Shown here: one piece after another, positions 1-64,000 of the stretch
How the letters are laid out: every line of letters begins with the position of its first letter
Position numbering within the stretch: the first letter of the stretch is position 1
Assembly: GCF_030287445.1 (NCBI RefSeq)
Contig: NZ_JASVWB010000002.1
Location: forward strand, 372,001 to 436,000
Source: Streptomyces sp. ALI-76-A
Lineage (GTDB): Bacteria; Actinomycetota; Actinomycetes; Streptomycetales; Streptomycetaceae
Direction of reading: 5' to 3'
DNA: 64,000 nucleotides
Position numbers and translations under genes: made by a program
The notes under the pieces: model-generated
What the model saw: only the letters and a program-made list of their open reading frames with translations
Told to the model about the DNA's origin: nothing
Databases searched by the model: none

Positions 1-2
1 TC

Positions 3-1250
3 GCCGAGTCGTGGACCAGCGAGAAGAGCGGCCTCAGCTGGCTGTTCACGCTGCGCGACGCGAAGTTCCAGGACGGCGAGACCGTCACCGCGCAGGCCGT
101 CGCCTCCGCTCTCACCCACGCGGCCCGGGCGGAGCCGGCCCCCGCCGCCCTCTCCGGGGTGAAGCTGACCGCCCAGGCGGTGGGCGAGGACCAGGTGCGG
201 GTCAACACCGGCGAGGCCGACCCGGTGCTGCCGCTGCGCATGTCGAACCCGAGCCTCGCGGTGTTCTCCCCGAAGGCGTACGCGAAGAAGGGCGCCGTGA
301 GTCCGGTCGGCACAGCCACCGGCCCCTTCCGACTCACCAAGATCACCGGTGACACGGCGGCCACCCTGGACCGCTTCGACGACTACTGGGGCGGCCGCGC
401 CCAGGCCCCCGGCATCGACGCCACGTTCGTCGCCGACGGCACTGCCCGCGCCAACTCCCTGCGCACCGGGCAGACGGACATCGCCGAGGCCCTCCCCGTG
501 GCGCAGATCGCCTCCCTGGACAAGGGCACCGTCCATGAGACGAACACCGCCCGCAACACCAGCCTGTACCTCAACACCAAGTCCGGCGCCTTCACCGACG
601 CCGGCCTGCGTGCCGCCGCGCGTGAGGCGATCGGCACCTCCGTCATCGCCAAGGACGTCTACGAGGGACACGCCGAGACCGCCCAGGGCATCTACGGTCC
701 CGCCCTGAACTGGGCGGCGGGCAAGCGGATCGAGCCCACCGGGCGGGCCGAGGTCGCCGAGCCCGGCGGTAAGAGCATCACCATCGCCACCTACACGGGC
801 CGGCCCGAACTGGCCGAGGCCGCCCAGGTGCTGCAACAGCAGCTGCGGAAGGCCGGGTTCAAGGTGAAACTCGAGGTCCGCGACTACGCACGACTCGAAG
901 GCGACCTGCTGGCCGGGAAGTTCGACGCCGCCGTCGCCTCCCGCAACGTGATGCTCGACACCGGCGACCCCGTGTCCGTCCTCGTCAGCGACTTCACGTG
1001 CGACGGCACCTACAACCTGTCGCTGCTGTGCGACAGGAACGTCGACAAGGCCGTCGCGGACGCCCAGGCCGTGGCCGACCCCGCCAAGCGGCAGGATGCC
1101 GCCATGAAGGCGGAGGCGGAGATCCTGGGCACCGACGCGGTGGTTCCGCTCGCGCACCTGAAGGTCGCCACCGGCATCCGCGCCTCCGTGCAAGGCGCCC
1201 TGCTCGACCCGTACGAGCGGCAGTTGATCGGAACGGGGACCCGGCGCTGA
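3..1250 (+). CDS. ABC transporter substrate-binding protein, SBP_bac_5 family (5' end outside window)
   Basis: This is the C-terminal ~415 residues of a family 5 solute-binding protein (peptide, nickel or metal-chelate type). The frame is open from the window edge. The first readable residues, with WLFTLRDAKFQDGETVTAQ, are the conserved N-lobe segment of the family; ~100 residues including the signal peptide lie upstream. Later segments such as the FDDYWGG stretch and a C-terminal PLAHL are also family-like. The next gene, an ABC permease, starts at or just inside this stop codon, so the two are co-transcribed. The ligand cannot be told from sequence, although the pairing with an MFS exporter two genes on recalls metallophore loci. 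Family assignment is secure. Confidence 0.9.
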   Translation, partial: AESWTSEKSGLSWLFTLRDAKFQDGETVTAQAVASALTHAARAEPAPAALSGVKLTAQAVGEDQVRVNTGEADPVLPLRMSNPSLAVFSPKAYAKKGAVSPVGTATGPFRLTKITGDTAATLDRFDDYWGGRAQAPGIDATFVADGTARANSLRTGQTDIAEALPVAQIASLDKGTVHETNTARNTSLYLNTKSGAFTDAGLRAAAREAIGTSVIAKDVYEGHAETAQGIYGPALNWAAGKRIEPTGRAEVAEPGGKSITIATYTGRPELAEAAQVLQQQLRKAGFKVKLEVRDYARLEGDLLAGKFDAAVASRNVMLDTGDPVSVLVSDFTCDGTYNLSLLCDRNVDKAVADAQAVADPAKRQDAAMKAEAEILGTDAVVPLAHLKVATGIRASVQGALLDPYERQLIGTGTRR

Positions 1251-3124
1251 AACGTACAACCGGCACGACGAGCGGCGTTCCCGCCGCCCTGCGCGTCCTC
1301 GCGCGGAGCGGCGGCCCCACGCTGCTGTGGCGGACCGTGCTCGCCGCCTCCCTGGTCCTCGGGATCGGCCTGCTGCCATGGCTGTCCCGCACCGACCCCG
1401 CGCTGACCGTACTCAAGGCCCGGTCCGCCGAGCGAGATCCCACCCCGGAGGCCCTGGCCGCCGTACGGGACGAACTCGGCCTGGCCGACGGCCCGATGCG
1501 GCTGCTGGCCCGCTGGCTCGGCGGGCTGCTGCACGCCGACGCGGGCCGCTCCTGGATCTCCGGCACCGAGGTGCTGCCCGGTGCCGCCCAGGCCCTTGGC
1601 GTCTCCCTGCTCCTGATGGCCGGATCTCTCGCGGTAGCCGTGGGCACGGCCGCCGCGGTGTGCGGTCGCAGCCTGTGGCTCGGCTCCCGGCGCCGGCTCG
1701 GCGCACGCGCCCCCGGCGGCACAGTGACGGCCGTGCTGGCCGCGCTGCCGGAGTTCCTCGTCGCCGCCGTCCTCGCCTCGGTGGTCGGTGTCCAGCTCGG
1801 CTGGCTGCCCGCGCTGGGCTGGTACGGCCCGCAGTGGATGGTGCTGCCGTCGCTCGCCCTCGGCCTGCCCGCCGGGGCGGTCCTCGGGCGGATGCTGGAC
1901 GACCTGCTGCCCGGCGCGTTCGCCGAGCCCTGGGCGCTGGCCACCGCCGCCCGCGGTATCCCGCCGGGCTCCGTGGCCCGCATGGCGCTCCGGCGCTGCG
2001 TGCCCGGACTGCTGCCCAACCTGGGCCTGTTCGTGGTCGGCCTGACCGGCGGAGCCGTCGCCGTGGAGCAGGTCTTCGACATACCCGGCCTCGGCCGGCT
2101 CACCCTGCGCGCCGCCCTCGCCCAGGACCTGCCCGTCCTACAGACCGGCACGCTGGCCCTGGTGCTCCTCGCGGCGACTGCCGGTGCCCTGACCCGGCTG
2201 GCGGCCCGGCTGCTGATCGGGCCCGCGCTGCGCGACGGCGCCCTGCACTCCCTGCACCGGCCCGCACCGCCCGCGCCCCGGACGCTGCCTTTGGTGTACG
2301 GGGTGCTGCTCACCGCCGTCATCGGCCTCGGCCTGCCCCGCGACCCGCTCACCCTGGACACCGGCGCACGTCTCCAAGCCCCGTCCTGGGCCCATCCCTT
2401 CGGCACCGACGCCCTGGGCCGGGACATCCTGGCCCGCATCGCGCACGGCTCGCTCGACACCCTCGGCATCGCCCTCGCGGTGAGCGCCACAGCTCTCGCG
2501 ACGGGGATTCTGCTGGGTCTGCTCCCCCGGCTGTCCGGGCCCGTCGTCGACACCGTCAACGCGGTACCGCCCGTCCTTGCCGGTCTCCTCGTCACCGCCG
2601 TCGCGGGCGGCGGCGCGTGGACGCCGGCACTCGCCGTGGCTGCGGTCGCCTGGTCCCCGCTGGCCACCCACACCACAACCCTCATCCAGCAAGAACGCGC
2701 CACCACCCACCTGACCGCCACCCGAGCCCTGGGAGCCGGACCCTGGTACCTGCTCGCCCACGAACTGCTCCCGGCCGTCCTGCCACCCGTCGCCCGCCAC
2801 GCTCTGCTCCGACTGCCCGGCATCGCCCTGTCCCTGGCCGCCCTCAGCTTCCTCGGCCTCGGGTCCCAGCCGCCCTCGCCCGAGTGGGGCCTGCTGCTCG
2901 CCGAGAACCAGCCGTACGCCGAACGCGCCCCCTGGGCCGTCCTCGCCCCCGCCGCCGTCCTCGCCCTGCTCGGCGCGCTCGCGGTGACCGCGGCGGGAGG
3001 CGTGCGCCTGCCGCGGCGGCGGTCGCCGGCACGCCCCGCGAGGCTGCCGGGCCCTCCCGCCGAAGTGAAGCAGGCCATGCCGACGCCACCACGTACGCCC
3101 GTCCCCACATCACCCACAGACTGA
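1247..3124 (+). CDS. ABC transporter permease, DppB-like and DppC-like domains fused
   Basis: A ~625-residue membrane protein that carries both permease subunits of a dipeptide/nickel-type importer in one chain. The N-terminal half (to about residue 330) is DppB-like, with a first membrane span near LLWRTVLAASLVLGIG and an EAA-type loop around PGLGRLTLRAALAQDLPVL. The C-terminal half is DppC-like, beginning near the conserved HPFGTDALGRDILARI segment, with a second EAA-like loop near THLTATRALGAGPWYL. The start is uncertain: no in-frame ATG or GTG lies close to the preceding stop. A CTG at 1247 overlapping that stop is used here; GTG 1337 would cut into the first span. No ATPase gene is visible, so it must be upstream or elsewhere. 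Confidence 0.85.
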   Translation: MKRTTGTTSGVPAALRVLARSGGPTLLWRTVLAASLVLGIGLLPWLSRTDPALTVLKARSAERDPTPEALAAVRDELGLADGPMRLLARWLGGLLHADAGRSWISGTEVLPGAAQALGVSLLLMAGSLAVAVGTAAAVCGRSLWLGSRRRLGARAPGGTVTAVLAALPEFLVAAVLASVVGVQLGWLPALGWYGPQWMVLPSLALGLPAGAVLGRMLDDLLPGAFAEPWALATAARGIPPGSVARMALRRCVPGLLPNLGLFVVGLTGGAVAVEQVFDIPGLGRLTLRAALAQDLPVLQTGTLALVLLAATAGALTRLAARLLIGPALRDGALHSLHRPAPPAPRTLPLVYGVLLTAVIGLGLPRDPLTLDTGARLQAPSWAHPFGTDALGRDILARIAHGSLDTLGIALAVSATALATGILLGLLPRLSGPVVDTVNAVPPVLAGLLVTAVAGGGAWTPALAVAAVAWSPLATHTTTLIQQERATTHLTATRALGAGPWYLLAHELLPAVLPPVARHALLRLPGIALSLAALSFLGLGSQPPSPEWGLLLAENQPYAERAPWAVLAPAAVLALLGALAVTAAGGVRLPRRRSPARPARLPGPPAEVKQAMPTPPRTPVPTSPTD

Positions 3125-3133
3125 CGGATTCCG

Positions 3134-4441
3134 ATGACCGATCTCTTCCCCCGGGTCCGGCCCCGGCGACCCGCCCGGGCCCCGAAGCCGCCGCGCGAGC
3201 GGACCTGGAAGCACCTGTCACCGCTGCTGCGGCTGCTCATCCTGACCCAGCTCGCCTTCAACGTCGGCTTCTACGCCGTCCTGCCGTTCCTCGCCGCGCA
3301 CCTCGGCACCGCCATCGGCATGGCGGGCTGGCTGGTCGGCTTCGTCCTTGGTCTGCGGACGTTCAGTCAGCAGGGCCTGTTCGTGGTCGGCGGCTGGCTC
3401 GTGGACCGTTACGGCGTGCGCCCGCTCGTGCTGACCGGGTGCGTGCTGCGGATCGCCGGGTTCGCCTGGCTGGGATACGCGCAGGCGACATGGACGGTCA
3501 TCGGGGCCGTGCTGGTCATCGGCTTCGCGGCCGCGCTGTTCTCCCCCGCCGTGGAGTCCGAGGTGGCCCGGCAGGCGGTGGTGTGGGAGGAGGAGGGCCA
3601 CGGCCCGAGGACCCGCGTCCTGGCCCTGCTCTCCGCGGCGGGCCAGGCCGGCGCGTTCGTCGGCCCGTTGCTCGGCGGCCTGTTGCTGCTCGTGGACTTC
3701 CGCACCGCCTGCCTCGCCGGCGCCGCCGTCTTCGTCCTCGTCCTCGCCGGACATGTCCGGCTGATGCCGCAGCACATCCCCGGCCGGGTCCGCACCCGCC
3801 AACGGGGCGGCCTGGGCACGATGCTGCGCAACCGCCGCTTCCTCGCCCTGTGCTGCGCGTACGGCACCTACCTGCTCGCCTACAACCAGCTCTACCTCGC
3901 CCTGCCCGACGAGGTGCAGCGCGCGACCGGTTCACAGGCGGCCCTGTCCTGGCTGTTCGCCCTGTCCTCCCTGCTGGTCGTGTGCGCCCAACTCCCGGTC
4001 ACCCGCTGGGCCGGCGACCGGCTCGACCTGCGCCGTTCCATGGCGTGGGGACTGCTGCTCATCGCGGCCGGCTTCGCCGTCGTCGCCGCCGCCCGGCCCG
4101 CCGAGTGGACGGGCATCGCGGGCCTCCTGCCCGCCGCCGGGTACGTCGTCCTGCTCACCCTCGGCCAGATGCTGGTCGTCCCCGCCGCCCGCGCCTGGGT
4201 GCCCGACCTCGCCGAAGACGGCCGCATCGGCCTCTACACCGGCGCCCTGTCCTCCGTCTCCGGCCTGATCGTCCTCGTGGGCAGCTCAGCCACCGGCTCC
4301 CTGCTCGACCTGGGCCTGCCGGCCGCCGTACCGTGGCTTCTGCTCGCCGCCCTACCGGCCCTCGCGGTGACCCTGCTTCCCCGCCGTCCGGAGGGAGCCG
4401 AGGGGATCGAACCGACCGAAGGCACGCACCCGGCGGGCTGA
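3134..4441 (+). CDS. MFS transporter (MdtH-like efflux type)
   Basis: A 435-residue major facilitator protein with about 12 hydrophobic spans. The N-terminal half resembles MdtH-type exporters: FYAVLPFLAAHLG in span 1, then a GLRTFSQQGLF segment and the cytoplasmic loop DRYGVRPL that serves as motif A. It starts 9 bp after the permease and probably belongs to the same operon. An exporter directly behind an ABC importer suggests export of a small carrier molecule and re-uptake of its loaded form, as in opine-metallophore systems, but no biosynthesis gene is in view. The family is clear; the substrate is inference. Confidence 0.85.
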   Translation: MTDLFPRVRPRRPARAPKPPRERTWKHLSPLLRLLILTQLAFNVGFYAVLPFLAAHLGTAIGMAGWLVGFVLGLRTFSQQGLFVVGGWLVDRYGVRPLVLTGCVLRIAGFAWLGYAQATWTVIGAVLVIGFAAALFSPAVESEVARQAVVWEEEGHGPRTRVLALLSAAGQAGAFVGPLLGGLLLLVDFRTACLAGAAVFVLVLAGHVRLMPQHIPGRVRTRQRGGLGTMLRNRRFLALCCAYGTYLLAYNQLYLALPDEVQRATGSQAALSWLFALSSLLVVCAQLPVTRWAGDRLDLRRSMAWGLLLIAAGFAVVAAARPAEWTGIAGLLPAAGYVVLLTLGQMLVVPAARAWVPDLAEDGRIGLYTGALSSVSGLIVLVGSSATGSLLDLGLPAAVPWLLLAALPALAVTLLPRRPEGAEGIEPTEGTHPAG

Positions 4442-4564
4442 CCTCCGCCACGCGCCGCGGGCGGGTGCGCGACGCACCGGGGCGCGGCGGTCCCACGGGG
4501 GGCCGGCGCTGGCACCCCCTGCTGCCGGTCCGAACCTCAGCGCCCGGACCGTACGACGGGCGGG

Positions 4565-5053
4565 TTACTGGGGGCGACGGCCGGTGAGGGCTCCATCGGG
4601 GTCGTCGGGCAACGCGATGCGAACAGTGATGCGTTTGCCGACCGGTTCCCGCTGGACCTCGAAACCCTGGGCGACGGCCATGACGATCTCCAGGCCATGT
4701 TGCCCGACCCGGCCCGCATCAGCAGCCCGGGCCACCGGCAGGACCGGGTCACTGTCCCACACGATGATCTCCACCAGGTCCCCGGCGATACGCAGTTCCA
4801 TCAGCACCGGCCCCGGCGCGTACTTGAGCGCGTTGGTGACCAGCTCACTGACCACCAGCTGCGTCAGATCCATCGCACGCGCGCACACCGGCAGACCGTG
4901 CTCAGCCTGCACGCGGCCGAGGAAATCCGCCGCGTAGTGCCGTGCCTCGGCAATGCAGGACCCGCCCCCGTCCAGAGCGATGGTGTCCCACGCCGGAGTG
5001 GCACCGGGCATCATGCGGTCCTCACCCTGGTCCACCTTTGTCTCCCCGTTCAT
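4565..5053 (-). CDS. ATP-binding protein, RsbW-like anti-sigma/serine kinase fold
   Basis: A small single-domain HATPase_c_2 protein of the kind Streptomyces encodes in large numbers. The N box is ELVTNALKYAP and the glycine-rich lid is VGQHGLEIVMAVAQGF. The GHKL fold binds ATP and usually either phosphorylates an anti-sigma antagonist or sequesters a sigma factor. No partner gene sits next to it. The frame is open to 5128, but the sequence upstream of the methionine at 5053 is not family-like, so 5053 is chosen; the Met pair near 5014-5011 is another possible start. Confidence 0.75.
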   Translation of the reverse strand: MNGETKVDQGEDRMMPGATPAWDTIALDGGGSCIAEARHYAADFLGRVQAEHGLPVCARAMDLTQLVVSELVTNALKYAPGPVLMELRIAGDLVEIIVWDSDPVLPVARAADAGRVGQHGLEIVMAVAQGFEVQREPVGKRITVRIALPDDPDGALTGRRPQ

Positions 5054-5342
5054 CTGGTGCGCATACCCCGGACCCCGCCCCGCACGCTCCGTGGACTCGG
5101 GTACGCGAATCACCGAACGGGTGTTCACCGTAAGATCAGGGCAGGCTGTCGGCGCCAGCGGGCCGGGAACCTGAGTTCCCCATCAGTGAGCCCAGCGGAG
5201 GAAACAGTGACAGACCCCCGCGGAGCAGCCCGGCGGCCCGGCCGGCTGTCGATCTGTCTGGTGTGTGTCGATAGGCTCAAGCGACCGGCGGATCGTCCGG
5301 GCATGCCGGACCCGCGCCCCCACGTGCGAAGTCAGGTTGTCG

Positions 5343-5993
5343 ATGCGCTTACATCCAGGCGAGACCGAGGCCGTCGGCTGGCGGGTGGTGACCGTACTCG
5401 ACGCCGTCCGGCAGCTGCGCGATGCATCACCCGACGTCGGCGGACGTCCGCGGGTGATCGCGATCGACGGCCGGGGCGGCGCCGGCAAGACGACCCTGGC
5501 CGAGCGGCTGTGCAAGGTGGTGCCCAACTCCGCCATCGCGCACACCGACGACATCGCGTGGCACCACGCCTACTTCGACTGGGGCGCCGTGCTCGTCGAG
5601 AACATCCTGCGACCCCTGCGTCAGGGTGAGGCGGTGGACTTCCGCCCCGAGGCCTGGATCACCCACCACCGGCCCGGATCGATCACCATCCCCGCCGGTG
5701 CCGACTTCGTCTGGGTCGAGGGCACCGGCATCATCCGCGAAGAGCTTGACCCGTGGCTGGACGCCTCTGTGTGGATGCAGGGTGACCTGGATGAGCAAGA
5801 GCACTTGTTGGCCGTCCGCGACGGTGACTCCCCCGAGCAGCGCGAGCACGTGGCGAACTGGCTGCTGGAGGAAGTGCCGTTCATGGTGCGAGAACAGCCG
5901 TGGGCCCGAGCCACCATGATCGTCGCCGGCCCTCCGCAGATCGACCACGACCCGGACACCGAGCTGGTCGTCGCCCCGCCGACCAGCCCATAG
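5343..5993 (+). CDS. P-loop kinase, uridine kinase-like
   Basis: A 216-residue nucleotide-binding protein. The Walker A motif GRGGAGKTTLAE lies near residue 40. A TDDIAWHHAYFDW segment follows and the central strand ends in VWVEGTGI, matching the uridine kinase/phosphoribulokinase-like superfamily common in Streptomyces. It probably phosphorylates a small metabolite of unknown identity. ATG 5343 is chosen because the sequence before it does not look like this family. It stands alone, with a strong hairpin (6148-6178) about 155 bp downstream. Confidence 0.75.
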   Translation: MRLHPGETEAVGWRVVTVLDAVRQLRDASPDVGGRPRVIAIDGRGGAGKTTLAERLCKVVPNSAIAHTDDIAWHHAYFDWGAVLVENILRPLRQGEAVDFRPEAWITHHRPGSITIPAGADFVWVEGTGIIREELDPWLDASVWMQGDLDEQEHLLAVRDGDSPEQREHVANWLLEEVPFMVREQPWARATMIVAGPPQIDHDPDTELVVAPPTSP

Positions 5994-6147
5994 GGCGGAC
6001 GGCCCGCCGATCGACCTGAACCCCGACAGCGAAAATCCCACCCCGTACCCGCTCCAGCCGACTCAAGTCCTCGGTGGAGCGGGGCGACGTGGCATGGACG
6101 CTCGGTCAGGGCGTCAGCGTGACCAATCACAGCCCAGGCGATGCTCG

Positions 6148-6178
6148 GGCCGTGCGGGCAATCTCGGCCCGCACGGCC
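6148..6178 (+). terminator. Candidate terminator downstream of the P-loop kinase
   Basis: Inverted repeat GGCCGTGCGGGC / GCCCGCACGGCC, a 12-bp perfect stem with a 7-nt loop, followed by a short T-containing tract. It is the only structure seen in the otherwise empty stretch 5994-6417. Confidence 0.55.
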
Positions 6179-6417
6179 TTCAGATAACAGACACGATGCT
6201 CGCCTGCACCAAAACAGGTCTCGTCGGAATGGTGCGCCATCTCGCGGGAGGCTGTTTCCATATTCCTCACGAATGGGCCCAGTTCCCTGGCACTTATCAA
6301 GTGACCTGAAAGGGTTCGGAAAAGGACATCGCGTCCATGATGAGCAACGAACAATCACAGAAGAATGGCACAGAACGGAGTTGCGAACAATTCAACCCGT
6401 GACGCGCCCGTACGTAC

Positions 6418-6648
6418 TCAGTCCCACACGTAGAGGCCCCAGCCAGCGGATTCACGGTAGCACTCGTAGTACGAGTAACCATGGCGGAGGTAGTACTCCC
6501 CGCCCACCTGACAGGACGCCTTCGTGGAATAGTGATCAATGAAGTGCTCTGCGGAAGGTGCAGCAGAGGCACTGCTGCCCAAGCCGACAACCCCAAGAGT
6601 CGCCAGCATCCCTGACGTGGCAACGATTCGAGCGATTTTCCCCTTCAT
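6418..6648 (-). CDS. Small secreted protein of unknown function
   Basis: A 76-residue protein with a Sec signal peptide: positive start MKGKIAR, a hydrophobic core rich in G, L and V, and a likely cleavage site after ASAAPS near residue 30. The mature part is only about 45 residues, rich in Tyr and with two cysteines (ASCQV and YECYRE) that could form a disulphide once exported. A good ribosome binding site (TGGAGG, spacing about 5) precedes the ATG. No family is recognised. Signal peptide and RBS argue that it is real. It stands alone; the 357 bases upstream to 7005 hold nothing else recognisable. Confidence 0.65.
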   Translation of the reverse strand: MKGKIARIVATSGMLATLGVVGLGSSASAAPSAEHFIDHYSTKASCQVGGEYYLRHGYSYYECYRESAGWGLYVWD

Positions 6649-7005
6649 GCAACCTCCAGGAAGATCAGTTCTGGCTGGACGGTGGAATTCTTCATACGGA
6701 TCGATTCCATGTCAACGTACCGTTTTGAGCCACGCGAACAGGAAACCCAGCGGCCGGCGGATGCCACCGCCGCGGTGGGCGTCTTCGAGAGAGAAGCGCA
6801 TTGTTTCGGTCACGCCATCGCGTGTCCGGCCAGCAGTCGGGCGGCGGCTACCGCATCAGATACTCGTATGACTGGCCGCCGACCCCTCATCTCCGGCCAC
6901 ACACTCGCCATGAGCCCGACCGAAGCGGACCGCGTGACATGAACTCAGCCTCTGGCCGAATAGCGCACGGTCGGACAGAGATCATGCGAGCGGCAGACTG
7001 GTTCC

Positions 7006-7617
7006 ATGACCGCATCAGATCCCAAGGCTGATCTTCACTTTTATCTACAGTCCGCCCGTGATGCCCTGCTATGGAAGCTTGAAGGGCTCTCGGAGTACGA
7101 CATCCGCCGTCCGTCGACGCCGACCGGCACCAACCTTCTCGGCCTGGTGAAGCACGCGGCCGGCGTGGAGCTGGGCTATCTCGGCGACACCTTCGGACGG
7201 CCGTCCGGTGAACCGCTGCCCTGGCTCGAAGGCGGTGCCGAACCGAACGCGGACATGTGGGTCACCGCCCACGAGTCACGCGAGTACATCGTTGAGCTCT
7301 ACCGCCGAGCGTGGACCCACGCGGATGCCACGCTCGACGCGCTGGCGCTGGACACGATCGGCAAGGTGCCGTGGTGGCCCGGCGGGAGGGACGAGGTGAC
7401 GTTGCACCACGCCGTGGTGCGCGTGATCGCCGACACGCACCGGCACGCTGGTCACGCCGACATCATCCGGGAGCTCATGGACGGTGCCGTGGGGATGAAC
7501 AAGGGCAACGACGGCATGGCACCGGGCGATTCGGCATGGTGGGAGAACCATCGGAGCCGACTGGAGCATGCAGCTCAGGAAGCCGACCGACGCATGACTC
7601 CGGACCAGATCAGCTGA
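7006..7617 (+). CDS. DinB-like / DUF664 family protein
   Basis: A 203-residue helical-bundle protein of the DinB/DUF664 group. The opening helix reads LHFYLQSARDALLWKLEGLS, followed by LLGLVKHAAGVELGY, which carries the first metal-ligand histidine. The last ligands lie in DTHRHAGHADIIREL around residues 145-155. Members bind a divalent metal and several are thiol-dependent transferases using mycothiol, the actinobacterial thiol. The gene stands alone, with only a weak ribosome binding site. Family is clear; substrate is unknown. Confidence 0.8.
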   Translation: MTASDPKADLHFYLQSARDALLWKLEGLSEYDIRRPSTPTGTNLLGLVKHAAGVELGYLGDTFGRPSGEPLPWLEGGAEPNADMWVTAHESREYIVELYRRAWTHADATLDALALDTIGKVPWWPGGRDEVTLHHAVVRVIADTHRHAGHADIIRELMDGAVGMNKGNDGMAPGDSAWWENHRSRLEHAAQEADRRMTPDQIS

Positions 7618-7803
7618 GACAGTTGAGGCGAGACGGACAGTCGTCCGGGCGGCTGTCCATCTGCTGGCCCAGGACTCGGTGCAGGCGAAGGGAGCATCCG
7701 CACCCTGCGCGTCCTGCTCGGTGCCTTCGCCCCGCCGAGTCGGCGCATCGAAGGCCGGGCCGGTGGTCGGAGTGGCACTGCCGGAGCCGCTGCTCGTCAT
7801 GTG

Positions 7804-9429
7804 TCAGTGGGCTCGCAGCACATCGAGTGCCGTGAGAGCCGTGTGGAGTTCGGTGCGCTGGTCGCCGGACTCCAGGTCTCGGCCGAGGAGACGCTCGATG
7901 GTGCGCAGGCGTTGGTACATCGTTTCACGGGAGAGGCCGCCCCGGCGTGCGGCGGTGGTCTTGTTGCCGGCCGCTTCGAGGTAGTGGCGCAGGGTCGTCA
8001 GCAGGTCGGTGCCGTGCTGGGTGTCATGATCCATGAGTCGCCCGAGCTGCCGTTCGGCGTACGCCTGGATCCGGGTGTCCTCGCGGAGGGCGTACAGCAG
8101 GCGGTGCAGGCCGATGTCGGACGACTCGTGGAAGGACCGGTCCGCGGGGAGGGGCTGGCCGGGTGGGGTGGCCTCGGCGACGCGGGCCGCCTCGCGGAAC
8201 GAGCGGGCGGTGTCGGAGAGGTCCGTGATCTCCGAGCCGACGCTCACCGCTGCTCGCGGGGCCATGCTCAGTGCGGTGCTGCACATTCGTTCGACGATGG
8301 GGCGCCAGGGTTGGGATGGACGCAGAGCCAGCAGGATGCCGAGGCGGTCGGGGGCCAGCTCGCCGACGAGGGCCGGGATGCCGGCGGTCCGGAGCTCCTG
8401 GGACAGGCGGGTCTCGAGCTCGGTCTTTCCTGTGCCTGTGCGGAGGTCGACCAGGGTCGCGACGAACCGGCTCTGGCGGGTCGGCAAGCCCAGTGCGGCG
8501 CAGCGGGCGTGGGCGTCCGCGGCGGAGCGGTGGCGCTGGTCGACCAGGTCGCGCAGGGCGTTTCGGTGTGCGGTGCGTTCCCAGGGGGTGGAATGGATGA
8601 GGCGGGCGACGGTCAGCGCCATCGCGGTCCGCTCCAGCACGGTGATGTCCTCCGGCCCGGAGGCGGGGCCGTCGGTGCGGGCCGGGAGCATGACCACGCG
8701 GCCCCAGCGCTCGCCCTGGTACTCGACGGGAGCGGTGAGCCAGCCCGCCGGGCCGCGTGTCGGCGTGTGGTCGTCGGCCTCGGCGGCCCTGGAGCGCCGT
8801 TCCCAGCCGATGAGCGCGTCCTCCAGCGTGCCTCCGGACGGTTCGCAGATCAGTGCCTGGTGCGCCAGGTTCTCCAGGACGACCGTGCGGCCGCACATCT
8901 CCGCCGCCGTACGCACCACGTCCTCCGGACCGGCGCCGCGCAGGGTCAGGGCGGTGAACACCTCGTGGATGCGCTGGGTGCGGCGCATCACGTCCGCCTG
9001 GTTGCCGAGCAGGAGGGCGTGCACGACCTGGGTGACTTCCAGGAAGTTGACGTCCTTGGCGAGCGTGACGAGGGGAAGCCCGCGCAGACGGCAGGCGTCG
9101 ACGAGTGCGTCCGGCGGGCGGTGGTAGCGACGTACGAGTTCGATGACCAGCGCCGCGGCCCCGACGTCGGCGAGTTCGTCGACGTACCGACGCACGCCGG
9201 CCACGTCTTCCGGGAGCGGCATTCCGGTGGTCAGGACGAGTTCGCCGCCCTTGAGGAAGGACGCGGGGTCGGTCAGTTCGGTGATGTGGACCCACCTGAC
9301 CGGCCGGTCCAGGTGGGGCTCACCGGTGACGACGTGGGGTTGTCCGGCGGCGAGGACGGGAAGGGCCAGGACGTCGGCGACGCTGGGGGCGCGGGTGGGC
9401 CCATGGCCGGCCGGGTGGGTGTCGTTCAC
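7804..9429 (-). CDS. PucR family transcriptional regulator
   Basis: A 541-residue regulator with the typical PucR layout. The N-terminal sensory domain (about 15-135) includes VADVLALPVLAAGQP and the VRWVHITELTDPASFLKGGE signature. A GGDEF-like middle follows, and the C-terminal PucR-type HTH reads LRHYLEAAGNKTTAARRGG then RETMYQRLRTIERLLG. PucR proteins usually control purine, polyamine or amino acid catabolism and often regulate a divergent operon. GTG 9429 is chosen because GGAGA lies just upstream and the domain begins shortly after. It is transcribed away from the aminotransferase operon starting at 9677, its most likely target. Confidence 0.9.
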   Translation of the reverse strand: MNDTHPAGHGPTRAPSVADVLALPVLAAGQPHVVTGEPHLDRPVRWVHITELTDPASFLKGGELVLTTGMPLPEDVAGVRRYVDELADVGAAALVIELVRRYHRPPDALVDACRLRGLPLVTLAKDVNFLEVTQVVHALLLGNQADVMRRTQRIHEVFTALTLRGAGPEDVVRTAAEMCGRTVVLENLAHQALICEPSGGTLEDALIGWERRSRAAEADDHTPTRGPAGWLTAPVEYQGERWGRVVMLPARTDGPASGPEDITVLERTAMALTVARLIHSTPWERTAHRNALRDLVDQRHRSAADAHARCAALGLPTRQSRFVATLVDLRTGTGKTELETRLSQELRTAGIPALVGELAPDRLGILLALRPSQPWRPIVERMCSTALSMAPRAAVSVGSEITDLSDTARSFREAARVAEATPPGQPLPADRSFHESSDIGLHRLLYALREDTRIQAYAERQLGRLMDHDTQHGTDLLTTLRHYLEAAGNKTTAARRGGLSRETMYQRLRTIERLLGRDLESGDQRTELHTALTALDVLRAH

Positions 9430-9676
9430 GGTGTCTCCATGGGGTCCCCTGCCCGGGCACGGCTCCGTGCCCGGGGTGCCCGGCCACTGTGACAAGCGCC
9501 GCTGACCTGCGCAAGAGCGGTCCGTGAGCGATCGGCGCCCAGCATGGCGCCGGTGAGGCTGACACAACGTCCGGATGTCGCGGCCCGGCCGGACAGATCG
9601 CACGTTGGCGCACCCCTGGTCCGCGGAGATGCTCGGGACACCGCAGCAGACCGCGCACCGAGGCCGGGAGACGAAC

Positions 9677-10945
9677 ATGACCGCACTGTCGCCGCACCTT
9701 CGCCAGGCCACGCCCGTGGTGGCGGTCCGGGGCGAGGGCGTCCACCTCTACGGTGAGGACGGCCGCCGCTACCTCGACTTCACCGCCGGCATCGGCGTCA
9801 CCAGCACCGGGCACTGCCACCCGAAGGTCGTGGCGGCGGCGCAGGAGCAGGTGGGCACGCTGGTGCACGGCCAGTACACGACCGTCATGCACCGGCCGCT
9901 GCGGCAGCTCGTCGAGAAGCTGGGCGAGGTGCTGCCGGCCGGGCTGGACAGTCTGTTCTTCACCAACTCCGGCAGCGAGGCCGTCGAGTCCGCGCTGCGG
10001 CTGGCCCGCCAGGCCACCGGCCGTCCCAACGTCATCGTCTGCCACGGCGGCTTCCACGGCCGTACGGTGGCCGCCGCCTCCATGACGACGTCCGGCACCC
10101 GCTTCCGGTCCGGCTTCTCCCCGCTGATGAGCGGCGTGGTCGTCACCCCCTTCCCGTCGGCCTACCGCTACGGCTGGGACGAGGAGACCGCCACCCGGTT
10201 CGCCCTGCGGGAGCTGGACTACACCCTCCAGACGATCTCCTCGCCCGCCGACACGGCCGCGATCATCGTCGAGCCGGTCCTCGGCGAGGGCGGCTACGTC
10301 CCCGCCACCCGGATGTTCATGGAAGGCCTGCGGGAGCGGGCCGACCGGTACGGCTTCCTCCTCATCCTCGACGAGGTGCAGACCGGCGTCGGCCGCACCG
10401 GCCGCTTCTGGGGCCACGACCACTTCGGCGTCATCCCCGACATCCTCGTCACCGCCAAGGGCCTGGCCAGCGGCTTCCCGCTGTCCGGCATCGCCGCCTC
10501 CGAGGAGCTGATGGCCAAGGCGTGGCCGGGCTCGCAGGGCGGCACGTACGGCGCCAACGCCGTGGCCTGCGCGGCGGCCGTCGCCACCCTCGACGTCGTA
10601 CGCGACGAGAAGCTCGTCGAGAACGCCGAGGCGATGGGGGCCCGCCTGCGCCAGGGCCTGGAGGCGGTGGCCGACCGCACGCCGGGCATCGGCGACGTAC
10701 GCGGTCTCGGTCTGATGCTGGCCACCGAGTTCGTCACCGAGGACGGCGGCCCCGACCCCGACACCGCCGCCCGCGTGCAGCGCGCCGCCATCGACGAGGG
10801 CCTGCTCCTGCTGCTGTGCGGCGCCTGGAACCAGGTCGTACGCATGATCCCGGCGCTCGTCATCGACGAGACCGCGGTGGACGAGGGCCTTCAGGCGTGG
10901 GCCACCGCGGTGGAGGCCGGCACCTCGGGGGCGACAGGGCGATGA
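9677..10945 (+). CDS. Class III aminotransferase (4-aminobutyrate type)
   Basis: A 422-residue PLP-dependent fold-type I aminotransferase. Landmarks are GIGVTSTGHCHPKV near the N-terminus, LFFTNSGSEAVESALRLAR at the PLP-phosphate site, LILDEVQTGVGRTG with the pyridine-binding Asp, and TAKGLASGFPLSG with the Schiff-base lysine near residue 259. This group moves an omega-amino group from GABA or similar diamine-derived acids to a keto acid, giving a semialdehyde. ATG 9677 follows a GGGAG site. The stop overlaps the next ATG (ATGA), so it is translationally coupled to the dehydrogenase; a semialdehyde dehydrogenase is third in the operon and would take its product. Confidence 0.9.
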   Translation: MTALSPHLRQATPVVAVRGEGVHLYGEDGRRYLDFTAGIGVTSTGHCHPKVVAAAQEQVGTLVHGQYTTVMHRPLRQLVEKLGEVLPAGLDSLFFTNSGSEAVESALRLARQATGRPNVIVCHGGFHGRTVAAASMTTSGTRFRSGFSPLMSGVVVTPFPSAYRYGWDEETATRFALRELDYTLQTISSPADTAAIIVEPVLGEGGYVPATRMFMEGLRERADRYGFLLILDEVQTGVGRTGRFWGHDHFGVIPDILVTAKGLASGFPLSGIAASEELMAKAWPGSQGGTYGANAVACAAAVATLDVVRDEKLVENAEAMGARLRQGLEAVADRTPGIGDVRGLGLMLATEFVTEDGGPDPDTAARVQRAAIDEGLLLLLCGAWNQVVRMIPALVIDETAVDEGLQAWATAVEAGTSGATGR

Positions 10946-13836
10946 CCGACACCACCACGGCCCCGGAGCCGCTGGTCGCGCGGCTCGCCGAGACCGCTCC
11001 CGGCCTGCGGGTGGAGACCGGCCCGGGCTCCACCGGTCCGTACGCCTACGACGCCTCCAACTACCGGGTCCCGCCGAGGGCCGTGGTGTTCCCCCGCAGC
11101 ACCGACGACGTGTGCGCGGTGCTGCGGGCCTGCCGGGAGGCGGGCGTCCCCGTCACCGCGCGCGGCGGCGGTACCAGCATGGCGGGCAACGCGGTCGGAC
11201 CGGGTGTGGTCCTGGACTTCTCCCGGCACATGAACCGGATCCTGGACATCGACCCGGTGGCGGGCACCGCGCGTGTCGAGGCCGGGGTGATCCTGGACGC
11301 GCTGCGCGGCGCGACCGCCCCGCACGGGCTGAGCTTCGGCCCCGACCCGTCCTCGCACAGCCGCTGCACCCTCGGCGGGATGATCGGCAACGACGCGTGC
11401 GGCAACCGGTCGGTGCGGCACGGGCGTACCAGCAGCCACATCGAGGCGCTGGAGATCGTCACGGCCGACGGCGTGCGGGCCGTCGCCGACCGGACGGGAC
11501 TGCGCGCGGCCGACCCGGACGACCCGGACGCGGTCCGCCGTGTCGCCCGCCTCGGAGCGGACGTACGGCATCTGGTCGATGCCAACCTGGCGCCCATCCG
11601 CACCGAGCTGGGCCGCGTTCCCCGTCAGGTCTCCGGCTACCAGCTGCACCACCTGCTGCCCGAGCACGGCTTCGACATGGCCCGCGCGCTGGTGGGCACC
11701 GAAGGCTCCTGTGCGGTCGTCACCGCGGCGACGGTCCGCCTGGTGACGACCGCACCGGCCGCCACCCTGCTGACGCTCGGCTACGACGACGTGGTCGACG
11801 CCGCCGAGGACGTCCCCGAGATCCTGCGCTGGAACCCCACCGCCGTGGAGGGCATGGACGAGGCGATCGTCGCCACCATGCGCGCCCGCCGCGGCCCGGA
11901 CTCGGTGACCGGGCTGCCCGAGGGGCGGGCCTGGCTGTACGTCGAACTCGACGGGGACGACCAGACGGCGGTCGACGCCCGCGCCGCCGAACTGCTCGAC
12001 GTGCTCGAGGCCCAGGGCCGGATGACCGGCGGACGGGTCGTGCGGAGCCCTGCCGAACGGCGTTCGCTGTGGCGGGTCCGCGAGGACGGGGCCGGGCTCG
12101 CCGCCCGCCTGGTGGACGGCGGGGAGTCCTGGCCGGGCTGGGAGGACGCGGCGGTCGCGCCCGGGGACCTGGCCGCCTACCTGCGGGACTTCCGCAAGCT
12201 GCTGGCCTCCCACGGCCTGACCGGGGTGCTGTACGGCCACTTCGGTGCGGGCTGTGTGCACGTACGCATCGACTTCGACCTCGCCACGGACGCCGGCCGG
12301 GCCGCGACCCGCCGCTTCCTCGGTGAGGCGGCCGCGCTCGTGGTCTCGCACGGCGGCTCGCTGTCGGGCGAGCACGGGGACGGACGGGCGCGCGGTGAGC
12401 TGCTGGAGATCATGTACAGCCACCGGATGATCCGGACGTTCGCCGCCTTCAAGGAGATCTTCGACCCCGAGGGGCTGCTCAACCCCGGCGTCATCGTGGC
12501 CCCGGCCCGCCTCGACGCCGACCTCGCGCTGCACACGCCCTCCCACGTGCTGCCCGTCGAGAGCCTCTTCTCCTTCCCGCACGACAAGGACGGCTTCGCG
12601 GGCGCGGTACGCCGTTGCGTCGGCGTCGGCCGCTGCCGCAGCGACACGGGCGGTGTGATGTGTCCCAGCTACCGGGCGACCGGGGAGGAGACCGACTCCA
12701 CGCGGGGCCGGGCCCGGCTGCTCCAGGAGATGGTGCGGGGCGACCTCGTCCAGGACGGCTGGCGCTCGACAGAGGTGCGCGACGCCCTCGACCTGTGCCT
12801 GTCCTGCAAGGCGTGCTCCAGTGACTGCCCGGTCGGCGTCGACATGGCCACGTACAAGGCGGAGTTCCTGCACCAGCACTACAAGGGCAGGATCCGGCCC
12901 CGCTCCCACTACTCGCTGGGCTGGCTGCCGCTGACCTCGGCCCTCGCCGGATTCGCCGCCCGCCCGGTCAACGCGCTGCTGCGCGGACCGGTCGGCAAGC
13001 TGCTCGCCCGGCTCGGCGGCGTGACCACGAAGCGCCGGATCCCGGCCTTCGCCTCCCGGCACGCGCTTCGCCGGGCCCTGCGCAAGGCGGAGACCGGTGA
13101 GCCGGCCAAGGCCCTGCTCTTCATCGACAGCTTCACCCGAGCCTTCCGCCCCGAGGTGGCGGGCGCCGCGAGCCGCGTGCTCGCCGACGCCGGGATTCCC
13201 TGCACGGCTCAGGACGGCCTGTGCTGCGGATTGACCTGGGTCAGCACCGGCCAGCTGTCCACCGCCCGCCGCGTCATGGCCCGTACGGTCGCCCACCTCG
13301 ACAACGGCGACGACCGGCCCATCATCGTGGCCGAACCCAGCTGCGCCGCCGCCCTCAAGCGTGACGTGCCCGAACTGCTCGGCACCGACGCCGCCCAGCG
13401 CGTCGCGGCCCGCGTGCACACCTTCACCGGCGCCCTGACCGACCTGGCCGCGCCGGACTGGACCCCGCCGGAGCTGCCGGACCAGGTCGTCCTGCAGACC
13501 CACTGCCACGAGTACGCCACCTTCAAGGGCAGCCACCCCCGCGACCTGCTCGGGCGCCTCGGCGTACGGAAGGTCGACGAGGCCGAGGGCTGCTGCGGAC
13601 TCGCCGGGAACTTCGGCTTCGAGGAACAGCACTACGACACCTCGATGGCCGTCGCCGACCTGGCTCTGAAGCCCCGCCTCGACGACATCACCCAGCACAT
13701 GCCGACGGTCGTGGTGGCCGACGGTTTCAGCTGCGCCACCCAGATCGACCACCTCGCCGGTGACCGGGGCATCCGCGCCCTGCACCTCGCGGAGCTGCTC
13801 GACCCCGCCGCCGATCAACCAGGAGAGACGTCATGA
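10942..13836 (+). CDS. FAD-linked oxidoreductase with 4Fe-4S/CCG C-terminal half (YdiJ / D-2-hydroxyacid dehydrogenase type)
   Basis: A 964-residue fusion. The N-terminal half is a GlcD-type flavoprotein: the FAD_binding_4 loop ARGGGTSMAGNAVGPG is near residue 75, and the cap domain ends at EHGDGRARGELL. The C-terminal half is GlpC-like: an iron-sulfur ferredoxin region has Cys clusters GRCRSDTGGVMCPSY (about 560) and CLSCKACSSDCPVG (about 619), then two CCG motifs (LCCGL about 760, EGCCGLAG about 884). This matches bacterial YdiJ-type enzymes that oxidise D-2-hydroxyglutarate or D-lactate and pass electrons to quinone. It overlaps its neighbours by ATGA on both sides. Confidence 0.9.
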   Translation: MTDTTTAPEPLVARLAETAPGLRVETGPGSTGPYAYDASNYRVPPRAVVFPRSTDDVCAVLRACREAGVPVTARGGGTSMAGNAVGPGVVLDFSRHMNRILDIDPVAGTARVEAGVILDALRGATAPHGLSFGPDPSSHSRCTLGGMIGNDACGNRSVRHGRTSSHIEALEIVTADGVRAVADRTGLRAADPDDPDAVRRVARLGADVRHLVDANLAPIRTELGRVPRQVSGYQLHHLLPEHGFDMARALVGTEGSCAVVTAATVRLVTTAPAATLLTLGYDDVVDAAEDVPEILRWNPTAVEGMDEAIVATMRARRGPDSVTGLPEGRAWLYVELDGDDQTAVDARAAELLDVLEAQGRMTGGRVVRSPAERRSLWRVREDGAGLAARLVDGGESWPGWEDAAVAPGDLAAYLRDFRKLLASHGLTGVLYGHFGAGCVHVRIDFDLATDAGRAATRRFLGEAAALVVSHGGSLSGEHGDGRARGELLEIMYSHRMIRTFAAFKEIFDPEGLLNPGVIVAPARLDADLALHTPSHVLPVESLFSFPHDKDGFAGAVRRCVGVGRCRSDTGGVMCPSYRATGEETDSTRGRARLLQEMVRGDLVQDGWRSTEVRDALDLCLSCKACSSDCPVGVDMATYKAEFLHQHYKGRIRPRSHYSLGWLPLTSALAGFAARPVNALLRGPVGKLLARLGGVTTKRRIPAFASRHALRRALRKAETGEPAKALLFIDSFTRAFRPEVAGAASRVLADAGIPCTAQDGLCCGLTWVSTGQLSTARRVMARTVAHLDNGDDRPIIVAEPSCAAALKRDVPELLGTDAAQRVAARVHTFTGALTDLAAPDWTPPELPDQVVLQTHCHEYATFKGSHPRDLLGRLGVRKVDEAEGCCGLAGNFGFEEQHYDTSMAVADLALKPRLDDITQHMPTVVVADGFSCATQIDHLAGDRGIRALHLAELLDPAADQPGETS

Positions 13837-15272
13837 CCGACACACCCACGCAGTTGTTCATCGGCGGGTCCTGGGTGGATGCCGCGGACGGCGCCACCAT
13901 GCCCGTCGATGACCCCGCGACCGGTGAGATCATCGCCCAGGTCGCCGACGCGGGCGCGAAGGATGCCCGGCTGGCGGAGGACGCGGCCGTCCGGGCGCAG
14001 GGGGAGTGGGCCCGCACGGCACCGCGGGCGCGCAGTGAGATCCTGCGCCGGGCCTACGAGATCATTCTCGAGCGCACCGACGAGCTGGCCCACCTGATGA
14101 CGGCCGAGATGGGCAAGCCGCTGGCCGAGGCCAAGGGAGAGGTGGCGTACGCGGCGGAGTTCTTCCGCTGGTTCTCCGAGGAGGCCGTGCGTATCGACGG
14201 TGGCGGCGGAATTCTGCCCGACGGCCGCAACCGCATGCTGCTCTCCCGTCGCCCGGTCGGACCCTGTCTGCTGATCACCCCGTGGAACTTCCCGCTGGCC
14301 ATGGGCACCCGCAAGATCGGCCCGGCGATCGCCGCCGGCTGCACGATGATCCTCAAGCCTGCCCCGCAGACCCCGCTGTCCAGCCTGGCCCTCGCCGCGA
14401 TCCTCAAGGAGGCCGGGCTGCCGGACGGCGTGCTCAACGTCGTCACCACCTCTCGTGCGGGGGAGGTGTGCGAACCGCTTCTGCGCGGCGGGCGGATGCG
14501 CAAGCTGTCCTTCACCGGCTCCACCGACGTCGGACGCCTGCTGCTCGCCCAGAGTGCGGAGGCGGTCGTGCGGACCTCGATGGAGCTGGGCGGGAACGCG
14601 CCGTTCATCGTCTTCGAGGACGCCGACGTGGACAAGGCGGTCGACGGCGCGATGGTCGCCAAGATGCGCAACATGGGCGAGGCCTGCACCGCCGCCAACC
14701 GCTTCTTCGTCCACAGCTCCGTGGCGGAGGAGTTCGGGCGGCGCCTGGCCCGGCGCATGGGCGCGCTGGTGGTGGGTCCCGGTACCCGGGACGGTGTCGA
14801 CGTCGGCCCGCTGATCGACCGGGTCGGGCGGGCCAAGGTCGAGGAGCTGGTGGCCGACGCGGTGGAGCGTGGCGCCCGGGTGCTCGTGGGCGGCCGTACG
14901 CCCGAGGGGCCGGGCTGCTTCTACCCGCCGACCGTGCTCGCCGACGTCGCCTCCGACAGCCGTCTGATGGACACGGAGATCTTCGGCCCGGTCGCGGCGA
15001 TCCTCACCTTCGACGACGAGGACGAGGTGATCCGGCGCGCCAACGACACCCCCTGGGGCCTGGTCGGCTACGTCTTCACCGAGGGCCTGGACCGTGCCCT
15101 GCGGGTCAGCGAGCGTCTGGAGGTCGGCATGGTCGGCCTCAACACCGGCCTCGTCTCCAACCCGGCCGCTCCCTTCGGCGGCGTCAAGCAGTCCGGGCTG
15201 GGCCGTGAGGGCGGCCGGGTCGGGATCGAGGAGTTCCTGGAGTACCAGTACCTCGCGGTGCCTGTGCGATGA
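13833..15272 (+). CDS. NAD(P)-dependent succinate-semialdehyde dehydrogenase family protein
   Basis: A 479-residue aldehyde dehydrogenase of the GabD class. Landmarks are ITPWNFPLAMGTRKIGPA, the glutamate motif MELGGNAPFIVFEDAD (general base near residue 251) and the nucleophile in MGEACTAANR near residue 282. It is third in a coupled operon behind an omega-aminotransferase and so probably oxidises that enzyme's semialdehyde product, plausibly to succinate. Substrate is inferred from context. A 15-bp hairpin terminator follows at 15318-15360. Confidence 0.88.
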   Translation: MTDTPTQLFIGGSWVDAADGATMPVDDPATGEIIAQVADAGAKDARLAEDAAVRAQGEWARTAPRARSEILRRAYEIILERTDELAHLMTAEMGKPLAEAKGEVAYAAEFFRWFSEEAVRIDGGGGILPDGRNRMLLSRRPVGPCLLITPWNFPLAMGTRKIGPAIAAGCTMILKPAPQTPLSSLALAAILKEAGLPDGVLNVVTTSRAGEVCEPLLRGGRMRKLSFTGSTDVGRLLLAQSAEAVVRTSMELGGNAPFIVFEDADVDKAVDGAMVAKMRNMGEACTAANRFFVHSSVAEEFGRRLARRMGALVVGPGTRDGVDVGPLIDRVGRAKVEELVADAVERGARVLVGGRTPEGPGCFYPPTVLADVASDSRLMDTEIFGPVAAILTFDDEDEVIRRANDTPWGLVGYVFTEGLDRALRVSERLEVGMVGLNTGLVSNPAAPFGGVKQSGLGREGGRVGIEEFLEYQYLAVPVR

Positions 15273-15317
15273 CGGCGGTTCTGCCCTGACCTACGCCGCA
15301 TCGCGCACCGCGGGCCA

Positions 15318-15360
15318 CCCCCGTGCCCGGCCGCCGAGTCCTCCCGGCCGGGCACGGGGG
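15318..15360. terminator. Bidirectional terminator between gabD-like gene and IclR regulator
   Basis: Perfect 15-bp inverted repeat CCCCCGTGCCCGGCC / GGCCGGGCACGGGGG around a 13-nt loop. It sits between two convergent genes ending at 15272 (+) and 15398 (-), so it can serve both. Confidence 0.75.
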
Positions 15361-15397
15361 CAGGTCGGTCCCGCCGCAGGCCTGCCCGAACCGTGAC

Positions 15398-16147
15398 TCA
15401 GCGCAGGTGGCGCGCGGTGATCTCCGCCGCCGTCTCGGTCACCAGTCGCCCCAGCTCCGCGAGCCGACCGGGCTCGAAGCGTGAATCAGGCAGGGAGACG
15501 GCCACGGCGGCCAGCGGGACGCCGTCACCGTCCAGGACGGGGGCGGCGATGGCGCAGATGCCCTGGAGGTACTGGTTGTGGTTGACGGCGTAGCCACGCT
15601 CCCTGACCCGCCGGAGTTCCGTGCGCAGCTCCTCGGGGTCGGTGATGGTCTCCTCGCCGTATCCCTCGAACGTGCCCGTGGCGAACAAGTCGACCTCGGG
15701 ATGCGGGAGATGCGCGAGGATCGCGTGCCCGGTGGCCGTGGCGTGCAGCGGTGAGGTGTCACCGATGGTGTGGAAGGTCCGCACGGCGTGGTCGCAGTCG
15801 ACGCGGTCGACGACGACCATGCTGTGCAGTGCGTCGGGCACCGAGAGATGGATGGTCTCGTTCACCGTGTCGCGGAGGCGGATCATGGGTTCGCGGGCGG
15901 CGGCGAACAAGCTGGAGCCCTGGAGGGCGGCGGGTCGTACGGCGAGGACGCGGGCGCCGATCTCCCAGCGCGTGGTGTCCCTGCGGTTGGCCCGGAGCCA
16001 TCCCGCCTCGTTGAGGGTGACCAGGGTGCGCTGCACCGTCGACTTCGGTAGGCCGAAGAGTTTCGTCAACTCGCCCACGGTGACCGGCTGATGCCGGGCG
16101 ACCGCCTCCAGGATGCGCAGTGACCTGATGACGCTCTTCATTTCCAT
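15398..16147 (-). CDS. IclR family transcriptional regulator, copy 1
   Basis: A 249-residue IclR protein. The N-terminal winged helix (about 5-65) includes SLRILEAVARHQPVTVGEL and LPKSTVQRTLVTL; the C-terminal effector domain includes TIGDTSPLHATATGHAILA and GICAIAAPVLDGDG. It is a near-duplicate of the regulator at 16471-17223, with almost all of the first ~150 residues identical by eye. ATG 16147 is chosen because the second copy starts at the same codon and a G-rich site lies upstream. A conserved palindrome sits 68-108 bp ahead of the start and probably mediates auto-regulation. Confidence 0.9.
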   Translation of the reverse strand: MEMKSVIRSLRILEAVARHQPVTVGELTKLFGLPKSTVQRTLVTLNEAGWLRANRRDTTRWEIGARVLAVRPAALQGSSLFAAAREPMIRLRDTVNETIHLSVPDALHSMVVVDRVDCDHAVRTFHTIGDTSPLHATATGHAILAHLPHPEVDLFATGTFEGYGEETITDPEELRTELRRVRERGYAVNHNQYLQGICAIAAPVLDGDGVPLAAVAVSLPDSRFEPGRLAELGRLVTETAAEITARHLR

Positions 16148-16214
16148 CCGGCCCCCATCAGTCGCGTGGCTTCGTCGCTCACCTTGACTCCCTCCCCGGA
16201 GCTGCGGGCACGAC

Positions 16215-16255
16215 TCATGCCGCATTCTAGCATGGCGTTCCACAATACGGCATGA
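16215..16255. promoter_or_regulatory. Candidate IclR operator A
   Basis: Imperfect palindrome upstream of IclR copy 1. The outer arms are TCATGCCG and CGGCATGA. Inside, each half reads TGCCGnATTsTrGmA toward the centre at 16235. The same 35-bp core occurs upstream of IclR copy 2, and the outer arms differ in a compensatory way (TGCCG/CGGCA here, TGCCA/TGGCA there), which argues for a selected dyad. The link to IclR is inferred from position. Confidence 0.65.
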
Positions 16256-16391
16256 AGGGGAATGGCGCCCCATGGTCTTCCCGGCGATGAGCGGCGGGAG
16301 CGCCCCTGCCCCGTCCCGCGTGCCGCGCGCGGCGGCCGCCCTGGAACCGACGCCCCCGGTCGGGCCCGGGGTGACGGCTGCCCTGACATGC

Positions 16392-16439
16392 GGCGAGGGC
16401 CGGCTTGCACGCTTCGACGTGTGCAAGCCGGCCCTCGCC
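16392..16439 (-). terminator. Hairpin terminator downstream of IclR copy 2
   Basis: Perfect 19-bp stem GGCGAGGGCCGGCTTGCAC / GTGCAAGCCGGCCCTCGCC with a 10-nt loop, lying 32 bp beyond the stop of the minus-strand gene at 16471. It separates the two IclR genes transcriptionally. Confidence 0.75.
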
Positions 16440-16470
16440 GGTCGGGGCCCTCTTGGGCCACCACCTTCCG

Positions 16471-17223
16471 TCAGCCGCCCAGGAGGCGTCCGCTGATCTC
16501 CTCTGCCGCGCCGGCCACGAGGCCAGCCCACTCGGACTCCCGTTTCACGTCGTACCGGGAGTCGGGCATCGAGATGGCCACGGCGGCCAACGGTGTCCCG
16601 TTCTCGTCGAGCACGGGTGCGGCGAGGGCGCAGACGCCCGGCCGGTACTGGTTCCGGTTGATCGCGTAACCGTCGGCGCGGATCCGGTCCAGTTCGGCGC
16701 GCAGCTCGTCGGGGTCGGCGGGGGTCGTGTCGCTGAAGCGCTCCAGGCCCTGGGCGATGACTTCCTCGACGTCCTGCTTCGGAAGCCGGGCGAGGATCGC
16801 CCGCCCCACGGCGGTGGCGTGCAGCGGTGAGGTGTCACCGATGGTGTGGAAGGTCCGCACGGCGTGGTCGCAGTCGACGCGGTCGACGACGACCACGCTG
16901 TGCAGTGCGTCGGGCACTGACAGGTGGATGGTCTCGTTCACCGTGTCGCGGAGGCGGATCATGGGTTCGCGGGCGGCGGCGAACAGGCTGGAGCCCTGCA
17001 GGGCGGCGGGTCGTACAGCGAGGACGCGGGCGCCGATCTCCCAGCGTGTCGTGTCCTGGCGGTTCGCGCGCAGCCAGCCCGCCTCGGCCAGGGTGACCAG
17101 AGTGCGCTGCACGGTCGACTTCGGTAGGCCGAAGAGTTTCGTCAACTCTCCGACGGTGACCGGCTGATGCTGGGCGACCGCTTCCAGAACCCGCAGCGAT
17201 CTCGTGACGCTCTTCATTTCCAT
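16471..17223 (-). CDS. IclR family transcriptional regulator, copy 2
   Basis: A 250-residue IclR regulator and tandem paralogue of copy 1. The winged helix (SLRVLEAVAQHQPVTVGEL, LPKSTVQRTLVTL) is nearly identical, which predicts the same DNA site. The effector domains diverge after about residue 150, for example VIAQGLERFSDTTPADPDE here against ATGTFEGYGEETITDPEE in copy 1, so the two may sense different ligands. It is divergent from the twelve-gene operon at 17503, with operator B between them. Confidence 0.9.
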   Translation of the reverse strand: MEMKSVTRSLRVLEAVAQHQPVTVGELTKLFGLPKSTVQRTLVTLAEAGWLRANRQDTTRWEIGARVLAVRPAALQGSSLFAAAREPMIRLRDTVNETIHLSVPDALHSVVVVDRVDCDHAVRTFHTIGDTSPLHATAVGRAILARLPKQDVEEVIAQGLERFSDTTPADPDELRAELDRIRADGYAINRNQYRPGVCALAAPVLDENGTPLAAVAISMPDSRYDVKRESEWAGLVAGAAEEISGRLLGG

Positions 17224-17298
17224 CCGGTTTCCCCCCGTTAATCCGCGGAATTTCTGCTGGACACCTCTTGACTCCCCATCGAGCCGCTGCCATTCTCG

Positions 17299-17333
17299 TG
17301 CCAGATTCTAGCACGGTGTTCCACAATGTGGCA
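17299..17333. promoter_or_regulatory. Candidate IclR operator B
   Basis: A 35-bp imperfect palindrome with arms TGCCA and TGGCA and inner halves ATTCTAGCAC / GTTCCACAAT, matching operator A in spacing and core. It lies 76 bp upstream of IclR copy 2 and 170 bp upstream of the catabolic operon, so it could control both directions. Confidence 0.65.
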
Positions 17334-17502
17334 CGGCGCTCGGCGGAGGAGATTCCGAAGAAGTGGGCCGGGGCCGCGAGACGCGGCGGCTGTGAGCCGA
17401 GGACCCGAGGAAAGGGCCCGGCCCCCGCCCGAACCACCTTGAATCAACCAGCCTCATGCCGGGCGCTCAGCATGCGCTTCGGCGATACGAAAGGAAAGCC
17501 CT

Positions 17503-18642
17503 GTGTCAGCTGCCAGGAAGCGCGTCGGCGTCGTCGGCGTCGGAACGATGGGCAGCCAGGCCGCCTGGCGGCTGGCGGCCCGCGGCGCCGAGGTCGTCGG
17601 CTACGACCGGTTCGCCCCCGGCCACGACCGCAGTGCCGCCGGCGGTGAGACCCGGATCTTCCGCAGCGCGCACTTCGAGGACTCCCGTTACGTTCCGCTG
17701 CTCAAGCACGCCGACGCCCTGTGGGAGCAGCTCCAGGAGGAGACCGGCCGTGAGCTGCGCCGGCTGACCGGCTGCCTGCTGATGGGGCCGACCGATCACC
17801 AGCAGATGGCCACCGTCCTGCAGTCCATCGAGGAGCACGGCCTCGACCACGAGGTGCTCGATGCCGAGCTTCTGGCGAAACGTTTCTCCCAGTACCGCAT
17901 CGAGGACGGCGACGCGGCCGTGCTCGACCGCCGCGCCGGTTTCATCCGCCCGGAGCTGACCATCCAGAGCGCCGCCCGCCGCGCCGAGCAGCTGGGCGCG
18001 GTGATCCACCGCTACAGCACGGTCCGCGAGATCGTCCCCGTCGCGGGCGGCGTCGAGATCCGCACCGACTCCGGCAGCGAGCGCTTCGACACCGTCGTCG
18101 TCACCCCTGGCCCCTGGGTCAACGACCTGCTGCCCGACCTGCCGTGGGAGGTGGACGTCCGCCGCCTGGTCAGCGCCTGGTACGTGCCGACCGCCCCCGA
18201 GGCCTGGTTCGGCGAGGAGCGCCCAGCGTTCATCCGGACCGCGCCCACCCACTGCTACGGCCTGCCCTCCCCGGACGGTATCTCCGTCAAGCTCGGCCTG
18301 TCCCGCGCCCTGCATCAGCCGGCGGGCGACCCGAACAAGCTGGACCGCACGGTGCGGCCGGAAGAGCTGGAGATCTTCTCCGAGCTGATCGGGCGTCACA
18401 TGCCGGACCTGCACCCGGACCCGACCCGGCTCTCCGTCTACATGGAGGGTTACACCGAGAGCAGCCGCCCCCTGGTCGGACCGCTGCCCGGCGCCGAGAA
18501 CGTGATCCTGCTCGCCGGTTTCTCCGGCCACGGCTTCAAGCTCTCGCCCGCCTTCGGCGACATCGCCGCCGACCTGGCGCTGGACGGCACCTCGCCCCAG
18601 CCCATCGACTTCATCTCCACCGTCGGCCGTACGGAGGCATGA
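17503..18642 (+). CDS. FAD-dependent N-methyl amino acid / amine oxidase (sarcosine oxidase-SolA type)
   Basis: A 379-residue DAO-superfamily flavoprotein. The Rossmann FAD motif VGVVGVGTMGSQAAWRLAAR is at the N-terminus, followed by the MSOX/MTOX-type GETRIFRSAHFED segment, and the C-terminal FAD loop is LLAGFSGHGFKLSPAFGD. Known relatives oxidatively demethylate sarcosine or N-methyltryptophan, releasing H2O2. At the place where monomeric sarcosine oxidase carries the cysteine that binds FAD covalently (VCMY), this protein reads LSVY, so flavin is probably held non-covalently. GTG 17503 follows an AAAGGAAAG site. It is the first gene of the operon; its stop overlaps the next reading frame. 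Confidence 0.82.
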   Translation: MSAARKRVGVVGVGTMGSQAAWRLAARGAEVVGYDRFAPGHDRSAAGGETRIFRSAHFEDSRYVPLLKHADALWEQLQEETGRELRRLTGCLLMGPTDHQQMATVLQSIEEHGLDHEVLDAELLAKRFSQYRIEDGDAAVLDRRAGFIRPELTIQSAARRAEQLGAVIHRYSTVREIVPVAGGVEIRTDSGSERFDTVVVTPGPWVNDLLPDLPWEVDVRRLVSAWYVPTAPEAWFGEERPAFIRTAPTHCYGLPSPDGISVKLGLSRALHQPAGDPNKLDRTVRPEELEIFSELIGRHMPDLHPDPTRLSVYMEGYTESSRPLVGPLPGAENVILLAGFSGHGFKLSPAFGDIAADLALDGTSPQPIDFISTVGRTEA

Positions 18643-18644
18643 CC

Positions 18645-19706
18645 ATGAACGACGCCACCCTCACCGTCGGCTCCCTCGAGGCCCAGCCCGGCACCAAGGC
18701 CCGCGGCACCGTCCGGGCCGACCTCGGCACCCTCACCGCGGACATCCCGCTGACCCTGGTCAACGGCTCCCGCCCCGGACCCCGAGTCGTCATCACGGCG
18801 GGCGTGCACGGCGGCGAGTTCACGCCCATCGACGCCGCCGTACGGCTGGCGGACCTGCTGGAGCCCGGCGAGGTGCACGGGCAGGTCATCATCTGCCCCG
18901 TCGCCAATCCGCCCGCCGTGTACGAGGGCCGGCTCAACATCTCCCCGGTCGACGGCGTGAACCTCAACCGCGTCTTCCCCGGCGACCCGGCCGGCGGCCC
19001 CACCGAGCGGCTGGCCGCCTGGCTCTTCACCCACCTGATAGACGGCGCCGACGTCTACGTCGATCTGCACTGTGGCGGCATCGACCAGGTTCTGCGGGAC
19101 TTCGTCGGCTACCGCCTCACCGGTGACCCGGACCTGGACAAGGCCACGGCCGAACTGGCAGGCTCCTTCGGCATCGAGGACGTCATCCTCGGGCTGAAGG
19201 CCGACGGCGGCAACAGCCACGCGGCCGCCGCCCGCCGGGGCATCTCGGCGGTCCTGGTCGAGGTGGGATCGCTCGGACAGCGGGACGAGCCCACGGCCCT
19301 GCGCCGCGTCGACGGCCTCCTCACGGCACTGCGCCACCTGGGCGTCCTCGACCAGGAAGGCTCCGCCCCGGCGCCGGTCCGCCCATGGGTCTGGTCCGCC
19401 GGCGTCACCGCCGAGGCCACCGGCCTGTGGTACCCGGAGTTCTCCTTCCACGCCGATGTCATCGGCGAAGTGGCCGAAGGCGACCTCCTCGGCCGCATCG
19501 TCGACCCGGCCGACGGCACGCAGCACACCGTCCACGCCCCCGCCGGCGGACGGATCTTCTACGGCATGCACGGCCTCACCGTCGCCCCCGGCGACGAACT
19601 CGCCGCCCTCGCCGTCCCGTGGGACCCCGACACGGCCCCGAACCCCGACACCCTCCGTACCCCCGGCGCGGGCCACGGATCCGACGAGGCGGCCCCCCGC
19701 CCATAG
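18645..19706 (+). CDS. Succinylglutamate desuccinylase/aspartoacylase family deacylase, copy 1
   Basis: A 353-residue zinc carboxypeptidase-fold deacylase of the AstE/AspA group. Zinc ligands are visible in AGVHGGEFTPIDAA (HxxE) and VDLHCGGID; NLNRVFPGD is the conserved substrate-binding stretch. The C-terminal beta domain carries HTVHAPAGGRIFYGMHG. The family hydrolyses N-acyl amino acids such as N-acetyl-diaminobutyrate or N-succinylglutamate. Two starts are possible: ATG 18639 overlapping the previous stop, or ATG 18645; the latter is preferred because ACGGAGG lies 7 bp ahead. A second family member is in the same operon at 25235. Confidence 0.85.
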   Translation: MNDATLTVGSLEAQPGTKARGTVRADLGTLTADIPLTLVNGSRPGPRVVITAGVHGGEFTPIDAAVRLADLLEPGEVHGQVIICPVANPPAVYEGRLNISPVDGVNLNRVFPGDPAGGPTERLAAWLFTHLIDGADVYVDLHCGGIDQVLRDFVGYRLTGDPDLDKATAELAGSFGIEDVILGLKADGGNSHAAAARRGISAVLVEVGSLGQRDEPTALRRVDGLLTALRHLGVLDQEGSAPAPVRPWVWSAGVTAEATGLWYPEFSFHADVIGEVAEGDLLGRIVDPADGTQHTVHAPAGGRIFYGMHGLTVAPGDELAALAVPWDPDTAPNPDTLRTPGAGHGSDEAAPRP

Positions 19707-19781
19707 CGTCCGCCCCCTGCCCACAGCGCCCCACACCCCCCGGCCCCCCCTTCCCAGCAGCACCACCCCAGGAGGCACACC

Positions 19782-20888
19782 ATGAGAGACGCCCGGATAG
19801 ACCGCCGGCTGTTCCTGCGCGGAGTCGGCGGAGTCACGGCGGGTCTCGCCGCCGCGTCCGCCCTGAGTGCCTGTGGCACCGGCAGCAGCCGCAGCGCGAC
19901 CACCGGCAGCGGCAAGAGCTCCAAGACGCTCGTCGTGCGCAACAGCGGTGGCACGTACGGCGAGGCCAACCAGAAGGCGGTCTACGACGCGTTCACCAAG
20001 GAGACCGGCATCGAGATCAAGGTGGTGAACATCGCGTACGCCCAGCTGCTCGCCCAGATCAAGCAGGGCCGCCCGCAGTTCGACGTGATCGACACCTCGA
20101 TGGCCGACGTGGTGCGCTTCAAGGACGAGGACGCGACCGAGGCACTCGACTACGACCGGTTGAAGAGCACCAAGAACGCGGGCATCGCCGAGTCCCTGAT
20201 GATGTCCCATGGCATCGGCAAGAACTACTGGGCCAGCGTCATGGCGTACCGCACCGACGCGTTCGACGGCAAGAAGCCTGAAAGCTGGGCCGACTTCTGG
20301 GACACCAAGGCGTTCAAGGGGAGCCGCGCCCTCCAGGCCCGCGACGCCGATCTGCCCGAACTGGAGTTCGCCCTCCTGGCCGACGGCGTGCCCCTGGACA
20401 AGCTGTACCCCCTTGACGTGGAGCGCGCCTTCAAGTCCCTCGACAACATCAGGGGTTCCGTCCGCAAGTACTGGGACACCGGTGCCCTGCCCGGCGTCCT
20501 GCTGGGCCGCGAGGAGGTTGTCGCCACCAGCGTCTGGCACGGCCGTCTCGACGCCCTGATCAAGGGTGGCTCGCCGCTCGCGTACCAGTGGAACGGCGCC
20601 CGCCGGCAGAGCAACGGCTTCTGCATCCCCAAGGGGGCCGCGAACCTCGACGCCGCCTACCAGCTTGTCGACTTCGCGCTGCGTCCCGACATCCAGGCCG
20701 CCTACGCCGAGGTCTATCCGATGGCCCCGGTGGTGCCCGCCGCCTACAAGAAGCTCTCCCCGGCCGCCGCCGACAACCTGGCCAGCTCGCCCGAGCACCT
20801 GAAGTCCGGCTTCGACCTGGACGTCGAGTGGTGGATCAAGAACGAGGCGGCCGTGTCCAAGCGCTGGCAGGAGTGGGTCAATGCCTGA
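19782..20888 (+). CDS. ABC transporter substrate-binding lipoprotein, polyamine (PotD) type
   Basis: A 368-residue periplasmic-binding lipoprotein. The N-terminus has both a twin-arginine motif (Arg8-Arg9, RRLFLRG) and a lipobox ending at Cys31 (SALSACG), so it is probably exported folded by Tat and then lipidated. The mature part starts LVVRNSGGTYGEANQKAVYD and has the family 1/PotD layout. It is followed by an overlapping ATPase gene and two permease genes, forming a complete importer. Relatives bind putrescine, spermidine or related cations; the surrounding amine enzymes support that class of ligand. Confidence 0.88.
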   Translation: MRDARIDRRLFLRGVGGVTAGLAAASALSACGTGSSRSATTGSGKSSKTLVVRNSGGTYGEANQKAVYDAFTKETGIEIKVVNIAYAQLLAQIKQGRPQFDVIDTSMADVVRFKDEDATEALDYDRLKSTKNAGIAESLMMSHGIGKNYWASVMAYRTDAFDGKKPESWADFWDTKAFKGSRALQARDADLPELEFALLADGVPLDKLYPLDVERAFKSLDNIRGSVRKYWDTGALPGVLLGREEVVATSVWHGRLDALIKGGSPLAYQWNGARRQSNGFCIPKGAANLDAAYQLVDFALRPDIQAAYAEVYPMAPVVPAAYKKLSPAAADNLASSPEHLKSGFDLDVEWWIKNEAAVSKRWQEWVNA

Positions 20889-22026
20889 GCTGAACCTGAA
20901 GTCCCAGCACCAGTCGTCCCCGGTGGTCTCCCCGCCGGCTGGGACCGGCACCGGAAAACCCCTCACTGTCACGGACCTGCGCAAGACGTACAGCGGCGTG
21001 ACCGCTGTCGACACGGTCTCCATGGAGATCGCGGGCGGCGAGTTCGTCACCTTCCTGGGGTCCTCCGGCTCCGGCAAGACCACCACCCTGATGATGATCG
21101 CCGGGTTCTGCGAGCCCGACTCCGGCAGCATCGTCGTCGGCGGCCGTGACGTGACCCGCCTCGCGCCGCAGAAGCGCGGCCTCGGCTTCGTCTTCCAGCA
21201 GTACCTGCTGTTCCCGCACATGACGGTCTGGGAGAACGTCGCCTTCCCGCTCCAACTGCGGGGCGTGCCGAAGGCGGAGCTGCGCCGCCGGGTGGGGGAG
21301 ACCCTGGAGATCGCCGGACTCTCCGCCCTGGCCCGCCGCCGGCCCCGCGAGCTGTCCGGTGGCCAGCAACAGCGTGTCGCGCTGTGCCGGGCGCTGGTCT
21401 ACCGGCCGCCGGTGATCCTCATGGACGAGCCGCTCGGCGCCCTGGACAAGAAGCTGCGCGACCAGTTGCAGACCGAGATCAAGCGCATCCAGCAAGAACT
21501 CGGCCTGACCGTCATCTATGTGACGCACGACCAGGAGGAGGCGCTGGTCCTGTCCGACCGGATCGCGGTGATGCGGGACGGGCGGATCGACCAGTTCGAC
21601 ACCCCGCGTGAGCTCTTCGAGCGCCCGCGTACCCCGTTCGTCGCCGACTTCCTCGGCGCGGCCAACTTCCTGCCCGGCACAGTCCAGCAGCAGACCTCCG
21701 AGCGCACCGTCGTGAAGCTCGACACGGGAGGCCTGCTCGAGGCCCGCCCGCAGTCGGGAGTGGAGGGAGCACGGGTACGGGCCGCGGTGCAGCCCGGCCG
21801 GCTCCGGCTGTGCACGCCGGGCGACGGGTTCTGTACCGGGACCGTCGAGACGGTCACCTATGTCGGCACCCTCGTCCGCGTCACCGTCCGCCCCGCGGGC
21901 GACGCCGACACCGGCCTGGTACGGCTGGAACTCCCGGCCGGACAGGCCCCGGTCATCGGCGAACAGGTCAGCCTGACCGCCCACCCCGACGACGTCAGCG
22001 TGTTCGCGGTGGAAGGAGACGGGTGA
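20881..22026 (+). CDS. ABC transporter ATP-binding protein, PotA type
   Basis: A 381-residue import ATPase. Walker A is GSSGSGKTTTL, the Q-loop lies in FVFQQYLLFPHMTVWENV, the signature is LSGGQQQRVALCRAL, Walker B is VILMDEPLGALD, and the H-loop is VIYVTHDQEEAL. A C-terminal TOBE domain (about 290-375) is typical of polyamine and iron importers. It overlaps the binding-protein gene by 8 bp and is followed after 1 bp by the first permease. The first ~25 residues precede the ATPase fold and are probably disordered. Confidence 0.92.
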   Translation: MPELNLKSQHQSSPVVSPPAGTGTGKPLTVTDLRKTYSGVTAVDTVSMEIAGGEFVTFLGSSGSGKTTTLMMIAGFCEPDSGSIVVGGRDVTRLAPQKRGLGFVFQQYLLFPHMTVWENVAFPLQLRGVPKAELRRRVGETLEIAGLSALARRRPRELSGGQQQRVALCRALVYRPPVILMDEPLGALDKKLRDQLQTEIKRIQQELGLTVIYVTHDQEEALVLSDRIAVMRDGRIDQFDTPRELFERPRTPFVADFLGAANFLPGTVQQQTSERTVVKLDTGGLLEARPQSGVEGARVRAAVQPGRLRLCTPGDGFCTGTVETVTYVGTLVRVTVRPAGDADTGLVRLELPAGQAPVIGEQVSLTAHPDDVSVFAVEGDG

Positions 22027-22027
22027 C

Positions 22028-22960
22028 ATGGCCGGATCCGTTCTCGCCCCCGCGCCTCCCGCCACGGGCCCCAAGGCCCCCGCGGCCCCCGCGGGGCGGT
22101 TGCGCCGCGCGCTGTCCGAGCGCAGAACCCGCTTCGGGCTGTTCAACGCCGCCCCCGTGGTCATCTATCTGCTGGTGCTGTTCGTCTACCCGATCTTCAG
22201 CACCCTGCTCCTCAGCCTCAAGGGCGAGGACGGCGGCTGGACTCTGCACTGGTACGCGAACGCCCTCCATGGGTCCAACCTGCAGGTCCTTTTCACCACC
22301 CTGCGGATCTCCGCCGAGACTTCGCTGTTCAGCCTCGTCATCGGATTCCTGCTGGCTGCCGCCGTCTCCCGGCTCAAGCCGCTGTGGGCAGGCCTGGTGA
22401 TGATCATCGTCATCGTGCCGCACTTCATCAGTGCCTTGGTCCGCACCTACGGCTGGATCATCCTGCTCGGTGAACACGGCGTCATCAACAACGCCCTGAC
22501 GGATCTGGACGTCCCGGGTGCTCCGTTCCAGATGCTCTACAACGAACTCGGCGTGGTCATCGGCACCACCTCGGTGATGCTGCCCTACACCGTGCTGCTG
22601 CTGTACGCGGTGATGCGCGGCATCGATCGCAGGCTGCCGGCCGCCGCGGCCAGCATGGGCGCGGGCAGGCTGACGATCTTCCGCCGGGTCTACCTCCCGA
22701 TGGTCGCTCCCGGCCTGGTCAACGCGGGCATCCTGTGCTTCATCCTCTGCCTCGGCTACTACCTGACCCCCGCCCTCATGGGTGGTCCGAAGCAGACCAT
22801 GGTCGCCTCGCTCATCAGTGAGCAGGTGATGAAGCAGAACCAGTGGAACGGCGCTGCCGCGCTCGGCATCATCCTGCTGCTCCTCACCTTCGGAGGTCTG
22901 CTCCTGCTGCGGCTGATCAAGGCCATGAGCGAAGCCGCGAAGAACCGAGGTATCTCATGA
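22028..22960 (+). CDS. ABC transporter permease, PotB type
   Basis: A 310-residue inner-membrane permease with about six spans, beginning FGLFNAAPVVIYLLVLFVYP after a basic N-terminal tail. The cytoplasmic EAA loop is AAAASMGAGRLTIFRRVYLP, which docks the ATPase. It pairs with the following permease, which it overlaps by ATGA, to form the translocation pore of the polyamine-type importer. Confidence 0.9.
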   Translation: MAGSVLAPAPPATGPKAPAAPAGRLRRALSERRTRFGLFNAAPVVIYLLVLFVYPIFSTLLLSLKGEDGGWTLHWYANALHGSNLQVLFTTLRISAETSLFSLVIGFLLAAAVSRLKPLWAGLVMIIVIVPHFISALVRTYGWIILLGEHGVINNALTDLDVPGAPFQMLYNELGVVIGTTSVMLPYTVLLLYAVMRGIDRRLPAAAASMGAGRLTIFRRVYLPMVAPGLVNAGILCFILCLGYYLTPALMGGPKQTMVASLISEQVMKQNQWNGAAALGIILLLLTFGGLLLLRLIKAMSEAAKNRGIS

Positions 22961-23823
22961 TCGCGCTGCGCTCGACACTGGCCGGACGGATCTTCCTGAC
23001 CGTCGCCTCCACGGTGATCCTGCTGTTCCTCGCCCTGCCGATCGTCCTCATCGTCGTCACCTCCTTCGGCAAGGACGCCTTCGGCGCCTTCCCGCCGGAC
23101 TCCTGGACGCTGGGCTGGTACAAGGTGCTGTTCGCCGACGGCAGCAAGTGGCCGGCCGCGCTGTCGCTGAGCGCCCTGATCGCCTCACTGACCACCGTGT
23201 TCTCGCTCCTCCTGGGCATCACTGCGGCCACGGCACTGGTCCGTAGCAACCTGCCGCTGCGCTCGGCGGTGTACGGACTGGTCCTCGCCCCGCTGGTGAT
23301 CCCCCAAGTGGTCATCGCCCTCGGCCTGTTCCTGCTCTTCGAGCCGGCCGCCATGCTCGGCAGTCCGATCGCCATCGCCCTCGGCCACACCGTGCTCGCC
23401 TCACCGATCGCCGTGATGATCCTCATGGCCACACTGAAGGGCATCGACGAACGGCTGGAGGACGCGGCGGCCAGCATGGGCGCGAACCGGCTCACCGTCG
23501 CCCGGCGCATCACGCTCCCCCTGGCGATGCCCGGCATGATCGCCGCCGCGATCTTCTCCTTCATCACCAGCTTCGACGAGTTCTTCATCTCGCAGTTCCT
23601 GTCCTCGGTGGACACCACGACCCTGCCCGTCCAGGTGTTCAACGTCCTCCAGTTCGATGTCGACCCGTCCGTGACGGCCATCAGCGCGGTGCTCATCGCG
23701 ATCGCCGTCCTGGCCCTCGTCCTGGTCGCCGCCGTGCGCCGACTCGGCGGTGGCGGAAAGCAGGACGGTCTGCTGCCGACGGAGCCCGCGGTGGGCCTGT
23801 CCACCGGGAGTGAGACCTCATGA
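22957..23823 (+). CDS. ABC transporter permease, PotC type
   Basis: A 288-residue permease with six predicted spans. The EAA loop is DAAASMGANRLTVARRITLP, and the ITSFDEFFISQFLS segment is typical of PotC/PotI proteins. ATG 22957 overlaps the previous stop, and its own stop overlaps the start of the aminotransferase, so uptake and catabolic genes are translationally coupled. Confidence 0.9.
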   Translation: MIALRSTLAGRIFLTVASTVILLFLALPIVLIVVTSFGKDAFGAFPPDSWTLGWYKVLFADGSKWPAALSLSALIASLTTVFSLLLGITAATALVRSNLPLRSAVYGLVLAPLVIPQVVIALGLFLLFEPAAMLGSPIAIALGHTVLASPIAVMILMATLKGIDERLEDAAASMGANRLTVARRITLPLAMPGMIAAAIFSFITSFDEFFISQFLSSVDTTTLPVQVFNVLQFDVDPSVTAISAVLIAIAVLALVLVAAVRRLGGGGKQDGLLPTEPAVGLSTGSETS

Positions 23824-25211
23824 CCACCAGCACCCGCACCCCGGCCGGTGAACTGTCCGCCACCGCGGCCAGACACCTGCTGCTCAACATGACCCCCAAC
23901 GGCTCGCTCGGCCCGGAAGGTGAGAACCTCCTCGTCATCCGGCGGGGCGAGGGCCCGTACGTCGACGACGCCGACGGCAGGCGCTACATCGACGGCCTGT
24001 CCGGGCTGTACTGCTGCCAGCTCGGCTACTCCTACGGCCCCGAGTTCGCCGAGGCGGCCCAGAAGCAACTGCGCGAGCTGTGCTACAGCCCGCTGTGGAC
24101 CTCCTCCGCGCACCCGACGGCGATCGAACTCGCCGAGCGGCTGTCCCGGATCGCCCCCGTGGACATCGAGCACACCTTTTTCTCCAGCGGCGGCGCCGAA
24201 GCCGTCGAGACCGCCTGGAAGATCGCCCGCCGCTACCACGCGCTGCGCGGCGAACCGGGCCGCACCAAGGCCATCTCTCGGCGCGGCGCCTACCACGGCC
24301 TGACCATCGGCACCCTGTCGCTCACCGACGACCCCGGCCTGACTGAGCCGTACGGCCCGCCGGCGATCGACACCCGGTTCGTGGCCAACACCAACCGCTT
24401 CGGTCTCGCACCGGAATACGCGGACGACGACCTGTACACGGCCCGGCTGCTCGCCGAGCTGGAGGACGCGATCCTGGCCGAGGGCCCGGAGACCGTCGCC
24501 ATGCTCATCGCAGAGCCGGTGCAGAACCGGGGCGGCTGCATCACCCCGCCCCAGGGTTACTGGCAAGGTCTGCGGGCGCTGGCCGACCGGTACGGCTTCC
24601 TGCTCGTCGCCGACGAGGTGATCACGGCCTTCGGCCGGGTCGGGGAGTGGTTCGGCGGGGACCGCTACGGCGCCCGCCCGGACATGGTCACCGTCGCCAA
24701 GGGCATCACCGCCGGTTACGCCCCCATGGGGGCAACCCTGGTCAGCAATCGCGTCGTCGAGGTCATCAACCGGCCCGGCGTGGTCCTCAACCACGGCTAC
24801 ACCTTCGGCGGGCACCCGCTGAGCGCGGCCATCGCCCTGCGCAACCTGGAGATCATGGAGCGGGACCGGATCCTGGAGAACGTCCGTGACCTCCAGGACC
24901 ACCTGGCGGGCCGGATGACATCGCTCGCGGACCTGCCGATCGTCGGCGACGTCCGGGGCGCCGGGTTCTTCTACGCCTGCGAACTCGTCGGCGACCACGA
25001 GGACGGCGGCTTCGGCGACACCGCCCGCGCCGACCTGATCGTCGACCTGATCCCGCGCCGGCTGCGTGAGGCCGGCCTCCTCGCCCGCGTCTACAACCGG
25101 TCCGCGCCACTGGTCCAGATCGCGCCCCCGCTGATCAGCGACCGGGCCCTTCTCGACCGTATCGCCGACATCCTCGCGGAGACCCTCGCCGAGGCGTCCG
25201 CCCGCATCTGA
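23820..25211 (+). CDS. Class III aminotransferase (putrescine/beta-alanine-pyruvate type)
   Basis: A 463-residue PLP enzyme of the omega-aminotransferase group. Landmarks are LSGLYCCQLGYSYGPEFAEA, HTFFSSGGAEAVETAWKIAR, LLVADEVITAFGRVGEWFG with the cofactor Asp, and TVAKGITAGYAPMGA with the catalytic lysine near residue 294. It is much closer to diamine and taurine transaminases than to the 9677 enzyme, which belongs to the GABA-type subgroup. Placed directly behind the importer, it probably deaminates the imported amine or its first breakdown product. Confidence 0.88.
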   Translation: MTTSTRTPAGELSATAARHLLLNMTPNGSLGPEGENLLVIRRGEGPYVDDADGRRYIDGLSGLYCCQLGYSYGPEFAEAAQKQLRELCYSPLWTSSAHPTAIELAERLSRIAPVDIEHTFFSSGGAEAVETAWKIARRYHALRGEPGRTKAISRRGAYHGLTIGTLSLTDDPGLTEPYGPPAIDTRFVANTNRFGLAPEYADDDLYTARLLAELEDAILAEGPETVAMLIAEPVQNRGGCITPPQGYWQGLRALADRYGFLLVADEVITAFGRVGEWFGGDRYGARPDMVTVAKGITAGYAPMGATLVSNRVVEVINRPGVVLNHGYTFGGHPLSAAIALRNLEIMERDRILENVRDLQDHLAGRMTSLADLPIVGDVRGAGFFYACELVGDHEDGGFGDTARADLIVDLIPRRLREAGLLARVYNRSAPLVQIAPPLISDRALLDRIADILAETLAEASARI

Positions 25212-25234
25212 TCCATGTTTCGGAAAGGAACGAC

Positions 25235-26188
25235 ATGTACTCCATCGGTCCACTGACCGTCGCCCCCGGCGAGCGCGCCCAAGGCCTCATCCCGGTCGGC
25301 ACCAGCAGCTACGGTGTGGAACTCGGCATCCCACTGATCGTCGTCAACGGCGCCCAGGACGGCCCGGTCCTGTGTGTGGACGCCGGCGTGCACGGCGACG
25401 AGTACGACGGCCAGGAGGCCGTCCGCCGCGTGGTCGCCGAGATCGACCCGGCCACCCTGCGCGGCACGCTCGTCGCCATCCCCTGCATGAACACCCCGGC
25501 CTTCGAGGCGGCGGCCCGCACCAGCGGCCTGGACCACCTCAACCTCAACCGCATCTTCCCCGGTGACGCGGACGGCTCGTACTCGCTGCGCCTGGCCGCC
25601 ACCTTCGTCGAACAGGTCGTCCCCGCCATCGACGCCCTGGTCGACCTGCACACCGGCGGCACGTTCGGTGAGATCGCCCCGCTGGTCATCCTTCAGGGCG
25701 GCTACGAGGAACTGGCGACGGACATGGCCCTCGCGGCCGGGCACGAGCTGGTCTGGAAGGGCGGCAAGTGGGGCGGCACAGTGCGCCACCCCACCCTCGC
25801 GGCCGGCAAGCCCGCCATCACCATCGAGGTCGGCGGCGGCACCTACCGCGAGGAGAACGTCGCCCTGCACATGCACTCCATCCGCAACATCCTCCGGCAA
25901 CTCGGCATGATCGACGGTGCGGCGGAGCTGCGGGACACCTACACCACTGTCTCCGGCACTTTCGCCCGCTCCGACGCCGGCGGCTTCTTCGTCGGCCACG
26001 CCGAGCCGGGGGACACCTGCAAGGAAGGCGACCTGATCGCCCACATCGTCGACCACTACGGCAACACGCTGGAGGAGGTCCGCGCCCCGCAGGACGGCAT
26101 CGTGCTCTGGGTCCGCCGGATCCGTACCGTGCGCCCCGGCGACGAAGTCGTCATCTTCGGCGAGGTGCAGGGGGAGATCCGGCCATGA
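25235..26188 (+). CDS. Succinylglutamate desuccinylase/aspartoacylase family deacylase, copy 2
   Basis: A 317-residue AstE/AspA-type zinc deacylase. Ligands lie in AGVHGDEYDGQEAV and VDLHTGGTF, with LNLNRIFPGD between them and a C-terminal beta domain around VRAPQDGIVLWVRRI. It is clearly related to the 18645 protein but diverged, so the two may remove different acyl groups or act at different steps. A GGAAAGG site precedes ATG 25235. Its stop overlaps the aldehyde dehydrogenase start. Confidence 0.87.
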   Translation: MYSIGPLTVAPGERAQGLIPVGTSSYGVELGIPLIVVNGAQDGPVLCVDAGVHGDEYDGQEAVRRVVAEIDPATLRGTLVAIPCMNTPAFEAAARTSGLDHLNLNRIFPGDADGSYSLRLAATFVEQVVPAIDALVDLHTGGTFGEIAPLVILQGGYEELATDMALAAGHELVWKGGKWGGTVRHPTLAAGKPAITIEVGGGTYREENVALHMHSIRNILRQLGMIDGAAELRDTYTTVSGTFARSDAGGFFVGHAEPGDTCKEGDLIAHIVDHYGNTLEEVRAPQDGIVLWVRRIRTVRPGDEVVIFGEVQGEIRP

Positions 26189-27645
26189 CCGGCGAACTGC
26201 GGTTGACCGAGCTGCTGATCGACGGCAAGCAGGTGCCCGCCGCCGACGGACGCTCCTTCACGGTCCTCGACCCGTCCGACGGTACGGTCATCACCCATGT
26301 CGCGCTGGCCGGCAAGGCGGACGTGGACCAGGCGGTCGCGGCGGCACGCTCGGCCCTCACCTCTCCCGAATGGGCCCGCATGCGGGCCGCCGACCGGGGC
26401 CGCATCCTCTACCGGATCGCGGAGGCCATCCGCTACCAGGGCGAGCGGCTGGCCCGCCTGGAGAGCCAGGACGTCGGCAAGCCGCTCCGCCAGGCGAAGG
26501 CCGACGTCGAGGCCGCCGCCCGCTACTTCGAGTTCTACGCGGGCGTCGCCGACAAGCTCGGCGGCACGACGATCCCTCTCGGGCCCGGCCTGATCGACTA
26601 CACCGTGCGCGAGCCGATCGGTGTGTCCGGCCAGATCATCCCGTTCAACTACCCGCTGCAGAACACCGCGAGGGGCTCCGCCCCGGCGCTGGCGGCAGGG
26701 TGCACGGTCGTGCTCAAGCCGTCGCCGGAGGCGCCGCTCAGCCCGCTGGAGATCGGCAGAATCGCCCTGGAGTGCGGTCTCCCGCCGGGCGTTCTCAACG
26801 TCGTCCCCGGTGACGGCGAGACCGGCGCGGCCCTCGCCGGGCACCCGGACATCGACCAGGTCACTTTCACCGGCTCGGTGCCGACCGGCATCAAGGTCGC
26901 CCAGGCCGCCGCCGCCAACGTGGTGCCGTCCGTCACCGAGCTGGGCGGCAAATCCCCGGTCGTCGTCTTCGCCGACGCCGACTTCGACCTGGCGCTGACC
27001 GCGGTCGCGGCCTCGGCCTTCGGCAACGCCGGCCAGACCTGCTCGGCCGGCACCCGGCTGCTGCTCCAGCGCGGCGCCGAGGAGTTCCTCGACAAGCTGG
27101 TCGCGTACGCCGCCTCGCTGCGCATCGGCCCGGGTCTCACCGACCCGGACATCGGCCCGCTCGTCGTCGGCAGGCAGCGCGACCGGGTGCTGGGCTACCT
27201 GGACCTGGCCCGCGAGGAGGGCGCCGTGGCACGGGCCGGCGGCGGTGCGCCGTCCGACCCGGCCCTGGCCGACGGCTACTACGTCGAGCCGACCGTCCTC
27301 ACCGGCCTGAGCAACGACGCCCGGTGCGCCCGCGAGGAGATCTTCGGCCCCGTCGTCACCGTCATCGAGTTCGACGACGCCGACGAGGCCCTGGACATCG
27401 CCAACGACAGCCCGTACGGCCTCGCGTCTTACGTCTGGACCCGTGACATCGACAAAGCGATGCGGCTCGCCGAGGGCATCCGGGCCGGCCAGGTCTACGT
27501 CAACGCCACCGGCGTCGGCACCGGCGTCGAACTCCCCTTCGGTGGCTACAAGCACAGCGGCTGGGGCCGGGAGAAGGGCCTAGCGGCCCTCGACAGCTAC
27601 ACGCAGACCAAGAACGTCTGCATCGGATTCGGAAGCCGGTCATGA
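26185..27645 (+). CDS. Aldehyde dehydrogenase family protein
   Basis: A 486-residue NAD(P)-dependent aldehyde dehydrogenase. Landmarks are IPFNYPLQNTARGSAPALAA, TELGGKSPVVVFADAD with the general base near residue 252, and NAGQTCSAGTRLLLQ with the nucleophilic Cys near 284. It resembles gamma-aminobutyraldehyde and betaine aldehyde dehydrogenases. It is coupled to its neighbours by ATGA on both sides and probably oxidises the amino-aldehyde made by the transaminase or an oxidase in the operon. Confidence 0.9.
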   Translation: MTGELRLTELLIDGKQVPAADGRSFTVLDPSDGTVITHVALAGKADVDQAVAAARSALTSPEWARMRAADRGRILYRIAEAIRYQGERLARLESQDVGKPLRQAKADVEAAARYFEFYAGVADKLGGTTIPLGPGLIDYTVREPIGVSGQIIPFNYPLQNTARGSAPALAAGCTVVLKPSPEAPLSPLEIGRIALECGLPPGVLNVVPGDGETGAALAGHPDIDQVTFTGSVPTGIKVAQAAAANVVPSVTELGGKSPVVVFADADFDLALTAVAASAFGNAGQTCSAGTRLLLQRGAEEFLDKLVAYAASLRIGPGLTDPDIGPLVVGRQRDRVLGYLDLAREEGAVARAGGGAPSDPALADGYYVEPTVLTGLSNDARCAREEIFGPVVTVIEFDDADEALDIANDSPYGLASYVWTRDIDKAMRLAEGIRAGQVYVNATGVGTGVELPFGGYKHSGWGREKGLAALDSYTQTKNVCIGFGSRS

Positions 27646-28580
27646 GATACCGCACGCTCGGCGAGCGCGGTCCGGTTGTCTCAGTGGTCGGCGTCGGCGG
27701 CAACAACTTCGGCGCACGTCTGGACGAGGAGGGCACGAAGGCCGTCGTCCACGCGGCCCTCGACGCCGGGATCACTCTGTTCGACACGGCCGACATGTAC
27801 GGCGGCTTCGGCGAACAGGGCGGCTCGCGCGGCGACGGCGAACGCCTTCTCGGCGCTGCCCTCAAGGGACGCCGGGACGAGGTCGTCCTGGCGACCAAGT
27901 TCGGTATGGAGATGGGGCCGGAGGCGGACCTCCACGGCCGGCGCGGTGCCCGCTCCTACATCCGGTACGCCGTCGAGGCGTCCCTGCGCCGGCTCGGCAC
28001 CGACCGGATCGACCTGTACCAGTACCACGAGCCGGACGGCGTCACCCCGCTGGAGGAGACCGTCGCCGCGCTCCGTGAACTGGTCGACGAGGGCAAGATC
28101 GGTCACATCGGCTGCTCCAACCTCCCACCCGAGCAGCTCACCGGCGCCTTCGTGTCGACCCAGGCCCGTTACCACCTGCTCGACCGCGGCGTGGAGCGGG
28201 ACCTGATCCCGGCCTGTCTGCACAGCGGCGTGGGCCTGCTGCCGTACTACCCGCTGGCCAACGGCCTGCTCAGCGGAAAGTACCGGCGCGGTGAGCAGCC
28301 CCCGGCCGGCAGCCGGCTGTCCTGGCGGCAGGGCTGGCTCACCGACGCGGCCCTCGACAAGGTTGAGGCGCTCTCCGGCTACGGCGCCGAACGAGGACTC
28401 ACCCTCCTGGAGGTCGCCGTGGGCGCACTGGCCGCGCTCCCCGCCGTCGGCTCCGTCATCTGCGGCGCCATGACCCCCGAACAGGTCACCGCCAACGCGG
28501 CGGCGGCCGAATGGATCCCCGACCCGGCCGACCTGGCCGCACTCGACGCGATCGTCACCCCCGGCGAACGCGTCGTCTGA
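27642..28580 (+). CDS. Aldo/keto reductase
   Basis: A 312-residue AKR TIM barrel. The catalytic Asp and Tyr lie in LFDTADMYGG, the lysine in VVLATKFG and the histidine in LYQYHEPDG; the NADP-binding end is around VICGAMTPEQVTANAAA. It probably reduces an aldehyde or ketone, and may be an overflow or detoxifying branch beside the dehydrogenase. It overlaps the dehydrogenase by 4 bp. Confidence 0.88.
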   Translation: MRYRTLGERGPVVSVVGVGGNNFGARLDEEGTKAVVHAALDAGITLFDTADMYGGFGEQGGSRGDGERLLGAALKGRRDEVVLATKFGMEMGPEADLHGRRGARSYIRYAVEASLRRLGTDRIDLYQYHEPDGVTPLEETVAALRELVDEGKIGHIGCSNLPPEQLTGAFVSTQARYHLLDRGVERDLIPACLHSGVGLLPYYPLANGLLSGKYRRGEQPPAGSRLSWRQGWLTDAALDKVEALSGYGAERGLTLLEVAVGALAALPAVGSVICGAMTPEQVTANAAAAEWIPDPADLAALDAIVTPGERVV

Positions 28581-28637
28581 AGCCCCCCACCCTGCCCCCT
28601 GGAAATCCGGAAACCCGCGAGACTGAGGCTGAACACC

Positions 28638-29309
28638 ATGCGAGAGATCGTCACCTTCGACGCCTATGGAACCCTGGTCGACTTCCAGCTCGGCCCCACC
28701 ACCCTGAAGATCCTTGCCGACTCCGGCCGGCTGGACCTGGACAACCTGGACGTCGACGAGTTCCTCGACGACTTCCGCGTCATGCGCTTCCAGGCCGTCC
28801 TGGAGGCCTACCGTCCGTACCACGAGATCCTGCACTCCAGCCTGCGCAACGCCATGCGCCTGCACGGCCTGGAGTACCGGGACTCCGACGGTGACGCCCT
28901 CGTCGATGCCGTCCCCACCTTCGGTCCCTTCCCGGAGGTCCCGGACGCGCTGCGCGCCCTGAAGACCAAGTACGAGATCGCCATCATCTCCAACACCGAC
29001 GACAACCTGATCGCGCGGAACGTCGAGAACATCGGCGTCGAGTTCGACCACGTCATCACCGCCCAGCAGGCGGGCGCCTACAAGCCGGACCGCCAGACCT
29101 TCGAGCACGCCTTCAAGACCATGGGCGTCGAGCCGTCCCAGGTCATCCACACCGCCCAGGGCTGGGAGTACGACCACATCCCGACCCGCGACCTCGGCCT
29201 GAAGCGCCGGGTGTGGATCAACCGCTACGGCCGCCCCGGCAGCGCCGACTACCAGCCGTACGACGAGCTGCCCGACCTGTCGGGCCTGCCGAAGCTGCTC
29301 GGCTGCTGA
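28638..29309 (+). CDS. Haloacid dehalogenase type II family hydrolase
   Basis: A 223-residue HAD-superfamily enzyme. The nucleophile Asp is in TFDAYGTLVDF, the Ser/Thr motif in IISNTDDN, the lysine in AGAYKPDRQTF, and the acidic pair in YDHIPTRDLGL. It has the length and helical cap of L-2-haloacid dehalogenases, but many members act on phosphates or other leaving groups. Its place between the aldo/keto reductase and the amine oxidase is unusual and suggests a specific step rather than housekeeping. The substrate is unknown. Confidence 0.85.
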   Translation: MREIVTFDAYGTLVDFQLGPTTLKILADSGRLDLDNLDVDEFLDDFRVMRFQAVLEAYRPYHEILHSSLRNAMRLHGLEYRDSDGDALVDAVPTFGPFPEVPDALRALKTKYEIAIISNTDDNLIARNVENIGVEFDHVITAQQAGAYKPDRQTFEHAFKTMGVEPSQVIHTAQGWEYDHIPTRDLGLKRRVWINRYGRPGSADYQPYDELPDLSGLPKLLGC

Positions 29310-29357
29310 CCGACGGCGCACCGGCGAAACAGACCGAGAACACAGAGGACGCACGCC

Positions 29358-30641
29358 ATGAAGCAGATCCCCTACTGGCTGGACACAGCCCCCGCCTTCC
29401 CCGACCGTTCCGGAAAGGACCTGCCCGACGAGGCGGACGTGGTGGTGATCGGCGGCGGTCTCACCGGCCTGTCCACCGCCTACCACGCTGCCCGTAAGGG
29501 CGCCCGGGTCGTCCTGGTGGAGAAGGACAAGGTGGGCTCGGGCGCCTCCGGGCGCAACGGCAGCATGTGCACCCAGGGCATCACCATCAGCCCCGCCGAG
29601 GCGCGCAAGCGCTACGGGCAGGAGCGGGCCCGTGAGTTGTACGACGCCTTCCGCGACGCGGTCGACGTCGTCGAGAGGCTCACCCACACCGAGAACATCG
29701 ACTGCGACTTCCACCGCTCCGGGCGCCTGGGCGCGGTCTGCAAGCCCGGGCACTTCGATGGCCTGCGGGCCACGCAGCGCGACCTGGCCGACAACTTCGG
29801 ACACGAGACGATCGTCCTGAGCAAGAGCGAACTGCGGACCGAGCTCGGCACGGACTACTACCACGGTGCGCTGCTCGACCCGCTCAGCGCGGGCCTGCAC
29901 GTGGGCAAGTTCGTCGGCGGCCTGGCAGACGCCGCCGAGCGTGCCGGCGCCGAGATCCACGAGCGCAACGCGGCCACCGGCCTCACCCGCCTCCCCGGCG
30001 GCGGCTTCCTGGTGGAGACCATGAACGGCACCATCCGTGCCAAGCAGGTCATGGCGGCGACCGACGCCTACACCGACAGGTCGATGCCGTGGTTCCGCAA
30101 GCGGCTGATCAACGTCGGCAGCTTCATCATCGTCACCGAGCCGCTGGAGGAGGCGCGCGCCAAGGAGCTCATCCCGAACGGCCGCCTGCTGGTCGCCCAC
30201 AAGAACGTCGGCCACTACGTCCGCCTCACCCCGGACAACCGCCTCGCCTTCGGCGGCCGGGCCCGCTTCGCCCCGTCCAACCCGGCCTCCGACGTCAAGA
30301 GCGGCGGCATCCTCAAGAGGGAGATGACGGAGATCTTCCCGCAGCTGGCCGGGACCCGGATCGACTACGTCTGGGGCGGCATGGTCGGCTTCTCCTGGGA
30401 CCGCATCCCGCACGCGGGTGAGGTCAACGGCCTGTACTACTCCATGGGTTACTGCGGCCACGGCGTCCAGATGGCCACGTACATGGGCCGGGCCGTGGCC
30501 GAGATGATGGACGGCAAGCCGGAGGCCAACCCGCTGCGCGGCTTCGGCTTCCCGAAGGTGCCCGTCCCCTTCTACAACGGCACGCCCTGGTTCCTGCCGT
30601 TCGGCGGTGCCTACTACAAGGCGAAGGACCGGCTGCTCTGA
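29358..30641 (+). CDS. FAD-dependent oxidoreductase, gamma-glutamylputrescine oxidase (PuuB)/DadA type
   Basis: A 427-residue DAO-fold flavoprotein. The FAD Rossmann motif is VVVIGGGLTGLSTAYHAARK, followed by GSGASGRNGSMC; the C-terminal FAD loop is YYSMGYCGHGVQMATYMGRA. It resembles PuuB, which oxidises gamma-glutamylputrescine to the aldehyde with release of ammonia and H2O2. No gamma-glutamyl ligase is nearby, so an acylated amine supplied from outside is a reasonable substrate guess. It is the last gene of the operon and is followed by a strong hairpin. Confidence 0.85.
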   Translation: MKQIPYWLDTAPAFPDRSGKDLPDEADVVVIGGGLTGLSTAYHAARKGARVVLVEKDKVGSGASGRNGSMCTQGITISPAEARKRYGQERARELYDAFRDAVDVVERLTHTENIDCDFHRSGRLGAVCKPGHFDGLRATQRDLADNFGHETIVLSKSELRTELGTDYYHGALLDPLSAGLHVGKFVGGLADAAERAGAEIHERNAATGLTRLPGGGFLVETMNGTIRAKQVMAATDAYTDRSMPWFRKRLINVGSFIIVTEPLEEARAKELIPNGRLLVAHKNVGHYVRLTPDNRLAFGGRARFAPSNPASDVKSGGILKREMTEIFPQLAGTRIDYVWGGMVGFSWDRIPHAGEVNGLYYSMGYCGHGVQMATYMGRAVAEMMDGKPEANPLRGFGFPKVPVPFYNGTPWFLPFGGAYYKAKDRLL

Positions 30642-30662
30642 GTCGGTGCCGACGGCGTCGAA

Positions 30663-30706
30663 GCCGCGGGGACTTCCCGAGCAGCGGGCCTGGGAGTCCC
30701 CGCGGC
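30663..30706. terminator. Terminator at the end of the twelve-gene operon
   Basis: Perfect 12-bp stem GCCGCGGGGACT / AGTCCCCGCGGC with a 20-nt loop, 22 bp after the oxidase stop and 48 bp before the end of the convergent hydrolase gene. It can act in both directions. Confidence 0.75.
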
Positions 30707-30753
30707 ATTCCGCTCTCGCGGCCCGTTGCCCGACCTCACTGGCGTCCGGATCG

Positions 30754-31632
30754 TCAGGCCACCGCGTTCAACAGGTCAGCCAGCACGTCGGGCCTTTCCA
30801 GAGCGATGAAGTGTCCGGCCTTGGGGATCTGTGTGAAGTCGGCGGCCGGCAGCAACTGCCTGTTGGCCTCTCGGTCCGAGGGGCGGGACCAGTCCTTCTC
30901 CCCGTAGACGAGGTGGACGGGGGCCTTGACGTCGGGGTAGCTCGAGCGGGCGGCGATGAGGCTGGGCAGGTTCTGGTACACGCCCCGGGCGACGGCCGGG
31001 TATCCGGGACGCTTGCCCACCCGGAGGAGCTCGTCCACGTAGTCCTCCGGCAGCGCGCTCTTGTCGCCGAGGCCGCCCTGCAGGATCCTGCGGAGGGCGG
31101 CCTTGGGCTCCACTCCGGCGATCACCGGGCCCGCTCCTGGAGTGAGGACACCGCCGACCACTACGCGGGCCAGGAGTCCGGACCGGGCGATTCCGCCGCG
31201 GAAGTCGTAGGTGTTCACCGCGACGACGCGCCGGACCCGCTCCGGCAGGTCGGCCGCAGTGGTCAGGGCGAGCACCGCCCCCATGGACTCCCCCACCAAC
31301 GTCACGTCATGGAGGTCGAGTTCGGTGAGGAGCCGCTCGACGCCCGCGCGCATGGCCGGCTCGTCGTATGACGCACCGGGCACGATCTCGGAGTAGCCCA
31401 TCCCCGGCAGGTCCAGGGCGTACACGGTGTACCGGTCCGCGATCAACGGGATGAGGAGGCGGAAGTGCTCTGCCTGCGTGCGCACGGTGTGCAGCAGGAC
31501 CAGAGGTGCGCCGCTGCCCGCCTTGAGGTAGCGCAGAGTTCCCTCGCGGCCGCGATGTCCAGTGAGCGGGGCGATGGTGTGGCTGGTGGCTCCTGGAATA
31601 CGGATGGTGGGCCGTGTCTCCTGGGTGGGCAT
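30754..31632 (-). CDS. Alpha/beta hydrolase
   Basis: A 292-residue alpha/beta hydrolase. The oxyanion region is LVLLHTVRTQAEHF, the nucleophile elbow is VGESMGAVLAL, the acid lies in LVYGEKDWSRP, and the histidine in AGHFIALERPDV. ATG 31632 follows an AAGGAG site. The promoter region shared with the divergent MFS gene carries a TetR-type operator 77 bp upstream, so the hydrolase is probably induced together with that efflux pump and may hydrolyse the same xenobiotic. Confidence 0.85.
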   Translation of the reverse strand: MPTQETRPTIRIPGATSHTIAPLTGHRGREGTLRYLKAGSGAPLVLLHTVRTQAEHFRLLIPLIADRYTVYALDLPGMGYSEIVPGASYDEPAMRAGVERLLTELDLHDVTLVGESMGAVLALTTAADLPERVRRVVAVNTYDFRGGIARSGLLARVVVGGVLTPGAGPVIAGVEPKAALRRILQGGLGDKSALPEDYVDELLRVGKRPGYPAVARGVYQNLPSLIAARSSYPDVKAPVHLVYGEKDWSRPSDREANRQLLPAADFTQIPKAGHFIALERPDVLADLLNAVA

Positions 31633-31708
31633 GTCGCGGACTCCTTCACGCCCGGCCCAGGAGGCGTGGCTGCCCCTGAATGTGGAACCGGTCGTTCTGC
31701 GCAACGGT

Positions 31709-31722
31709 AAACCGATCGGTTT
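31709..31722. promoter_or_regulatory. TetR operator 1 (hydrolase side)
   Basis: Perfect palindrome AAACCGATCGGTTT, upstream of the minus-strand hydrolase. It matches the motif at 32030-32071 and 33725-33740. Confidence 0.75.
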
Positions 31723-32029
31723 CCGGGCGCAAGCGGGGGCCACACGCCGGCACTCGCCGGGCCGGTCCGCCAGGGGCGCCACCGCGCCCGACTCTCGGAA
31801 CCATCAAGCCGCACGCCGAGAGGTCAGGACGATCGCCCCGAACCGTCGTGGACCACCTGCCGTTCGCCCGGATCCGCGCACTCCGTGTCGAAACCGGAGC
31901 GCCCCTTCGTCTGCACGCCGCACACCCCGATCACCGCGGGCGGCGAGCGCCCGGCGGTATCGCGTCACGGCCAGGCGGCCGACGGGTCGCGGCCCGGGGG
32001 CGCGCGGACCAGCGGTTGACTTGCACCGA

Positions 32030-32071
32030 GGAAACCGATCTGTTTCCCTGGGTGGAAACAGATCGGTTTCC
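32030..32071. promoter_or_regulatory. TetR operators 2 and 3 (double site upstream of the MFS gene)
   Basis: Two 18-bp sites, GGAAACCGATCTGTTTCC and GGAAACAGATCGGTTTCC, separated by 6 bp. Each is an imperfect palindrome and the second is the exact reverse complement of the first, so the 42-bp block is itself an inverted repeat. It ends 37 bp before the MFS start codon. The same core occurs before the hydrolase and the regulator gene. Confidence 0.8.
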
Positions 32072-32108
32072 TGTCGGCGGCCGGTCTGACCATCGATGAG
32101 GGGCAGCA

Positions 32109-33608
32109 ATGACTACCACGTTCGATCACGGGGCACCTTCCCCCGGGAAAACAGACTCGGGCCGCCGCGGCTCACATGCCGTGCGCTGGTGGGTACTTGT
32201 CGTGCTCGGCGTGGCACAGCTCATGGTCACCCTCGATGCGACCGTTGTGAATATCGCGCTGCCCGCGGCTCAGCACGACCTCGGTTTCAGTGACGCCAAC
32301 CGGCAGTGGGTCGTCACGGGCTACGCCCTGGCCTTCGGCAGCCTGCTGCTGCTCGGTGGCCGCCTCGGCGACCTGTTCGGCCGACGCACCACCTTCGTGA
32401 CCGGCCTGATCGGTTTCGCGGGCGCGTCCGTCGTCGGCGGTGCGGCCACCAGCTTCGACATGCTCGTCGCGGCACGTGTGGCTCAGGGCCTCTTCGCAGC
32501 ACTGCTCGCGCCCGCGGCGCTCTCGCTGCTCAGCGTGACCTTCACTCAGCGGTCCGAAAGGGCGAAGGCCTTCGGCATCTTCAGTGCGTTGTCCGGCGCG
32601 GGCGCCGCGGTCGGACTGCTGCTCGGCGGCATGCTCACCGAATGGGCGTCATGGCGTTGGGTGATGTACGTGAACGTCATCTTCGCGGGCGTCGCGCTGG
32701 TCGGTGCGCTGCTGTGGCTGGCCAGGCCTGCGGCCGCCGAGCGACCCAAGCTCGACATTCCGGGCAGCATCGTGGTGAGCGCCGCGCTGTTCGGCATCGT
32801 GTACGGGTTCGCGCACGTCGAATCCACCAGTTGGACCGATCCGGTCGCCCTGGGTTCCATGATCGGCGGCTTGGTGCTGGTCGCGGTATTCGCATGGATG
32901 GAGCTCAGGGTCGCGCATCCGCTGCTGCCGCTGCGAGTCGTGCTGGACCGGACCCGGGGTGGTTCGTTCCTGGCCGTGTTCGTCATGGGGATGGGGATGT
33001 TCTCGATCTTTCTGTTCCTGACCTATTACCTGGAGGCCAGCATCGGCTACTCGCCGATCGAGGCCGGTCTGTCCTTCCTGCCCATGGTCGGGGGCATCGT
33101 CGCCGCATCGACCACGGTGCCCGCGCTGCTGCTGCCCAAGGTCGGCCCGAAGGTCGTGATCAGCGTCAGCTTCCTGGTCGCGGCATCCGGTATGGCCTTG
33201 CTGACCCAGCTCACGCTGGACAGCGCCTACGTCGCCAACATCATGCCGGGCATGATCCTGCTGGGCCTCGGCCTCGGCGGGGCGATGACCACGGCGTTCC
33301 AGGGTGCGACCTCAGGACTGCACCACGAGGACGCGGGCGTCGCCTCGGCGCTGATCAACACCGGCCAGCAGGTGGGCGGCTCGATCAGCACGGCGCTGCT
33401 GACCACCGTCGCCTCGTCGGCCGCGACCGACTACCTGTCCTCGCACAAGCCCGGCACGCTGACCGTGGCGCAGGCCGGGGTCGAGAGCTACACGGCCACG
33501 CTGGCGTGGGGCGCCGGGATCTTCGTGGTCGGAGCGGCACTCACGGCGCTCCTGATGCCGAACACGACGTTGGCTCCGTCGGAGGGCGAGCCCGTCATCG
33601 CCCACTGA
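32109..33608 (+). CDS. MFS transporter, DHA2 (EmrB/QacA) family drug exporter
   Basis: A 499-residue drug:proton antiporter with 14 predicted spans. Motif A is GGRLGDLFGRRTTFV in the 2-3 loop, the motif D1-like first span is TLDATVVNIALPAAQ, and motif C is the glycine-rich stretch GAGAAVGLLLGGMLTEW. It expels hydrophobic drugs or antibiotics. Its promoter holds a double TetR operator, and the TetR gene follows 163 bp downstream, so it is very likely repressed by that protein. Confidence 0.92.
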   Translation: MTTTFDHGAPSPGKTDSGRRGSHAVRWWVLVVLGVAQLMVTLDATVVNIALPAAQHDLGFSDANRQWVVTGYALAFGSLLLLGGRLGDLFGRRTTFVTGLIGFAGASVVGGAATSFDMLVAARVAQGLFAALLAPAALSLLSVTFTQRSERAKAFGIFSALSGAGAAVGLLLGGMLTEWASWRWVMYVNVIFAGVALVGALLWLARPAAAERPKLDIPGSIVVSAALFGIVYGFAHVESTSWTDPVALGSMIGGLVLVAVFAWMELRVAHPLLPLRVVLDRTRGGSFLAVFVMGMGMFSIFLFLTYYLEASIGYSPIEAGLSFLPMVGGIVAASTTVPALLLPKVGPKVVISVSFLVAASGMALLTQLTLDSAYVANIMPGMILLGLGLGGAMTTAFQGATSGLHHEDAGVASALINTGQQVGGSISTALLTTVASSAATDYLSSHKPGTLTVAQAGVESYTATLAWGAGIFVVGAALTALLMPNTTLAPSEGEPVIAH

Positions 33609-33631
33609 GGCACGCACAGTTCGCACGGCTC

Positions 33632-33658
33632 GGCGACGGCGACCCTGGAGCCGTCGCC
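33632..33658 (+). terminator. Terminator after the MFS exporter
   Basis: Inverted repeat GGCGACGGC / GCCGTCGCC with a 9-nt loop, 23 bp beyond the MFS stop. Confidence 0.5.
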
Positions 33659-33724
33659 CAGCCGCCCCTGGCCCCCAGACACCCTCTCCGTCGCGCGGCC
33701 CGTGCCAGCAGGCGCGAACGGGCA

Positions 33725-33740
33725 GAAACCGATCGGTTTC
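33725..33740. promoter_or_regulatory. TetR operator 4 (autoregulatory)
   Basis: Perfect 16-bp palindrome GAAACCGATCGGTTTC, 32 bp before the TetR gene start and identical in core to operators 1-3. Confidence 0.78.
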
Positions 33741-33771
33741 CATTTTGCCGGGATCGAGTTACCCTCACCGT

Positions 33772-34344
33772 ATGAGCACTGAAGTGAAAGCAGCCAGCTC
33801 CCGAGAGCGGCTACTGGAGGCGGCGGCCACGCTCACCTACCGAGACGGCGTCGGCATCGGCATCGACGCGCTGTGCAAGGCGGCGGGGGTGTCCAAGCGC
33901 TCCATGTACCAGCTGTTCGAGAGCAAGGACGAACTGCTGGCAGCGAGCCTGGAGGAACGCGCTTCCGCCTTCATCACGACACTCCTGCCCGAGGCCGACG
34001 ACGGCCGCTCGGCCCGCGCGCGGACCCTGCACGTCTTCGAGCAGGTGGAACAGCAGGCGGGGGCACCCGAGTTCCGAGGATGCCGGTACCTGGCCGTGCA
34101 GATCGAACTGAAGGACCAGAGCCATCCGGCGAGCCGGGTGGCCCACCGGATCAAGGGAAACCTGACGGCGTTCTTCCGCGCCGAGGCCGAACGGGGCGGA
34201 GCTGCCGATCCCGACCTGCTGGCCCGGCAGCTCAGCGTGGTCTTCGACGGCGCCAGCGCCCGCGCGGGGATCGGAGCCGACAGCCTCACCGGCCTCATCG
34301 TCCCCACGGTGGCCACCCTGCTCGACGCGGCAGGCGTACGCTGA
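33772..34344 (+). CDS. TetR family transcriptional regulator of the adjacent exporter
   Basis: A 190-residue TetR repressor. The HTH is IDALCKAAGVSKRSMYQLFESKDEL with a recognition helix around SKRSMYQLF; the C-terminal ligand domain has GCRYLAVQIELKDQSHPAS, typical of AcrR-like proteins. ATG 33772 fits the start of the HTH domain. An operator identical to those before the MFS and hydrolase genes lies just upstream, which supports autoregulation and a three-promoter regulon. Confidence 0.9.
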   Translation: MSTEVKAASSRERLLEAAATLTYRDGVGIGIDALCKAAGVSKRSMYQLFESKDELLAASLEERASAFITTLLPEADDGRSARARTLHVFEQVEQQAGAPEFRGCRYLAVQIELKDQSHPASRVAHRIKGNLTAFFRAEAERGGAADPDLLARQLSVVFDGASARAGIGADSLTGLIVPTVATLLDAAGVR

Positions 34345-34602
34345 CAAACCGCCGGCAGGGCAGAACGCGTTCATACGTCCCGAGGGGGCGGATGCTCCAC
34401 GCCCCGCCGTGCAGGGCGGCACCGAGGCAGATGCGGACGTGGGCGGATCCGCAGCCGACCAGGGGATCCGGTCGCTGCCGCCGCATCGCCACACAGCACA
34501 CCGCGCTCCAGCGCAGCGTCGTGTGCCGGGACCGCGGCCTGTGAGCGATCCGGGTGGCTGAGTGATTGATCCCCTTCCCTCACAATGGTGCGCGGTCCCC
34601 GG

Positions 34603-35493
34603 TCAGGCGGTCGGCGCCGGGTTCTTGAGTATCTCTGTCAGGGCGGAGATGCTGTGGTCGCCGTAGCCGGCCTCCACGGCTCGCTTCAGCAAGTCGTGGA
34701 AGGGCTTGTGCCACTCCATGTCGAGGTTCGCTTCCCTGCCGAGTTCCTCGTCATGCGCGGCTCCAGCCAGGAACAGACTCACCGAGGACGCGGGCCTGCT
34801 GTAGTCGCCACGGTCGATCTCCTCTGCGAAGACCGGCAGCACCGAGTTGATCATCTCGAACCACTTGATGCTGAACCGCACCATTGAGGCCACCTCAAGT
34901 CCACGCGCCTGCACCGCTGCCGCACCCTGGAAGAAGCCGACGAGCGCAGGCAGCAGGGTGCCACCCACCGCCATCTCGTACAGGGCAGCGAGATCGGCGT
35001 CGGCACCGAGATATACGGTGTCACCGCCCAACACCCGCAGCGTCGACGCGAACTCGTCGAAGACGGTGTTGTCGCCGCCGTAATACAGGAGGGTGTCCTC
35101 AGCTCCGACGGCGGACGGCACGTTCTTGATCGCCCCGCCGAGGTAACGCGCGCCGTGCCCGAGCGCCCATTCGGCCATCTGACGGGCACCGGCCGGCGAA
35201 CCGCTGTTCAGGCTCACCAGGGCCCGCCCCTCCAGCGTGGCAGTGGCCGGTTCCAGGGCCTCGATGGTGCTCTCGTATGTGGTCAGACAGGCGATGATCA
35301 GCGGACTCGCCGCGACCGCCTCGTCCACCGTCTGCGCGTGAACAGCGCCCTTGGACACGAGCGGCAGGGCCTTGGATGCTGTCCTGTTCCAGACGGTGGT
35401 CCGGTGTCCGGCGTCAATGAATGCCTCAGCCAACGCGCTGCCCATCGAGCCCAACCCGATGACGGTCACGGGAGTGCGGTGGTGCCCGGTCAT
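34603..35493 (-). CDS. Imine reductase-like NAD(P)-dependent oxidoreductase, copy 1
   Basis: A 296-residue protein with the imine reductase layout. The Rossmann motif TVIGLGSMGSALAEAFIDAG is followed by the NADPH-selecting TVWNRTASKA; later come LVSLNSGSPAGARQMAEWA and YLGADADLAALYEMA. In characterised Streptomyces enzymes the catalytic residue of that last helix is Asp or Tyr; here the aligned position is Glu (LYEMA). ATG 35493 has GGCAGGAG upstream. It is divergent from an HxlR regulator. A beta-hydroxyacid dehydrogenase of the same superfamily is the main alternative. Confidence 0.8.
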   Translation of the reverse strand: MTGHHRTPVTVIGLGSMGSALAEAFIDAGHRTTVWNRTASKALPLVSKGAVHAQTVDEAVAASPLIIACLTTYESTIEALEPATATLEGRALVSLNSGSPAGARQMAEWALGHGARYLGGAIKNVPSAVGAEDTLLYYGGDNTVFDEFASTLRVLGGDTVYLGADADLAALYEMAVGGTLLPALVGFFQGAAAVQARGLEVASMVRFSIKWFEMINSVLPVFAEEIDRGDYSRPASSVSLFLAGAAHDEELGREANLDMEWHKPFHDLLKRAVEAGYGDHSISALTEILKNPAPTA

Positions 35494-35629
35494 ACGTTTG
35501 CTCCTGCCTGATGCCGATGCATGTGAAGCGTGAAGTAGGTCGAACAGCCGGCATCGCACGGCACTTGCTGCCCTCTCGGTGCGACGCCTGATCCATGCTG
35601 CGGCAGCACCAACACTTCGACAAGTACCT

Positions 35630-35658
35630 ACAATTCTGTTTGGTACCCACAGTTTTGT
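35630..35658. promoter_or_regulatory. Candidate HxlR operator between divergent genes
   Basis: Inverted repeat ACAATTCTGT / ACAGTTTTGT (8 of 10 pairs) around the palindromic centre GGTACC, AT-rich compared with its surroundings. It lies in the 179-bp gap between the imine-reductase-like gene and the HxlR gene. Confidence 0.55.
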
Positions 35659-35672
35659 TAGGGGGATTGCCG

Positions 35673-36056
35673 GTGCGGAAGCGGAGTTATACCTGCGGCC
35701 TGGACGCTGCCATCGACGTCATGGGAGGAAAGTGGAAGGGATTGATCCTGTTCTGGCTCGGCGAGGGGCCGCTGCGCTTCGGCGAGTTACGCCGAACGGT
35801 GGCCGGCATCAGTGAGCGGATGCTGATCCTGCATCTGCGAGAGTTGGAGGCCAGTGGCCTGGTGCACCGCGAGGTCCATCACCAGGTGCCGCCGAAGGTG
35901 GAGTACTCACTGACCGGATTCGGCCACTCGCTCCTTACCGCTCTCACTCCCCTCGGCCAGTGGGGCGAGGACCACATGGAGCGTCTCGAAGCCCTGCGTG
36001 AGCCGGGCACCCGGGAAGACAGCCGAGATCACCACGGCGACGCCCCGGCCCCCTGA
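35673..36056 (+). CDS. HxlR family transcriptional regulator
   Basis: A 127-residue MarR-like winged helix of the HxlR type: the YTCGLDAAIDVMGGKWKGL signature with Cys8, then FGELRRTVAGISERMLILHL and the wing VHREVHHQVPPKVEYSLT. The conserved N-terminal cysteine is a known redox or aldehyde sensor in this family. GTG 35673 is preceded by AGGGGGA. It is divergent from the imine-reductase-like gene with a dyad between them, so that gene is its probable target. Confidence 0.9.
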   Translation: MRKRSYTCGLDAAIDVMGGKWKGLILFWLGEGPLRFGELRRTVAGISERMLILHLRELEASGLVHREVHHQVPPKVEYSLTGFGHSLLTALTPLGQWGEDHMERLEALREPGTREDSRDHHGDAPAP

Positions 36057-36240
36057 CTCCCGAGAGCCTCGACGTCGGACATCTCCAGGTCGGCGCACAT
36101 GACGCCTCGCGAGAAGGACCGGTGACGAGCGGAACCGTCCCGTGACAGACGGGCTGGAGGCTGCCGGGCCGGCCGATCGCCCCGCCGACGGCGAGCACAC
36201 GCTTCGTCCGTCACGGCGGAAAGTCCCGCGCTGACGTCTG

Positions 36241-36269
36241 AGTGGTATCGCTGGTACCGTGGGTACCAT
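36241..36269. promoter_or_regulatory. Three GGTAyC iterons overlapping the antitoxin start
   Basis: Three consecutive 9-bp units, TGGTATCGC, TGGTACCGT and GGGTACCAT, run into the ATG of the antitoxin-like gene. The last two also form a GGTACC-GTG-GGTACC dyad. Spacing and position suit binding by a ribbon-helix-helix autorepressor. Confidence 0.55.
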
Positions 36270-36564
36270 GTCGGATCCCAAAGCGATGAATCTGCGCTTC
36301 CCCGATCCCGCGCAGCGGGCGGCCATCGCGGCGGCCGCCAAGCAAGCGGGGGTCAGCATGCAGGAGTACATCCTCTCGGCCGCCTACGACCGGGCGACCG
36401 CGGTGGAGCAGCGGTTCCTGGAGGGCTTCAAGGCCTCCATGGCCCGCAGCGGCGCGGCCTTCGCAGCCGAGCCCAGCGGCATCGACGTCAGCGCTGAGCA
36501 GCGGGCGATCGAGCAGGAGGCGCTGCGGGAGCTTGAGCAGAAAGAGCGGGGCCACGCCGCGTGA
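36268..36564 (+). CDS. Antitoxin-like protein, ribbon-helix-helix type
   Basis: A 98-residue protein. Residues 5-40 (AMNLRFPDPAQRAAIAAAAKQAGVSMQEYILSAA, written here in parts: MNLRFPDPAQ, then AAAKQAGVSM, then QEYILSAAYDRA) fit the beta-strand and two helices of an RHH DNA-binding domain; the C-terminal half is a charged helix for partner binding. It overlaps the following Doc-like gene by 4 bp, the usual antitoxin-first layout. ATG 36268 is preferred over GTG 36259 because the conserved fold starts there; iterons overlapping the start suggest autoregulation and perhaps a leaderless transcript. Confidence 0.7.
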   Translation: MSDPKAMNLRFPDPAQRAAIAAAAKQAGVSMQEYILSAAYDRATAVEQRFLEGFKASMARSGAAFAAEPSGIDVSAEQRAIEQEALRELEQKERGHAA

Positions 36565-36947
36565 GCGAGCAGGAACCCCTCCACCCCCTCGACGTCACGT
36601 TCCTGCTGCACGCCGCCGAGCTGCTCGAAGGTGATCCACAGGTCGACGACTTCGGGCCGCTGTATGCGGCCGTCGCCCGGGTCAACGCCCGAGCGATGGA
36701 ACGGGACATCTACGGATCGCTGCACCTCAAGGCCGCCGCCCTGCTGCACACCCTGGCGAAGCTGCCGTGCCTGGAACACTCGAACGAGTCCTTCGCCTGG
36801 CACACGACCGAGGCCTACCTCGCCCTCAACGCACACGCCCTCGACTACCCGCCCAAGGCAGCCGTCGCGCTCGTACGTGACACGGCTGCGGGAGCGCTCG
36901 GCGTCGCCCGGATCGCTCGGCAATTGCGCGATTGGACTACCCCCTGA
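36561..36947 (+). CDS. Doc-like toxin component with degenerate Fic motif
   Basis: A 128-residue all-helical protein coupled by ATGA to the RHH antitoxin. The helical order resembles Doc/Fic toxins: VARVNARAMERDIYG, LHLKAAALLHTLAKLP, then a loop and EAYLALNAHALDY. Where Doc has HxFxxANKR, this protein reads HSNESFAWH, so the invariant F, N, K and R are absent and kinase or AMP-transferase activity is doubtful. It may be an inactivated toxin, a regulator, or a Fic-fold protein of other function. Recognition rests on helix pattern and gene order. Confidence 0.6.
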   Translation: MSEQEPLHPLDVTFLLHAAELLEGDPQVDDFGPLYAAVARVNARAMERDIYGSLHLKAAALLHTLAKLPCLEHSNESFAWHTTEAYLALNAHALDYPPKAAVALVRDTAAGALGVARIARQLRDWTTP

Positions 36948-37189
36948 CCCCGACGAACTGCTCGCCTGCGGCAGGCGGCCTGGTCGGAATCAACGTCGGC
37001 CACGCGCGATGACGGACCGTCGCCCGCTGGGCACCGGACCCGTTCAGCGCGAGGCCCGTCTCGAAGGGTCCTCGGGCAGAGGCAGCAGGAGCGGAGCTTC
37101 GGGGGCGAAGTCCTGGCTGAGGGTGTCGATCCGCATCCCGATCCGTCGAGCAGGTCGTAGCCGGTCACTGCCTCAGTCAGGGACAGCCG

Positions 37190-37456
37190 GTGGCCCTCGT
37201 CGAGCACATCGCGACACTCGCGCAGGCCAAGGAGGCCACCCCGGGGCAGGTCGCGCTCGCCTGGCTGCTCGCGCGGCATCCGACGATCGTTCCGATTCCC
37301 GGAACGCGGCGCATCGCGCGCATCGAGGAGAACACCGGCGCCACGGAACTGCCGCTGTCCGCCGACGAACTGTCGGACCTCAACGAACTGGCCGGCCGGG
37401 TCGGGGTGCAGGGGGACCGCTACAACGAACACCACATGTCGCTGGTCGACAAGTAG
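37190..37456 (+). pseudogene. Aldo/keto reductase, C-terminal remnant
   Basis: About 88 codons matching the last third of an aldo/keto reductase: ATPGQVALAWLLARHPTIVP, IPGTRRIARIEENTGA, LSADELSDLNELAGRVGVQG and a final GDRYNEHHMSLVDK. The N-terminal barrel with the catalytic Asp, Tyr, Lys and His is missing, and the preceding 240 bp show no matching reading frame. It is a 5'-truncated relic in a region with several other relics. Confidence 0.75.
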
Positions 37457-37531
37457 CAGCGTTCGCAGACATGTCCGAGAGCAGCGAGCCGCACACCAGC
37501 GGACCGATGAAGGTAGTGATCGGGCCGGACG

Positions 37532-37571
37532 CGGGTGGGGCGGCTCCCTCTTGTGGGAAGCCACCCCACGC
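37532..37571 (-). terminator. Terminator downstream of the small membrane protein
   Basis: Inverted repeat CGGGTGGGGCGGCT / AGCCACCCCACG, pairing with one G-U type mismatch, 11 bp beyond the minus-strand stop at 37582. Confidence 0.5.
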
Positions 37572-37581
37572 GTACGGACGG

Positions 37582-38100
37582 TCAGGCGTTCGGCTCAGGG
37601 GCGCCATCCGGCTCGGCATCGGACCTGCGGTCCTCCTGAGTACGGCGGCGGATCGCGATCCCATGGGCGAACGAGGCGATGGCTGCCATCCCTGCGAGAA
37701 GACTCCCGATCGCGGACACCGTGGCCGTGGTGTCCGGCCCCTCGGACCCATCGCGGCCGAACACCAGGACTGTCTGGGTGACCACGGGTAGAGCGCGGCG
37801 TCTGTCCGGGCTGATCGGCTCCAACGTGACGTACCGCGGAGGAGTGGTGACCCCGGGGTCACCGGTGGAACCTTCGTCTGTTGGCCCCCAGCTCACCCGC
37901 GGAGGGCCGGACGGCATGATGCTGATCCGGTCAGTGGGCCACGGCCGGGGGACGTTGATCGACGGGCCCGACGGGGGTGAACCCATCCTGCTGTTGACCG
38001 TCACGGTGACACCCAGCAGCGCAGCGCTACTCACGAACAAGGTGAAGCCAAGGACAAACCAGAGCGCGGGTCGCATCTCTGACGTGTGCTTTCCAACCAT
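37582..38100 (-). CDS. Hypothetical membrane protein with two transmembrane segments
   Basis: A 172-residue protein of no recognised family. One hydrophobic span lies near the N-terminus (ALWFVLGFTLFVSSAALLGV) and a second near residue 135 (VSAIGSLLAGMAAIASFAHG); the ~90 residues between are rich in Pro, Gly and Ser and probably extracytoplasmic. The C-terminal tail is charged (RRRTQEDRRSDAEPDG) and probably cytoplasmic. The two spans and the downstream hairpin support a real gene. It is flanked by relics and shows no operon partner. Confidence 0.5.
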   Translation of the reverse strand: MVGKHTSEMRPALWFVLGFTLFVSSAALLGVTVTVNSRMGSPPSGPSINVPRPWPTDRISIMPSGPPRVSWGPTDEGSTGDPGVTTPPRYVTLEPISPDRRRALPVVTQTVLVFGRDGSEGPDTTATVSAIGSLLAGMAAIASFAHGIAIRRRTQEDRRSDAEPDGAPEPNA

Positions 38101-38259
38101 GCATCCCCCTCGACCGAAAGCTATTGGCCGAGAGCGAAGCCGTGAGCTGGTTCTCAGAAGCTTCAGCCCTTCGAGTGCACGGAGGTCGGGAAGACGACGG
38201 TCAGCTACGAATGACCGTCCTGTGCCGAAGCAGGCAATGGGTATCTGGCGCAGCCTTCA

Positions 38260-38484
<225 letters not shown>

Positions 38485-39018
38485 TCAGGGGCGGGGCTCC
38501 AGCACCTCCAGGGCGCCGGTCTGGGTGTCGTAGCTGCGCAGAGTGGTGAGCCAGGCCGACAGCGGCGGCGCCGGCAGCAGTTCGGGGACCCGCCGGTCAG
38601 CGAAGGCACCGGCCCGCCGGGTCCGGCCCAGGGTGATGTGCGGGCTCCAGCCCCCGGGTTGGTGCAGGGGATTGAGGGCCTCGGCTCGGCTGTCCGAGGC
38701 CACCGCCTCCCACACCCGGCGGTGCAGACCGGCCAACGCGGGGTCGAGGTCCAGCGCCCAGGCCAACACCGAGGTGGGCCGCTCGAAACGGACCAGGCCG
38801 GTGAACCGCACCGGCAGCGGCAGGACCGCGGCCACCTCGGCGAGCTCCCAGCGAATCGGCGCGGTCAACTCCGGGCAGGCAACCAGGGTGAGGTGCGGGC
38901 TGTTGGTCGGTGAGCGGTGGCGCGCCTGACTGGGCAGCCCCGCGTCCGCGAGCCGCCGCCAGGCATCCCGAACCACCAGCTCTGCCGCCTCATCCAACAG
39001 GAGCTCGACCGTGCGCAC
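38485..39018 (-). CDS. 2'-5' RNA ligase family protein (2H phosphoesterase fold)
   Basis: A 177-residue protein with the two HxT/S motifs that define the 2H superfamily: SPHLTLVACPEL near residue 41 and WSPHITLGRTRR near 129, separated by the usual distance. This places it with ThpR/LigT-like enzymes, which open or close 2',3'-cyclic phosphates or 2'-5' bonds on RNA or small nucleotides. The start near 39018 gives a family-typical beginning (MRTVELLLDE). It stands alone. Confidence 0.82.
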   Translation of the reverse strand: MRTVELLLDEAAELVVRDAWRRLADAGLPSQARHRSPTNSPHLTLVACPELTAPIRWELAEVAAVLPLPVRFTGLVRFERPTSVLAWALDLDPALAGLHRRVWEAVASDSRAEALNPLHQPGGWSPHITLGRTRRAGAFADRRVPELLPAPPLSAWLTTLRSYDTQTGALEVLEPRP

Positions 39019-39089
39019 CGCCGCAGCCTACCGGCGATCGTTCTGCGGATCCGCCGTCGTCCGGGCCGTCAGACGGGGAGGGAACAGGA

Positions 39090-39277
39090 CGGGCCCTGCG
39101 GTCGCTCGCCAAGTCCAAGCCGGCGAGCACAACCTGCCATTCTCGACATGGAGTCCGGTCAAGCCGGCCGCCTTCCTGGTCGCCGAGGGGTGTCGACGGC
39201 ATCAGCAACGAGGGACTGCGCATCCTGCTCCGCGAGGAGCGCATCACACTGGAGAGCGCCCGCAGCAGGCATCGCGA
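39090..39277 (+). pseudogene. IS630-type transposase remnant, frameshifted
   Basis: Fragments of the N-terminal HTH region of an IS630-family transposase occur in sequence but in two frames. ALRSLAKSKPA is in one frame, EHNLPFSTWSPVKPAAFLVA in the next, and ISNEGLRILLREERITLE back in the first. In intact elements these run together with only small differences (AKSKP, HDLPFSTWSL.KLADFLVAEG, ISHEGLRVLLREEG). No catalytic DDE part and no terminal repeats remain. Confidence 0.7.
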
Positions 39278-39292
39278 AAGGCCCGAAACGCT

Positions 39293-40024
39293 ATGCGCCT
39301 CACCTCTGAGACGTCCTTCGACGGCGTTCTTGAAGAGCTCTTCCTCCTCGGCGACATCCCTGGCGTGCTATGGACTCCTGATGGTGCCGACGGGCCCCGC
39401 CCCCTGATCGCGATGGGCCACGGCGGCGGTCAGAACAAGAAAGCCCCTGGCATCGTGGAGCGTGCGCGCCGTTTCGTGGCCGAGTGCGGTTTCGCCGTGG
39501 TGGCGGTCGATGCGCCCAGCCACGGTGACCGGCCGGAACACGAGGAGTTCACCCGGATCGCGACCGAGTACGAGGCCCGGCTTGACGCCGGTGAGGGGCT
39601 GGCCCCGCTGATCGCCGACTTCGAGGCACTCGTTGTCCGCCAGATCGTGCCGGAATGGCAGACAGTACTCGACGCGGTCCAGAAGCTCGGTCATGTCGGC
39701 ATGGGCCCAGTTGGCTACTGGGGTCTGTCGCTGGGCTGCGTGATCGGTGTCCCGCTCATTGCCGCCGAGTCCCGGGTCCGGGCGGCGGTGCTGGGCCTGG
39801 GCGGTGCTGAGGTGTCAGCCGAGACCGCCGCGCGGATCACCGTCCCGGTGGAGTTCCTCGTGCAGTGGGACGATGAGCGAGTGCCACGGACCCAGAGCCT
39901 GGCACTGTTCGACGCCTTCGCCTCGACCGAGAAGACGCTGCACGCCAACCCCGGCAAGCACGGTGAGGTCCCGGCATTCGAGGCAGACAGCACGCTGCGA
40001 TTCTTCACCCGGCACCTTGCCTGA
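39293..40024 (+). CDS. Alpha/beta hydrolase, dienelactone hydrolase-like
   Basis: A 243-residue alpha/beta hydrolase. The oxyanion loop is PLIAMGHGGGQNKKAPG, the nucleophile elbow is VGYWGLSLGCVIGVPL, the acid lies near LVQWDDERVPR and the histidine in NPGKHGEVPAF. It resembles small cytosolic esterases of the dienelactone hydrolase group. ATG 39293 is chosen as the first start within the fold; upstream reading runs into the transposase relic. The gene stands alone. Confidence 0.82.
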   Translation: MRLTSETSFDGVLEELFLLGDIPGVLWTPDGADGPRPLIAMGHGGGQNKKAPGIVERARRFVAECGFAVVAVDAPSHGDRPEHEEFTRIATEYEARLDAGEGLAPLIADFEALVVRQIVPEWQTVLDAVQKLGHVGMGPVGYWGLSLGCVIGVPLIAAESRVRAAVLGLGGAEVSAETAARITVPVEFLVQWDDERVPRTQSLALFDAFASTEKTLHANPGKHGEVPAFEADSTLRFFTRHLA

Positions 40025-40193
40025 TACCGCCGCCCGTACTTCCTGACGCGCCGACGGGATACTCCCGATGGAACGTGCAGCGCGCACTGGCCAGAGTGGC
40101 CGACACCGTCAGGATCGGAGGCCCGCCGGCCGCCCCGCCCGCAGCCCCGGACAGGTCCTCAACCGCAGCAACCCAGCATTGCGAAAGAGCCCC

Positions 40194-40871
40194 TCAGGCG
40201 ATGGCGTAGTCATTGATGGCCGGTTCGAGAAGGTCGAAGGCGCATGCCGCCTCCTTCGCGATGGTCTTGGCGATCTCCTCGTTGGTGTGCCCGGCCAGGG
40301 TCAGGTCCTGGATGCGTTGGAACAGGACGCGGTGCGCGGCGCCGAGCAGGGCGGCGACCGTGCGTACGGTGATGTCGTCCGGCTGCGCGCCGACGGCCTC
40401 GGCCAACGCCTCGGCCAGCGCCTGCTCGCGCTGGTCGTGCAGGTGACGCAGGCACGCCGACAAGGTGGGGCTGTCGGTGATCATGCGGGAGAACTCCGCG
40501 CCGGCGAATCCGGCGACCGGGTCCTGCGCCGCGACCGCGGCCTCGAAAGCACGGCGAAGCGCCGCGAGGGCGGACTCCCCAGGGCGGCGGGAGGTCACAG
40601 CACGCGCCAGCGTGGCACTGAACTCGTCCTGGTGGTCGAGGGCCAAGTCCTCTTTGCGCGCGAAGTAGTTGGTCACCGTCTTCTTCGCGACGCGGGAGGC
40701 CGCCGCGATCTCGGCGATGGTGGTGTTCTCGAAGCCCTGCTCGATGAAGAGCCGTGTCGCGTGGTCGGAGATCAGCTGTCGCGTCTCCTGCTTCTTCGCT
40801 TCCCGCAGGCCCAGCGGGGCGGTGACGCCGGCTGTGGTGGCACTCGCTGCGGTGCTCGTCCTCGTTTCCAT
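40194..40871 (-). CDS. TetR family transcriptional regulator
   Basis: A 225-residue TetR regulator. The HTH region is FENTTIAEIAAASRVAKKTV followed by TNYFARKEDLALDH; the C-terminal domain includes FAGAEFSRMITDSPTLSACL. A 20-residue flexible N-terminal tail precedes the HTH. It is divergent from the VOC and dihydrofolate reductase-like pair at 41054 and 41508, with an AT-rich stretch and a perfect 12-bp palindrome between them, so that pair is the probable target. No good ribosome binding site is seen, so the transcript may be leaderless. Confidence 0.88.
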   Translation of the reverse strand: METRTSTAASATTAGVTAPLGLREAKKQETRQLISDHATRLFIEQGFENTTIAEIAAASRVAKKTVTNYFARKEDLALDHQDEFSATLARAVTSRRPGESALAALRRAFEAAVAAQDPVAGFAGAEFSRMITDSPTLSACLRHLHDQREQALAEALAEAVGAQPDDITVRTVAALLGAAHRVLFQRIQDLTLAGHTNEEIAKTIAKEAACAFDLLEPAINDYAIA

Positions 40872-40922
40872 GAGGCGAATCTTACCTCCAGAGCAAATAT
40901 ATGTTTACAGTGTCAGTCGCAT

Positions 40923-40940
40923 GGAAGTAATATTACTACC
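40923..40940. promoter_or_regulatory. Candidate TetR operator (AT-rich palindrome)
   Basis: Perfect palindrome AGTAATATTACT (40926-40937) with a wider dyad GG...CC, in an unusually AT-rich patch (40890-40940) between the divergent TetR and VOC genes. The patch probably also holds the promoters. Confidence 0.6.
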
Positions 40941-41053
40941 GACGCAAGATCACGGGAGGGGAAGCAGTGAAGCCAAGCCGGACGTCAGCACGTCCCCACC
41001 CGGCCCGGCCCTCGACATCGCCCCGGCCCCGCAGCCTGGAAAAGGAACCCCTC

Positions 41054-41443
41054 TTGAGGATCACCGCCTCCACCGTCTCCCTCACAGTCGAAGACATCAC
41101 GGCCTCCCGCAGGTTCTTCACCGAGCACCTCGGCTACCGGGAACAGGCCGCGGCCGAAGGATTCACCTCCCTCACCCGTGACGATGCCGCCGTCGACCTC
41201 GTCCTGCTCCGGCGCGGCCTCGACGTCCTGCCGCCCGACCAGCGCGAACGGCACGCCGACGGACTGATCCTCGCCTTCACCGTCACCGGCCTCGAAGCCG
41301 AGGAAAGACGACTGCGTTCCGAAGGCGTCGACATCACGATGCCCCTGCGCGAAGAGCCATGGGGGGAACGACTGTTCCAGGTCACCGACCCCAACGGGGT
41401 CATCGTCCAGTTCGTCGAATGGATCACACCCGACCACTCCTGA
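41054..41443 (+). CDS. VOC family protein (glyoxalase/bleomycin resistance fold)
   Basis: A ~129-residue VOC protein. The first beta-alpha-beta unit is VSLTVEDITASRRFFTEHLG; the second is LILAFTVTGLEAEERRLRSE, ending WGERLFQVTDPNGVIVQFVE with the terminal metal-ligand glutamate. Such proteins bind a divalent metal and either act on glyoxal adducts or sequester drugs. TTG 41054 gives the family start; GTG 40967, with a strong GGGAGGGG site, would add 29 Arg/Pro/Ser-rich residues and remains possible. A dihydrofolate reductase-like gene follows after 64 bp. Confidence 0.82.
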   Translation: MRITASTVSLTVEDITASRRFFTEHLGYREQAAAEGFTSLTRDDAAVDLVLLRRGLDVLPPDQRERHADGLILAFTVTGLEAEERRLRSEGVDITMPLREEPWGERLFQVTDPNGVIVQFVEWITPDHS

Positions 41444-41507
41444 TCCCCCGGCCCCGCACCGGCCCCCCGCCGGTCGGATCGTGCAGACCCAGAAGAGAGA
41501 ACACCGC

Positions 41508-42128
41508 ATGCGAAAGCTCGTGTACTACATCGCCACCACGCTGGACGGTTTCATCGCGGGTCCGGACGGCGCCGACCCCTCGGGCCCGGACGGCTTCTGG
41601 CCGATCCCCCATGACTACATCCAGCACCTTGTGACGGACTACCCCGAGACCCTGCCCGTCCACGCCCGGGCGGCGCTGTCCGTCACCGCGCAGGGCACGC
41701 ACTTCGACACCGTCCTGGAAGGACGGCGCAGCTACGAAATCGGTCTCGAAGCCGGCCTCACCGATGCCTACCCCCACCTACGTCACCTGGTCTTCTCCCG
41801 GACCCTCACCGAGAGCCCGGACCCGGCCGTCGAGCTGGTCGCCGGTGACCCCGTGGGCAAGGTGCGGCAGCTGAAGCAGGAGGACGGCAAGGACATCTGG
41901 CTGCTGGGCGGCGCGGAACTGGCCGGGGCCCTGTACGGCGAGATCGACCAGCTCATCCTCAAGATGGCACCACTGACCATCGGCACCGGAATACCGCTCT
42001 TCTCCGACAAGGCCGCCTTCGATCCACGCGGCTGGAAGCTCACCGGCCACACCGTGCTCGACAGCGGCGCGGCCTTCGTCACCTATGTACGCGCCACCGG
42101 CCCCGACACCCCGGCCACCGGAACCTGA
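41508..42128 (+). CDS. Dihydrofolate reductase family protein (RibD C-terminal fold)
   Basis: A 206-residue DHFR/RibD_C protein. The start is LVYYIATTLDGFIAGPDG, then GRRSYEIGLEAGL, the central DIWLLGGAELAGALYGEIDQ and the terminal IGTGIPLFSDKAAF. The family consists of NADPH-dependent reductases of pterin- or pyrimidine-like substrates; most actinobacterial members are uncharacterised. ATG 41508 is preceded by AGAAGAGAG. It is probably co-transcribed with the VOC gene and controlled by the divergent TetR. Confidence 0.87.
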   Translation: MRKLVYYIATTLDGFIAGPDGADPSGPDGFWPIPHDYIQHLVTDYPETLPVHARAALSVTAQGTHFDTVLEGRRSYEIGLEAGLTDAYPHLRHLVFSRTLTESPDPAVELVAGDPVGKVRQLKQEDGKDIWLLGGAELAGALYGEIDQLILKMAPLTIGTGIPLFSDKAAFDPRGWKLTGHTVLDSGAAFVTYVRATGPDTPATGT

Positions 42129-42156
42129 GTCATCCATCAAGGCCCCACCGACCGGG

Positions 42157-42440
42157 TGCTTCTGGTTCTTGAGGGGGCTCAGGCCGGTGGCCGCTTCGAG
42201 GTGCCGGTGCAGGCCGGCGGGGCTCTTGTGCGCCCCGGCTGCGAGCGTGTCGATACTGAGCGGCTCGGTGTCATGCGCGCAGATCCATCGGGCCACGTCG
42301 CGCACCCGGGTCGTAGCCGAATCTGCCAGCGACCACTGGCGCAGGACGGGGGGCGAGGGAGCTGCGCAGCAGCCGGTAGAGGATCTGGCTCTCGATCCGG
42401 GTGGCGAGGGGGCGGATGTCTTCGGGGCGGCGAGGACATC
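42157..42440 (-). pseudogene. AraC family regulator remnant, frameshifted and truncated
   Basis: Read on the minus strand, RRPEDIRPLATRIESQILYR with LLRSS matches the end of an AraC_N domain. After a frame change, LRQWSLADSATTRVRDVARW and LSIDTLAAGAHKSPAGLHRH continue into the first HTH of the C-terminal domain, ending at ATGLSPLKNQKH. The second HTH is missing. No functional product is expected. The remaining stretch to 42799 holds nothing recognisable. Confidence 0.7.
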
Positions 42441-42799
42441 GCCTACCCGCGGCGGACGGCAGCAGCGGGAGTCAGCACCCGGAACGGTGACCAGTCAGCG
42501 CGCGAGAGCCGGACCTGGATTGGTGCACGGATCACGACGGCACTTGTTCATCACGCTGGGAGGCACCCGCCCGGGGCCGAGGCCGATGTTCACGAGAACG
42601 GACAGCACCCGTCGACCGACTCCCCGGCCTGGGCAGGGAATGGCCTTCCCGGACCTGGCCTCGGTACCCACGACTTCCGCAGTTCCCGGTGGACAGGCAA
42701 GGCAGACCGCCCCGGTCCCTGGCCATCGGCGGACCTTTCGCCTCGCTTGCGGCGCCCGCCCGTGGTGCGATGAAACAGGGGGTCGGGAAGGAGAGAGCG

Positions 42800-43780
42800 A
42801 TGATCCCACCGGCAGGAGAGCGCAAGAGCGGCACGGGCCCTGTGTCGGTCCGCCCGCTGAGTGAGGCGGACCTGGATCGGGCCGACGAGATCTTCAGAGT
42901 CGCCTTCGGGACGTTCCTCGGGATTCCCGAGCCGAAGACATTCTTCGGGACCGCCGACTACGTCCGCACCCGCTGGGCGACCGATCCACAGGCGGCCTTC
43001 GCGGCGACGGTCGAGGGCGAGGTCGTAGCATCGAACTTCGCCGTCAACTGGGGCAGCGTCGGGTACTTCGGCCCGCTGACCGTACATCCGGACCTGTGGG
43101 ACCAGGGCGTCGGCAGGCGCCTCATGGAGCCGGTCATGGACTGCTTCGAGACCTGGGAGAACCGACACCTGGGCCTGTTCACCTTCTCGCACAGCCCCAA
43201 GCACCTTGAGCTCTACCGCCGGTACGGTTTCTGGCCCCGATTCCTCACAGCCATCATGAAGAAGCAGGTCACAGGCAGTGCCGCGGTCCCCGGCCGAGTG
43301 CTGTACGGCGAGCTTCCCGCCGCCGAGCGACTCGACGCCCTGAGCCTTGGTCGCACCCTGACCGGGGCCGTGTTCGAGGGCCTGAGCGTGGAACGCGAGA
43401 TCGTGGCCACGCACGCCCAGGGACTCGGTGACACCATCCTGCTCCAGGGGGCCGGCTCAGAACTCGATGGCCTGGCCGTCTGCCACTGCGGAGCCGGGTC
43501 GGAGGCCGGAGAAGACGTGTGCTTCGTCAAATTCGGCGCCGTGCGTCCCGGCCCGGAAGCCGCCGACCGGTTCGAACGACTGCTCGACGCGTGCGAGCGG
43601 CTGGCCGCCGAGCGCGGCCTGGGACAACTGGACGCCGGAACGAACCTGGCCCGCCAGAATGCCTACCGCCACATGATCGACCGCGGTTTCCGCACCTGGT
43701 TGCAGGGCGTCGCCATGCACAGGCCCAACGAACCCGGCTACAGCCACCCCGACGCCTACGTGATCGACGACTGGCGCTGA
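42800..43780 (+). CDS. GNAT family N-acetyltransferase
   Basis: A 326-residue protein with an N-terminal GNAT domain. VRPLSEADLDRADEIFRVAF opens it; LTVHPDLWDQGVGRRLMEPV (about 95-115) carries the acetyl-CoA pyrophosphate loop, and KHLELYRRYGFWPRF is the C-terminal GNAT strand. The C-terminal ~150 residues (for example DGLAVCHCGAGSEAGEDVCF) may be a second, degenerate GNAT fold, which would make it a tandem protein. ATG 42800 has AAGGAGAG at good spacing. No clear partner is nearby. Confidence 0.85.
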   Translation: MIPPAGERKSGTGPVSVRPLSEADLDRADEIFRVAFGTFLGIPEPKTFFGTADYVRTRWATDPQAAFAATVEGEVVASNFAVNWGSVGYFGPLTVHPDLWDQGVGRRLMEPVMDCFETWENRHLGLFTFSHSPKHLELYRRYGFWPRFLTAIMKKQVTGSAAVPGRVLYGELPAAERLDALSLGRTLTGAVFEGLSVEREIVATHAQGLGDTILLQGAGSELDGLAVCHCGAGSEAGEDVCFVKFGAVRPGPEAADRFERLLDACERLAAERGLGQLDAGTNLARQNAYRHMIDRGFRTWLQGVAMHRPNEPGYSHPDAYVIDDWR

Positions 43781-43830
43781 CCACTGCCGCGCTCGGCCGG
43801 AAAGGACGGTTCGAGAGCCGGACAGATACA

Positions 43831-44143
43831 TCGCGTCCTCGATGTCGTCGACGGCGAACATGACGCGGTGCGTGCCCAGGATGTTGTGCGGCCGGTCGCG
43901 CGGCCCGGCGCTGATCGCCGCGGGGCTGTGGTACTTCGCCAGCTCGAGCCGGCTGTGGCCGTCCGGGGTCCGGACCATCGCGATGTCACAGCGGACGCCG
44001 TCGAGTCCGGTGCACTGGTCGGCGACCAGGCCCTCGACCTCCGTCCTGGCCTCCAGCTCCATACCGAGTTCCACGAAGAACGCGATGGCGGCGTCCATGT
44101 CCTCGACGACGATGCCGACGTTGTCCATCCGCTGGATCGCCAT
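43831..44143 (-). pseudogene. VOC family protein, 3'-truncated remnant
   Basis: About 104 codons of a VOC domain start at ATG 44143: MDNVGIVVEDMDAAIAFFVE, later CTGLDGVRCDIAMVRTPDG and HRVMFAVDDIEDA. The second half of the fold (cis, substrate and final Glu ligand) is missing; after codon 104 the frame runs into sequence antisense to the acetyltransferase. This looks like a deletion joining the VOC gene to the GNAT locus. The stretch 44144-44514 holds no other gene. Confidence 0.75.
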
Positions 44144-44514
44144 GCTGGTTTCTCCTTCTTCCGCGTGCGGCCGGTGGCGGCCGGTGATGCCCCTGGCACG
44201 AAGCCGGTGGCACCTTCTCGACATCCTCAGACCGCCGAACTCCGAGGTCTCTCGGAGCGGGGCCGGCGGGGCAGGATCGTGCTCACCCTTCCATCTCCTC
44301 GGCAGTGCGGGTGAGGCGGACACGGGAAAGCGGGCGGTGGATACGGCGCGAGCGCGTCCTGGTGTTTCCCGGACCCACGGACGCAGACTGACGCACACGA
44401 GTGGACCGTGGGGCACTGACGGCATTGGTCCGGCCTGATGCCGGGGCCGACGATCCGGGCATCGGGCGGGTGCCGGCCTGCGCCGGATCCGTGGAGGCCG
44501 GCGGCCGCGTCGGC

Positions 44515-45486
44515 TCAAGGCGTGTCGCCCGTCACCAACGTCCCGGGACAGCGCGGCTGGGCCCCGATCCACTCCTTCGCCAGGGCCTTTCCCGCGCGCA
44601 GCGCGGCCACCGGGTCGGCAGCCTCGTCCAGTTCGATGAGGACGGTTCCGGCGCCGGGCGTGCGGGACATCGCGTCGGCCCACGCCGGCCAGTCCACGAT
44701 GCCGGTCCCCAGCGTCGTCATGTAGGGCTGTTGATGAGCGAAGACCGTCTCGTCGATGGTGAGTTCCACGTCGATCGGCCCCACCGCGTCCTTCCAGTGG
44801 GCGAGGCCGATACGCGGAAGGTGGCGGCGCGCGACGGCCACCGGGTCGCCTCCCCCGAGGGCGATGTGGCAGGAGTCGGGGCACAGCCACACATAGCGGG
44901 GGTCCGTGAGGGCCATGAACAGGTCGATGTCCCGCTCGTACCAGAGGGTGCTGTTGGACTCGGTATGGAAGGCGAGCTTCACGCCGTGCCGGGACACGGC
45001 TTCGCCGACCACGTGGGCGATGTCGGCCATCCTGCTCATGTAGGCGGCGTCGACGAAGAACGGCGGGCGAGTGCCGTACGTCGTCCGCATCGGCAGTCCG
45101 GTCACGAGGAGTTCTGCTCCGACGTCGGCGAGGAAGGCCGCGCGCCGTTCGGCGTCGGCCACGATGCCCCGGAGGTCGTCACCGTGCCGCCAGTCGGGGG
45201 TGTCGCCGTCGGCGATGAAGGCGCTCACGACGGACAGGCCCCGAGCCGCCAGCTCGCGGCGGAGCGCGGGCGCGCTGCCGAAGGCACGCAGGGCCGAGTC
45301 GATGTCACCGGGGGCGAAGGTCAGTTCGATGCCGGTGATTCCGGCCTCGTCGAGGGCGTCCATCACTCGCGTCCAGAAGCGCTCCGGATTCTCAAGGGCC
45401 CAGTCGTGTACCGCCTCCGTGGACGGAAGGCCCCAGAAGTCCGGGTGGTAGAAGGTGATGATGTCGGTCGCGAAGCGCGGTGTCAT
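44515..45486 (-). CDS. Sugar phosphate isomerase/epimerase (xylose isomerase-like TIM barrel)
   Basis: A 323-residue AP_endonuc_2/TIM-barrel protein. The metal-site residues lie in ITGIELTF, VKLAFHTESNSTLWY, YVWLCPDSCHIALGG and LAHWKDAVG, ending with GTVLIELDEAADP. The family includes inosose dehydratases, tagatose epimerases and hydroxypyruvate isomerases. It is the last gene of the minus-strand operon and overlaps the deaminase by 4 bp. In context it probably isomerises the sugar or polyol oxidised by the GMC enzyme. Confidence 0.85.
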   Translation of the reverse strand: MTPRFATDIITFYHPDFWGLPSTEAVHDWALENPERFWTRVMDALDEAGITGIELTFAPGDIDSALRAFGSAPALRRELAARGLSVVSAFIADGDTPDWRHGDDLRGIVADAERRAAFLADVGAELLVTGLPMRTTYGTRPPFFVDAAYMSRMADIAHVVGEAVSRHGVKLAFHTESNSTLWYERDIDLFMALTDPRYVWLCPDSCHIALGGGDPVAVARRHLPRIGLAHWKDAVGPIDVELTIDETVFAHQQPYMTTLGTGIVDWPAWADAMSRTPGAGTVLIELDEAADPVAALRAGKALAKEWIGAQPRCPGTLVTGDTP

Positions 45487-46094
45487 GCGGTGCCTCCGCG
45501 GGCGTTGTAGACGACGACGCCGTCCGCGGAGTCGACCGCCTTCCGGTAGCCGCGGAACACGGCGAGTGCCTCGTCGCGCAGCACGTCTCCCACGACCTCG
45601 ATGCCGCGCGCCTCGAACTGCCCCGCCCAGTCCGCGCCGAGCGGCCCCTCGTCGAACGTGGTGATCTCCTCCAGTTCGGGACCTTCACCGGCCACGACGA
45701 GGCCGCGTACCCCGGACCACATCGTGGCGCCGTAACACTGGACGCACGGGCGCCAGTTGACGACCAGCTCGTGTGCCGGCTGCCCGGCACGACCCAGGTC
45801 CCAGCCGGCGGTCGCCGTCTGGGCCAGGCCGAGGGCGACCACCTCCGCGTGGGCGCTGGAGACGCCGGAGGCGAGGACGACGTTCACGCCGACCGAGACG
45901 ATCCGGCCGGTGTCACGCTCGGCGACGAGCGCCGCGAACGGGCCGCCGCTGCCCTCGCGCCAGTTGCGGTCGGCGAGGCGGTGGACCAGGCGCATACGGT
46001 CGTCGCGGCCCACGAGCACGGCGGGTACGTCGGCGAGTTCGTCGTCGATCCACTCCGGCAGGGCCACGTGGTACTGCTTCGCGAGGTCGATCAC
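45483..46094 (-). CDS. Nucleoside deaminase family protein (cytidine/guanine deaminase fold)
   Basis: A 203-residue zinc deaminase. The catalytic motif HAEV lies in SSAHAEVVALGLAQT and the two zinc cysteines in WRPCVQCYGATMW, the CMP/dCMP deaminase pattern. GTG 46094 has GAGAGGAA upstream. It overlaps the isomerase gene by 4 bp and follows the GMC oxidoreductase by 13 bp, so it is a fixed part of the operon. A deaminase in a sugar-catabolic operon suggests an amino- or nucleobase-bearing substrate; this is inference. Confidence 0.85.
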   Translation of the reverse strand: MIDLAKQYHVALPEWIDDELADVPAVLVGRDDRMRLVHRLADRNWREGSGGPFAALVAERDTGRIVSVGVNVVLASGVSSAHAEVVALGLAQTATAGWDLGRAGQPAHELVVNWRPCVQCYGATMWSGVRGLVVAGEGPELEEITTFDEGPLGADWAGQFEARGIEVVGDVLRDEALAVFRGYRKAVDSADGVVVYNARGGTA

Positions 46095-46107
46095 GGTGGG
46101 GTTCCTC

Positions 46108-47634
46108 TCAGTGCGCGGCGAGCGCGGTGGCACGGGCGGTCACGGCACGGGTGGCGCGGACAGCGGTCACCGCGCCGGTGAGGGTGACGTTGGCCGCCAT
46201 CGCGGTGGGGATCACACCGTTTCCGGCGAGGTAGAGGTTCTCGTAACCCCACACCCTGCCGTCCGGGTCGCACACGCTGCCGCCGTCGTCGGTGAGGCCG
46301 GCCCGGACCGTCCCGGTCTGGTGCAGCGACGATCCCGGTGGGAGCAGGGCACGCTCGGTGGCGGGGTCGAGCGGCCCGAACTCCTCGGCCAGCGAGCGGA
46401 TGTCGTCGAGGGCCCGTGCGATCAGCGCGCGGTCGGTGTCGGAGTAGCCGAACTCGACGGTGATCCTCGGCATTCCGGCGAGGTCGGTCTCGGTCTCGGA
46501 GAACACGAGCCGGTTCTCGGGCCGTGCCTCGACAGGGACGTACAGGGACAGGCCCACGGAGTGGGCGAGGGGGCGGCCGTCCGCGTCGACGTAGGTGCGG
46601 TTCATGATCTGGCCATGGAACGGCTGTGCCGCTCCGTTCTGCGGCAGCCAGAGCGAATCCGTGCTGAACTCGCCGGGGCGCGGCAGAGGCAGCTCGTCGA
46701 GGCCGATGCCGTACCGGTCGAGGTCCAGGAGCACCCGGGCGGTGACGAAGGCGTGCTCGTTGAGGTGACGGCCCAGGGCGTGCGGGCGTATCCCCGAGGC
46801 GAACAGCAACTGCGGCGTACGCAGCGCGTCCGCGCACACCACGACCGTGTCCGCGAACAGCTGCCCTTCGGTGTCGTCGGCGACGCGGCGCAGCCGGGCG
46901 CCGACGACGCGGTCGCCCGAGACGACGAGTGAGGTCGCGAGCGTGCCCGTCAGCAGAGAGAAGGCCGGACCACCCCCCGTGGCGATCGCCGGGAAGATCG
47001 TCCCGGGGGCGCTGCGGGGCATGGGGCCCGCTGTCGTCGCGGTGACGGCCATCGGCATCGGCTGTGGCCGCCGGTCCTCCGGCCCCACACCCTCGAAGCG
47101 GCGGCGTAGCACGTCGAGCACCCTGCGGCCGACCTCGGTCGGACCGATGGCGGCCGGCGTGACACCGAGCACCTGGCGTGCGGTGTCCAGGTCCGCGGCC
47201 CAGCGGGCCGGGTCACCGAAGTCGAACACCTCGTGCCCGGCGGGCCACGGTGTCGCGGCGGTCCAGTGCACGCCCATGCCGCCCGCGTTCCAGGCGAGCG
47301 CCGTCGCGGGCATCGCCTCGGCGTCCTCGCCGAAGGCCAGGGCGTGGAACATGCCGGGCGGCAGGCCGGTGAGGCTGTCGGCGACCTCGCGCACCACCTG
47401 GGCGCCCGTGTACATGCCCTGGATGCCGGTGGCGACCCGCTCGTTGTAACGCGCCCACAGGACCGGGTCGTCGAGGTCGTGCAGATGCAGTCCGGGTGCT
47501 TCACCGATCGCCGAGCCGCCGTCCACCATCGTGATGCGCAGTGCCGGATCCGCGGCGCGCAGCTGTCGGGCGACGACGGCTCCCATGATGCCGCTGCCCA
47601 CGATGAGGACGTCGGTGCGGGGGGTTTCGGTCAC
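46108..47634 (-). CDS. GMC family oxidoreductase
   Basis: A 508-residue FAD enzyme of the glucose-methanol-choline type. The Rossmann motif LIVGSGIMGAVVARQLRAAD is at the N-terminus; the C-terminal GMC_oxred_C region has PGSSLHQTGTVRAG with the probable catalytic His, then LYLAGNGVIPTAMAANVTLT. It resembles pyranose and polyol oxidases and dehydrogenases. GTG 47634 has CGGAG upstream. Its position between the ROK repressor and the isomerase suggests that it oxidises a sugar hydroxyl, with the isomerase acting next. Confidence 0.87.
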   Translation of the reverse strand: MTETPRTDVLIVGSGIMGAVVARQLRAADPALRITMVDGGSAIGEAPGLHLHDLDDPVLWARYNERVATGIQGMYTGAQVVREVADSLTGLPPGMFHALAFGEDAEAMPATALAWNAGGMGVHWTAATPWPAGHEVFDFGDPARWAADLDTARQVLGVTPAAIGPTEVGRRVLDVLRRRFEGVGPEDRRPQPMPMAVTATTAGPMPRSAPGTIFPAIATGGGPAFSLLTGTLATSLVVSGDRVVGARLRRVADDTEGQLFADTVVVCADALRTPQLLFASGIRPHALGRHLNEHAFVTARVLLDLDRYGIGLDELPLPRPGEFSTDSLWLPQNGAAQPFHGQIMNRTYVDADGRPLAHSVGLSLYVPVEARPENRLVFSETETDLAGMPRITVEFGYSDTDRALIARALDDIRSLAEEFGPLDPATERALLPPGSSLHQTGTVRAGLTDDGGSVCDPDGRVWGYENLYLAGNGVIPTAMAANVTLTGAVTAVRATRAVTARATALAAH

Positions 47635-47688
47635 AGTGAGACTCCGTGTTGTGGGCCGCGGCTGGTGAGGTGTGCGGTGGGGGGGCGA

Positions 47689-48828
47689 TCACGCGCGCGG
47701 GGCGGGCGGTCCGAACAGCTCCGTGTCCATACGGTCGAGGGCCAGCTTCACGGCGCCGATGAGCGCCGCGTCCCGGCCGAGGCCGGTGGCGCGCAGTTCG
47801 ATCGCGGGGGTACGGGCGCTGCGCAGCGCCTGGCCTACACGGGGCAGCAGCACATCGGCGGCCTCCTCGAGACCGCCGCCGAGCACGATGAGCGACGGTG
47901 CGAGCGTCCAGGACAGGGTGGTGAGGATCGAGGCGATGTTCTCCACGAACTCGTCGACCTCCGCGAGCGCGGTCGCGTCGCCCGCGCGGGCGGCGTCGAA
48001 ACGGGCCAGAGCGATACTCCGCTGAGCCGGTTCCGGCGAGGTCAGCAAGGCCACCGGGTGGTTCTCGACCGAGCCGGTCGGCATCGACACCGCCTCGACG
48101 ATCTCGCCCGCGGCGCCGTCCAGACCCCGGTGGACCGCTCCGCGGATGAGGATGCCGAGACCGGTGCGGTTGCCGAGGATCGCCCACACGACGTTCTCGT
48201 GGCCGTCGGCCACGCCCCGCCAGTGTTCCGCGAGCGCGCCGAGGTTGGTGTCGTTGTCCGCGAACCACGGCATCGGGATGCGCCGCGTGAGTTCGTCGGG
48301 CAGGTGCACGCCTTCCCAGCGCGTCGTGTGCACCAGACGCCGCACGACTCCCTCGTCGTCGATCGCGCCACCGCCCGCGACCGCCCCGGCCCGCAGCCGG
48401 TCCACCGACCCGCCCGCGTCGTCGAGGGCGTCGAGGACCAGGGCCGCCGCGTCGTCGAGCGTGGTCCGCGGGTCCTGGTAGGCGCGCAGCGGGCCCCGCG
48501 CCCGGCCGAGGACGCGGCCGCGTACGTCGGCGACGACCGCGGAGGCGTCCGAGGTGGTGATGGACACGGCCGCCAACAACGCGTGCTCGGCGCGCAGGTC
48601 GTACCGTCGGGCGGGGCGTCCGGCGGAGCCGCTGATCGGCACCCGGTCCAGCTCCGCCACCCAGCCGGCCTCGACGAGCGAGTCCAGGATGAGTTCGATG
48701 GTGCGGCGCGAGAGGCCGGCCTGCTCGGACAGTGCCGTCAGGGTCGTCGGACCGGCCGACACCGCCAGGATGCGCAGGATGACCGAGGTGTTGACCCGTC
48801 GGACCGCGCTCTGGTTCATCCCTGCCAT
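47689..48828 (-). CDS. ROK family transcriptional repressor
   Basis: A 379-residue NagC/XylR-like protein. An N-terminal winged helix (NTSVILRILAVSAGPTTLTA, LSEQAGLSRRTIELIL) is followed by a ROK sugar-kinase fold: ADVRGRVLGRARGP, FADNDTNLGALAEHW, AILGNRTGLGILIRG and LIVLGGGLEEAADV. The glycine-rich and zinc-site parts are partly diverged from true kinases. ATG 48828 has GGGAGG at 7 bp and its A/T overlap the stop of the esterase (TGATG), so it is translationally coupled. It probably represses its own operon in response to a sugar. Confidence 0.88.
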   Translation of the reverse strand: MAGMNQSAVRRVNTSVILRILAVSAGPTTLTALSEQAGLSRRTIELILDSLVEAGWVAELDRVPISGSAGRPARRYDLRAEHALLAAVSITTSDASAVVADVRGRVLGRARGPLRAYQDPRTTLDDAAALVLDALDDAGGSVDRLRAGAVAGGGAIDDEGVVRRLVHTTRWEGVHLPDELTRRIPMPWFADNDTNLGALAEHWRGVADGHENVVWAILGNRTGLGILIRGAVHRGLDGAAGEIVEAVSMPTGSVENHPVALLTSPEPAQRSIALARFDAARAGDATALAEVDEFVENIASILTTLSWTLAPSLIVLGGGLEEAADVLLPRVGQALRSARTPAIELRATGLGRDAALIGAVKLALDRMDTELFGPPAPRA

Positions 48829-50342
48829 CAGCACGCCTCCCCCGCCCGGACCACGGGATCGAACACGCCCGTGGTGTCGACCGCGGGAGCCGCGGGGGCC
48901 GTGCCTGGACCGCCGTACTCGCGCGCCGGATCACCGGCCCGCCCGCCGGCCCTCCCCCAGGCCGGCGTCCGGCCGCGGACGAAGTCCACCAGGTCGGCGT
49001 GCATCACCGTGGCCAGTTCCGCGGGCGGGTGCGGACCTAGTGCCGCGGCAGGCAACGTTTGCCCGTCAAGGAGCGGCGTCCGGTGCGTGCTCTCGGCGTG
49101 CCGGCCGCAAGCCCTCGTACTGGATGTACTTGGGCTTTCGGCCGGTGCGGCGAGAGGGCGTGCCGGGCGTCGCGACGGGGCGAACGTCGCCTGCCACGGC
49201 ACTGGCGCCTCGGTGACGCCGGGTGCGTCCAGTACGTCGAAGAAGTACGGGATGTCGATGCAGTGCGCCGCGCCGCCGAGCGCGGGCGAGACCCATTCGA
49301 AGGAGTACAGCCAGGTCCCGGCGACGGCGTCCCGCCGGGCGGCAGCGGCACGCGGGCAGGCGGCCCGGAACAGGGTGTCGGTCAGGCGGGTCCCGGCCGC
49401 GCGCCCGGCCTCGTCCCGGGGGCTGTCGAACTCGTCGCCCGTCGCGCCGAGCAGCAGGGGCACGTCGTGGCCGCGCACGGCCAGTCCGTCCGCGACCGGC
49501 ACCGGCAGCACGTCGTCACCGATGACCGGGCCGAGTACGAGGGTGTCGGCGCCCCGCAGATCGAGGACGCCCCGCTGGAGCTCCTCCACACCGCAGCCGG
49601 TGAACCCGGCCCGTGTGGGCGGCACGCCCAGCCGCTGTCCCAGGCGTACGAGGAAGTCCTGTGCCGCGTCCGCTTCGAAGAACCCGCCGGACAGGCTGAC
49701 CGCCCGCCGGAAGCACCCGTCCGCCACCGGCGAGGAGAGCAGCGCGAGCACAGCCGCTCCCCCGGCCGACTGCCCGGCGACGGTGACGTCGGCCGGATCT
49801 CCGCCGAACGCCGCGATGTTGCCGCGGACCCACTCGACGGCGAGCAGCAGGTCGCGCAGCCCGAGGTTGGTCGGTACGCCGTCCAGCGGGGCGAAACCGT
49901 CGACCCCGAGCCGGTACCCGACGGTGACGCAGACGACGCCGTCGCGGGCGAAGGCACGGCCGTCGTACCACGGGCTGGCGGCACTGCCCGCGAGGAACCC
50001 GCCGCCGTGGATCCACACCAGCACCGGGAAGGGCGCCCTTTCGTCATCCGCCGCGGGGGCGACGACGCCGACGTTGAGCACGTCGTCCCCCGGCACCGAT
50101 GGTTCCGGCACGGTGGTCGTGGCGGACAGCGGCACGCGCTGCGCGGTGGGACCGTGGCGGGTCGCATCGTACGGCCGGGTGAAACGGCCGCGTGGCACCG
50201 GCGCCGCGGACCGCCGCGCACCGGTGGGTGCTTCGGCGTAGGGAATGCCCAAGAAGCGCCGCACCCGGCCGGACTGACGGCCGATGACCGTGCCTGCGGG
50301 GGCGGCCACGGTGACCGTCTCGATCGTGTTCACGACGCTCAC
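48828..50342 (-). CDS. Type B carboxylesterase, interrupted by a palindromic segment
   Basis: A ~504-residue esterase. The oxyanion region is LVWIHGGGFLAGSA, the nucleophile elbow is TVAGQSAGGAAVLAL, the acid is in GATGDEFDSP and the histidine near GGAAHCIDIPYFFD. GTG 50342 overlaps the preceding permease stop (GTGA). Between about 49200 and 49075 the protein turns into Arg/Ser/Pro-rich sequence unlike the family; this is exactly where a 67-bp imperfect palindrome lies. The family-like end resumes at PAELATVMHADLVDFVRG. Activity may be affected. It probably releases an acyl group from the imported substrate. Confidence 0.82.
   Translation of the reverse strand: MSVVNTIETVTVAAPAGTVIGRQSGRVRRFLGIPYAEAPTGARRSAAPVPRGRFTRPYDATRHGPTAQRVPLSATTTVPEPSVPGDDVLNVGVVAPAADDERAPFPVLVWIHGGGFLAGSAASPWYDGRAFARDGVVCVTVGYRLGVDGFAPLDGVPTNLGLRDLLLAVEWVRGNIAAFGGDPADVTVAGQSAGGAAVLALLSSPVADGCFRRAVSLSGGFFEADAAQDFLVRLGQRLGVPPTRAGFTGCGVEELQRGVLDLRGADTLVLGPVIGDDVLPVPVADGLAVRGHDVPLLLGATGDEFDSPRDEAGRAAGTRLTDTLFRAACPRAAAARRDAVAGTWLYSFEWVSPALGGAAHCIDIPYFFDVLDAPGVTEAPVPWQATFAPSRRPARPLAAPAESPSTSSTRACGRHAESTHRTPLLDGQTLPAAALGPHPPAELATVMHADLVDFVRGRTPAWGRAGGRAGDPAREYGGPGTAPAAPAVDTTGVFDPVVRAGEAC
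49090..49156. repeat. 67-bp imperfect palindrome inside the carboxylesterase gene
   Basis: Arms of 25 bp (49090-49114 and 49132-49156) match at 21 positions, for example CCGGCCGcAAGCCC against GGGCTTtCGGCCGG. The 17-nt centre contains a GTAC...GTAC dyad. Weaker pairing extends about 14 bp outward on both sides. The element could be a short palindromic insertion of REP or MITE type. Confidence 0.65.
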
Positions 50343-51220
50343 CGCATTCCCGTTCCGGAGATCCCCTGCACGAAGTACCGCTGTAGGAACAGGAAGAGCA
50401 GCAGCACCGGCATCATCACGACGATGGCCCCGGCGAGCATCAGGCCGTAGTCCTTCACGTGCGCGGCAGCCTGGCTGTTGGCCGCCAGGCCCACCGGCAG
50501 GGTGTAACTGGACGTGCTCTGCGCCACGATGAGCGGCCAGATGAAGTTGTTCCACGAGGTGAGGAACGACATGATCGCGATGGTCGCCACGGCCGGGCCT
50601 GCCAGGGGAAGAAAGACCCGGAAGAAGATCCGGAACTCTCCCGCGCCGTCGATGCGGGCCGCCTCCAGCAGTTCGTCCGGGATCGACGCCGCGTACTGCC
50701 GCATGATGAAGACGGACAGCGGCATCGCCACGCCGGGCAGGGCGATCCCGGTGAGCGTGTCGGCCAGCCCCAGGTCGACGGTGATCACGAACTGGGTGAC
50801 GAACACCGCCGTGAACGGCACCATCATCGCCGCCATGACCGCGCCGAAGGCGATCCGCTTCCCCGCGAAGTCGAGCTTGGCGAGCGCGTAGCCGGCGGCC
50901 GAGGCCGCGACGATGTTGCCGGCCACCACGATGACCGCGACCACGATGCTGTTCACCATGAACCGGCCGAAGCCCTGGGTGCTGAACAGCCGTACGAAGT
51001 TGTCCAGGGTGAGGTCGTGCGGGAGCCACGCGCCGGGATCGGAGCGGATCTCGTCGAGGCTGCGCAGCGAGCCGCTGACGACCCAGACGAACGGCAGCAT
51101 GGTGAGCAGGGCGCACAGCACCAAAGCGCCGTACAGCAGTGGGCGGGCGACGGACCTGGGGCGCGGAGCGGTCCGGTCGGTGGTGGTTGCGGCGTTCTGC
51201 AACGCGGCGACGATGGTCAT
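50339..51220 (-). CDS. Sugar ABC transporter permease, MalG type
   Basis: A 293-residue permease of the carbohydrate uptake type 1 family. The first span is ALVLCALLTMLPFVWVVSGS, then NSIVVAVIVVAGNIVAASAA, and the EAA loop is AARIDGAGEFRIFFRVFLPL. It ends with the family-typical FLFLQRYFVQGISGTGMR. It overlaps the upstream permease by 4 bp and the esterase by 4 bp. Confidence 0.9.
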   Translation of the reverse strand: MTIVAALQNAATTTDRTAPRPRSVARPLLYGALVLCALLTMLPFVWVVSGSLRSLDEIRSDPGAWLPHDLTLDNFVRLFSTQGFGRFMVNSIVVAVIVVAGNIVAASAAGYALAKLDFAGKRIAFGAVMAAMMVPFTAVFVTQFVITVDLGLADTLTGIALPGVAMPLSVFIMRQYAASIPDELLEAARIDGAGEFRIFFRVFLPLAGPAVATIAIMSFLTSWNNFIWPLIVAQSTSSYTLPVGLAANSQAAAHVKDYGLMLAGAIVVMMPVLLLFLFLQRYFVQGISGTGMR

Positions 51221-52146
51221 GCGCGGGGCCTCAGCAGTCGGAACTGGACAAGACTCACCAGGGCCACGAGCGCGAGCATCACCAGCGACGCGGCCGAGGA
51301 CATGGCGAACTCACCGGCCCCGAACTGGTGGTAGGTGAACAGTGCCACCGACTCGGTGGAGCCCAGCGGGCCGCCGTCGGTGAGCAGGTACGGCTCGTCG
51401 AAGACCTGGAGGTAGAAGACGGTCAGCAGCACCGACACCATCAGGGTGGTCGGCAGCAACATCGGCAGGGTGATGTGCCTCAACCGCCGCCACGGTCCTG
51501 CCCCGTCGAGGGAGGCGGCCTCGTGGACGTCGTCCGGAATCGCCTGGAGACCGGCGAGGAACAGCACCATCGCGAGGCCGAAGTTCCGCCAGACGCCGAG
51601 CAGGATGACCACGGGCATGGCCAGGTTCGGGTCGTCCAGCCAGTTCGGTCCGGCGAGGCCGGCGGCGCCGAGCACCTTGTTCACGGTGCCGTCGGCATGG
51701 AAGGCGTACTGCCAGATCAGGGCGACCGCGACGATGTTGGTGACGACCGGTGCGAAGAAGAGGGTGCGGAAGGTGCCGCGCAGCCGTCGGATGCCGGAGT
51801 TCAGCGCGAGGGCCAGCAGGAAGCCGGTCCCCATGGTCAGGGGCACTCCGACGGCCACGAAGAGGGCGGTGTTCAGGATGTCGCGCAGGAAACTGGCGTC
51901 CTTCAGCAGCCGCAGGAAGTTGTCCAGGCCGACGAAGTCGACGGCGAACGGATGGCGCAGGTCCGAGCCCCGCAGGTCGGTGAGGCTGAAGCCGAGCGCG
52001 GCGACGGTGGGGATGGCCGTGTAGAGCAGGAACACAAGGGTGAACGGTGCGAGGAACAGCCAGGCGACGGGCGTGCGACGGGCACGTCGAGAGCGCCTGC
52101 GGGGCACCGGCACGAACGGGATGGTCATCGGTGGCTCACTTCGCAC
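51217..52146 (-). CDS. Sugar ABC transporter permease, MalF type
   Basis: A 309-residue permease. Six spans begin at VAWLFLAPFTLVFLLYTAIP; the EAA loop is EAASLDGAGPWRRLRHITLP, and the segment LQVFDEPYLLTDGGPLGSTE is characteristic of sugar MalF/UgpA-type subunits. It overlaps the binding-protein gene by 11 bp and the second permease by 4 bp. No dedicated ATPase is in the operon, which is usual in Streptomyces, where a shared MsiK-type ATPase serves such importers. Confidence 0.9.
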   Translation of the reverse strand: MRSEPPMTIPFVPVPRRRSRRARRTPVAWLFLAPFTLVFLLYTAIPTVAALGFSLTDLRGSDLRHPFAVDFVGLDNFLRLLKDASFLRDILNTALFVAVGVPLTMGTGFLLALALNSGIRRLRGTFRTLFFAPVVTNIVAVALIWQYAFHADGTVNKVLGAAGLAGPNWLDDPNLAMPVVILLGVWRNFGLAMVLFLAGLQAIPDDVHEAASLDGAGPWRRLRHITLPMLLPTTLMVSVLLTVFYLQVFDEPYLLTDGGPLGSTESVALFTYHQFGAGEFAMSSAASLVMLALVALVSLVQFRLLRPRA

Positions 52147-53098
52147 CCGTGCCGATGCTGTCGGCGTACGACTGGATGTTCGCGGCGGCCTTCTCGGCCG
52201 TCGACGTGCCCTTGGCCACGGCTTCCATCTCCTTGCCGATCCGGGTCGCGACCTGCTGCCAGGTGGTGACCTGCGGAAAGGTCCGCGTGTTCTTCAACTG
52301 TGTGAGGAAGGCGCCCAGGAGCGGCTGGTCCTTGATCGCGGGATCGTCCCAGGCGGCGATGACCGCGGGGAGCGAGCTGTACGCCTTGTACTGCGCGACC
52401 TGGGTGCCCGGCTCGGTGAGATATCTGATGAGCTTCCACGACGCGTCCGGGGTGCCACTGCCCGCGAGGACGCCCCAGGTGCCGCCGGCGGAGAAGGAGA
52501 CGCTGCCCGAGGACCCGGCCGGCAGCGGGGCGGTGGCGACGTGGGATGCCGTCCAGCCGTCCTTCTTCGCCGCGGTGTCCAACTGCCCGACGACCCAGGG
52601 CCCCGTGATCATCATGGCGGTCTTCCCGGCGACGAAGTACGGCTGCGCGTCGAGGAAGGTGGGAGTGGCGATATCGGCGGCGCCCGAGGTGAAGAAGGAC
52701 GCGTTGTACTCGAGCGCGTCGACCATGGCCGGGGTGTCGAGGGTCCACTTCCCCCCGGTGGAGAGCAGCGAGCCGCCGGCCTGCCAGGCGTACATCGCCG
52801 CGTCCTGACCGTTGAAGACGTCCCAGCCGTTGTCGGCCCCGAGGGCGCGCTCGGCGCCGGCGCCCTGGAGCGCCTTGAAGAACGGCACCATCTCGTCCCA
52901 AGTGGCCGGCGCCTCGACGCCCGCCTTCCTGGCGAGATCCGCACGGTAGACGAGTGCGTACGTGTACGCGTACCAGGGCACCGTGTAGGCCACGTCGTCG
53001 ACGACGCCCGCGTCCCACAGGCTCGTGAAGAAGCTGCCGGAGTCGACGAGGCCGTCCGGAACGGCCCGCAGGATCGACGGGCGGAAGTAGCTTTTTGG
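52136..53098 (-). pseudogene. Sugar ABC transporter substrate-binding protein, lacking its N-terminus
   Basis: About 320 codons of a family 1 sugar-binding protein: FFTSLWDAGVVDDVAYTVPW, ALVYRADLARKAGVEAPATW, FVAGKTAMMITGPWVVGQLD and SFSAGGTWGVLAGSGTPDAS. Reading back from 53098 the frame enters unrelated sequence and meets a TAG near 53128. There is no signal peptide, no lipobox and no ribosome binding site for the roughly 100 missing residues. A start at the internal GTG 52993 would give a cytoplasmic fragment. The transporter therefore probably lacks its binding protein. Confidence 0.75.
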
Positions 53099-53167
53099 GG
53101 TGCGCCGGACCCGAGAGTGAAGCTACGAGCGATGCATTTCGGCCATATGCCCTGGCCGTCACGAATA

Positions 53168-53189
53168 ATTTCGGAACATGTAGCGAAAT
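53168..53189. promoter_or_regulatory. ATTTCG/CGAAAT dyad ahead of the sugar operon
   Basis: Inverted repeat ATTTCG and CGAAAT with a 10-bp spacer, in a relatively AT-rich patch upstream of the minus-strand operon. It could be the operator of the ROK repressor. It is the only structure seen in the gene-free stretch 53099-53539. Confidence 0.4.
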
Positions 53190-53539
53190 CGGTTCAGGGT
53201 GGTTTGCGCCGGAGCCGGCGTCAGCCGGACCGGCGCCTCGGGCCGGCCGGGGGAGGCGATGACGGCGGCCGCCATCCTCGCGGGATCACCGGGCGCCGCC
53301 AACGGAGGCAGGTCGCCGGAGAGGATGCCGCACATCTGACCCGACGGGCCGTCGGCGTACTGGGCAGCGGCGCGTCCAGGACGGACCTGCCGGTCCCGGC
53401 GCGTTGCCAGCGCTCCTGATCCCGACAATCCAAACCGGAGTTCGATCTCCGACGTCCTTCGCGTCTCTGAGCAGGCGGTGGCCGGTCGTCATTGCCTGCG
53501 CCCGGCCTCCCTGTACGGCATCCCACCAGGGATGCGGAG

Positions 53540-54283
53540 CTACGGGGCGATCTCGTCCAGGAGCTGGGGCCCGTTGTTGCGGACGTTGTTGACGGCCAAG
53601 GAGACGGGCTTGGCGTCCAGCTGACCGTCGGCGGGCTGGGTGAGGAGCGCGCGCAGGTCCTCGGGGTCCTGGTGGCGGGGGTCGAGCCAGGCGTCGTAAT
53701 GGTCGGGGGTGAGGGCGAGCGGCATGCGGGGGTGGACGCGTCCGGCTGCGTCGGTGGCTTCGGTGGTGAGGATGGTGCAGGTCATCAGCCAGGCGGCGGG
53801 GTCGTCGTCCCGGGTGACTTCGGGGTTGCGCCAGTACTCGTACAGGCCGGCGAGTGCCATGACCTGGTCGTCCTGGGGGTGGATGAAGTAGGGCTGCTTG
53901 CGGGCCTGGCCCGTGGCGGGGTCCTTGCCCGGCTGCCATTCGTAGAAGCCGTCGGCCGGCAGCAGGCAGCGGCGTTCGGCGAACGCGCGGCGGAACGCCG
54001 GCTTCTCGTGCACGGTCTCCACCCGGGCGTTGATCATCCGTGAGCCGATCTTGGTGTCTTTCGCCCAGGACGGCACCAGTCCCCAGCGCAGCGGCCGCAG
54101 TTGCCTCTCCGTGGGGGCGGCATCGTCCTTCTCGCGCGGGGTGCGCTCAAGGACGGCCCACACGTCGTCGGTCGGGGCGACGTTCCAGTTCGGTGCCAAC
54201 GCCTCGTCCGGACGCCAGTCGGTGACCTGGAAGAGCTGGACCATGTCTTTCGGGCTGCGAGTGGAGACGTAGCGACCGCACAT
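53540..54283 (-). CDS. SOS response-associated peptidase (SRAP/YedK family)
   Basis: A 247-residue SRAP protein. The catalytic Cys2 is at the start (MCGRYVSTRSP), followed by NWNVAPTDDVWAV, the asparagine in MINARVETVHEKPAF, the glutamate in LPADGFYEW and the histidine in AGRVHPRMPLAL. YedK/HMCES proteins form a covalent link with abasic sites in single-stranded DNA and so protect replication forks. Processing must leave Cys2 at the N-terminus, which fixes the start at 54283. It stands alone; 54284-54823 holds no recognisable gene. Confidence 0.92.
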   Translation of the reverse strand: MCGRYVSTRSPKDMVQLFQVTDWRPDEALAPNWNVAPTDDVWAVLERTPREKDDAAPTERQLRPLRWGLVPSWAKDTKIGSRMINARVETVHEKPAFRRAFAERRCLLPADGFYEWQPGKDPATGQARKQPYFIHPQDDQVMALAGLYEYWRNPEVTRDDDPAAWLMTCTILTTEATDAAGRVHPRMPLALTPDHYDAWLDPRHQDPEDLRALLTQPADGQLDAKPVSLAVNNVRNNGPQLLDEIAP

Positions 54284-54823
54284 ACGACCACTGTGCCACC
54301 AGTGACACAGTTGAGTCCGCCCCACCTGGCGCGTGTCCGGCGATCTGAGGGCCTGCTGGCGTTCGGCGGAACTGCTGCCCGCAACGACGCACGCCGACCG
54401 GCCATCCGTCGGCGCAGGCCGACAAGGAGGACGTCGAAGACCTCGGGCCGCTGGTCTGGGCGTTCTCGGGGTCTGCGGGCAAAGGCGATGGCATAGGCGG
54501 TCGCCGCGATCCACCGCAGCACGACCATCTCCTCGACCTGGACAACCCCGACCACGTCGACCTCGACAACCCGCCGCCTCGGCGCACCCCGCCACGTCAG
54601 CCTCGTCGACGACCTGCTCCCCGCACCATCGGGAGTGGCCCCCCAAGGCCGGGCGGTCCTCGGAATCCACGGTAACTACCGCCGGCTGGTGGAGAGATCT
54701 CGTGGAATGTCGGCCGCGAGGGCACCTCTGCGGCCATTTTCCCCTCTCTTGAGTCAGACAGTCTCCGACCCCACCTCGACCGGTGGGTTCTCGGGGACCC
54801 GACAGCCCAGGGGGAGACATACC

Positions 54824-56482
54824 TTGACCACGCACCACCACATACCAAGAGGTGTCCCGCGTCTCAGACTCGTCGGGGCCGCGCTGACCGCGCTCGTCCT
54901 CGCCGCGGCCGGGACGGCGACGCAGGCGATGGCCGCGCAGGACTCGACGGGGAAGCCGCAGACGTCGAAGACACCGCCGCCGCCCGTCCCGACCCTCACC
55001 TGGTCGGACTGCCAGGGCGGCTTCGAGTGCGCCGACGCCGACGTGCCGCTGGACTACCGGGAGCCGCAGGGCCGCACGATCACGCTCGCGGTGGTCCGCA
55101 AGAAGGCCGCCGACCCGGCCAAGCGCAAGGGCACGCTCTTCATGCAGCCCGGCGGACCCGGCAACTCCGGGGTGGACTTCGTCCGCAACAACCACGAGGA
55201 CCTCCCGGCCGCCCTCCGCGACTCCTTCGACGTCTTCGGCTACGACGTACGCGGTGTCGGGCGCAGTTCGGCGCTCACCTGCTTCGACGACGCCCGCTAC
55301 ACCAAGGCCGTCACCGACGCCAAGGGCGTCCCGGGCCCGGACGCCTTCGGCCCGGCGCTGCGCGAGGCCGCCGAGTTCAACCAGGCCTGCGTGGACAACT
55401 CCGGCGAGCTGCTGCCGTACGTCGGCACGGAGTACGTGGCCCGCGACATCGACCTGCTGCGCCAGGCCCTCGGCGAGGAGCAACTGACGTACTACGGGCG
55501 GTCGTTCGGCGCGTACATCGGAACCGTCTACGCCGCCATGTTCCCGAAGCGGGTGCGGGCCGTGACGCTCGACGGGGCGTACGACCCCGAGCGCTACGCC
55601 AACCACCCCTACGCCTACGACCGGACCCAGTACCTCGCGCTGGACGGCGCGATGAGCCGCTTCCTCGACTGGTGCGCAGCCGACCAGGCGACCTGCGGCT
55701 TCGGCGACGGTGACCCACGCGGGGCGTTCGAGAAGCTGAAGAGCGACCTCGACGCGAACCCCGTCACGACCGCGAGCGGCGGGAAGGCCAACGGCTACAC
55801 CCTGGTCTACCGGCTGATGTTCAACATCAACGAGGGCAAGGTCATCTGGCCCTCGCTCGGCGCGGCGCTGAAGAAGGCACAGCTGCGGGACAACACCTCC
55901 TTCCTGTTGCGGCCGCCGTCCCCGGCCAGCTTCGACTTCCTCGGTCCGAACGTGGTCGTCGAGTGCGTCGACAAGGACTACCCGAAGAGCCTGCGCACGT
56001 TGCAGCGGAACGTCACGGCCAACGCCAAGGCGGCGCCGCTGCTCGGCCCGGCCATGGCGTTCGGCCCGCCGACGTACGACCACCAGCACGCCACCGCGTG
56101 CGTCCAGTGGCCCGCCGAGAAGGTCAGCCGCTACGACGGCTCCTTCCGGGCCAGGGGCTCGGCGCCGATTCTGGTCCTCGGCACCACCGGTGACCCGGAC
56201 ACCCCGTACCGGGACGCGGTCGCTCTGTCCCGGCAGCTCGACAACGCCTCGCTGCTGACGTTCGACGCCGAGGGTCACACGACGTTCGGCCGCAGCGCCT
56301 GCGCCACCGACGCGGTCGTCAACTACCTCGTCGACCTGAAGGTCCCGTCCTCCGGCACGACCTGCGCGGACGAGACCCAGCCGCCGTCCTCCACCCCGAG
56401 GACGGCTCCGCCCGGCACGACCCTGGGCGAACTCCGCAACGGCGTGCAGGAGCGCGTGGAGCGCATCGGCTCCGTGGACTGA
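54824..56482 (+). CDS. Secreted alpha/beta hydrolase, tripeptidyl aminopeptidase (S33/TAP) type
   Basis: A 552-residue secreted peptidase. The signal peptide core is LVGAALTALVLAAAGTATQA with cleavage near AMAAQ. The mature part begins with the TLTWSDCQGGFECADADVPL segment common to Streptomyces tripeptidyl aminopeptidases. The nucleophile is in YYGRSFGAYIG, the acid in LGTTGDPDTPYRD, and the histidine in FDAEGHTTFGRSAC. TTG 54824 is chosen for the GGGGAG site 8 bp ahead and the basic n-region that follows. It ends at a strong hairpin. Confidence 0.88.
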   Translation: MTTHHHIPRGVPRLRLVGAALTALVLAAAGTATQAMAAQDSTGKPQTSKTPPPPVPTLTWSDCQGGFECADADVPLDYREPQGRTITLAVVRKKAADPAKRKGTLFMQPGGPGNSGVDFVRNNHEDLPAALRDSFDVFGYDVRGVGRSSALTCFDDARYTKAVTDAKGVPGPDAFGPALREAAEFNQACVDNSGELLPYVGTEYVARDIDLLRQALGEEQLTYYGRSFGAYIGTVYAAMFPKRVRAVTLDGAYDPERYANHPYAYDRTQYLALDGAMSRFLDWCAADQATCGFGDGDPRGAFEKLKSDLDANPVTTASGGKANGYTLVYRLMFNINEGKVIWPSLGAALKKAQLRDNTSFLLRPPSPASFDFLGPNVVVECVDKDYPKSLRTLQRNVTANAKAAPLLGPAMAFGPPTYDHQHATACVQWPAEKVSRYDGSFRARGSAPILVLGTTGDPDTPYRDAVALSRQLDNASLLTFDAEGHTTFGRSACATDAVVNYLVDLKVPSSGTTCADETQPPSSTPRTAPPGTTLGELRNGVQERVERIGSVD

Positions 56483-56525
56483 CCGGTCATGAGCTGACCG
56501 GCTCCGTGCACTGATCACCCCCCGG

Positions 56526-56568
56526 GACCCCGGGGTGCCCGCCCCGCCACGGCCGGCACCCCGGGGTC
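56526..56568 (+). terminator. Terminator after the secreted peptidase
   Basis: Perfect 14-bp inverted repeat GACCCCGGGGTGCC / GGCACCCCGGGGTC with a 15-nt loop, 44 bp beyond the stop. The stretch from here to 56833 holds nothing else recognisable. Confidence 0.7.
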
Positions 56569-56833
56569 GCGTGTGTCCGCTACCGGTCCTTCTCGTGGTC
56601 CAGGTCCCCGAACGAGAGCGCGCCCAGGTCTCCGTCGACGCCGTCCGGGGTCAGGAACACCAGGTCAGGAACACCAGCTCCAGCGGGTCGGCCGGCGGGT
56701 CGTGGCGGGGGTCGGTGAAGGACATCCGGGCCCAGCCGCACTCCCCCGCCCCCGGCGTACAACCTTCTGCCATACCGGGCTGTCTCCTCCGATAGCAGCG
56801 CTACAGCAGCGTTGCGTCATCAAGGGGGACGAC

Positions 56834-57406
56834 ATGCGACGAATCGGAGCCGTGTTGGCGGCACTCACGCTCGCCGGGACCACGCTCGGGACGGCGGCGG
56901 TCACCGCGAGCGCCGCGCCGTTCGGTGCCTCGCGGGCGGCCGCGGCCTGTCCGACGGGCTGGGGCAGTGGCACCAAGGGCAGCCCCGACAGCGGTGCCGT
57001 ACCGCTGGCGGACATCAGGACCGGTCGGCACGACTGCTTCGACCGCATCGTGTTCGACGTCCCCGGCGGTGGCGACCACATCGGCTACTTCGTCCGGTAC
57101 GTCGACCGTCTCCACCAGGCCGGCTCGGGCGACCCCATCCCGGTGAGCGGCGGGGCGATCCTCGAAGTCCGGGTCGCGGCGCCGAGCTACGACCCGGAGA
57201 CCGGCGCGGTCGCGTACCCCGGGGACGTGGGCGGTCCCCTGCCCGGCGTGAACCTCTCCGGCTACCGCACCTTCCGTGACACCCGGTTCGCCGGCAGTTT
57301 CGAGGGCGAGACCCAGATCGGGGTCGGCGTCCGGGCCCGGCTGCCGTTCCGGGTGATCCCGCTGCCCGACCGGCTGGTGGTCGACGTGGCCCACAGCTGG
57401 AACTAG
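56834..57406 (+). CDS. Secreted AMIN-like domain protein
   Basis: A 190-residue exported protein. The signal peptide is MRRIGAVLAALTLAGTTLGT with a run of Ala to about residue 38. The mature part has RTGRHDCFDRIVFDVPGGGD, then GYFVRYVDRLHQAGSGDPIP and a final LPDRLVVDVAHSWN, which match actinobacterial AMIN-like secreted and lipoproteins. These are thought to bind cell-envelope glycans; the exact role is unknown. ATG 56834 is preceded by AAGGGGGAC. It is a single gene followed closely by a transposase relic on the other strand. Confidence 0.75.
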   Translation: MRRIGAVLAALTLAGTTLGTAAVTASAAPFGASRAAAACPTGWGSGTKGSPDSGAVPLADIRTGRHDCFDRIVFDVPGGGDHIGYFVRYVDRLHQAGSGDPIPVSGGAILEVRVAAPSYDPETGAVAYPGDVGGPLPGVNLSGYRTFRDTRFAGSFEGETQIGVGVRARLPFRVIPLPDRLVVDVAHSWN

Positions 57407-57422
57407 GGTCCTCTCTCCCCGA

Positions 57423-57640
57423 TCACGACCGGAGCCGGATGAGCGGTGCCACGGCGGTGACGGTGCCCGGGCAGACGTATCCGCGCCTGTCATGGCGGGT
57501 GGCCACGGCTCTGAACAGCTTGAGCTTGTTGATCGCCCCCTCGACCGTGTTGCGCTTCTTGTAGCGGTCCTTGTCGAGACCAGATGGCCGTCCGCCGCGT
57601 GAACCACGCCGTGGACGGGCGGCCCTGTGGTCGTTCTTCT
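57423..57640 (-). pseudogene. IS5-type transposase, C-terminal remnant
   Basis: About 70 codons matching the end of an IS5-family transposase: RRGSRGGRPSGLDKDRYKKR, NTVEGAINKLKLFRAVATRH and DRRGYVCPGTVTAVAPLIRL. The catalytic DDE core upstream is missing. The frame continues in antisense of the next gene. No terminal inverted repeats were found. It lies directly against the stop of the imine-reductase-like gene. Confidence 0.75.
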
Positions 57641-57661
57641 CGCTGTCTCGCCGACCTGGAG

Positions 57662-58537
57662 CTATGCCTTGGCCGTCTTCATCAGCTCCACCAGGCTGGA
57701 GGCGCTGTCCGCCCCGTGTCCGGCGTCCATGCCGCGCCGGAACAGAGCGGCCACGGCGGCCGGCAGCGTGGTGTCGACGCCCGCGTCGGCGTTGGTGTGC
57801 AGCACGTGTTCGACGCTGGCCATGCCCATGGCCAGACGGTCCAGGTCGCCGCTGTGCTCGCCGGCGTCGATGCGCTCGGCGTAGAAGGAGAGAAAGGCCG
57901 GCATCCCGGTCATGGTCTCGGTGGCGTGCGGGAGGACGTCCGCTGCCGTGAGTCCGTTGGCGTCGGCGAGTGCGATGACCTGCCAGTAACTGAGCATGGA
58001 CGTCCAGAACATGACCATGCCCATCTGGTACAGGAGCGCGGCCAGGCCGGGATCCTCGCCCCGGTAGTCCGTGTCGGTCAGGACCTCGAGGGTGGATCGG
58101 TGCGCTTCGAAGACCTGGCGCGGCCCACTGTAGAAGGTGGACGAGCCCGGCTGTCCGATGCCGGGAGGCGAGGCGTTGACGCCACCGGTGAGGTGGACCC
58201 CGCCGTGCTCGGACACCCACCTTGCCCCGGCACGGGTCCTCTCCGGGGTGTCGGAGCTGAGGTTGACGAGCACGCGGCCGGCCAGGGCGTGGGACGCCGG
58301 CTCCAGCACGGCGTACATCGCGTCGTAGTCGGTAAGGCTCAGGACGACCAGCTCATTGGCGGTCAGGGCGTCTTCGGCACTCGTTGCGAGCACGGCACCG
58401 CGTGCGACGAGGGCATCGGCACGGGACGAGGTGCGGTTCCAGACGGTGACCGGGTGACCCTTGGCGAGTAAGGCGTGCACCATTGCCTGCCCCATGGGGC
58501 CAAGGCCGATGACGGTCACAGACTGCTTGCTGCTCAC
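57662..58537 (-). CDS. Imine reductase-like NAD(P)-dependent oxidoreductase, copy 2
   Basis: A 291-residue protein with the imine reductase pattern: TVIGLGPMGQAMVHALLAKG, the NADPH-selecting TVWNRTSSRADALVARGA, LVNLSSDTPERTRAGARWV and a helix GLAALLYQMGMVMFWTSML. The aligned catalytic position is Tyr, as in S-selective imine reductases. GTG 58537 has GGAGGT at 8 bp and is preferred over GTG 58552. It is divergent from a TetR regulator, with a 7-bp repeat array starting 19 bp upstream of the start codon. Confidence 0.83.
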   Translation of the reverse strand: MSSKQSVTVIGLGPMGQAMVHALLAKGHPVTVWNRTSSRADALVARGAVLATSAEDALTANELVVLSLTDYDAMYAVLEPASHALAGRVLVNLSSDTPERTRAGARWVSEHGGVHLTGGVNASPPGIGQPGSSTFYSGPRQVFEAHRSTLEVLTDTDYRGEDPGLAALLYQMGMVMFWTSMLSYWQVIALADANGLTAADVLPHATETMTGMPAFLSFYAERIDAGEHSGDLDRLAMGMASVEHVLHTNADAGVDTTLPAAVAALFRRGMDAGHGADSASSLVELMKTAKA

Positions 58538-58555
58538 TGGGGAGACCTCCACGGT

Positions 58556-58632
58556 ACGAGGGACGAGGAACGAGGGACGAGGAACGAGGAACGAGGAACG
58601 AGGAACGAGGAACGAGGAACGAGGAACGAGAG
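58556..58632. repeat. Tandem array of an ACGAGGA heptamer
   Basis: Ten head-to-tail 7-bp units (eight ACGAGGA, two ACGAGGG) plus an imperfect eleventh, ACGAGAG. It lies in the leader of the minus-strand imine-reductase-like gene, between its start codon and the TetR-type sites. Confidence 0.92.
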
Positions 58633-58633
58633 G

Positions 58634-58699
58634 ACTAAAACGAACGCTCTATCCAGAGCGTGAAGAGCAATGTAACACGGCTCTAAAACGAACGTTCTA
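58634..58699. promoter_or_regulatory. Two TetR-type operator repeats
   Basis: Sites at 58634-58651 (ACTAAAACGAACGCTCTA) and 58682-58699 (TCTAAAACGAACGTTCTA) differ at only two positions. Each is partly palindromic around AACGTT. They flank the shared promoter region of the TetR gene and the imine-reductase-like gene. Confidence 0.7.
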
Positions 58700-58716
58700 A
58701 CCAGTAGAGTGTGCAC

Positions 58717-59301
58717 ATGGGACAGGCCAGCACCCGGGACCGGATCGTCGTCGCCGCAGCGCGCCTCCTGCAGCGCCAGGGCTATGTCGGCACGGGCATC
58801 AAGCAGATCGCCAAGGAGGCGGAGGCCACACTGGGCTCCGTCTATCACTTCTTCCCGGGCGGCAAAGAGGCCGTTGCCGTCGCCGCCATCAAGTACAGCG
58901 GCCAGGAGTTCGCGGCGGTCCTCCGCGACGCGCTGGACAGCGAGGAGGACCCGGGCACGGGCGTTCAGGCCTGCGCCCGGCAGCTCGCCGAAGGACTGCG
59001 CGCGTCGGGCTGGACCGACGGCTGCCCGGTCACAGCAGCGGCGCTGGAGACCTTGGGGACCGACTCCGAGATCCAACAGGCATGTGCCGACGCACTGCGC
59101 AGCTGGGAGCAGACGGTCACCGACAAGCTGCTGCGCTCCGGCTTCCAGGCCCGCGACGCCCGGGAGTTGGCGACCACCATCATCAGCGCCCTGGAGGGCG
59201 CCGAAGTGACGGCACAGGTCAATCGCAGCGAGGAACCACTACGGGCGACGAGCCGACAACTGGCCCGCTTGATCGGTTCATACGGAGCATCCCGCTCGTG
59301 A
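58717..59301 (+). CDS. TetR family transcriptional regulator, LmrA/YxaF type
   Basis: A 194-residue TetR regulator. The HTH is TGIKQIAKEAEATLGSVYHF with FPGGKEAVAVAAI; the ligand domain, with GWTDGCPVTAAALETLGTDS, is typical of the LmrA/YxaF-like group. ATG 58717 is used; GTG 58711 is two codons upstream. A repeated AAAACGAACG site ends 18 bp before the start, which supports autoregulation and control of the divergent imine-reductase-like gene. Confidence 0.9.
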   Translation: MGQASTRDRIVVAAARLLQRQGYVGTGIKQIAKEAEATLGSVYHFFPGGKEAVAVAAIKYSGQEFAAVLRDALDSEEDPGTGVQACARQLAEGLRASGWTDGCPVTAAALETLGTDSEIQQACADALRSWEQTVTDKLLRSGFQARDARELATTIISALEGAEVTAQVNRSEEPLRATSRQLARLIGSYGASRS

Positions 59302-59401
59302 GGACCACTTGTGATCGGGGAGACAGGACTCAAGGAACACCGACACAGCACACACTTGAACCACCGCGACGTCCGTTCGGGACCTGCGCGCCACAAGACG
59401 A

Positions 59402-59640
59402 GGCTTGGCGTTCGCACACGAGGACACCCCCGCGCCGCTGAAGGACGCCTTCGCCGCCCTGCTGGAGACTCTCGGAGAGGTCGCCGACGACGGCGTCCAC
59501 CCGGCGCTGTTCACCGAGGTTTCCGGGCGGCTCTGCACGGGCTGGCGACCCTGACCCGGGCGGGACGGCTGCCGCCGAGGGACGCCGAGCGCAGGGTGGA
59601 CCTGCTGGTGGACCGGCTCACGGGAGGCGGACGTCTTTGA
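59402..59640 (+). pseudogene. TetR (WHG-type) regulator C-terminal remnant, frameshifted
   Basis: One frame reads LKDAFAALLETLGEVADDGV and HPALFTEV; after a single-base frame change near 59519 the next reads FRAALHGLATLTRAGRLPPR and DAERRVDLLVDRL. Together they form the end of a TetR ligand domain of the WHG kind. The HTH is absent. The following stretch to 60038 holds nothing recognisable. Confidence 0.6.
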
Positions 59641-60038
59641 ATCCTCCGGCGACGACCCCACGCATCGTCTGGTCGCCGGCCCGGCGTCGCGGGCGGACGC
59701 TCGAGCACCTGCGGCTGCCAGGGCCCGTACGGTGTCCCCCCGACCCGTACCTCGAAGAGCTCGCCATGGTGACGGTGCTGCCGACTTGTCCTGGGCGGTC
59801 CGCGGCGCACGTTCCGGAGGCCCGGTGGCCTCAGCCCGACCGGTCGGCGCCGGGCGTTCCTGGGACGTGATGCACAGGGACCGCGGTGATGCGCGCACAG
59901 CGCTACGTGCTCCCTCGGCCGCCGCAGCAATGCGCCGGCCGGGAAGCCTGCGATCGGCCGGACACGTTGGCTCCCCTTGACCAAGGCCCGCCACCTTGAA
60001 GCGAGTCACGCGCCGCCCATGGGAGGAACCGCGAGCAC

Positions 60039-60221
60039 ATGCGTCAGTTCATCTTCTTCGTCGAATTCCTGGCGGCGATTGTCTTTCTGTTGACGTTGGT
60101 GTCGACATGCACGGCCCCGGCGTCTCCTCCTGCCAACCCCTACTTCCCCCACCAGGCGCCTGCGCCTCCACCGCCCCCTCCGCCATGCTGCGACGCCGCC
60201 GGTTGCTGGTGTCCGCCCTGA
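60039..60221 (+). CDS. Possible small membrane-anchored Pro-rich peptide
   Basis: A 60-residue frame with one hydrophobic segment at the start (FIFFVEFLAAIVFLLTLVST) and then a Pro/Cys-rich tail (PPPPPPPCCDAAGCWCPP). A GGGAGG site lies somewhat far upstream (about 12 bp). The hydrophobic segment is not a shadow of a gene on the other strand, but there is no family match, and the tail could be random GC-rich sequence. Weak call. Confidence 0.3.
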   Translation: MRQFIFFVEFLAAIVFLLTLVSTCTAPASPPANPYFPHQAPAPPPPPPPCCDAAGCWCPP

Positions 60222-60421
60222 CGCAGAGATGGGCTGAGCAGGGTGGCTTGTCGCCGACCACCGAGCAGCCGCAGTTGCCGCGCACGCAGGCTCCCCGGCC
60301 GACGCCGGGGAGCCTTGAGGAAACCTCACGGAGTCCCAACAGGGCCTTTCCGGCAGATCGGGCCTCGGACGCGGTGGTCTGGCAGGCTACCTGCGGCATT
60401 GTCGTCGGGTGAGGGAGGAAA

Positions 60422-61414
60422 ATGAGCGGCATGGCCATGATCAACGACATTCCTGTCCGCGGTATGCAGCACTGTGAGACAACGACACTGAGCGTGCTGT
60501 TGCGGCATGAGGGACTTGACTTGTCCGAACCCATGCTGTTCGGGCTCGGCTCCGGGCTGTCCTTCATCTACTGGGACAGCAAAGCCATGGGCTTCCCCTT
60601 CCTGGGAGGCCGGGTCAAACCGTTCGAACTCACCAGGAACCTGGCCGCCACACTCGGGCTTGAGTTGCTGGTCGGGGAGACCACTTCTCCACGCAAGGCA
60701 TGGCAGAACGCGGCGGCACCCATCGACGCCGGTCGGCCGGTCGGCCTTCAACTCGACAGCTACCACCTCGACTACTTCAGCACCAAAGTGCACTTCGGCG
60801 GGCACATCGTGGCCATGTACGGCTATGACGAACAGGCGGCCTACCTGGTGGACACCGACCAGCAAGGCGGAACCGTCTCGACCAGCCTCGCCAGTCTGGC
60901 CAGGGCCAGGGCCGAGCGCGGCCCCATGACCGCCAAGCACCGCTCCTTCACGATCACCGTGCCCAGCAGACCGGCGTCACCGCAGGACCGGATCATCCCC
61001 GCGATCAAGACGTGCGCCGACGCCTTCCTGAACCCGCCCATCGCGAACCTGGGCCACCGGGGCATCGAGAAGACCGCCAAGCAGGTGCCCAACTGGCTGC
61101 AACGCAGCGACAATCCGCGAGAGGACCTGCCACGGGCCGCCGTCCTCATGGAGAAGGCCGGCACCGGCGGCGCCCTGTTCCGCAATCTCTACCGGGCCTT
61201 CCTCGCCGAGTGTGCTCAGCTGATCGACAGCAGCCGCCTGCGCACTGGCCACAGCCTGTACGCCGAGGCCGCCGTCCTGTGGACGGAGGTGGCCGCACTT
61301 GTCGCGGCAACGGGCGAATCCGGCGACGTGAAGAACCTCATGCAGGCCGGCTCCATCCTCCACGAGCTCTCGCGTATCGAACGCGACGCGATGCAGGCAC
61401 TCAGCACCCTCTAG
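60422..61414 (+). CDS. BtrH N-terminal domain-containing protein
   Basis: A 330-residue protein. The first ~150 residues match the BtrH_N domain, a papain-like fold from butirosin biosynthesis: GMQHCETTTLSVLLRHEGLD with the candidate nucleophile Cys18, LFGLGSGLSFIYWDSK, and HFGGHIVAMYGYDEQAAYLV with the candidate His. The C-terminal half is helical (DUF4872-like). BtrH moves an acyl chain from a carrier protein to an aminoglycoside; relatives also occur outside such clusters. The RBS GGGAGG is strong. No carrier protein or sugar genes are nearby, and a broken cytidylyltransferase is convergent. Confidence 0.78.
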   Translation: MSGMAMINDIPVRGMQHCETTTLSVLLRHEGLDLSEPMLFGLGSGLSFIYWDSKAMGFPFLGGRVKPFELTRNLAATLGLELLVGETTSPRKAWQNAAAPIDAGRPVGLQLDSYHLDYFSTKVHFGGHIVAMYGYDEQAAYLVDTDQQGGTVSTSLASLARARAERGPMTAKHRSFTITVPSRPASPQDRIIPAIKTCADAFLNPPIANLGHRGIEKTAKQVPNWLQRSDNPREDLPRAAVLMEKAGTGGALFRNLYRAFLAECAQLIDSSRLRTGHSLYAEAAVLWTEVAALVAATGESGDVKNLMQAGSILHELSRIERDAMQALSTL

Positions 61415-61500
61415 GTCACCTTGAACTGGACGTGGCCGGGTCGTCCAACTCGGTGCTGGTGCCGGTCGGACCGCGTCTGACGAGCGGCATCACACGAAGA

Positions 61501-61943
61501 TCACGCGGAGACGCCTCGCGCCAGGCATCGTCGGATGAGGTCAGTGGTAGAGACACCCGCCGTGTACTCCACAAGCCGCAACTTCCCCACAGCGGCCACC
61601 GGCCCGAAGACCTCCTCGATGGCATCCGGCGAGATGTCGTCCCCGTGCACGACCACCGCGATGTCGTGATCGTCCAGGAACTCAGTCGTCACGCGCTCCG
61701 GAGCGTTCGGTATCCCTCATCGACGTAGCGGCATGCCTCGATCACCGTGACCCGCTCGGCCAGGGTCATGATGGGCCTTCGCTTGTACTCGGTCACGACC
61801 TCGTCCGAGAGTACGCCGACGATCAGCCGCTCTCCGAAGGTGCGCGCGGCCTTGAGGAGCGCCACGTGTCCCGGGTGGAAGAGATCTCCCACCATGTCGA
61901 CGTAGACATTCGTCCGATTACTCGTCGCGGAACGGTCGGCCAC
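61501..61943 (-). pseudogene. Glycerol-3-phosphate/ethanolamine-phosphate cytidylyltransferase-like gene, frameshifted
   Basis: The N-terminal part from GTG 61943 has VYVDMVGDLFHPGHVALLKA with the HxGH nucleotidyltransferase motif, and ends VIEACRYVDEG before a premature TGA. In the next frame the sequence continues IPNAPERVTTEFLDDHDIAV, VVHGDDISPDAIEEVFGPVA and VEYTAGVSTTDLIRRCL, which completes the family. A single missing base near 61713 explains the break. It could be a true mutation or a sequencing error. The reaction would be CTP plus an alcohol phosphate. Confidence 0.78.
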
Positions 61944-61970
61944 GGCAGTTTTTCTCCCTCTGCGTCGTCC

Positions 61971-62010
61971 GGTTGACCAACCCTGAAGTGAGCACTTCCA
62001 CCTGTCAACC
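61971..62010. promoter_or_regulatory. Nested palindromes upstream of the cytidylyltransferase gene
   Basis: Outer arms GGTTGAC / GTCAACC enclose inner arms GAAGTG / CACTTC around a 2-bp centre. They lie 28-67 bp ahead of the minus-strand start at 61943. Possible operator or transcript hairpin. Apart from this, 61944-62413 holds nothing recognisable. Confidence 0.45.
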
Positions 62011-62413
62011 ACGGCCTCGATGAGGTACTTCTCGTCAACGACCGACGCGTCTCACGCGTAGGGGTCGTCAGCGGCGTGGAGTGCATGCCACGGGGGGAAT
62101 CACCACGTCGTCGACCTCGAAGGCGCCCACCCGCAGCTCGTTCATTCCTGGCCGGCGTCTGGTCGGTGCGCCGTTCCGTCCGGCGTGTCGGACCTGCACA
62201 TCGCCCCGACAGCGGCCGTCCCGCCCGAGCCGCCGACTGATGTAATGGTCGAAGTGCCTTACACAGTGCCGCCATGTCGGTGGCGCGACTCGCGCACCCG
62301 TGGTCACGCCGTCGGACGACCGCTGTCCCGCGGCCACGAGCCGACTCCGGCGGAAACGCAGTGAACGCTAAGATCCGCCCAGCTGGGGCCGGCAGGGAAA
62401 GCGAGGGGCGGTC

Positions 62414-64000
62414 GTGAAACTGCGGGATCACCAGGTCGAGGCCGTCGACGCCATCGTGCGAGGCCTGGACGTGCCTTCGGGCGGTATCCCCGCACAAGGT
62501 CTGCGCGGACAGGTCCATGCGGCGTGCGGGACGGGGAAGACCCTCATGGCCGCGGCCGCGGCGCGGCGGATGGTCCCCCGTGGGCGGGTGCTGGTCCTGG
62601 TGCCGACGCTGGATCTGCTGGCGCAGACGGTGAAGGCCTGGCACGACGCCGGGCACACGGGGCCGGCCGTTGCCGTGTGCTCGCTCCAGGACGACCCGGC
62701 GCTGTGGTCGTTGAAGGTGCGCTCCACGACGAACCCGATCCAGCTGGCGCTGTGGCACGGTTCCGGGCCGGTGACCATCTACGCCACGTACGCGTCGCTG
62801 GGTGTGCTGGCGGAGGCGTTCGAGGGCGCCTACGGGCAGCAGTTGGCCCCGGTGGACCTCGCGGTGGTCGACGAGGCGCACCGGACCTCGGGGTCGATGG
62901 GCAAGGCGTGGGCGGGCATCCATGACCAGCGAGTGATTCCGGCGTACCGGCGGCTGTACCTGACGGCGACACCGCGGATCTGGGAGGAGCGGCTCAACCG
63001 GGAGGTTGCCGAGGGAGCGCGTGATCCGCTGCCGCGGGAGATGGCGGCTTCCATGGACGACGAGAAGGTCTTCGGGCCTGTCCTGTACAAGCTGTCGCTC
63101 GCGTCCGCTGTCTCACGCGGGCTGCTCGCGCGGTACCAGATCATCGTCCTCGAACTCCAGGACCCCCTCGTCACCCCAGAACGGCTGATGGGCGAGGACC
63201 GGCGCAGTGAGGAAGTACGGGGGCAGCGGCTCGGGGCGTTGCAGGCCGCGCTCCTGCACACCATGGCGCGACACGGGCTTCAGACGTGCATCACCTTCCA
63301 CCACCGGACGATCGAGGCGCAGGCGTACGCGGAGGGCCTGGAGCGGGTGGCGGCGAAGCTGCACGCGGATCAGCCGGAGACGTACCCGGAGCGGATCTGG
63401 GCGGACTGGCTGTGTGGTGAGCACACCCCCGAACGCCGACGGGAGGTTCTGGGTTCGTTCGGGTCCACGGCACGGCGGGCCGTGCTCTCGAACTGTCGTG
63501 TTCTGGGCGAGGGTGTTGATATTCGAAGCGTTGATTCGGTTGCCCTGTTGGATCCCAAGGGGGCGCCGCACGACATCGTCCAGGCCGTCGGACGGGCGCT
63601 GCGGCAGAAACCTGGGCAGGGCAAGCTCGCTTCTCTGATCGTGCCGGTGTTCCTCCAGCCGGGAGAAGAGCCGGAAGACATGTTCACCTCAGGCTCATAC
63701 CGGCCTCTGGTGAAGGTCTTGGAAGGTCTCCGGGCCCACGACGAAGAGGCGATCGAATTGCTCGCGATTCCGCAGGAGCCGCAGAAGGACGTGGCGCAGC
63801 CGTCCGTGCGCATCGGTGTCGCGCCGGAAGAGGGCGAGGACGAGTCACGGTTGCTGCTTCGTTTCGCCGCTCCCAGGGATCCTGTGATGGTCGCGGACTG
63901 GGTGTCCTTCAATGTGATCGACACGGAGAAACAGGACTGGGCGCGCGGCTGGGCGGCGCTGAAGAAGTTCACTGAGCGTGAGCTTCACGCCCGCGTTCCC
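62414..64000 (+). CDS. DEAD/DEAH-box helicase with helicase-associated repeats (3' end outside window)
   Basis: At least 529 residues of a superfamily 2 helicase. Q-like start LRDHQVEAVDAIVRGLD, Walker A HAACGTGKTLMAAAA (near residue 40), Walker B VVDEAHRTSG, motif III LYLTATPRIWEERL, and motif VI DIVQAVGRALRQKPGQGKL. The last residues, DWARGWAALKKFTERELHAR, look like the first of the W-x-x-G helicase-associated repeats found in many Streptomyces proteins of this type. GTG 62414 is preceded by GAGGGGCGG. Such helicases are often linked to plasmids or mobile regions; no restriction subunit is in view. The gene continues past the window. Confidence 0.88.
   Translation, partial: MKLRDHQVEAVDAIVRGLDVPSGGIPAQGLRGQVHAACGTGKTLMAAAAARRMVPRGRVLVLVPTLDLLAQTVKAWHDAGHTGPAVAVCSLQDDPALWSLKVRSTTNPIQLALWHGSGPVTIYATYASLGVLAEAFEGAYGQQLAPVDLAVVDEAHRTSGSMGKAWAGIHDQRVIPAYRRLYLTATPRIWEERLNREVAEGARDPLPREMAASMDDEKVFGPVLYKLSLASAVSRGLLARYQIIVLELQDPLVTPERLMGEDRRSEEVRGQRLGALQAALLHTMARHGLQTCITFHHRTIEAQAYAEGLERVAAKLHADQPETYPERIWADWLCGEHTPERRREVLGSFGSTARRAVLSNCRVLGEGVDIRSVDSVALLDPKGAPHDIVQAVGRALRQKPGQGKLASLIVPVFLQPGEEPEDMFTSGSYRPLVKVLEGLRAHDEEAIELLAIPQEPQKDVAQPSVRIGVAPEEGEDESRLLLRFAAPRDPVMVADWVSFNVIDTEKQDWARGWAALKKFTERELHARVP

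Follow-up and report, generated by a model that had tools for sequence, protein, structure and literature searches.

In plants, nicotianamine serves to control iron, zinc, copper, and nickel, and the mugineic acids secreted by grasses serve to acquire iron. In the Puu and gamma-glutamyl-polyamine pathways, PucR regulators, DAO-type oxidases, aldehyde dehydrogenases (ALDHs), class III aminotransferases, and ABC importers have their roles, and the Agrobacterium genes for catabolism of mannopine and agropine differ from those described here. The ectoine route uses DoeB-type deacylases, class III aminotransferases, and ALDHs (PMC5924519). For azetidine-2-carboxylate (AZC), the available part of another report describes a Pseudomonas strain that hydrolyzes it to 2-hydroxy-4-aminobutyrate, followed by transamination, and fungi that acetylate it by Mpr1/NgnA and assimilate it via AzhA and the GABA route (PMC8016842).

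In the window (the whole 64-kb stretch of DNA analyzed), gene content, conservation, family relationships, and neighbors were observed by computation. All families named in the earlier note are encoded at the places assigned to them: a PucR and two IclR regulators, two class III aminotransferases (AT3a and AT3b, 31% identical), two ALDHs (13833 and 26185, 39% identical), two DAO-fold oxidases (17503 and 29358, 24% identical over 248 aa), two AstE/AspA enzymes (18639 and 25235, 32% identical), a type II HAD enzyme, an aldo/keto reductase, a YdiJ-like dehydrogenase, and an ABC importer (Table 1). The claim of a catabolic gene set for an amine is supported, and our literature search returned no described equivalent of this gene set and no characterized nicotianamine or phytosiderophore catabolic system. 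We tentatively suggest, at a little less than an even chance, that the two operons together serve the catabolism of an N-substituted AZC, for which nicotianamine and/or mugineic acids are the likeliest candidates.

Table 1. Features of the two operons and their regulators in the window (bits are model scores; loci are relatives carrying the gene).
Feature	Coordinates	Strand	Evidence
PucR-family regulator ORF	7804..9711	-	PF07905 122 bits; heads AT3a block in 16/16 fetched
AT3a, GABA-transaminase-like class III aminotransferase	9677..10945	+	PF00202 390 bits; TIGR00700 344 bits, under 507 cut-off
YdiJ-like FAD/4Fe-4S D-2-hydroxyacid dehydrogenase	10942..13836	+	NF049975 442 bits, under 1350 cut-off
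SSADH-like aldehyde dehydrogenase	13833..15272	+	TIGR01780 579 bits, cut-off 646; in 16/16 blocks
IclR-family regulator a, ORF N-terminally extended	15398..16531	-	PF01614 126 bits; not seen in some relatives
IclR-family regulator b, divergent from main operon	16471..17223	-	PF01614 141 bits; 53/57 loci
Two adjacent palindromic operator-like sites, GTGCCA-N5-TAGCAC and TTCCACAATGTGGCAC	17298..17334	.	recurrence upstream
MTOX, monomeric sarcosine/N-methyltryptophan-oxidase-family flavoenzyme	17503..18642	+	NF008425 306 bits, over 257 cut-off; nearest solved chain 7exs, 213 bits; 56/57 loci
AstE/AspA-family zinc hydrolase a	18639..19706	+	PF24827 101 bits; 56/57 loci
Solute-binding lipoprotein, opine/GABA type by similarity	19782..20888	+	solved-chain comparison
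ABC ATPase, PotA-like	20881..22026	+	TIGR01187 343 bits, cut-off 356; 52/57 loci
ABC permease, PotB-like	22028..22960	+	PF00528; 52/57 loci
ABC permease, PotC-like	22957..23823	+	PF00528 on longer ORF 22843-23823; 52/57 loci
AT3b, omega-amino acid:pyruvate-type class III aminotransferase	23820..25211	+	NF005102 537 bits, cut-off 574; nearest solved chain 9gh9 (Streptomyces aminotransferase), 412 bits; 50/57 loci
AstE/AspA-family zinc hydrolase b	25235..26188	+	TIGR02994 124 bits, cut-off 403; closest named relative DoeB; nearest solved chain DoeB 6twm, 108 bits
Aldehyde dehydrogenase	26185..27645	+	PF00171 540 bits on longer ORF 25768-27645; 77/79 loci
Aldo/keto reductase, not fixed	27642..28580	+	PF00248 209 bits; 73/79 loci
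Type II HAD hydrolase	28638..29309	+	TIGR01428 134 bits, cut-off 125; 77/79 loci
DAO-fold flavin oxidase, HAD partner	29358..30641	+	PF01266 229 bits; best named model pipecolate oxidase AmaA, 180 bits, cut-off 600; 75/79 loci

The genes from 17503 to 28580 overlap or are spaced by at most 76 bp. When gene order was compared across actinobacteria, the twelve-gene block 17503-30641 was found in 80 relatives ranging from Streptomyces to Lentzea and Kribbella, its order largely preserved; loci without enough room were left out of the per-gene counts (n = 57 or n = 79). The cluster is common to many soil Streptomyces and their relatives, and its base composition resembles the remainder of the window, so that it is not a unique island. 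The PucR-AT3a-YdiJ-SSADH block adjoins the twelve-gene operon in 15 of 20 genomes (L018, whose contig ends first, was scored among the five without an adjacent YdiJ), and this adjacency indicates that the operons at 9677 and 17503 belong together. Gene order within the AT3a block was kept in all 16 blocks fetched, across which AT3a is 87-96% identical. The true start of the PucR gene probably lies inside the ORF, with the PucR domain beginning at residue 113. Ten-base pieces of the palindromes at 17298..17334 are present in 28-40 of 55 upstream regions; within the window, GTGCCA-N5-TAGCAC occurs as a sole copy and TTCCACAATGTGGCAC as a sole exact copy. The palindromes were not found upstream of the 9677 operon, and control of both operons by one shared operator is therefore not supported. 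Additionally, an Rfam scan of the window for riboswitches gave no match.

The lipoprotein at 19782 scored 174-106 bits against eight solved binding proteins, the best chains being 4i1d (ligand not named, 174), a GABA sensor (141), an agropine binder (136), 4eq7 labeled 'Polyamine' (132), and a mannopine binder (130), whereas PotD reached 61 bits and the PotD model 57 bits (cut-off 582). By these scores, the protein is nearer to opine/GABA binders than to PotD, and the label of a polyamine-type importer fits the ABC family but not the binding protein. Polyamine use of the Streptomyces type, with a GlnA-type ligase encoded elsewhere and the oxidase, ALDH, aminotransferase, and PucR serving later steps, would draw on overlapping gene families and on four glutamine-synthetase-family (Gln-synt_C) genes in the genome, a family some of whose members in S. 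coelicolor are gamma-glutamylpolyamine synthetases. These four genes all lie >1.6 Mb from the cluster, and no gamma-glutamyl ligase or hydrolase was found in the block or in 20 scanned neighbor families of the 80 loci. A polyamine route was rejected as first choice because the binding protein is not PotD-like and the block has no ligase; as the HAD and YdiJ would also be left unexplained, this reading is very improbable.

The HxxE...H and Glu residues that align with DoeB, taken here to be the metal and catalytic residues, are retained by both AstE/AspA enzymes, which scored 80 and 124 bits against the DoeB model (cut-off 403). The best match to ectoine hydrolase (DoeA/EutD) in this genome reached 71 bits (cut-off 613), and the ectoine route was rejected since no protein of the genome attains that cut-off. 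The earlier note had proposed that an acylated polyamine or an ectoine-like acyl-diaminobutyrate is imported, deacylated, oxidized, and transaminated to succinate. The two DoeB-like deacylases, the class III aminotransferases, and the ALDHs agree with this, as in the ectoine route in the available part of its report (PMC5924519). Nevertheless, the proposal is improbable, considering the lack of an ectoine hydrolase over the cut-off, the distance of the binding protein from PotD, and the HAD, D-hydroxyacid dehydrogenase, and aspartase that it leaves without a role. Recurrent neighbors point to aspartate/fumarate and D-malate instead of succinate as end points. Import of an already acylated substrate is possible, and GNAT acetyltransferases paired with ArgE- or M20-type deacylases in some related clusters mean that intracellular acylation would fit equally well.

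In a single-sequence search, the best solved chain for the HAD at 28638 was AZC hydrolase 3smv (100 bits). The profile of the HAD family matched 3smv with 124 bits, 8hp5-8hp7 with 116-120 bits, epoxysuccinate hydrolases with 77 bits, and other dehalogenases with at most ~70 bits. The entries 8hp5-8hp7 are deposited as (S)-2-haloacid dehalogenase; according to its title, 8hp7 was trapped with (2R)-4-amino-2-hydroxybutanoic acid, and because this is the product of AZC opening, we take them as AZC hydrolase too. Haloacid dehalogenation is thus less likely, given the ≤ ~70 bits of the other dehalogenases. On the basis of these similarities, HAD 28638 is proposed as a candidate L-azetidine-2-carboxylate hydrolase. 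A structure comparison did not separate AZC hydrolase and dehalogenases for this protein, and when the HAD profile was run against the protein collection, the 120 matches listed bore generic names only.

The same profile would suit free AZC as the substrate, or else N-acetyl-AZC remaining after detoxification by fungi or bacteria: the AstE/AspA enzymes, thereby given a role, would deacetylate it, the HAD would open the ring, and AT3a, SSADH, and YdiJ would finish the route, with the oxidases serving other N-substituted azetidines. The recurrence of GNAT with ArgE/M20 deacylases in related clusters agrees with this, as do the fungal acetylation and AzhA/GABA assimilation described in the available part of PMC8016842. 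However, two oxidases, the ALDH, the aspartase, and the second aminotransferase would be left without work, and the Streptomyces operon contains no GNAT. The sole relative of the R. opacus GNAT in the genome is 41% identical and lies ~6.8 Mb off on the same contig, and a relative of that GNAT is nearby in 1 of the 80 window-type loci. For the GNAT of Paracoccus L108, matches to solved acetyltransferases were all weak and none carried the label Mpr1, and Mpr1-like acetylation by this protein was rejected. We consider free or N-acetyl-AZC an unlikely substrate.

A D-2-hydroxyacid as the HAD product would explain the adjoining YdiJ block. It would also explain the tartrate/D-malate dehydrogenase beside the operon in both Kribbella loci, where the only YdiJ relatives (52% and 48%) are encoded elsewhere, and the presence of the same enzyme in 8 of 18 HAD/DAO plasmid loci but in none of six 50-kb control stretches. 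These controls came from records known to have TonB receptors or metal genes close to the cluster, and the rate they give is valid for such records only. Twenty-one plasmid regions were fetched and 18 tallied (L102 and L110, with HAD but no oxidase, and L109, with no annotation, were excluded); L101 was found by the HAD search and the other 17 by oxidase searches. In this tally the reference proteins came partly from the tallied loci and thus match themselves, and SSADH was counted in 15/18 loci by similarity, with a reference that catches other aldehyde dehydrogenases, and in 10/18 by annotation. Related HAD-oxidase pairs were found beside the same enzymes. Three Streptomyces blocks have a cupin next to SSADH that shares 65-66% identity with the one in a Paracoccus HAD-DAO cluster, a similarity that ties the HAD-oxidase systems of two phyla together.

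Variant clusters carry YdiJ or tartrate/D-malate dehydrogenase, MTOX or other amine oxidases, and Pot-, PAAT-, or Opp-type importers, and are hosted by Streptomyces, Rhodococcus, rhizobia, Burkholderia, and enterobacterial plasmids.

An aspartate ammonia-lyase (aspartase; TIGR00839, over cut-off) starts about 36-246 bp past the DAO gene in 36 of 70 loci, after exclusion of 10 loci with too little room, of which five had no DAO match. Aspartase was also identified in the R. opacus cluster, together with an ArsR/SmtB regulator and a binding protein whose second and fourth best solved relatives are nickel-binding proteins. Cation-efflux or VIT genes lie inside 4 of 4 clusters of the actinobacterial subgroup to which it belongs (R. 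opacus L098, G048 L091, G360 L092, and G940 L132/L133). Over the 18 plasmid loci, enrichment of metal genes was not significant (4/18 vs 1/12 control windows, p = 0.32; the limit on the control records given above applies), and a zinc-importer or metal-ATPase relative was present in 6 of 80 window-type loci as a raw count.

Adjoining aspartase in half of the loci, the opine/GABA-type binding protein, the sarcosine-oxidase-type enzyme, and the metal genes of the one subgroup would accord with a substrate that has no azetidine ring, namely a different opine-like or N-alkylated C4 amino acid; aspartate and malate would be its breakdown products, and the HAD would act on another C2-substituted acid. 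Such a compound might be an aspartate-derived chelator (EDDS or aspergillomarasmine), a staphylopine-type metallophore, or an N-methyl/N-alkyl 4-aminobutyrate. This reading leaves two mutually fitting enzymes without a function, the D-2-hydroxyacid dehydrogenase and the conserved HAD of the AZC-hydrolase group (77/79 loci), and we regard it as rather unlikely.

The route for N-substituted AZC that follows is inferred throughout, from the substrate and position of each step to the chelator itself. The ABC importer would take up an opine-like amino-polycarboxylate, and MTOX and the DAO oxidase would break C-N bonds at its secondary and tertiary amines. Every such cleavage would release a C4 aldehyde, either aspartate semialdehyde or, with mugineic acids, malate semialdehyde, and AZC would be left last. 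ALDH 26185 would act as an aspartate-semialdehyde dehydrogenase yielding aspartate, which aspartase would convert to fumarate in the relatives carrying it. The HAD would open AZC with inversion to (2R)-4-amino-2-hydroxybutanoate, AT3a (as 4-amino-2-hydroxybutanoate transaminase) and the SSADH-like enzyme (as D-malate-semialdehyde dehydrogenase) would lead to D-malate, and YdiJ would oxidize D-malate to oxaloacetate. The two AstE/AspA enzymes have no step in this main route; their probable role is to deacylate N-acylated C4 amino-acid intermediates. The AZC-type branch, from ring opening by the HAD through AT3a/SSADH and YdiJ, is somewhat probable, and nicotianamine or mugineic acids as the substrate is possible rather than probable. 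More tentatively still, this may be the first gene set for bacterial breakdown of these compounds, combining opine-like import, conversion of C4 aldehydes to aspartate, and ring opening with inversion toward D-malate. If true, nicotianamine/mugineic-acid breakdown genes would be named in Streptomyces and, through the related clusters, in rhizobia and others, and microbial use of plant metal chelators would become testable by gene removal. Functions would also be suggested for a widespread pair annotated as 'haloacid dehalogenase type II' and 'FAD-binding oxidoreductase'.

As the earlier note had held, the gene set matches none of Puu, Doe, and Ast: there is no ligase in the block, no ectoine hydrolase over the cut-off, and no AstA succinyltransferase among 20 ORFs scanned at the cluster. 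With Agrobacterium mannopine/agropine uptake (MotA, AgaA-type), the cluster shares the binding-protein family of 19782 (106-136 bits), and an opine-like substrate would likewise be expected. With Puu and gamma-glutamyl-polyamine pathways, it shares PucR, a DAO-type oxidase, an ALDH, a class III aminotransferase, and a same-family ABC importer, but its block is without gamma-glutamyl ligase or hydrolase. Ectoine degradation (Doe/Eut), in the available sections of its report, has DoeB-family deacylases, a class III aminotransferase, and an SSADH-like enzyme in common with this cluster, and yields aspartate, as likewise proposed here (PMC5924519). In contrast to Doe/Eut, the present cluster has no counterpart of ectoine hydrolase over the cut-off, its deacylases fall far under the DoeB cut-off (124 and 80 vs 403 bits), and it carries an additional HAD, two oxidases, and YdiJ. 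AZC assimilation (Pseudomonas A2C AC-hydrolase; A. nidulans AzhA) likewise involves a type II HAD, transamination, and a GABA-like route, and the available part of its report describes no oxidases, whereas this cluster has two (PMC8016842). Unlike that system, the cluster has its HAD fixed to a flavin oxidase and adds a second oxidase, an importer, two AstE/AspA enzymes, and a dedicated D-hydroxyacid dehydrogenase.

The Pfam and NCBIfam scans found all gene families named in the earlier note in this part of the 9.69-Mb genome. The plus-strand genes of the main operon, from the sarcosine/N-methyltryptophan-oxidase-family gene (MTOX) onward, were closely followed by those for a type II HAD enzyme and a DAO-fold flavin oxidase, and two IclR genes lay between this operon and the AT3a aminotransferase block. 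The GC content of the gene blocks resembled that of the remainder of the window, so the former label of "island" was dropped. The sole tRNA gene of the window was located at 53 kb, and an Rfam search of the window gave no match. Two neighbouring palindromes before MTOX, common to many Streptomyces loci, are likely IclR operators; they were not found upstream of the AT3a operon. Additionally, a Saccharothrix relative (L151) carried OppF, OppD, and two permeases immediately beside PucR.

Positions of features in the window and in related loci (L numbers)
Feature	Position	Remark
AT3a, YdiJ-like and SSADH-like first block	9677-15272	Divergent PucR gene
Two palindromes	17298-17334	IclR-b/MTOX intergenic
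Main operon run	17503-28580	Plus strand; successive genes overlapping or at most 76 bp apart
HAD gene	28638	
DAO gene	29358	
Opp/Nik-type binding protein (SBP_bac_5) and two permeases	1-2932, extending left (L093:8743-11933)	Upstream of PucR
Mycothiol-S-transferase (MST) domain protein	7006-7617	No relation to catabolic cluster
BtrH_N/DUF4872 protein	60422-61414	No relation to catabolic cluster
Zinc-importer genes	L008:16878-20699; L077, L078 from about 17400	L008 adds ZnuA and ABC ATPase

When the AstE/AspA gene at 25235 was used as the probe against species genomes, 95 loci were found, and 80 of them were kept; the probe was up to 99% identical in the nearest named relatives of the genome, which were Streptomyces, and other hosts included Saccharothrix, Kribbella, Lentzea, Nonomuraea, and Micromonospora. 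Upstream gene content was counted in the 57 loci that extended 8.5 kb or more in that direction: 56 had MTOX and the first AstE gene, 53 had IclR-b, 52 had the importer genes, and 50 had the aminotransferase AT3b. Of the 79 loci extending 5.4 kb or more downstream, 77 had the aldehyde dehydrogenase (ALDH) and HAD genes, 75 had DAO, and 73 had the aldo/keto reductase gene. The distribution was patchy in broader samples: of the 394 genomes examined from the class, 4 had a HAD match at E<=1e-40, and two of these were distant (39-41%). Three Lentzea loci (L075, L077, and L078) were without the Pot-type importer and AT3b, whose position was taken in L075 by an amino-acid-type (SBP_bac_3) importer, and two Streptomyces loci (L035 and L044) had just MTOX and two AstE/AspA genes, adjoining a tartrate/D-malate dehydrogenase gene. 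At the upstream end of L008, L010, L012, L046, L075, L077, L078, and others, MTOX was present as two adjacent genes, which shared about 85-88% and 68-72% identity with the single copy in the window.

The gene set fits an L-azetidine-2-carboxylate (AZC) unit bearing amino-carboxypropyl groups. The two amine oxidases would cut the N-C bonds of the substituted AZC, the ALDH and an aspartase would handle the released C4 aldehyde, HAD would open the azetidine ring, and a D-malate branch would take the product of ring opening. We consider the AZC/D-malate branch moderately probable, while nicotianamine or mugineic acids are predicted as the substrate more tentatively. Mugineic acids are described as derived from nicotianamine in a 2021 paper (PMC7786132). 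One weak point of this reading is the pair of AstE/AspA enzymes, which need an amide, absent from nicotianamine.

Coordinate comparison across 20 genomes, on contigs whose lengths agreed with the named records, placed YdiJ beside the main operon in 15, and the order PucR, AT3a, YdiJ, SSADH was retained in all 16 blocks fetched, including that of S. scabiei, which lies 226 kb from the main operon. The five exceptions were two Kribbella, S. scabiei (L071), L082, and L018, whose contig ends there. The only YdiJ relatives in Kribbella (52% and 48% identical) were found on a different contig in L048 and at a distance of 200 kb in L058, and both Kribbella loci carried a tartrate/D-malate dehydrogenase gene 4 kb after DAO. 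Therefore, these two unrelated D-2-hydroxyacid dehydrogenases seem to substitute for one another. The tartrate/D-malate dehydrogenase family also oxidises D-malate.

An aspartate ammonia-lyase gene (TIGR00839, 703 bits, cut-off 681) started about 36-246 bp after DAO in 36 of the 70 loci with DAO and room for one more gene, indicating that aspartate is probably one product of the pathway. The other 34, including the closest relatives of the window, had no aspartase after DAO; in Kribbella L048, an aminotransferase, SSADH, and alanine dehydrogenase were found instead.

The nearest solved relatives of the importer lipoprotein (19782) with named ligands were GABA, agropine, and mannopine binders and one labelled "Polyamine". 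Because all of these scored well above PotD, an opine-like amino-carboxylate would be a better guess for the ligand than putrescine or spermidine, and the importer is no longer labelled polyamine-type. Overall, the interpretation given in the earlier note was upheld in part; its succinate end was not supported, the aspartase neighbours and the D-malate branch suggesting other products.

Metal genes were found near some clusters. In the actinobacterial subgroup with an Opp-type importer and a GNAT acetyltransferase (R. opacus B4 plasmid, G048, G360, and G940), all four clusters, mutually related and hence not independent events, contained a CDF or VIT gene, and that of R. opacus additionally contained an ArsR/SmtB metalloregulator and an aspartase; no CDF or VIT gene was found in the actinobacterial clusters L109, L138, and L136/L137. 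Copper genes or metal ATPases occurred near some plasmid loci and siderophore receptors near others, with no significant excess of metal genes over control windows. No relative of the CDF, VIT, CopBCD, CueR, CsoR, or ArsR reference proteins was found near the 80 loci of the window type. As raw counts, a zinc-type ABC-3 permease gene lay 1-4 kb past the cluster in L008 (Streptomyces), L077, and L078 (both Lentzea), and a heavy-metal-ATPase relative was near L012, L013, and L053. In the literature covered on AZC hydrolase, on nicotianamine, mugineic-acid, or phytosiderophore degradation, and on the gene combination, which took in a minority of subscription papers, no description of these genes was found; this does not prove that none exists. 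The genes of phytosiderophore metabolism were stated to be unknown in the 2021 paper (PMC7786132).

HAD and DAO relatives were also paired in other actinobacteria and on plasmids of rhizobia, Paracoccus, Burkholderiales (Massilia, Paraburkholderia, and Acidovorax), Serratia, Klebsiella, and others. Scored by similarity, the 18 plasmid loci with the oxidase contained HAD (13), tartrate/D-malate dehydrogenase (8), GNAT of one family (11), GhrA-type reductase (10), a deacylase (9; five ArgE and four M20), and SSADH (15, with other ALDHs picked up by the same search; 10 according to their annotation), none of which was detected in six 50-kb control stretches at the same thresholds. At these thresholds, AstE/AspA was found in none of the 18 and MTOX in one; in Mesorhizobium, a second solA was annotated 10 kb from the HAD-DAO pair. 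The recurrence of deacylases from different families, AstE/AspA in the window type and ArgE or M20 in the plasmid loci, makes an N-acyl intermediate likely. GNAT would be at hand to make it in some plasmid clusters; the genome has one relative of the R. opacus-type GNAT, distant from the cluster, and the Streptomyces acyl group could come from this enzyme or from outside.

Two or three HAD paralogues lay about 3-34 kb apart in G048, G360, G940, and G936, and one of them might act on a hydroxylated azetidine. The proteobacterial loci L100, L111, L103, and L105 added ornithine-cyclodeaminase-family, threonine-dehydratase, or alanine-racemase-like genes, which resemble the beta-hydroxyaspartate cycle and would suit hydroxylated mugineic acids. 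In L106, L114, L115, L116, and L118, where MTOX was not seen, a (2Fe-2S) protein and two flavin oxidoreductases resemble opine oxidases. Finally, S. stelliscabiei, S. cyaneochromogenes, and S. scabiei each had a cupin gene next to SSADH that shared 65-66% identity with the Paracoccus cluster cupin; altogether, whole or cut copies (64-79% identical) occurred in 13 Streptomyces genomes, but none was present in the window. Judged from sequence similarity, this common cupin links the Streptomyces and plasmid HAD-DAO systems across phyla.
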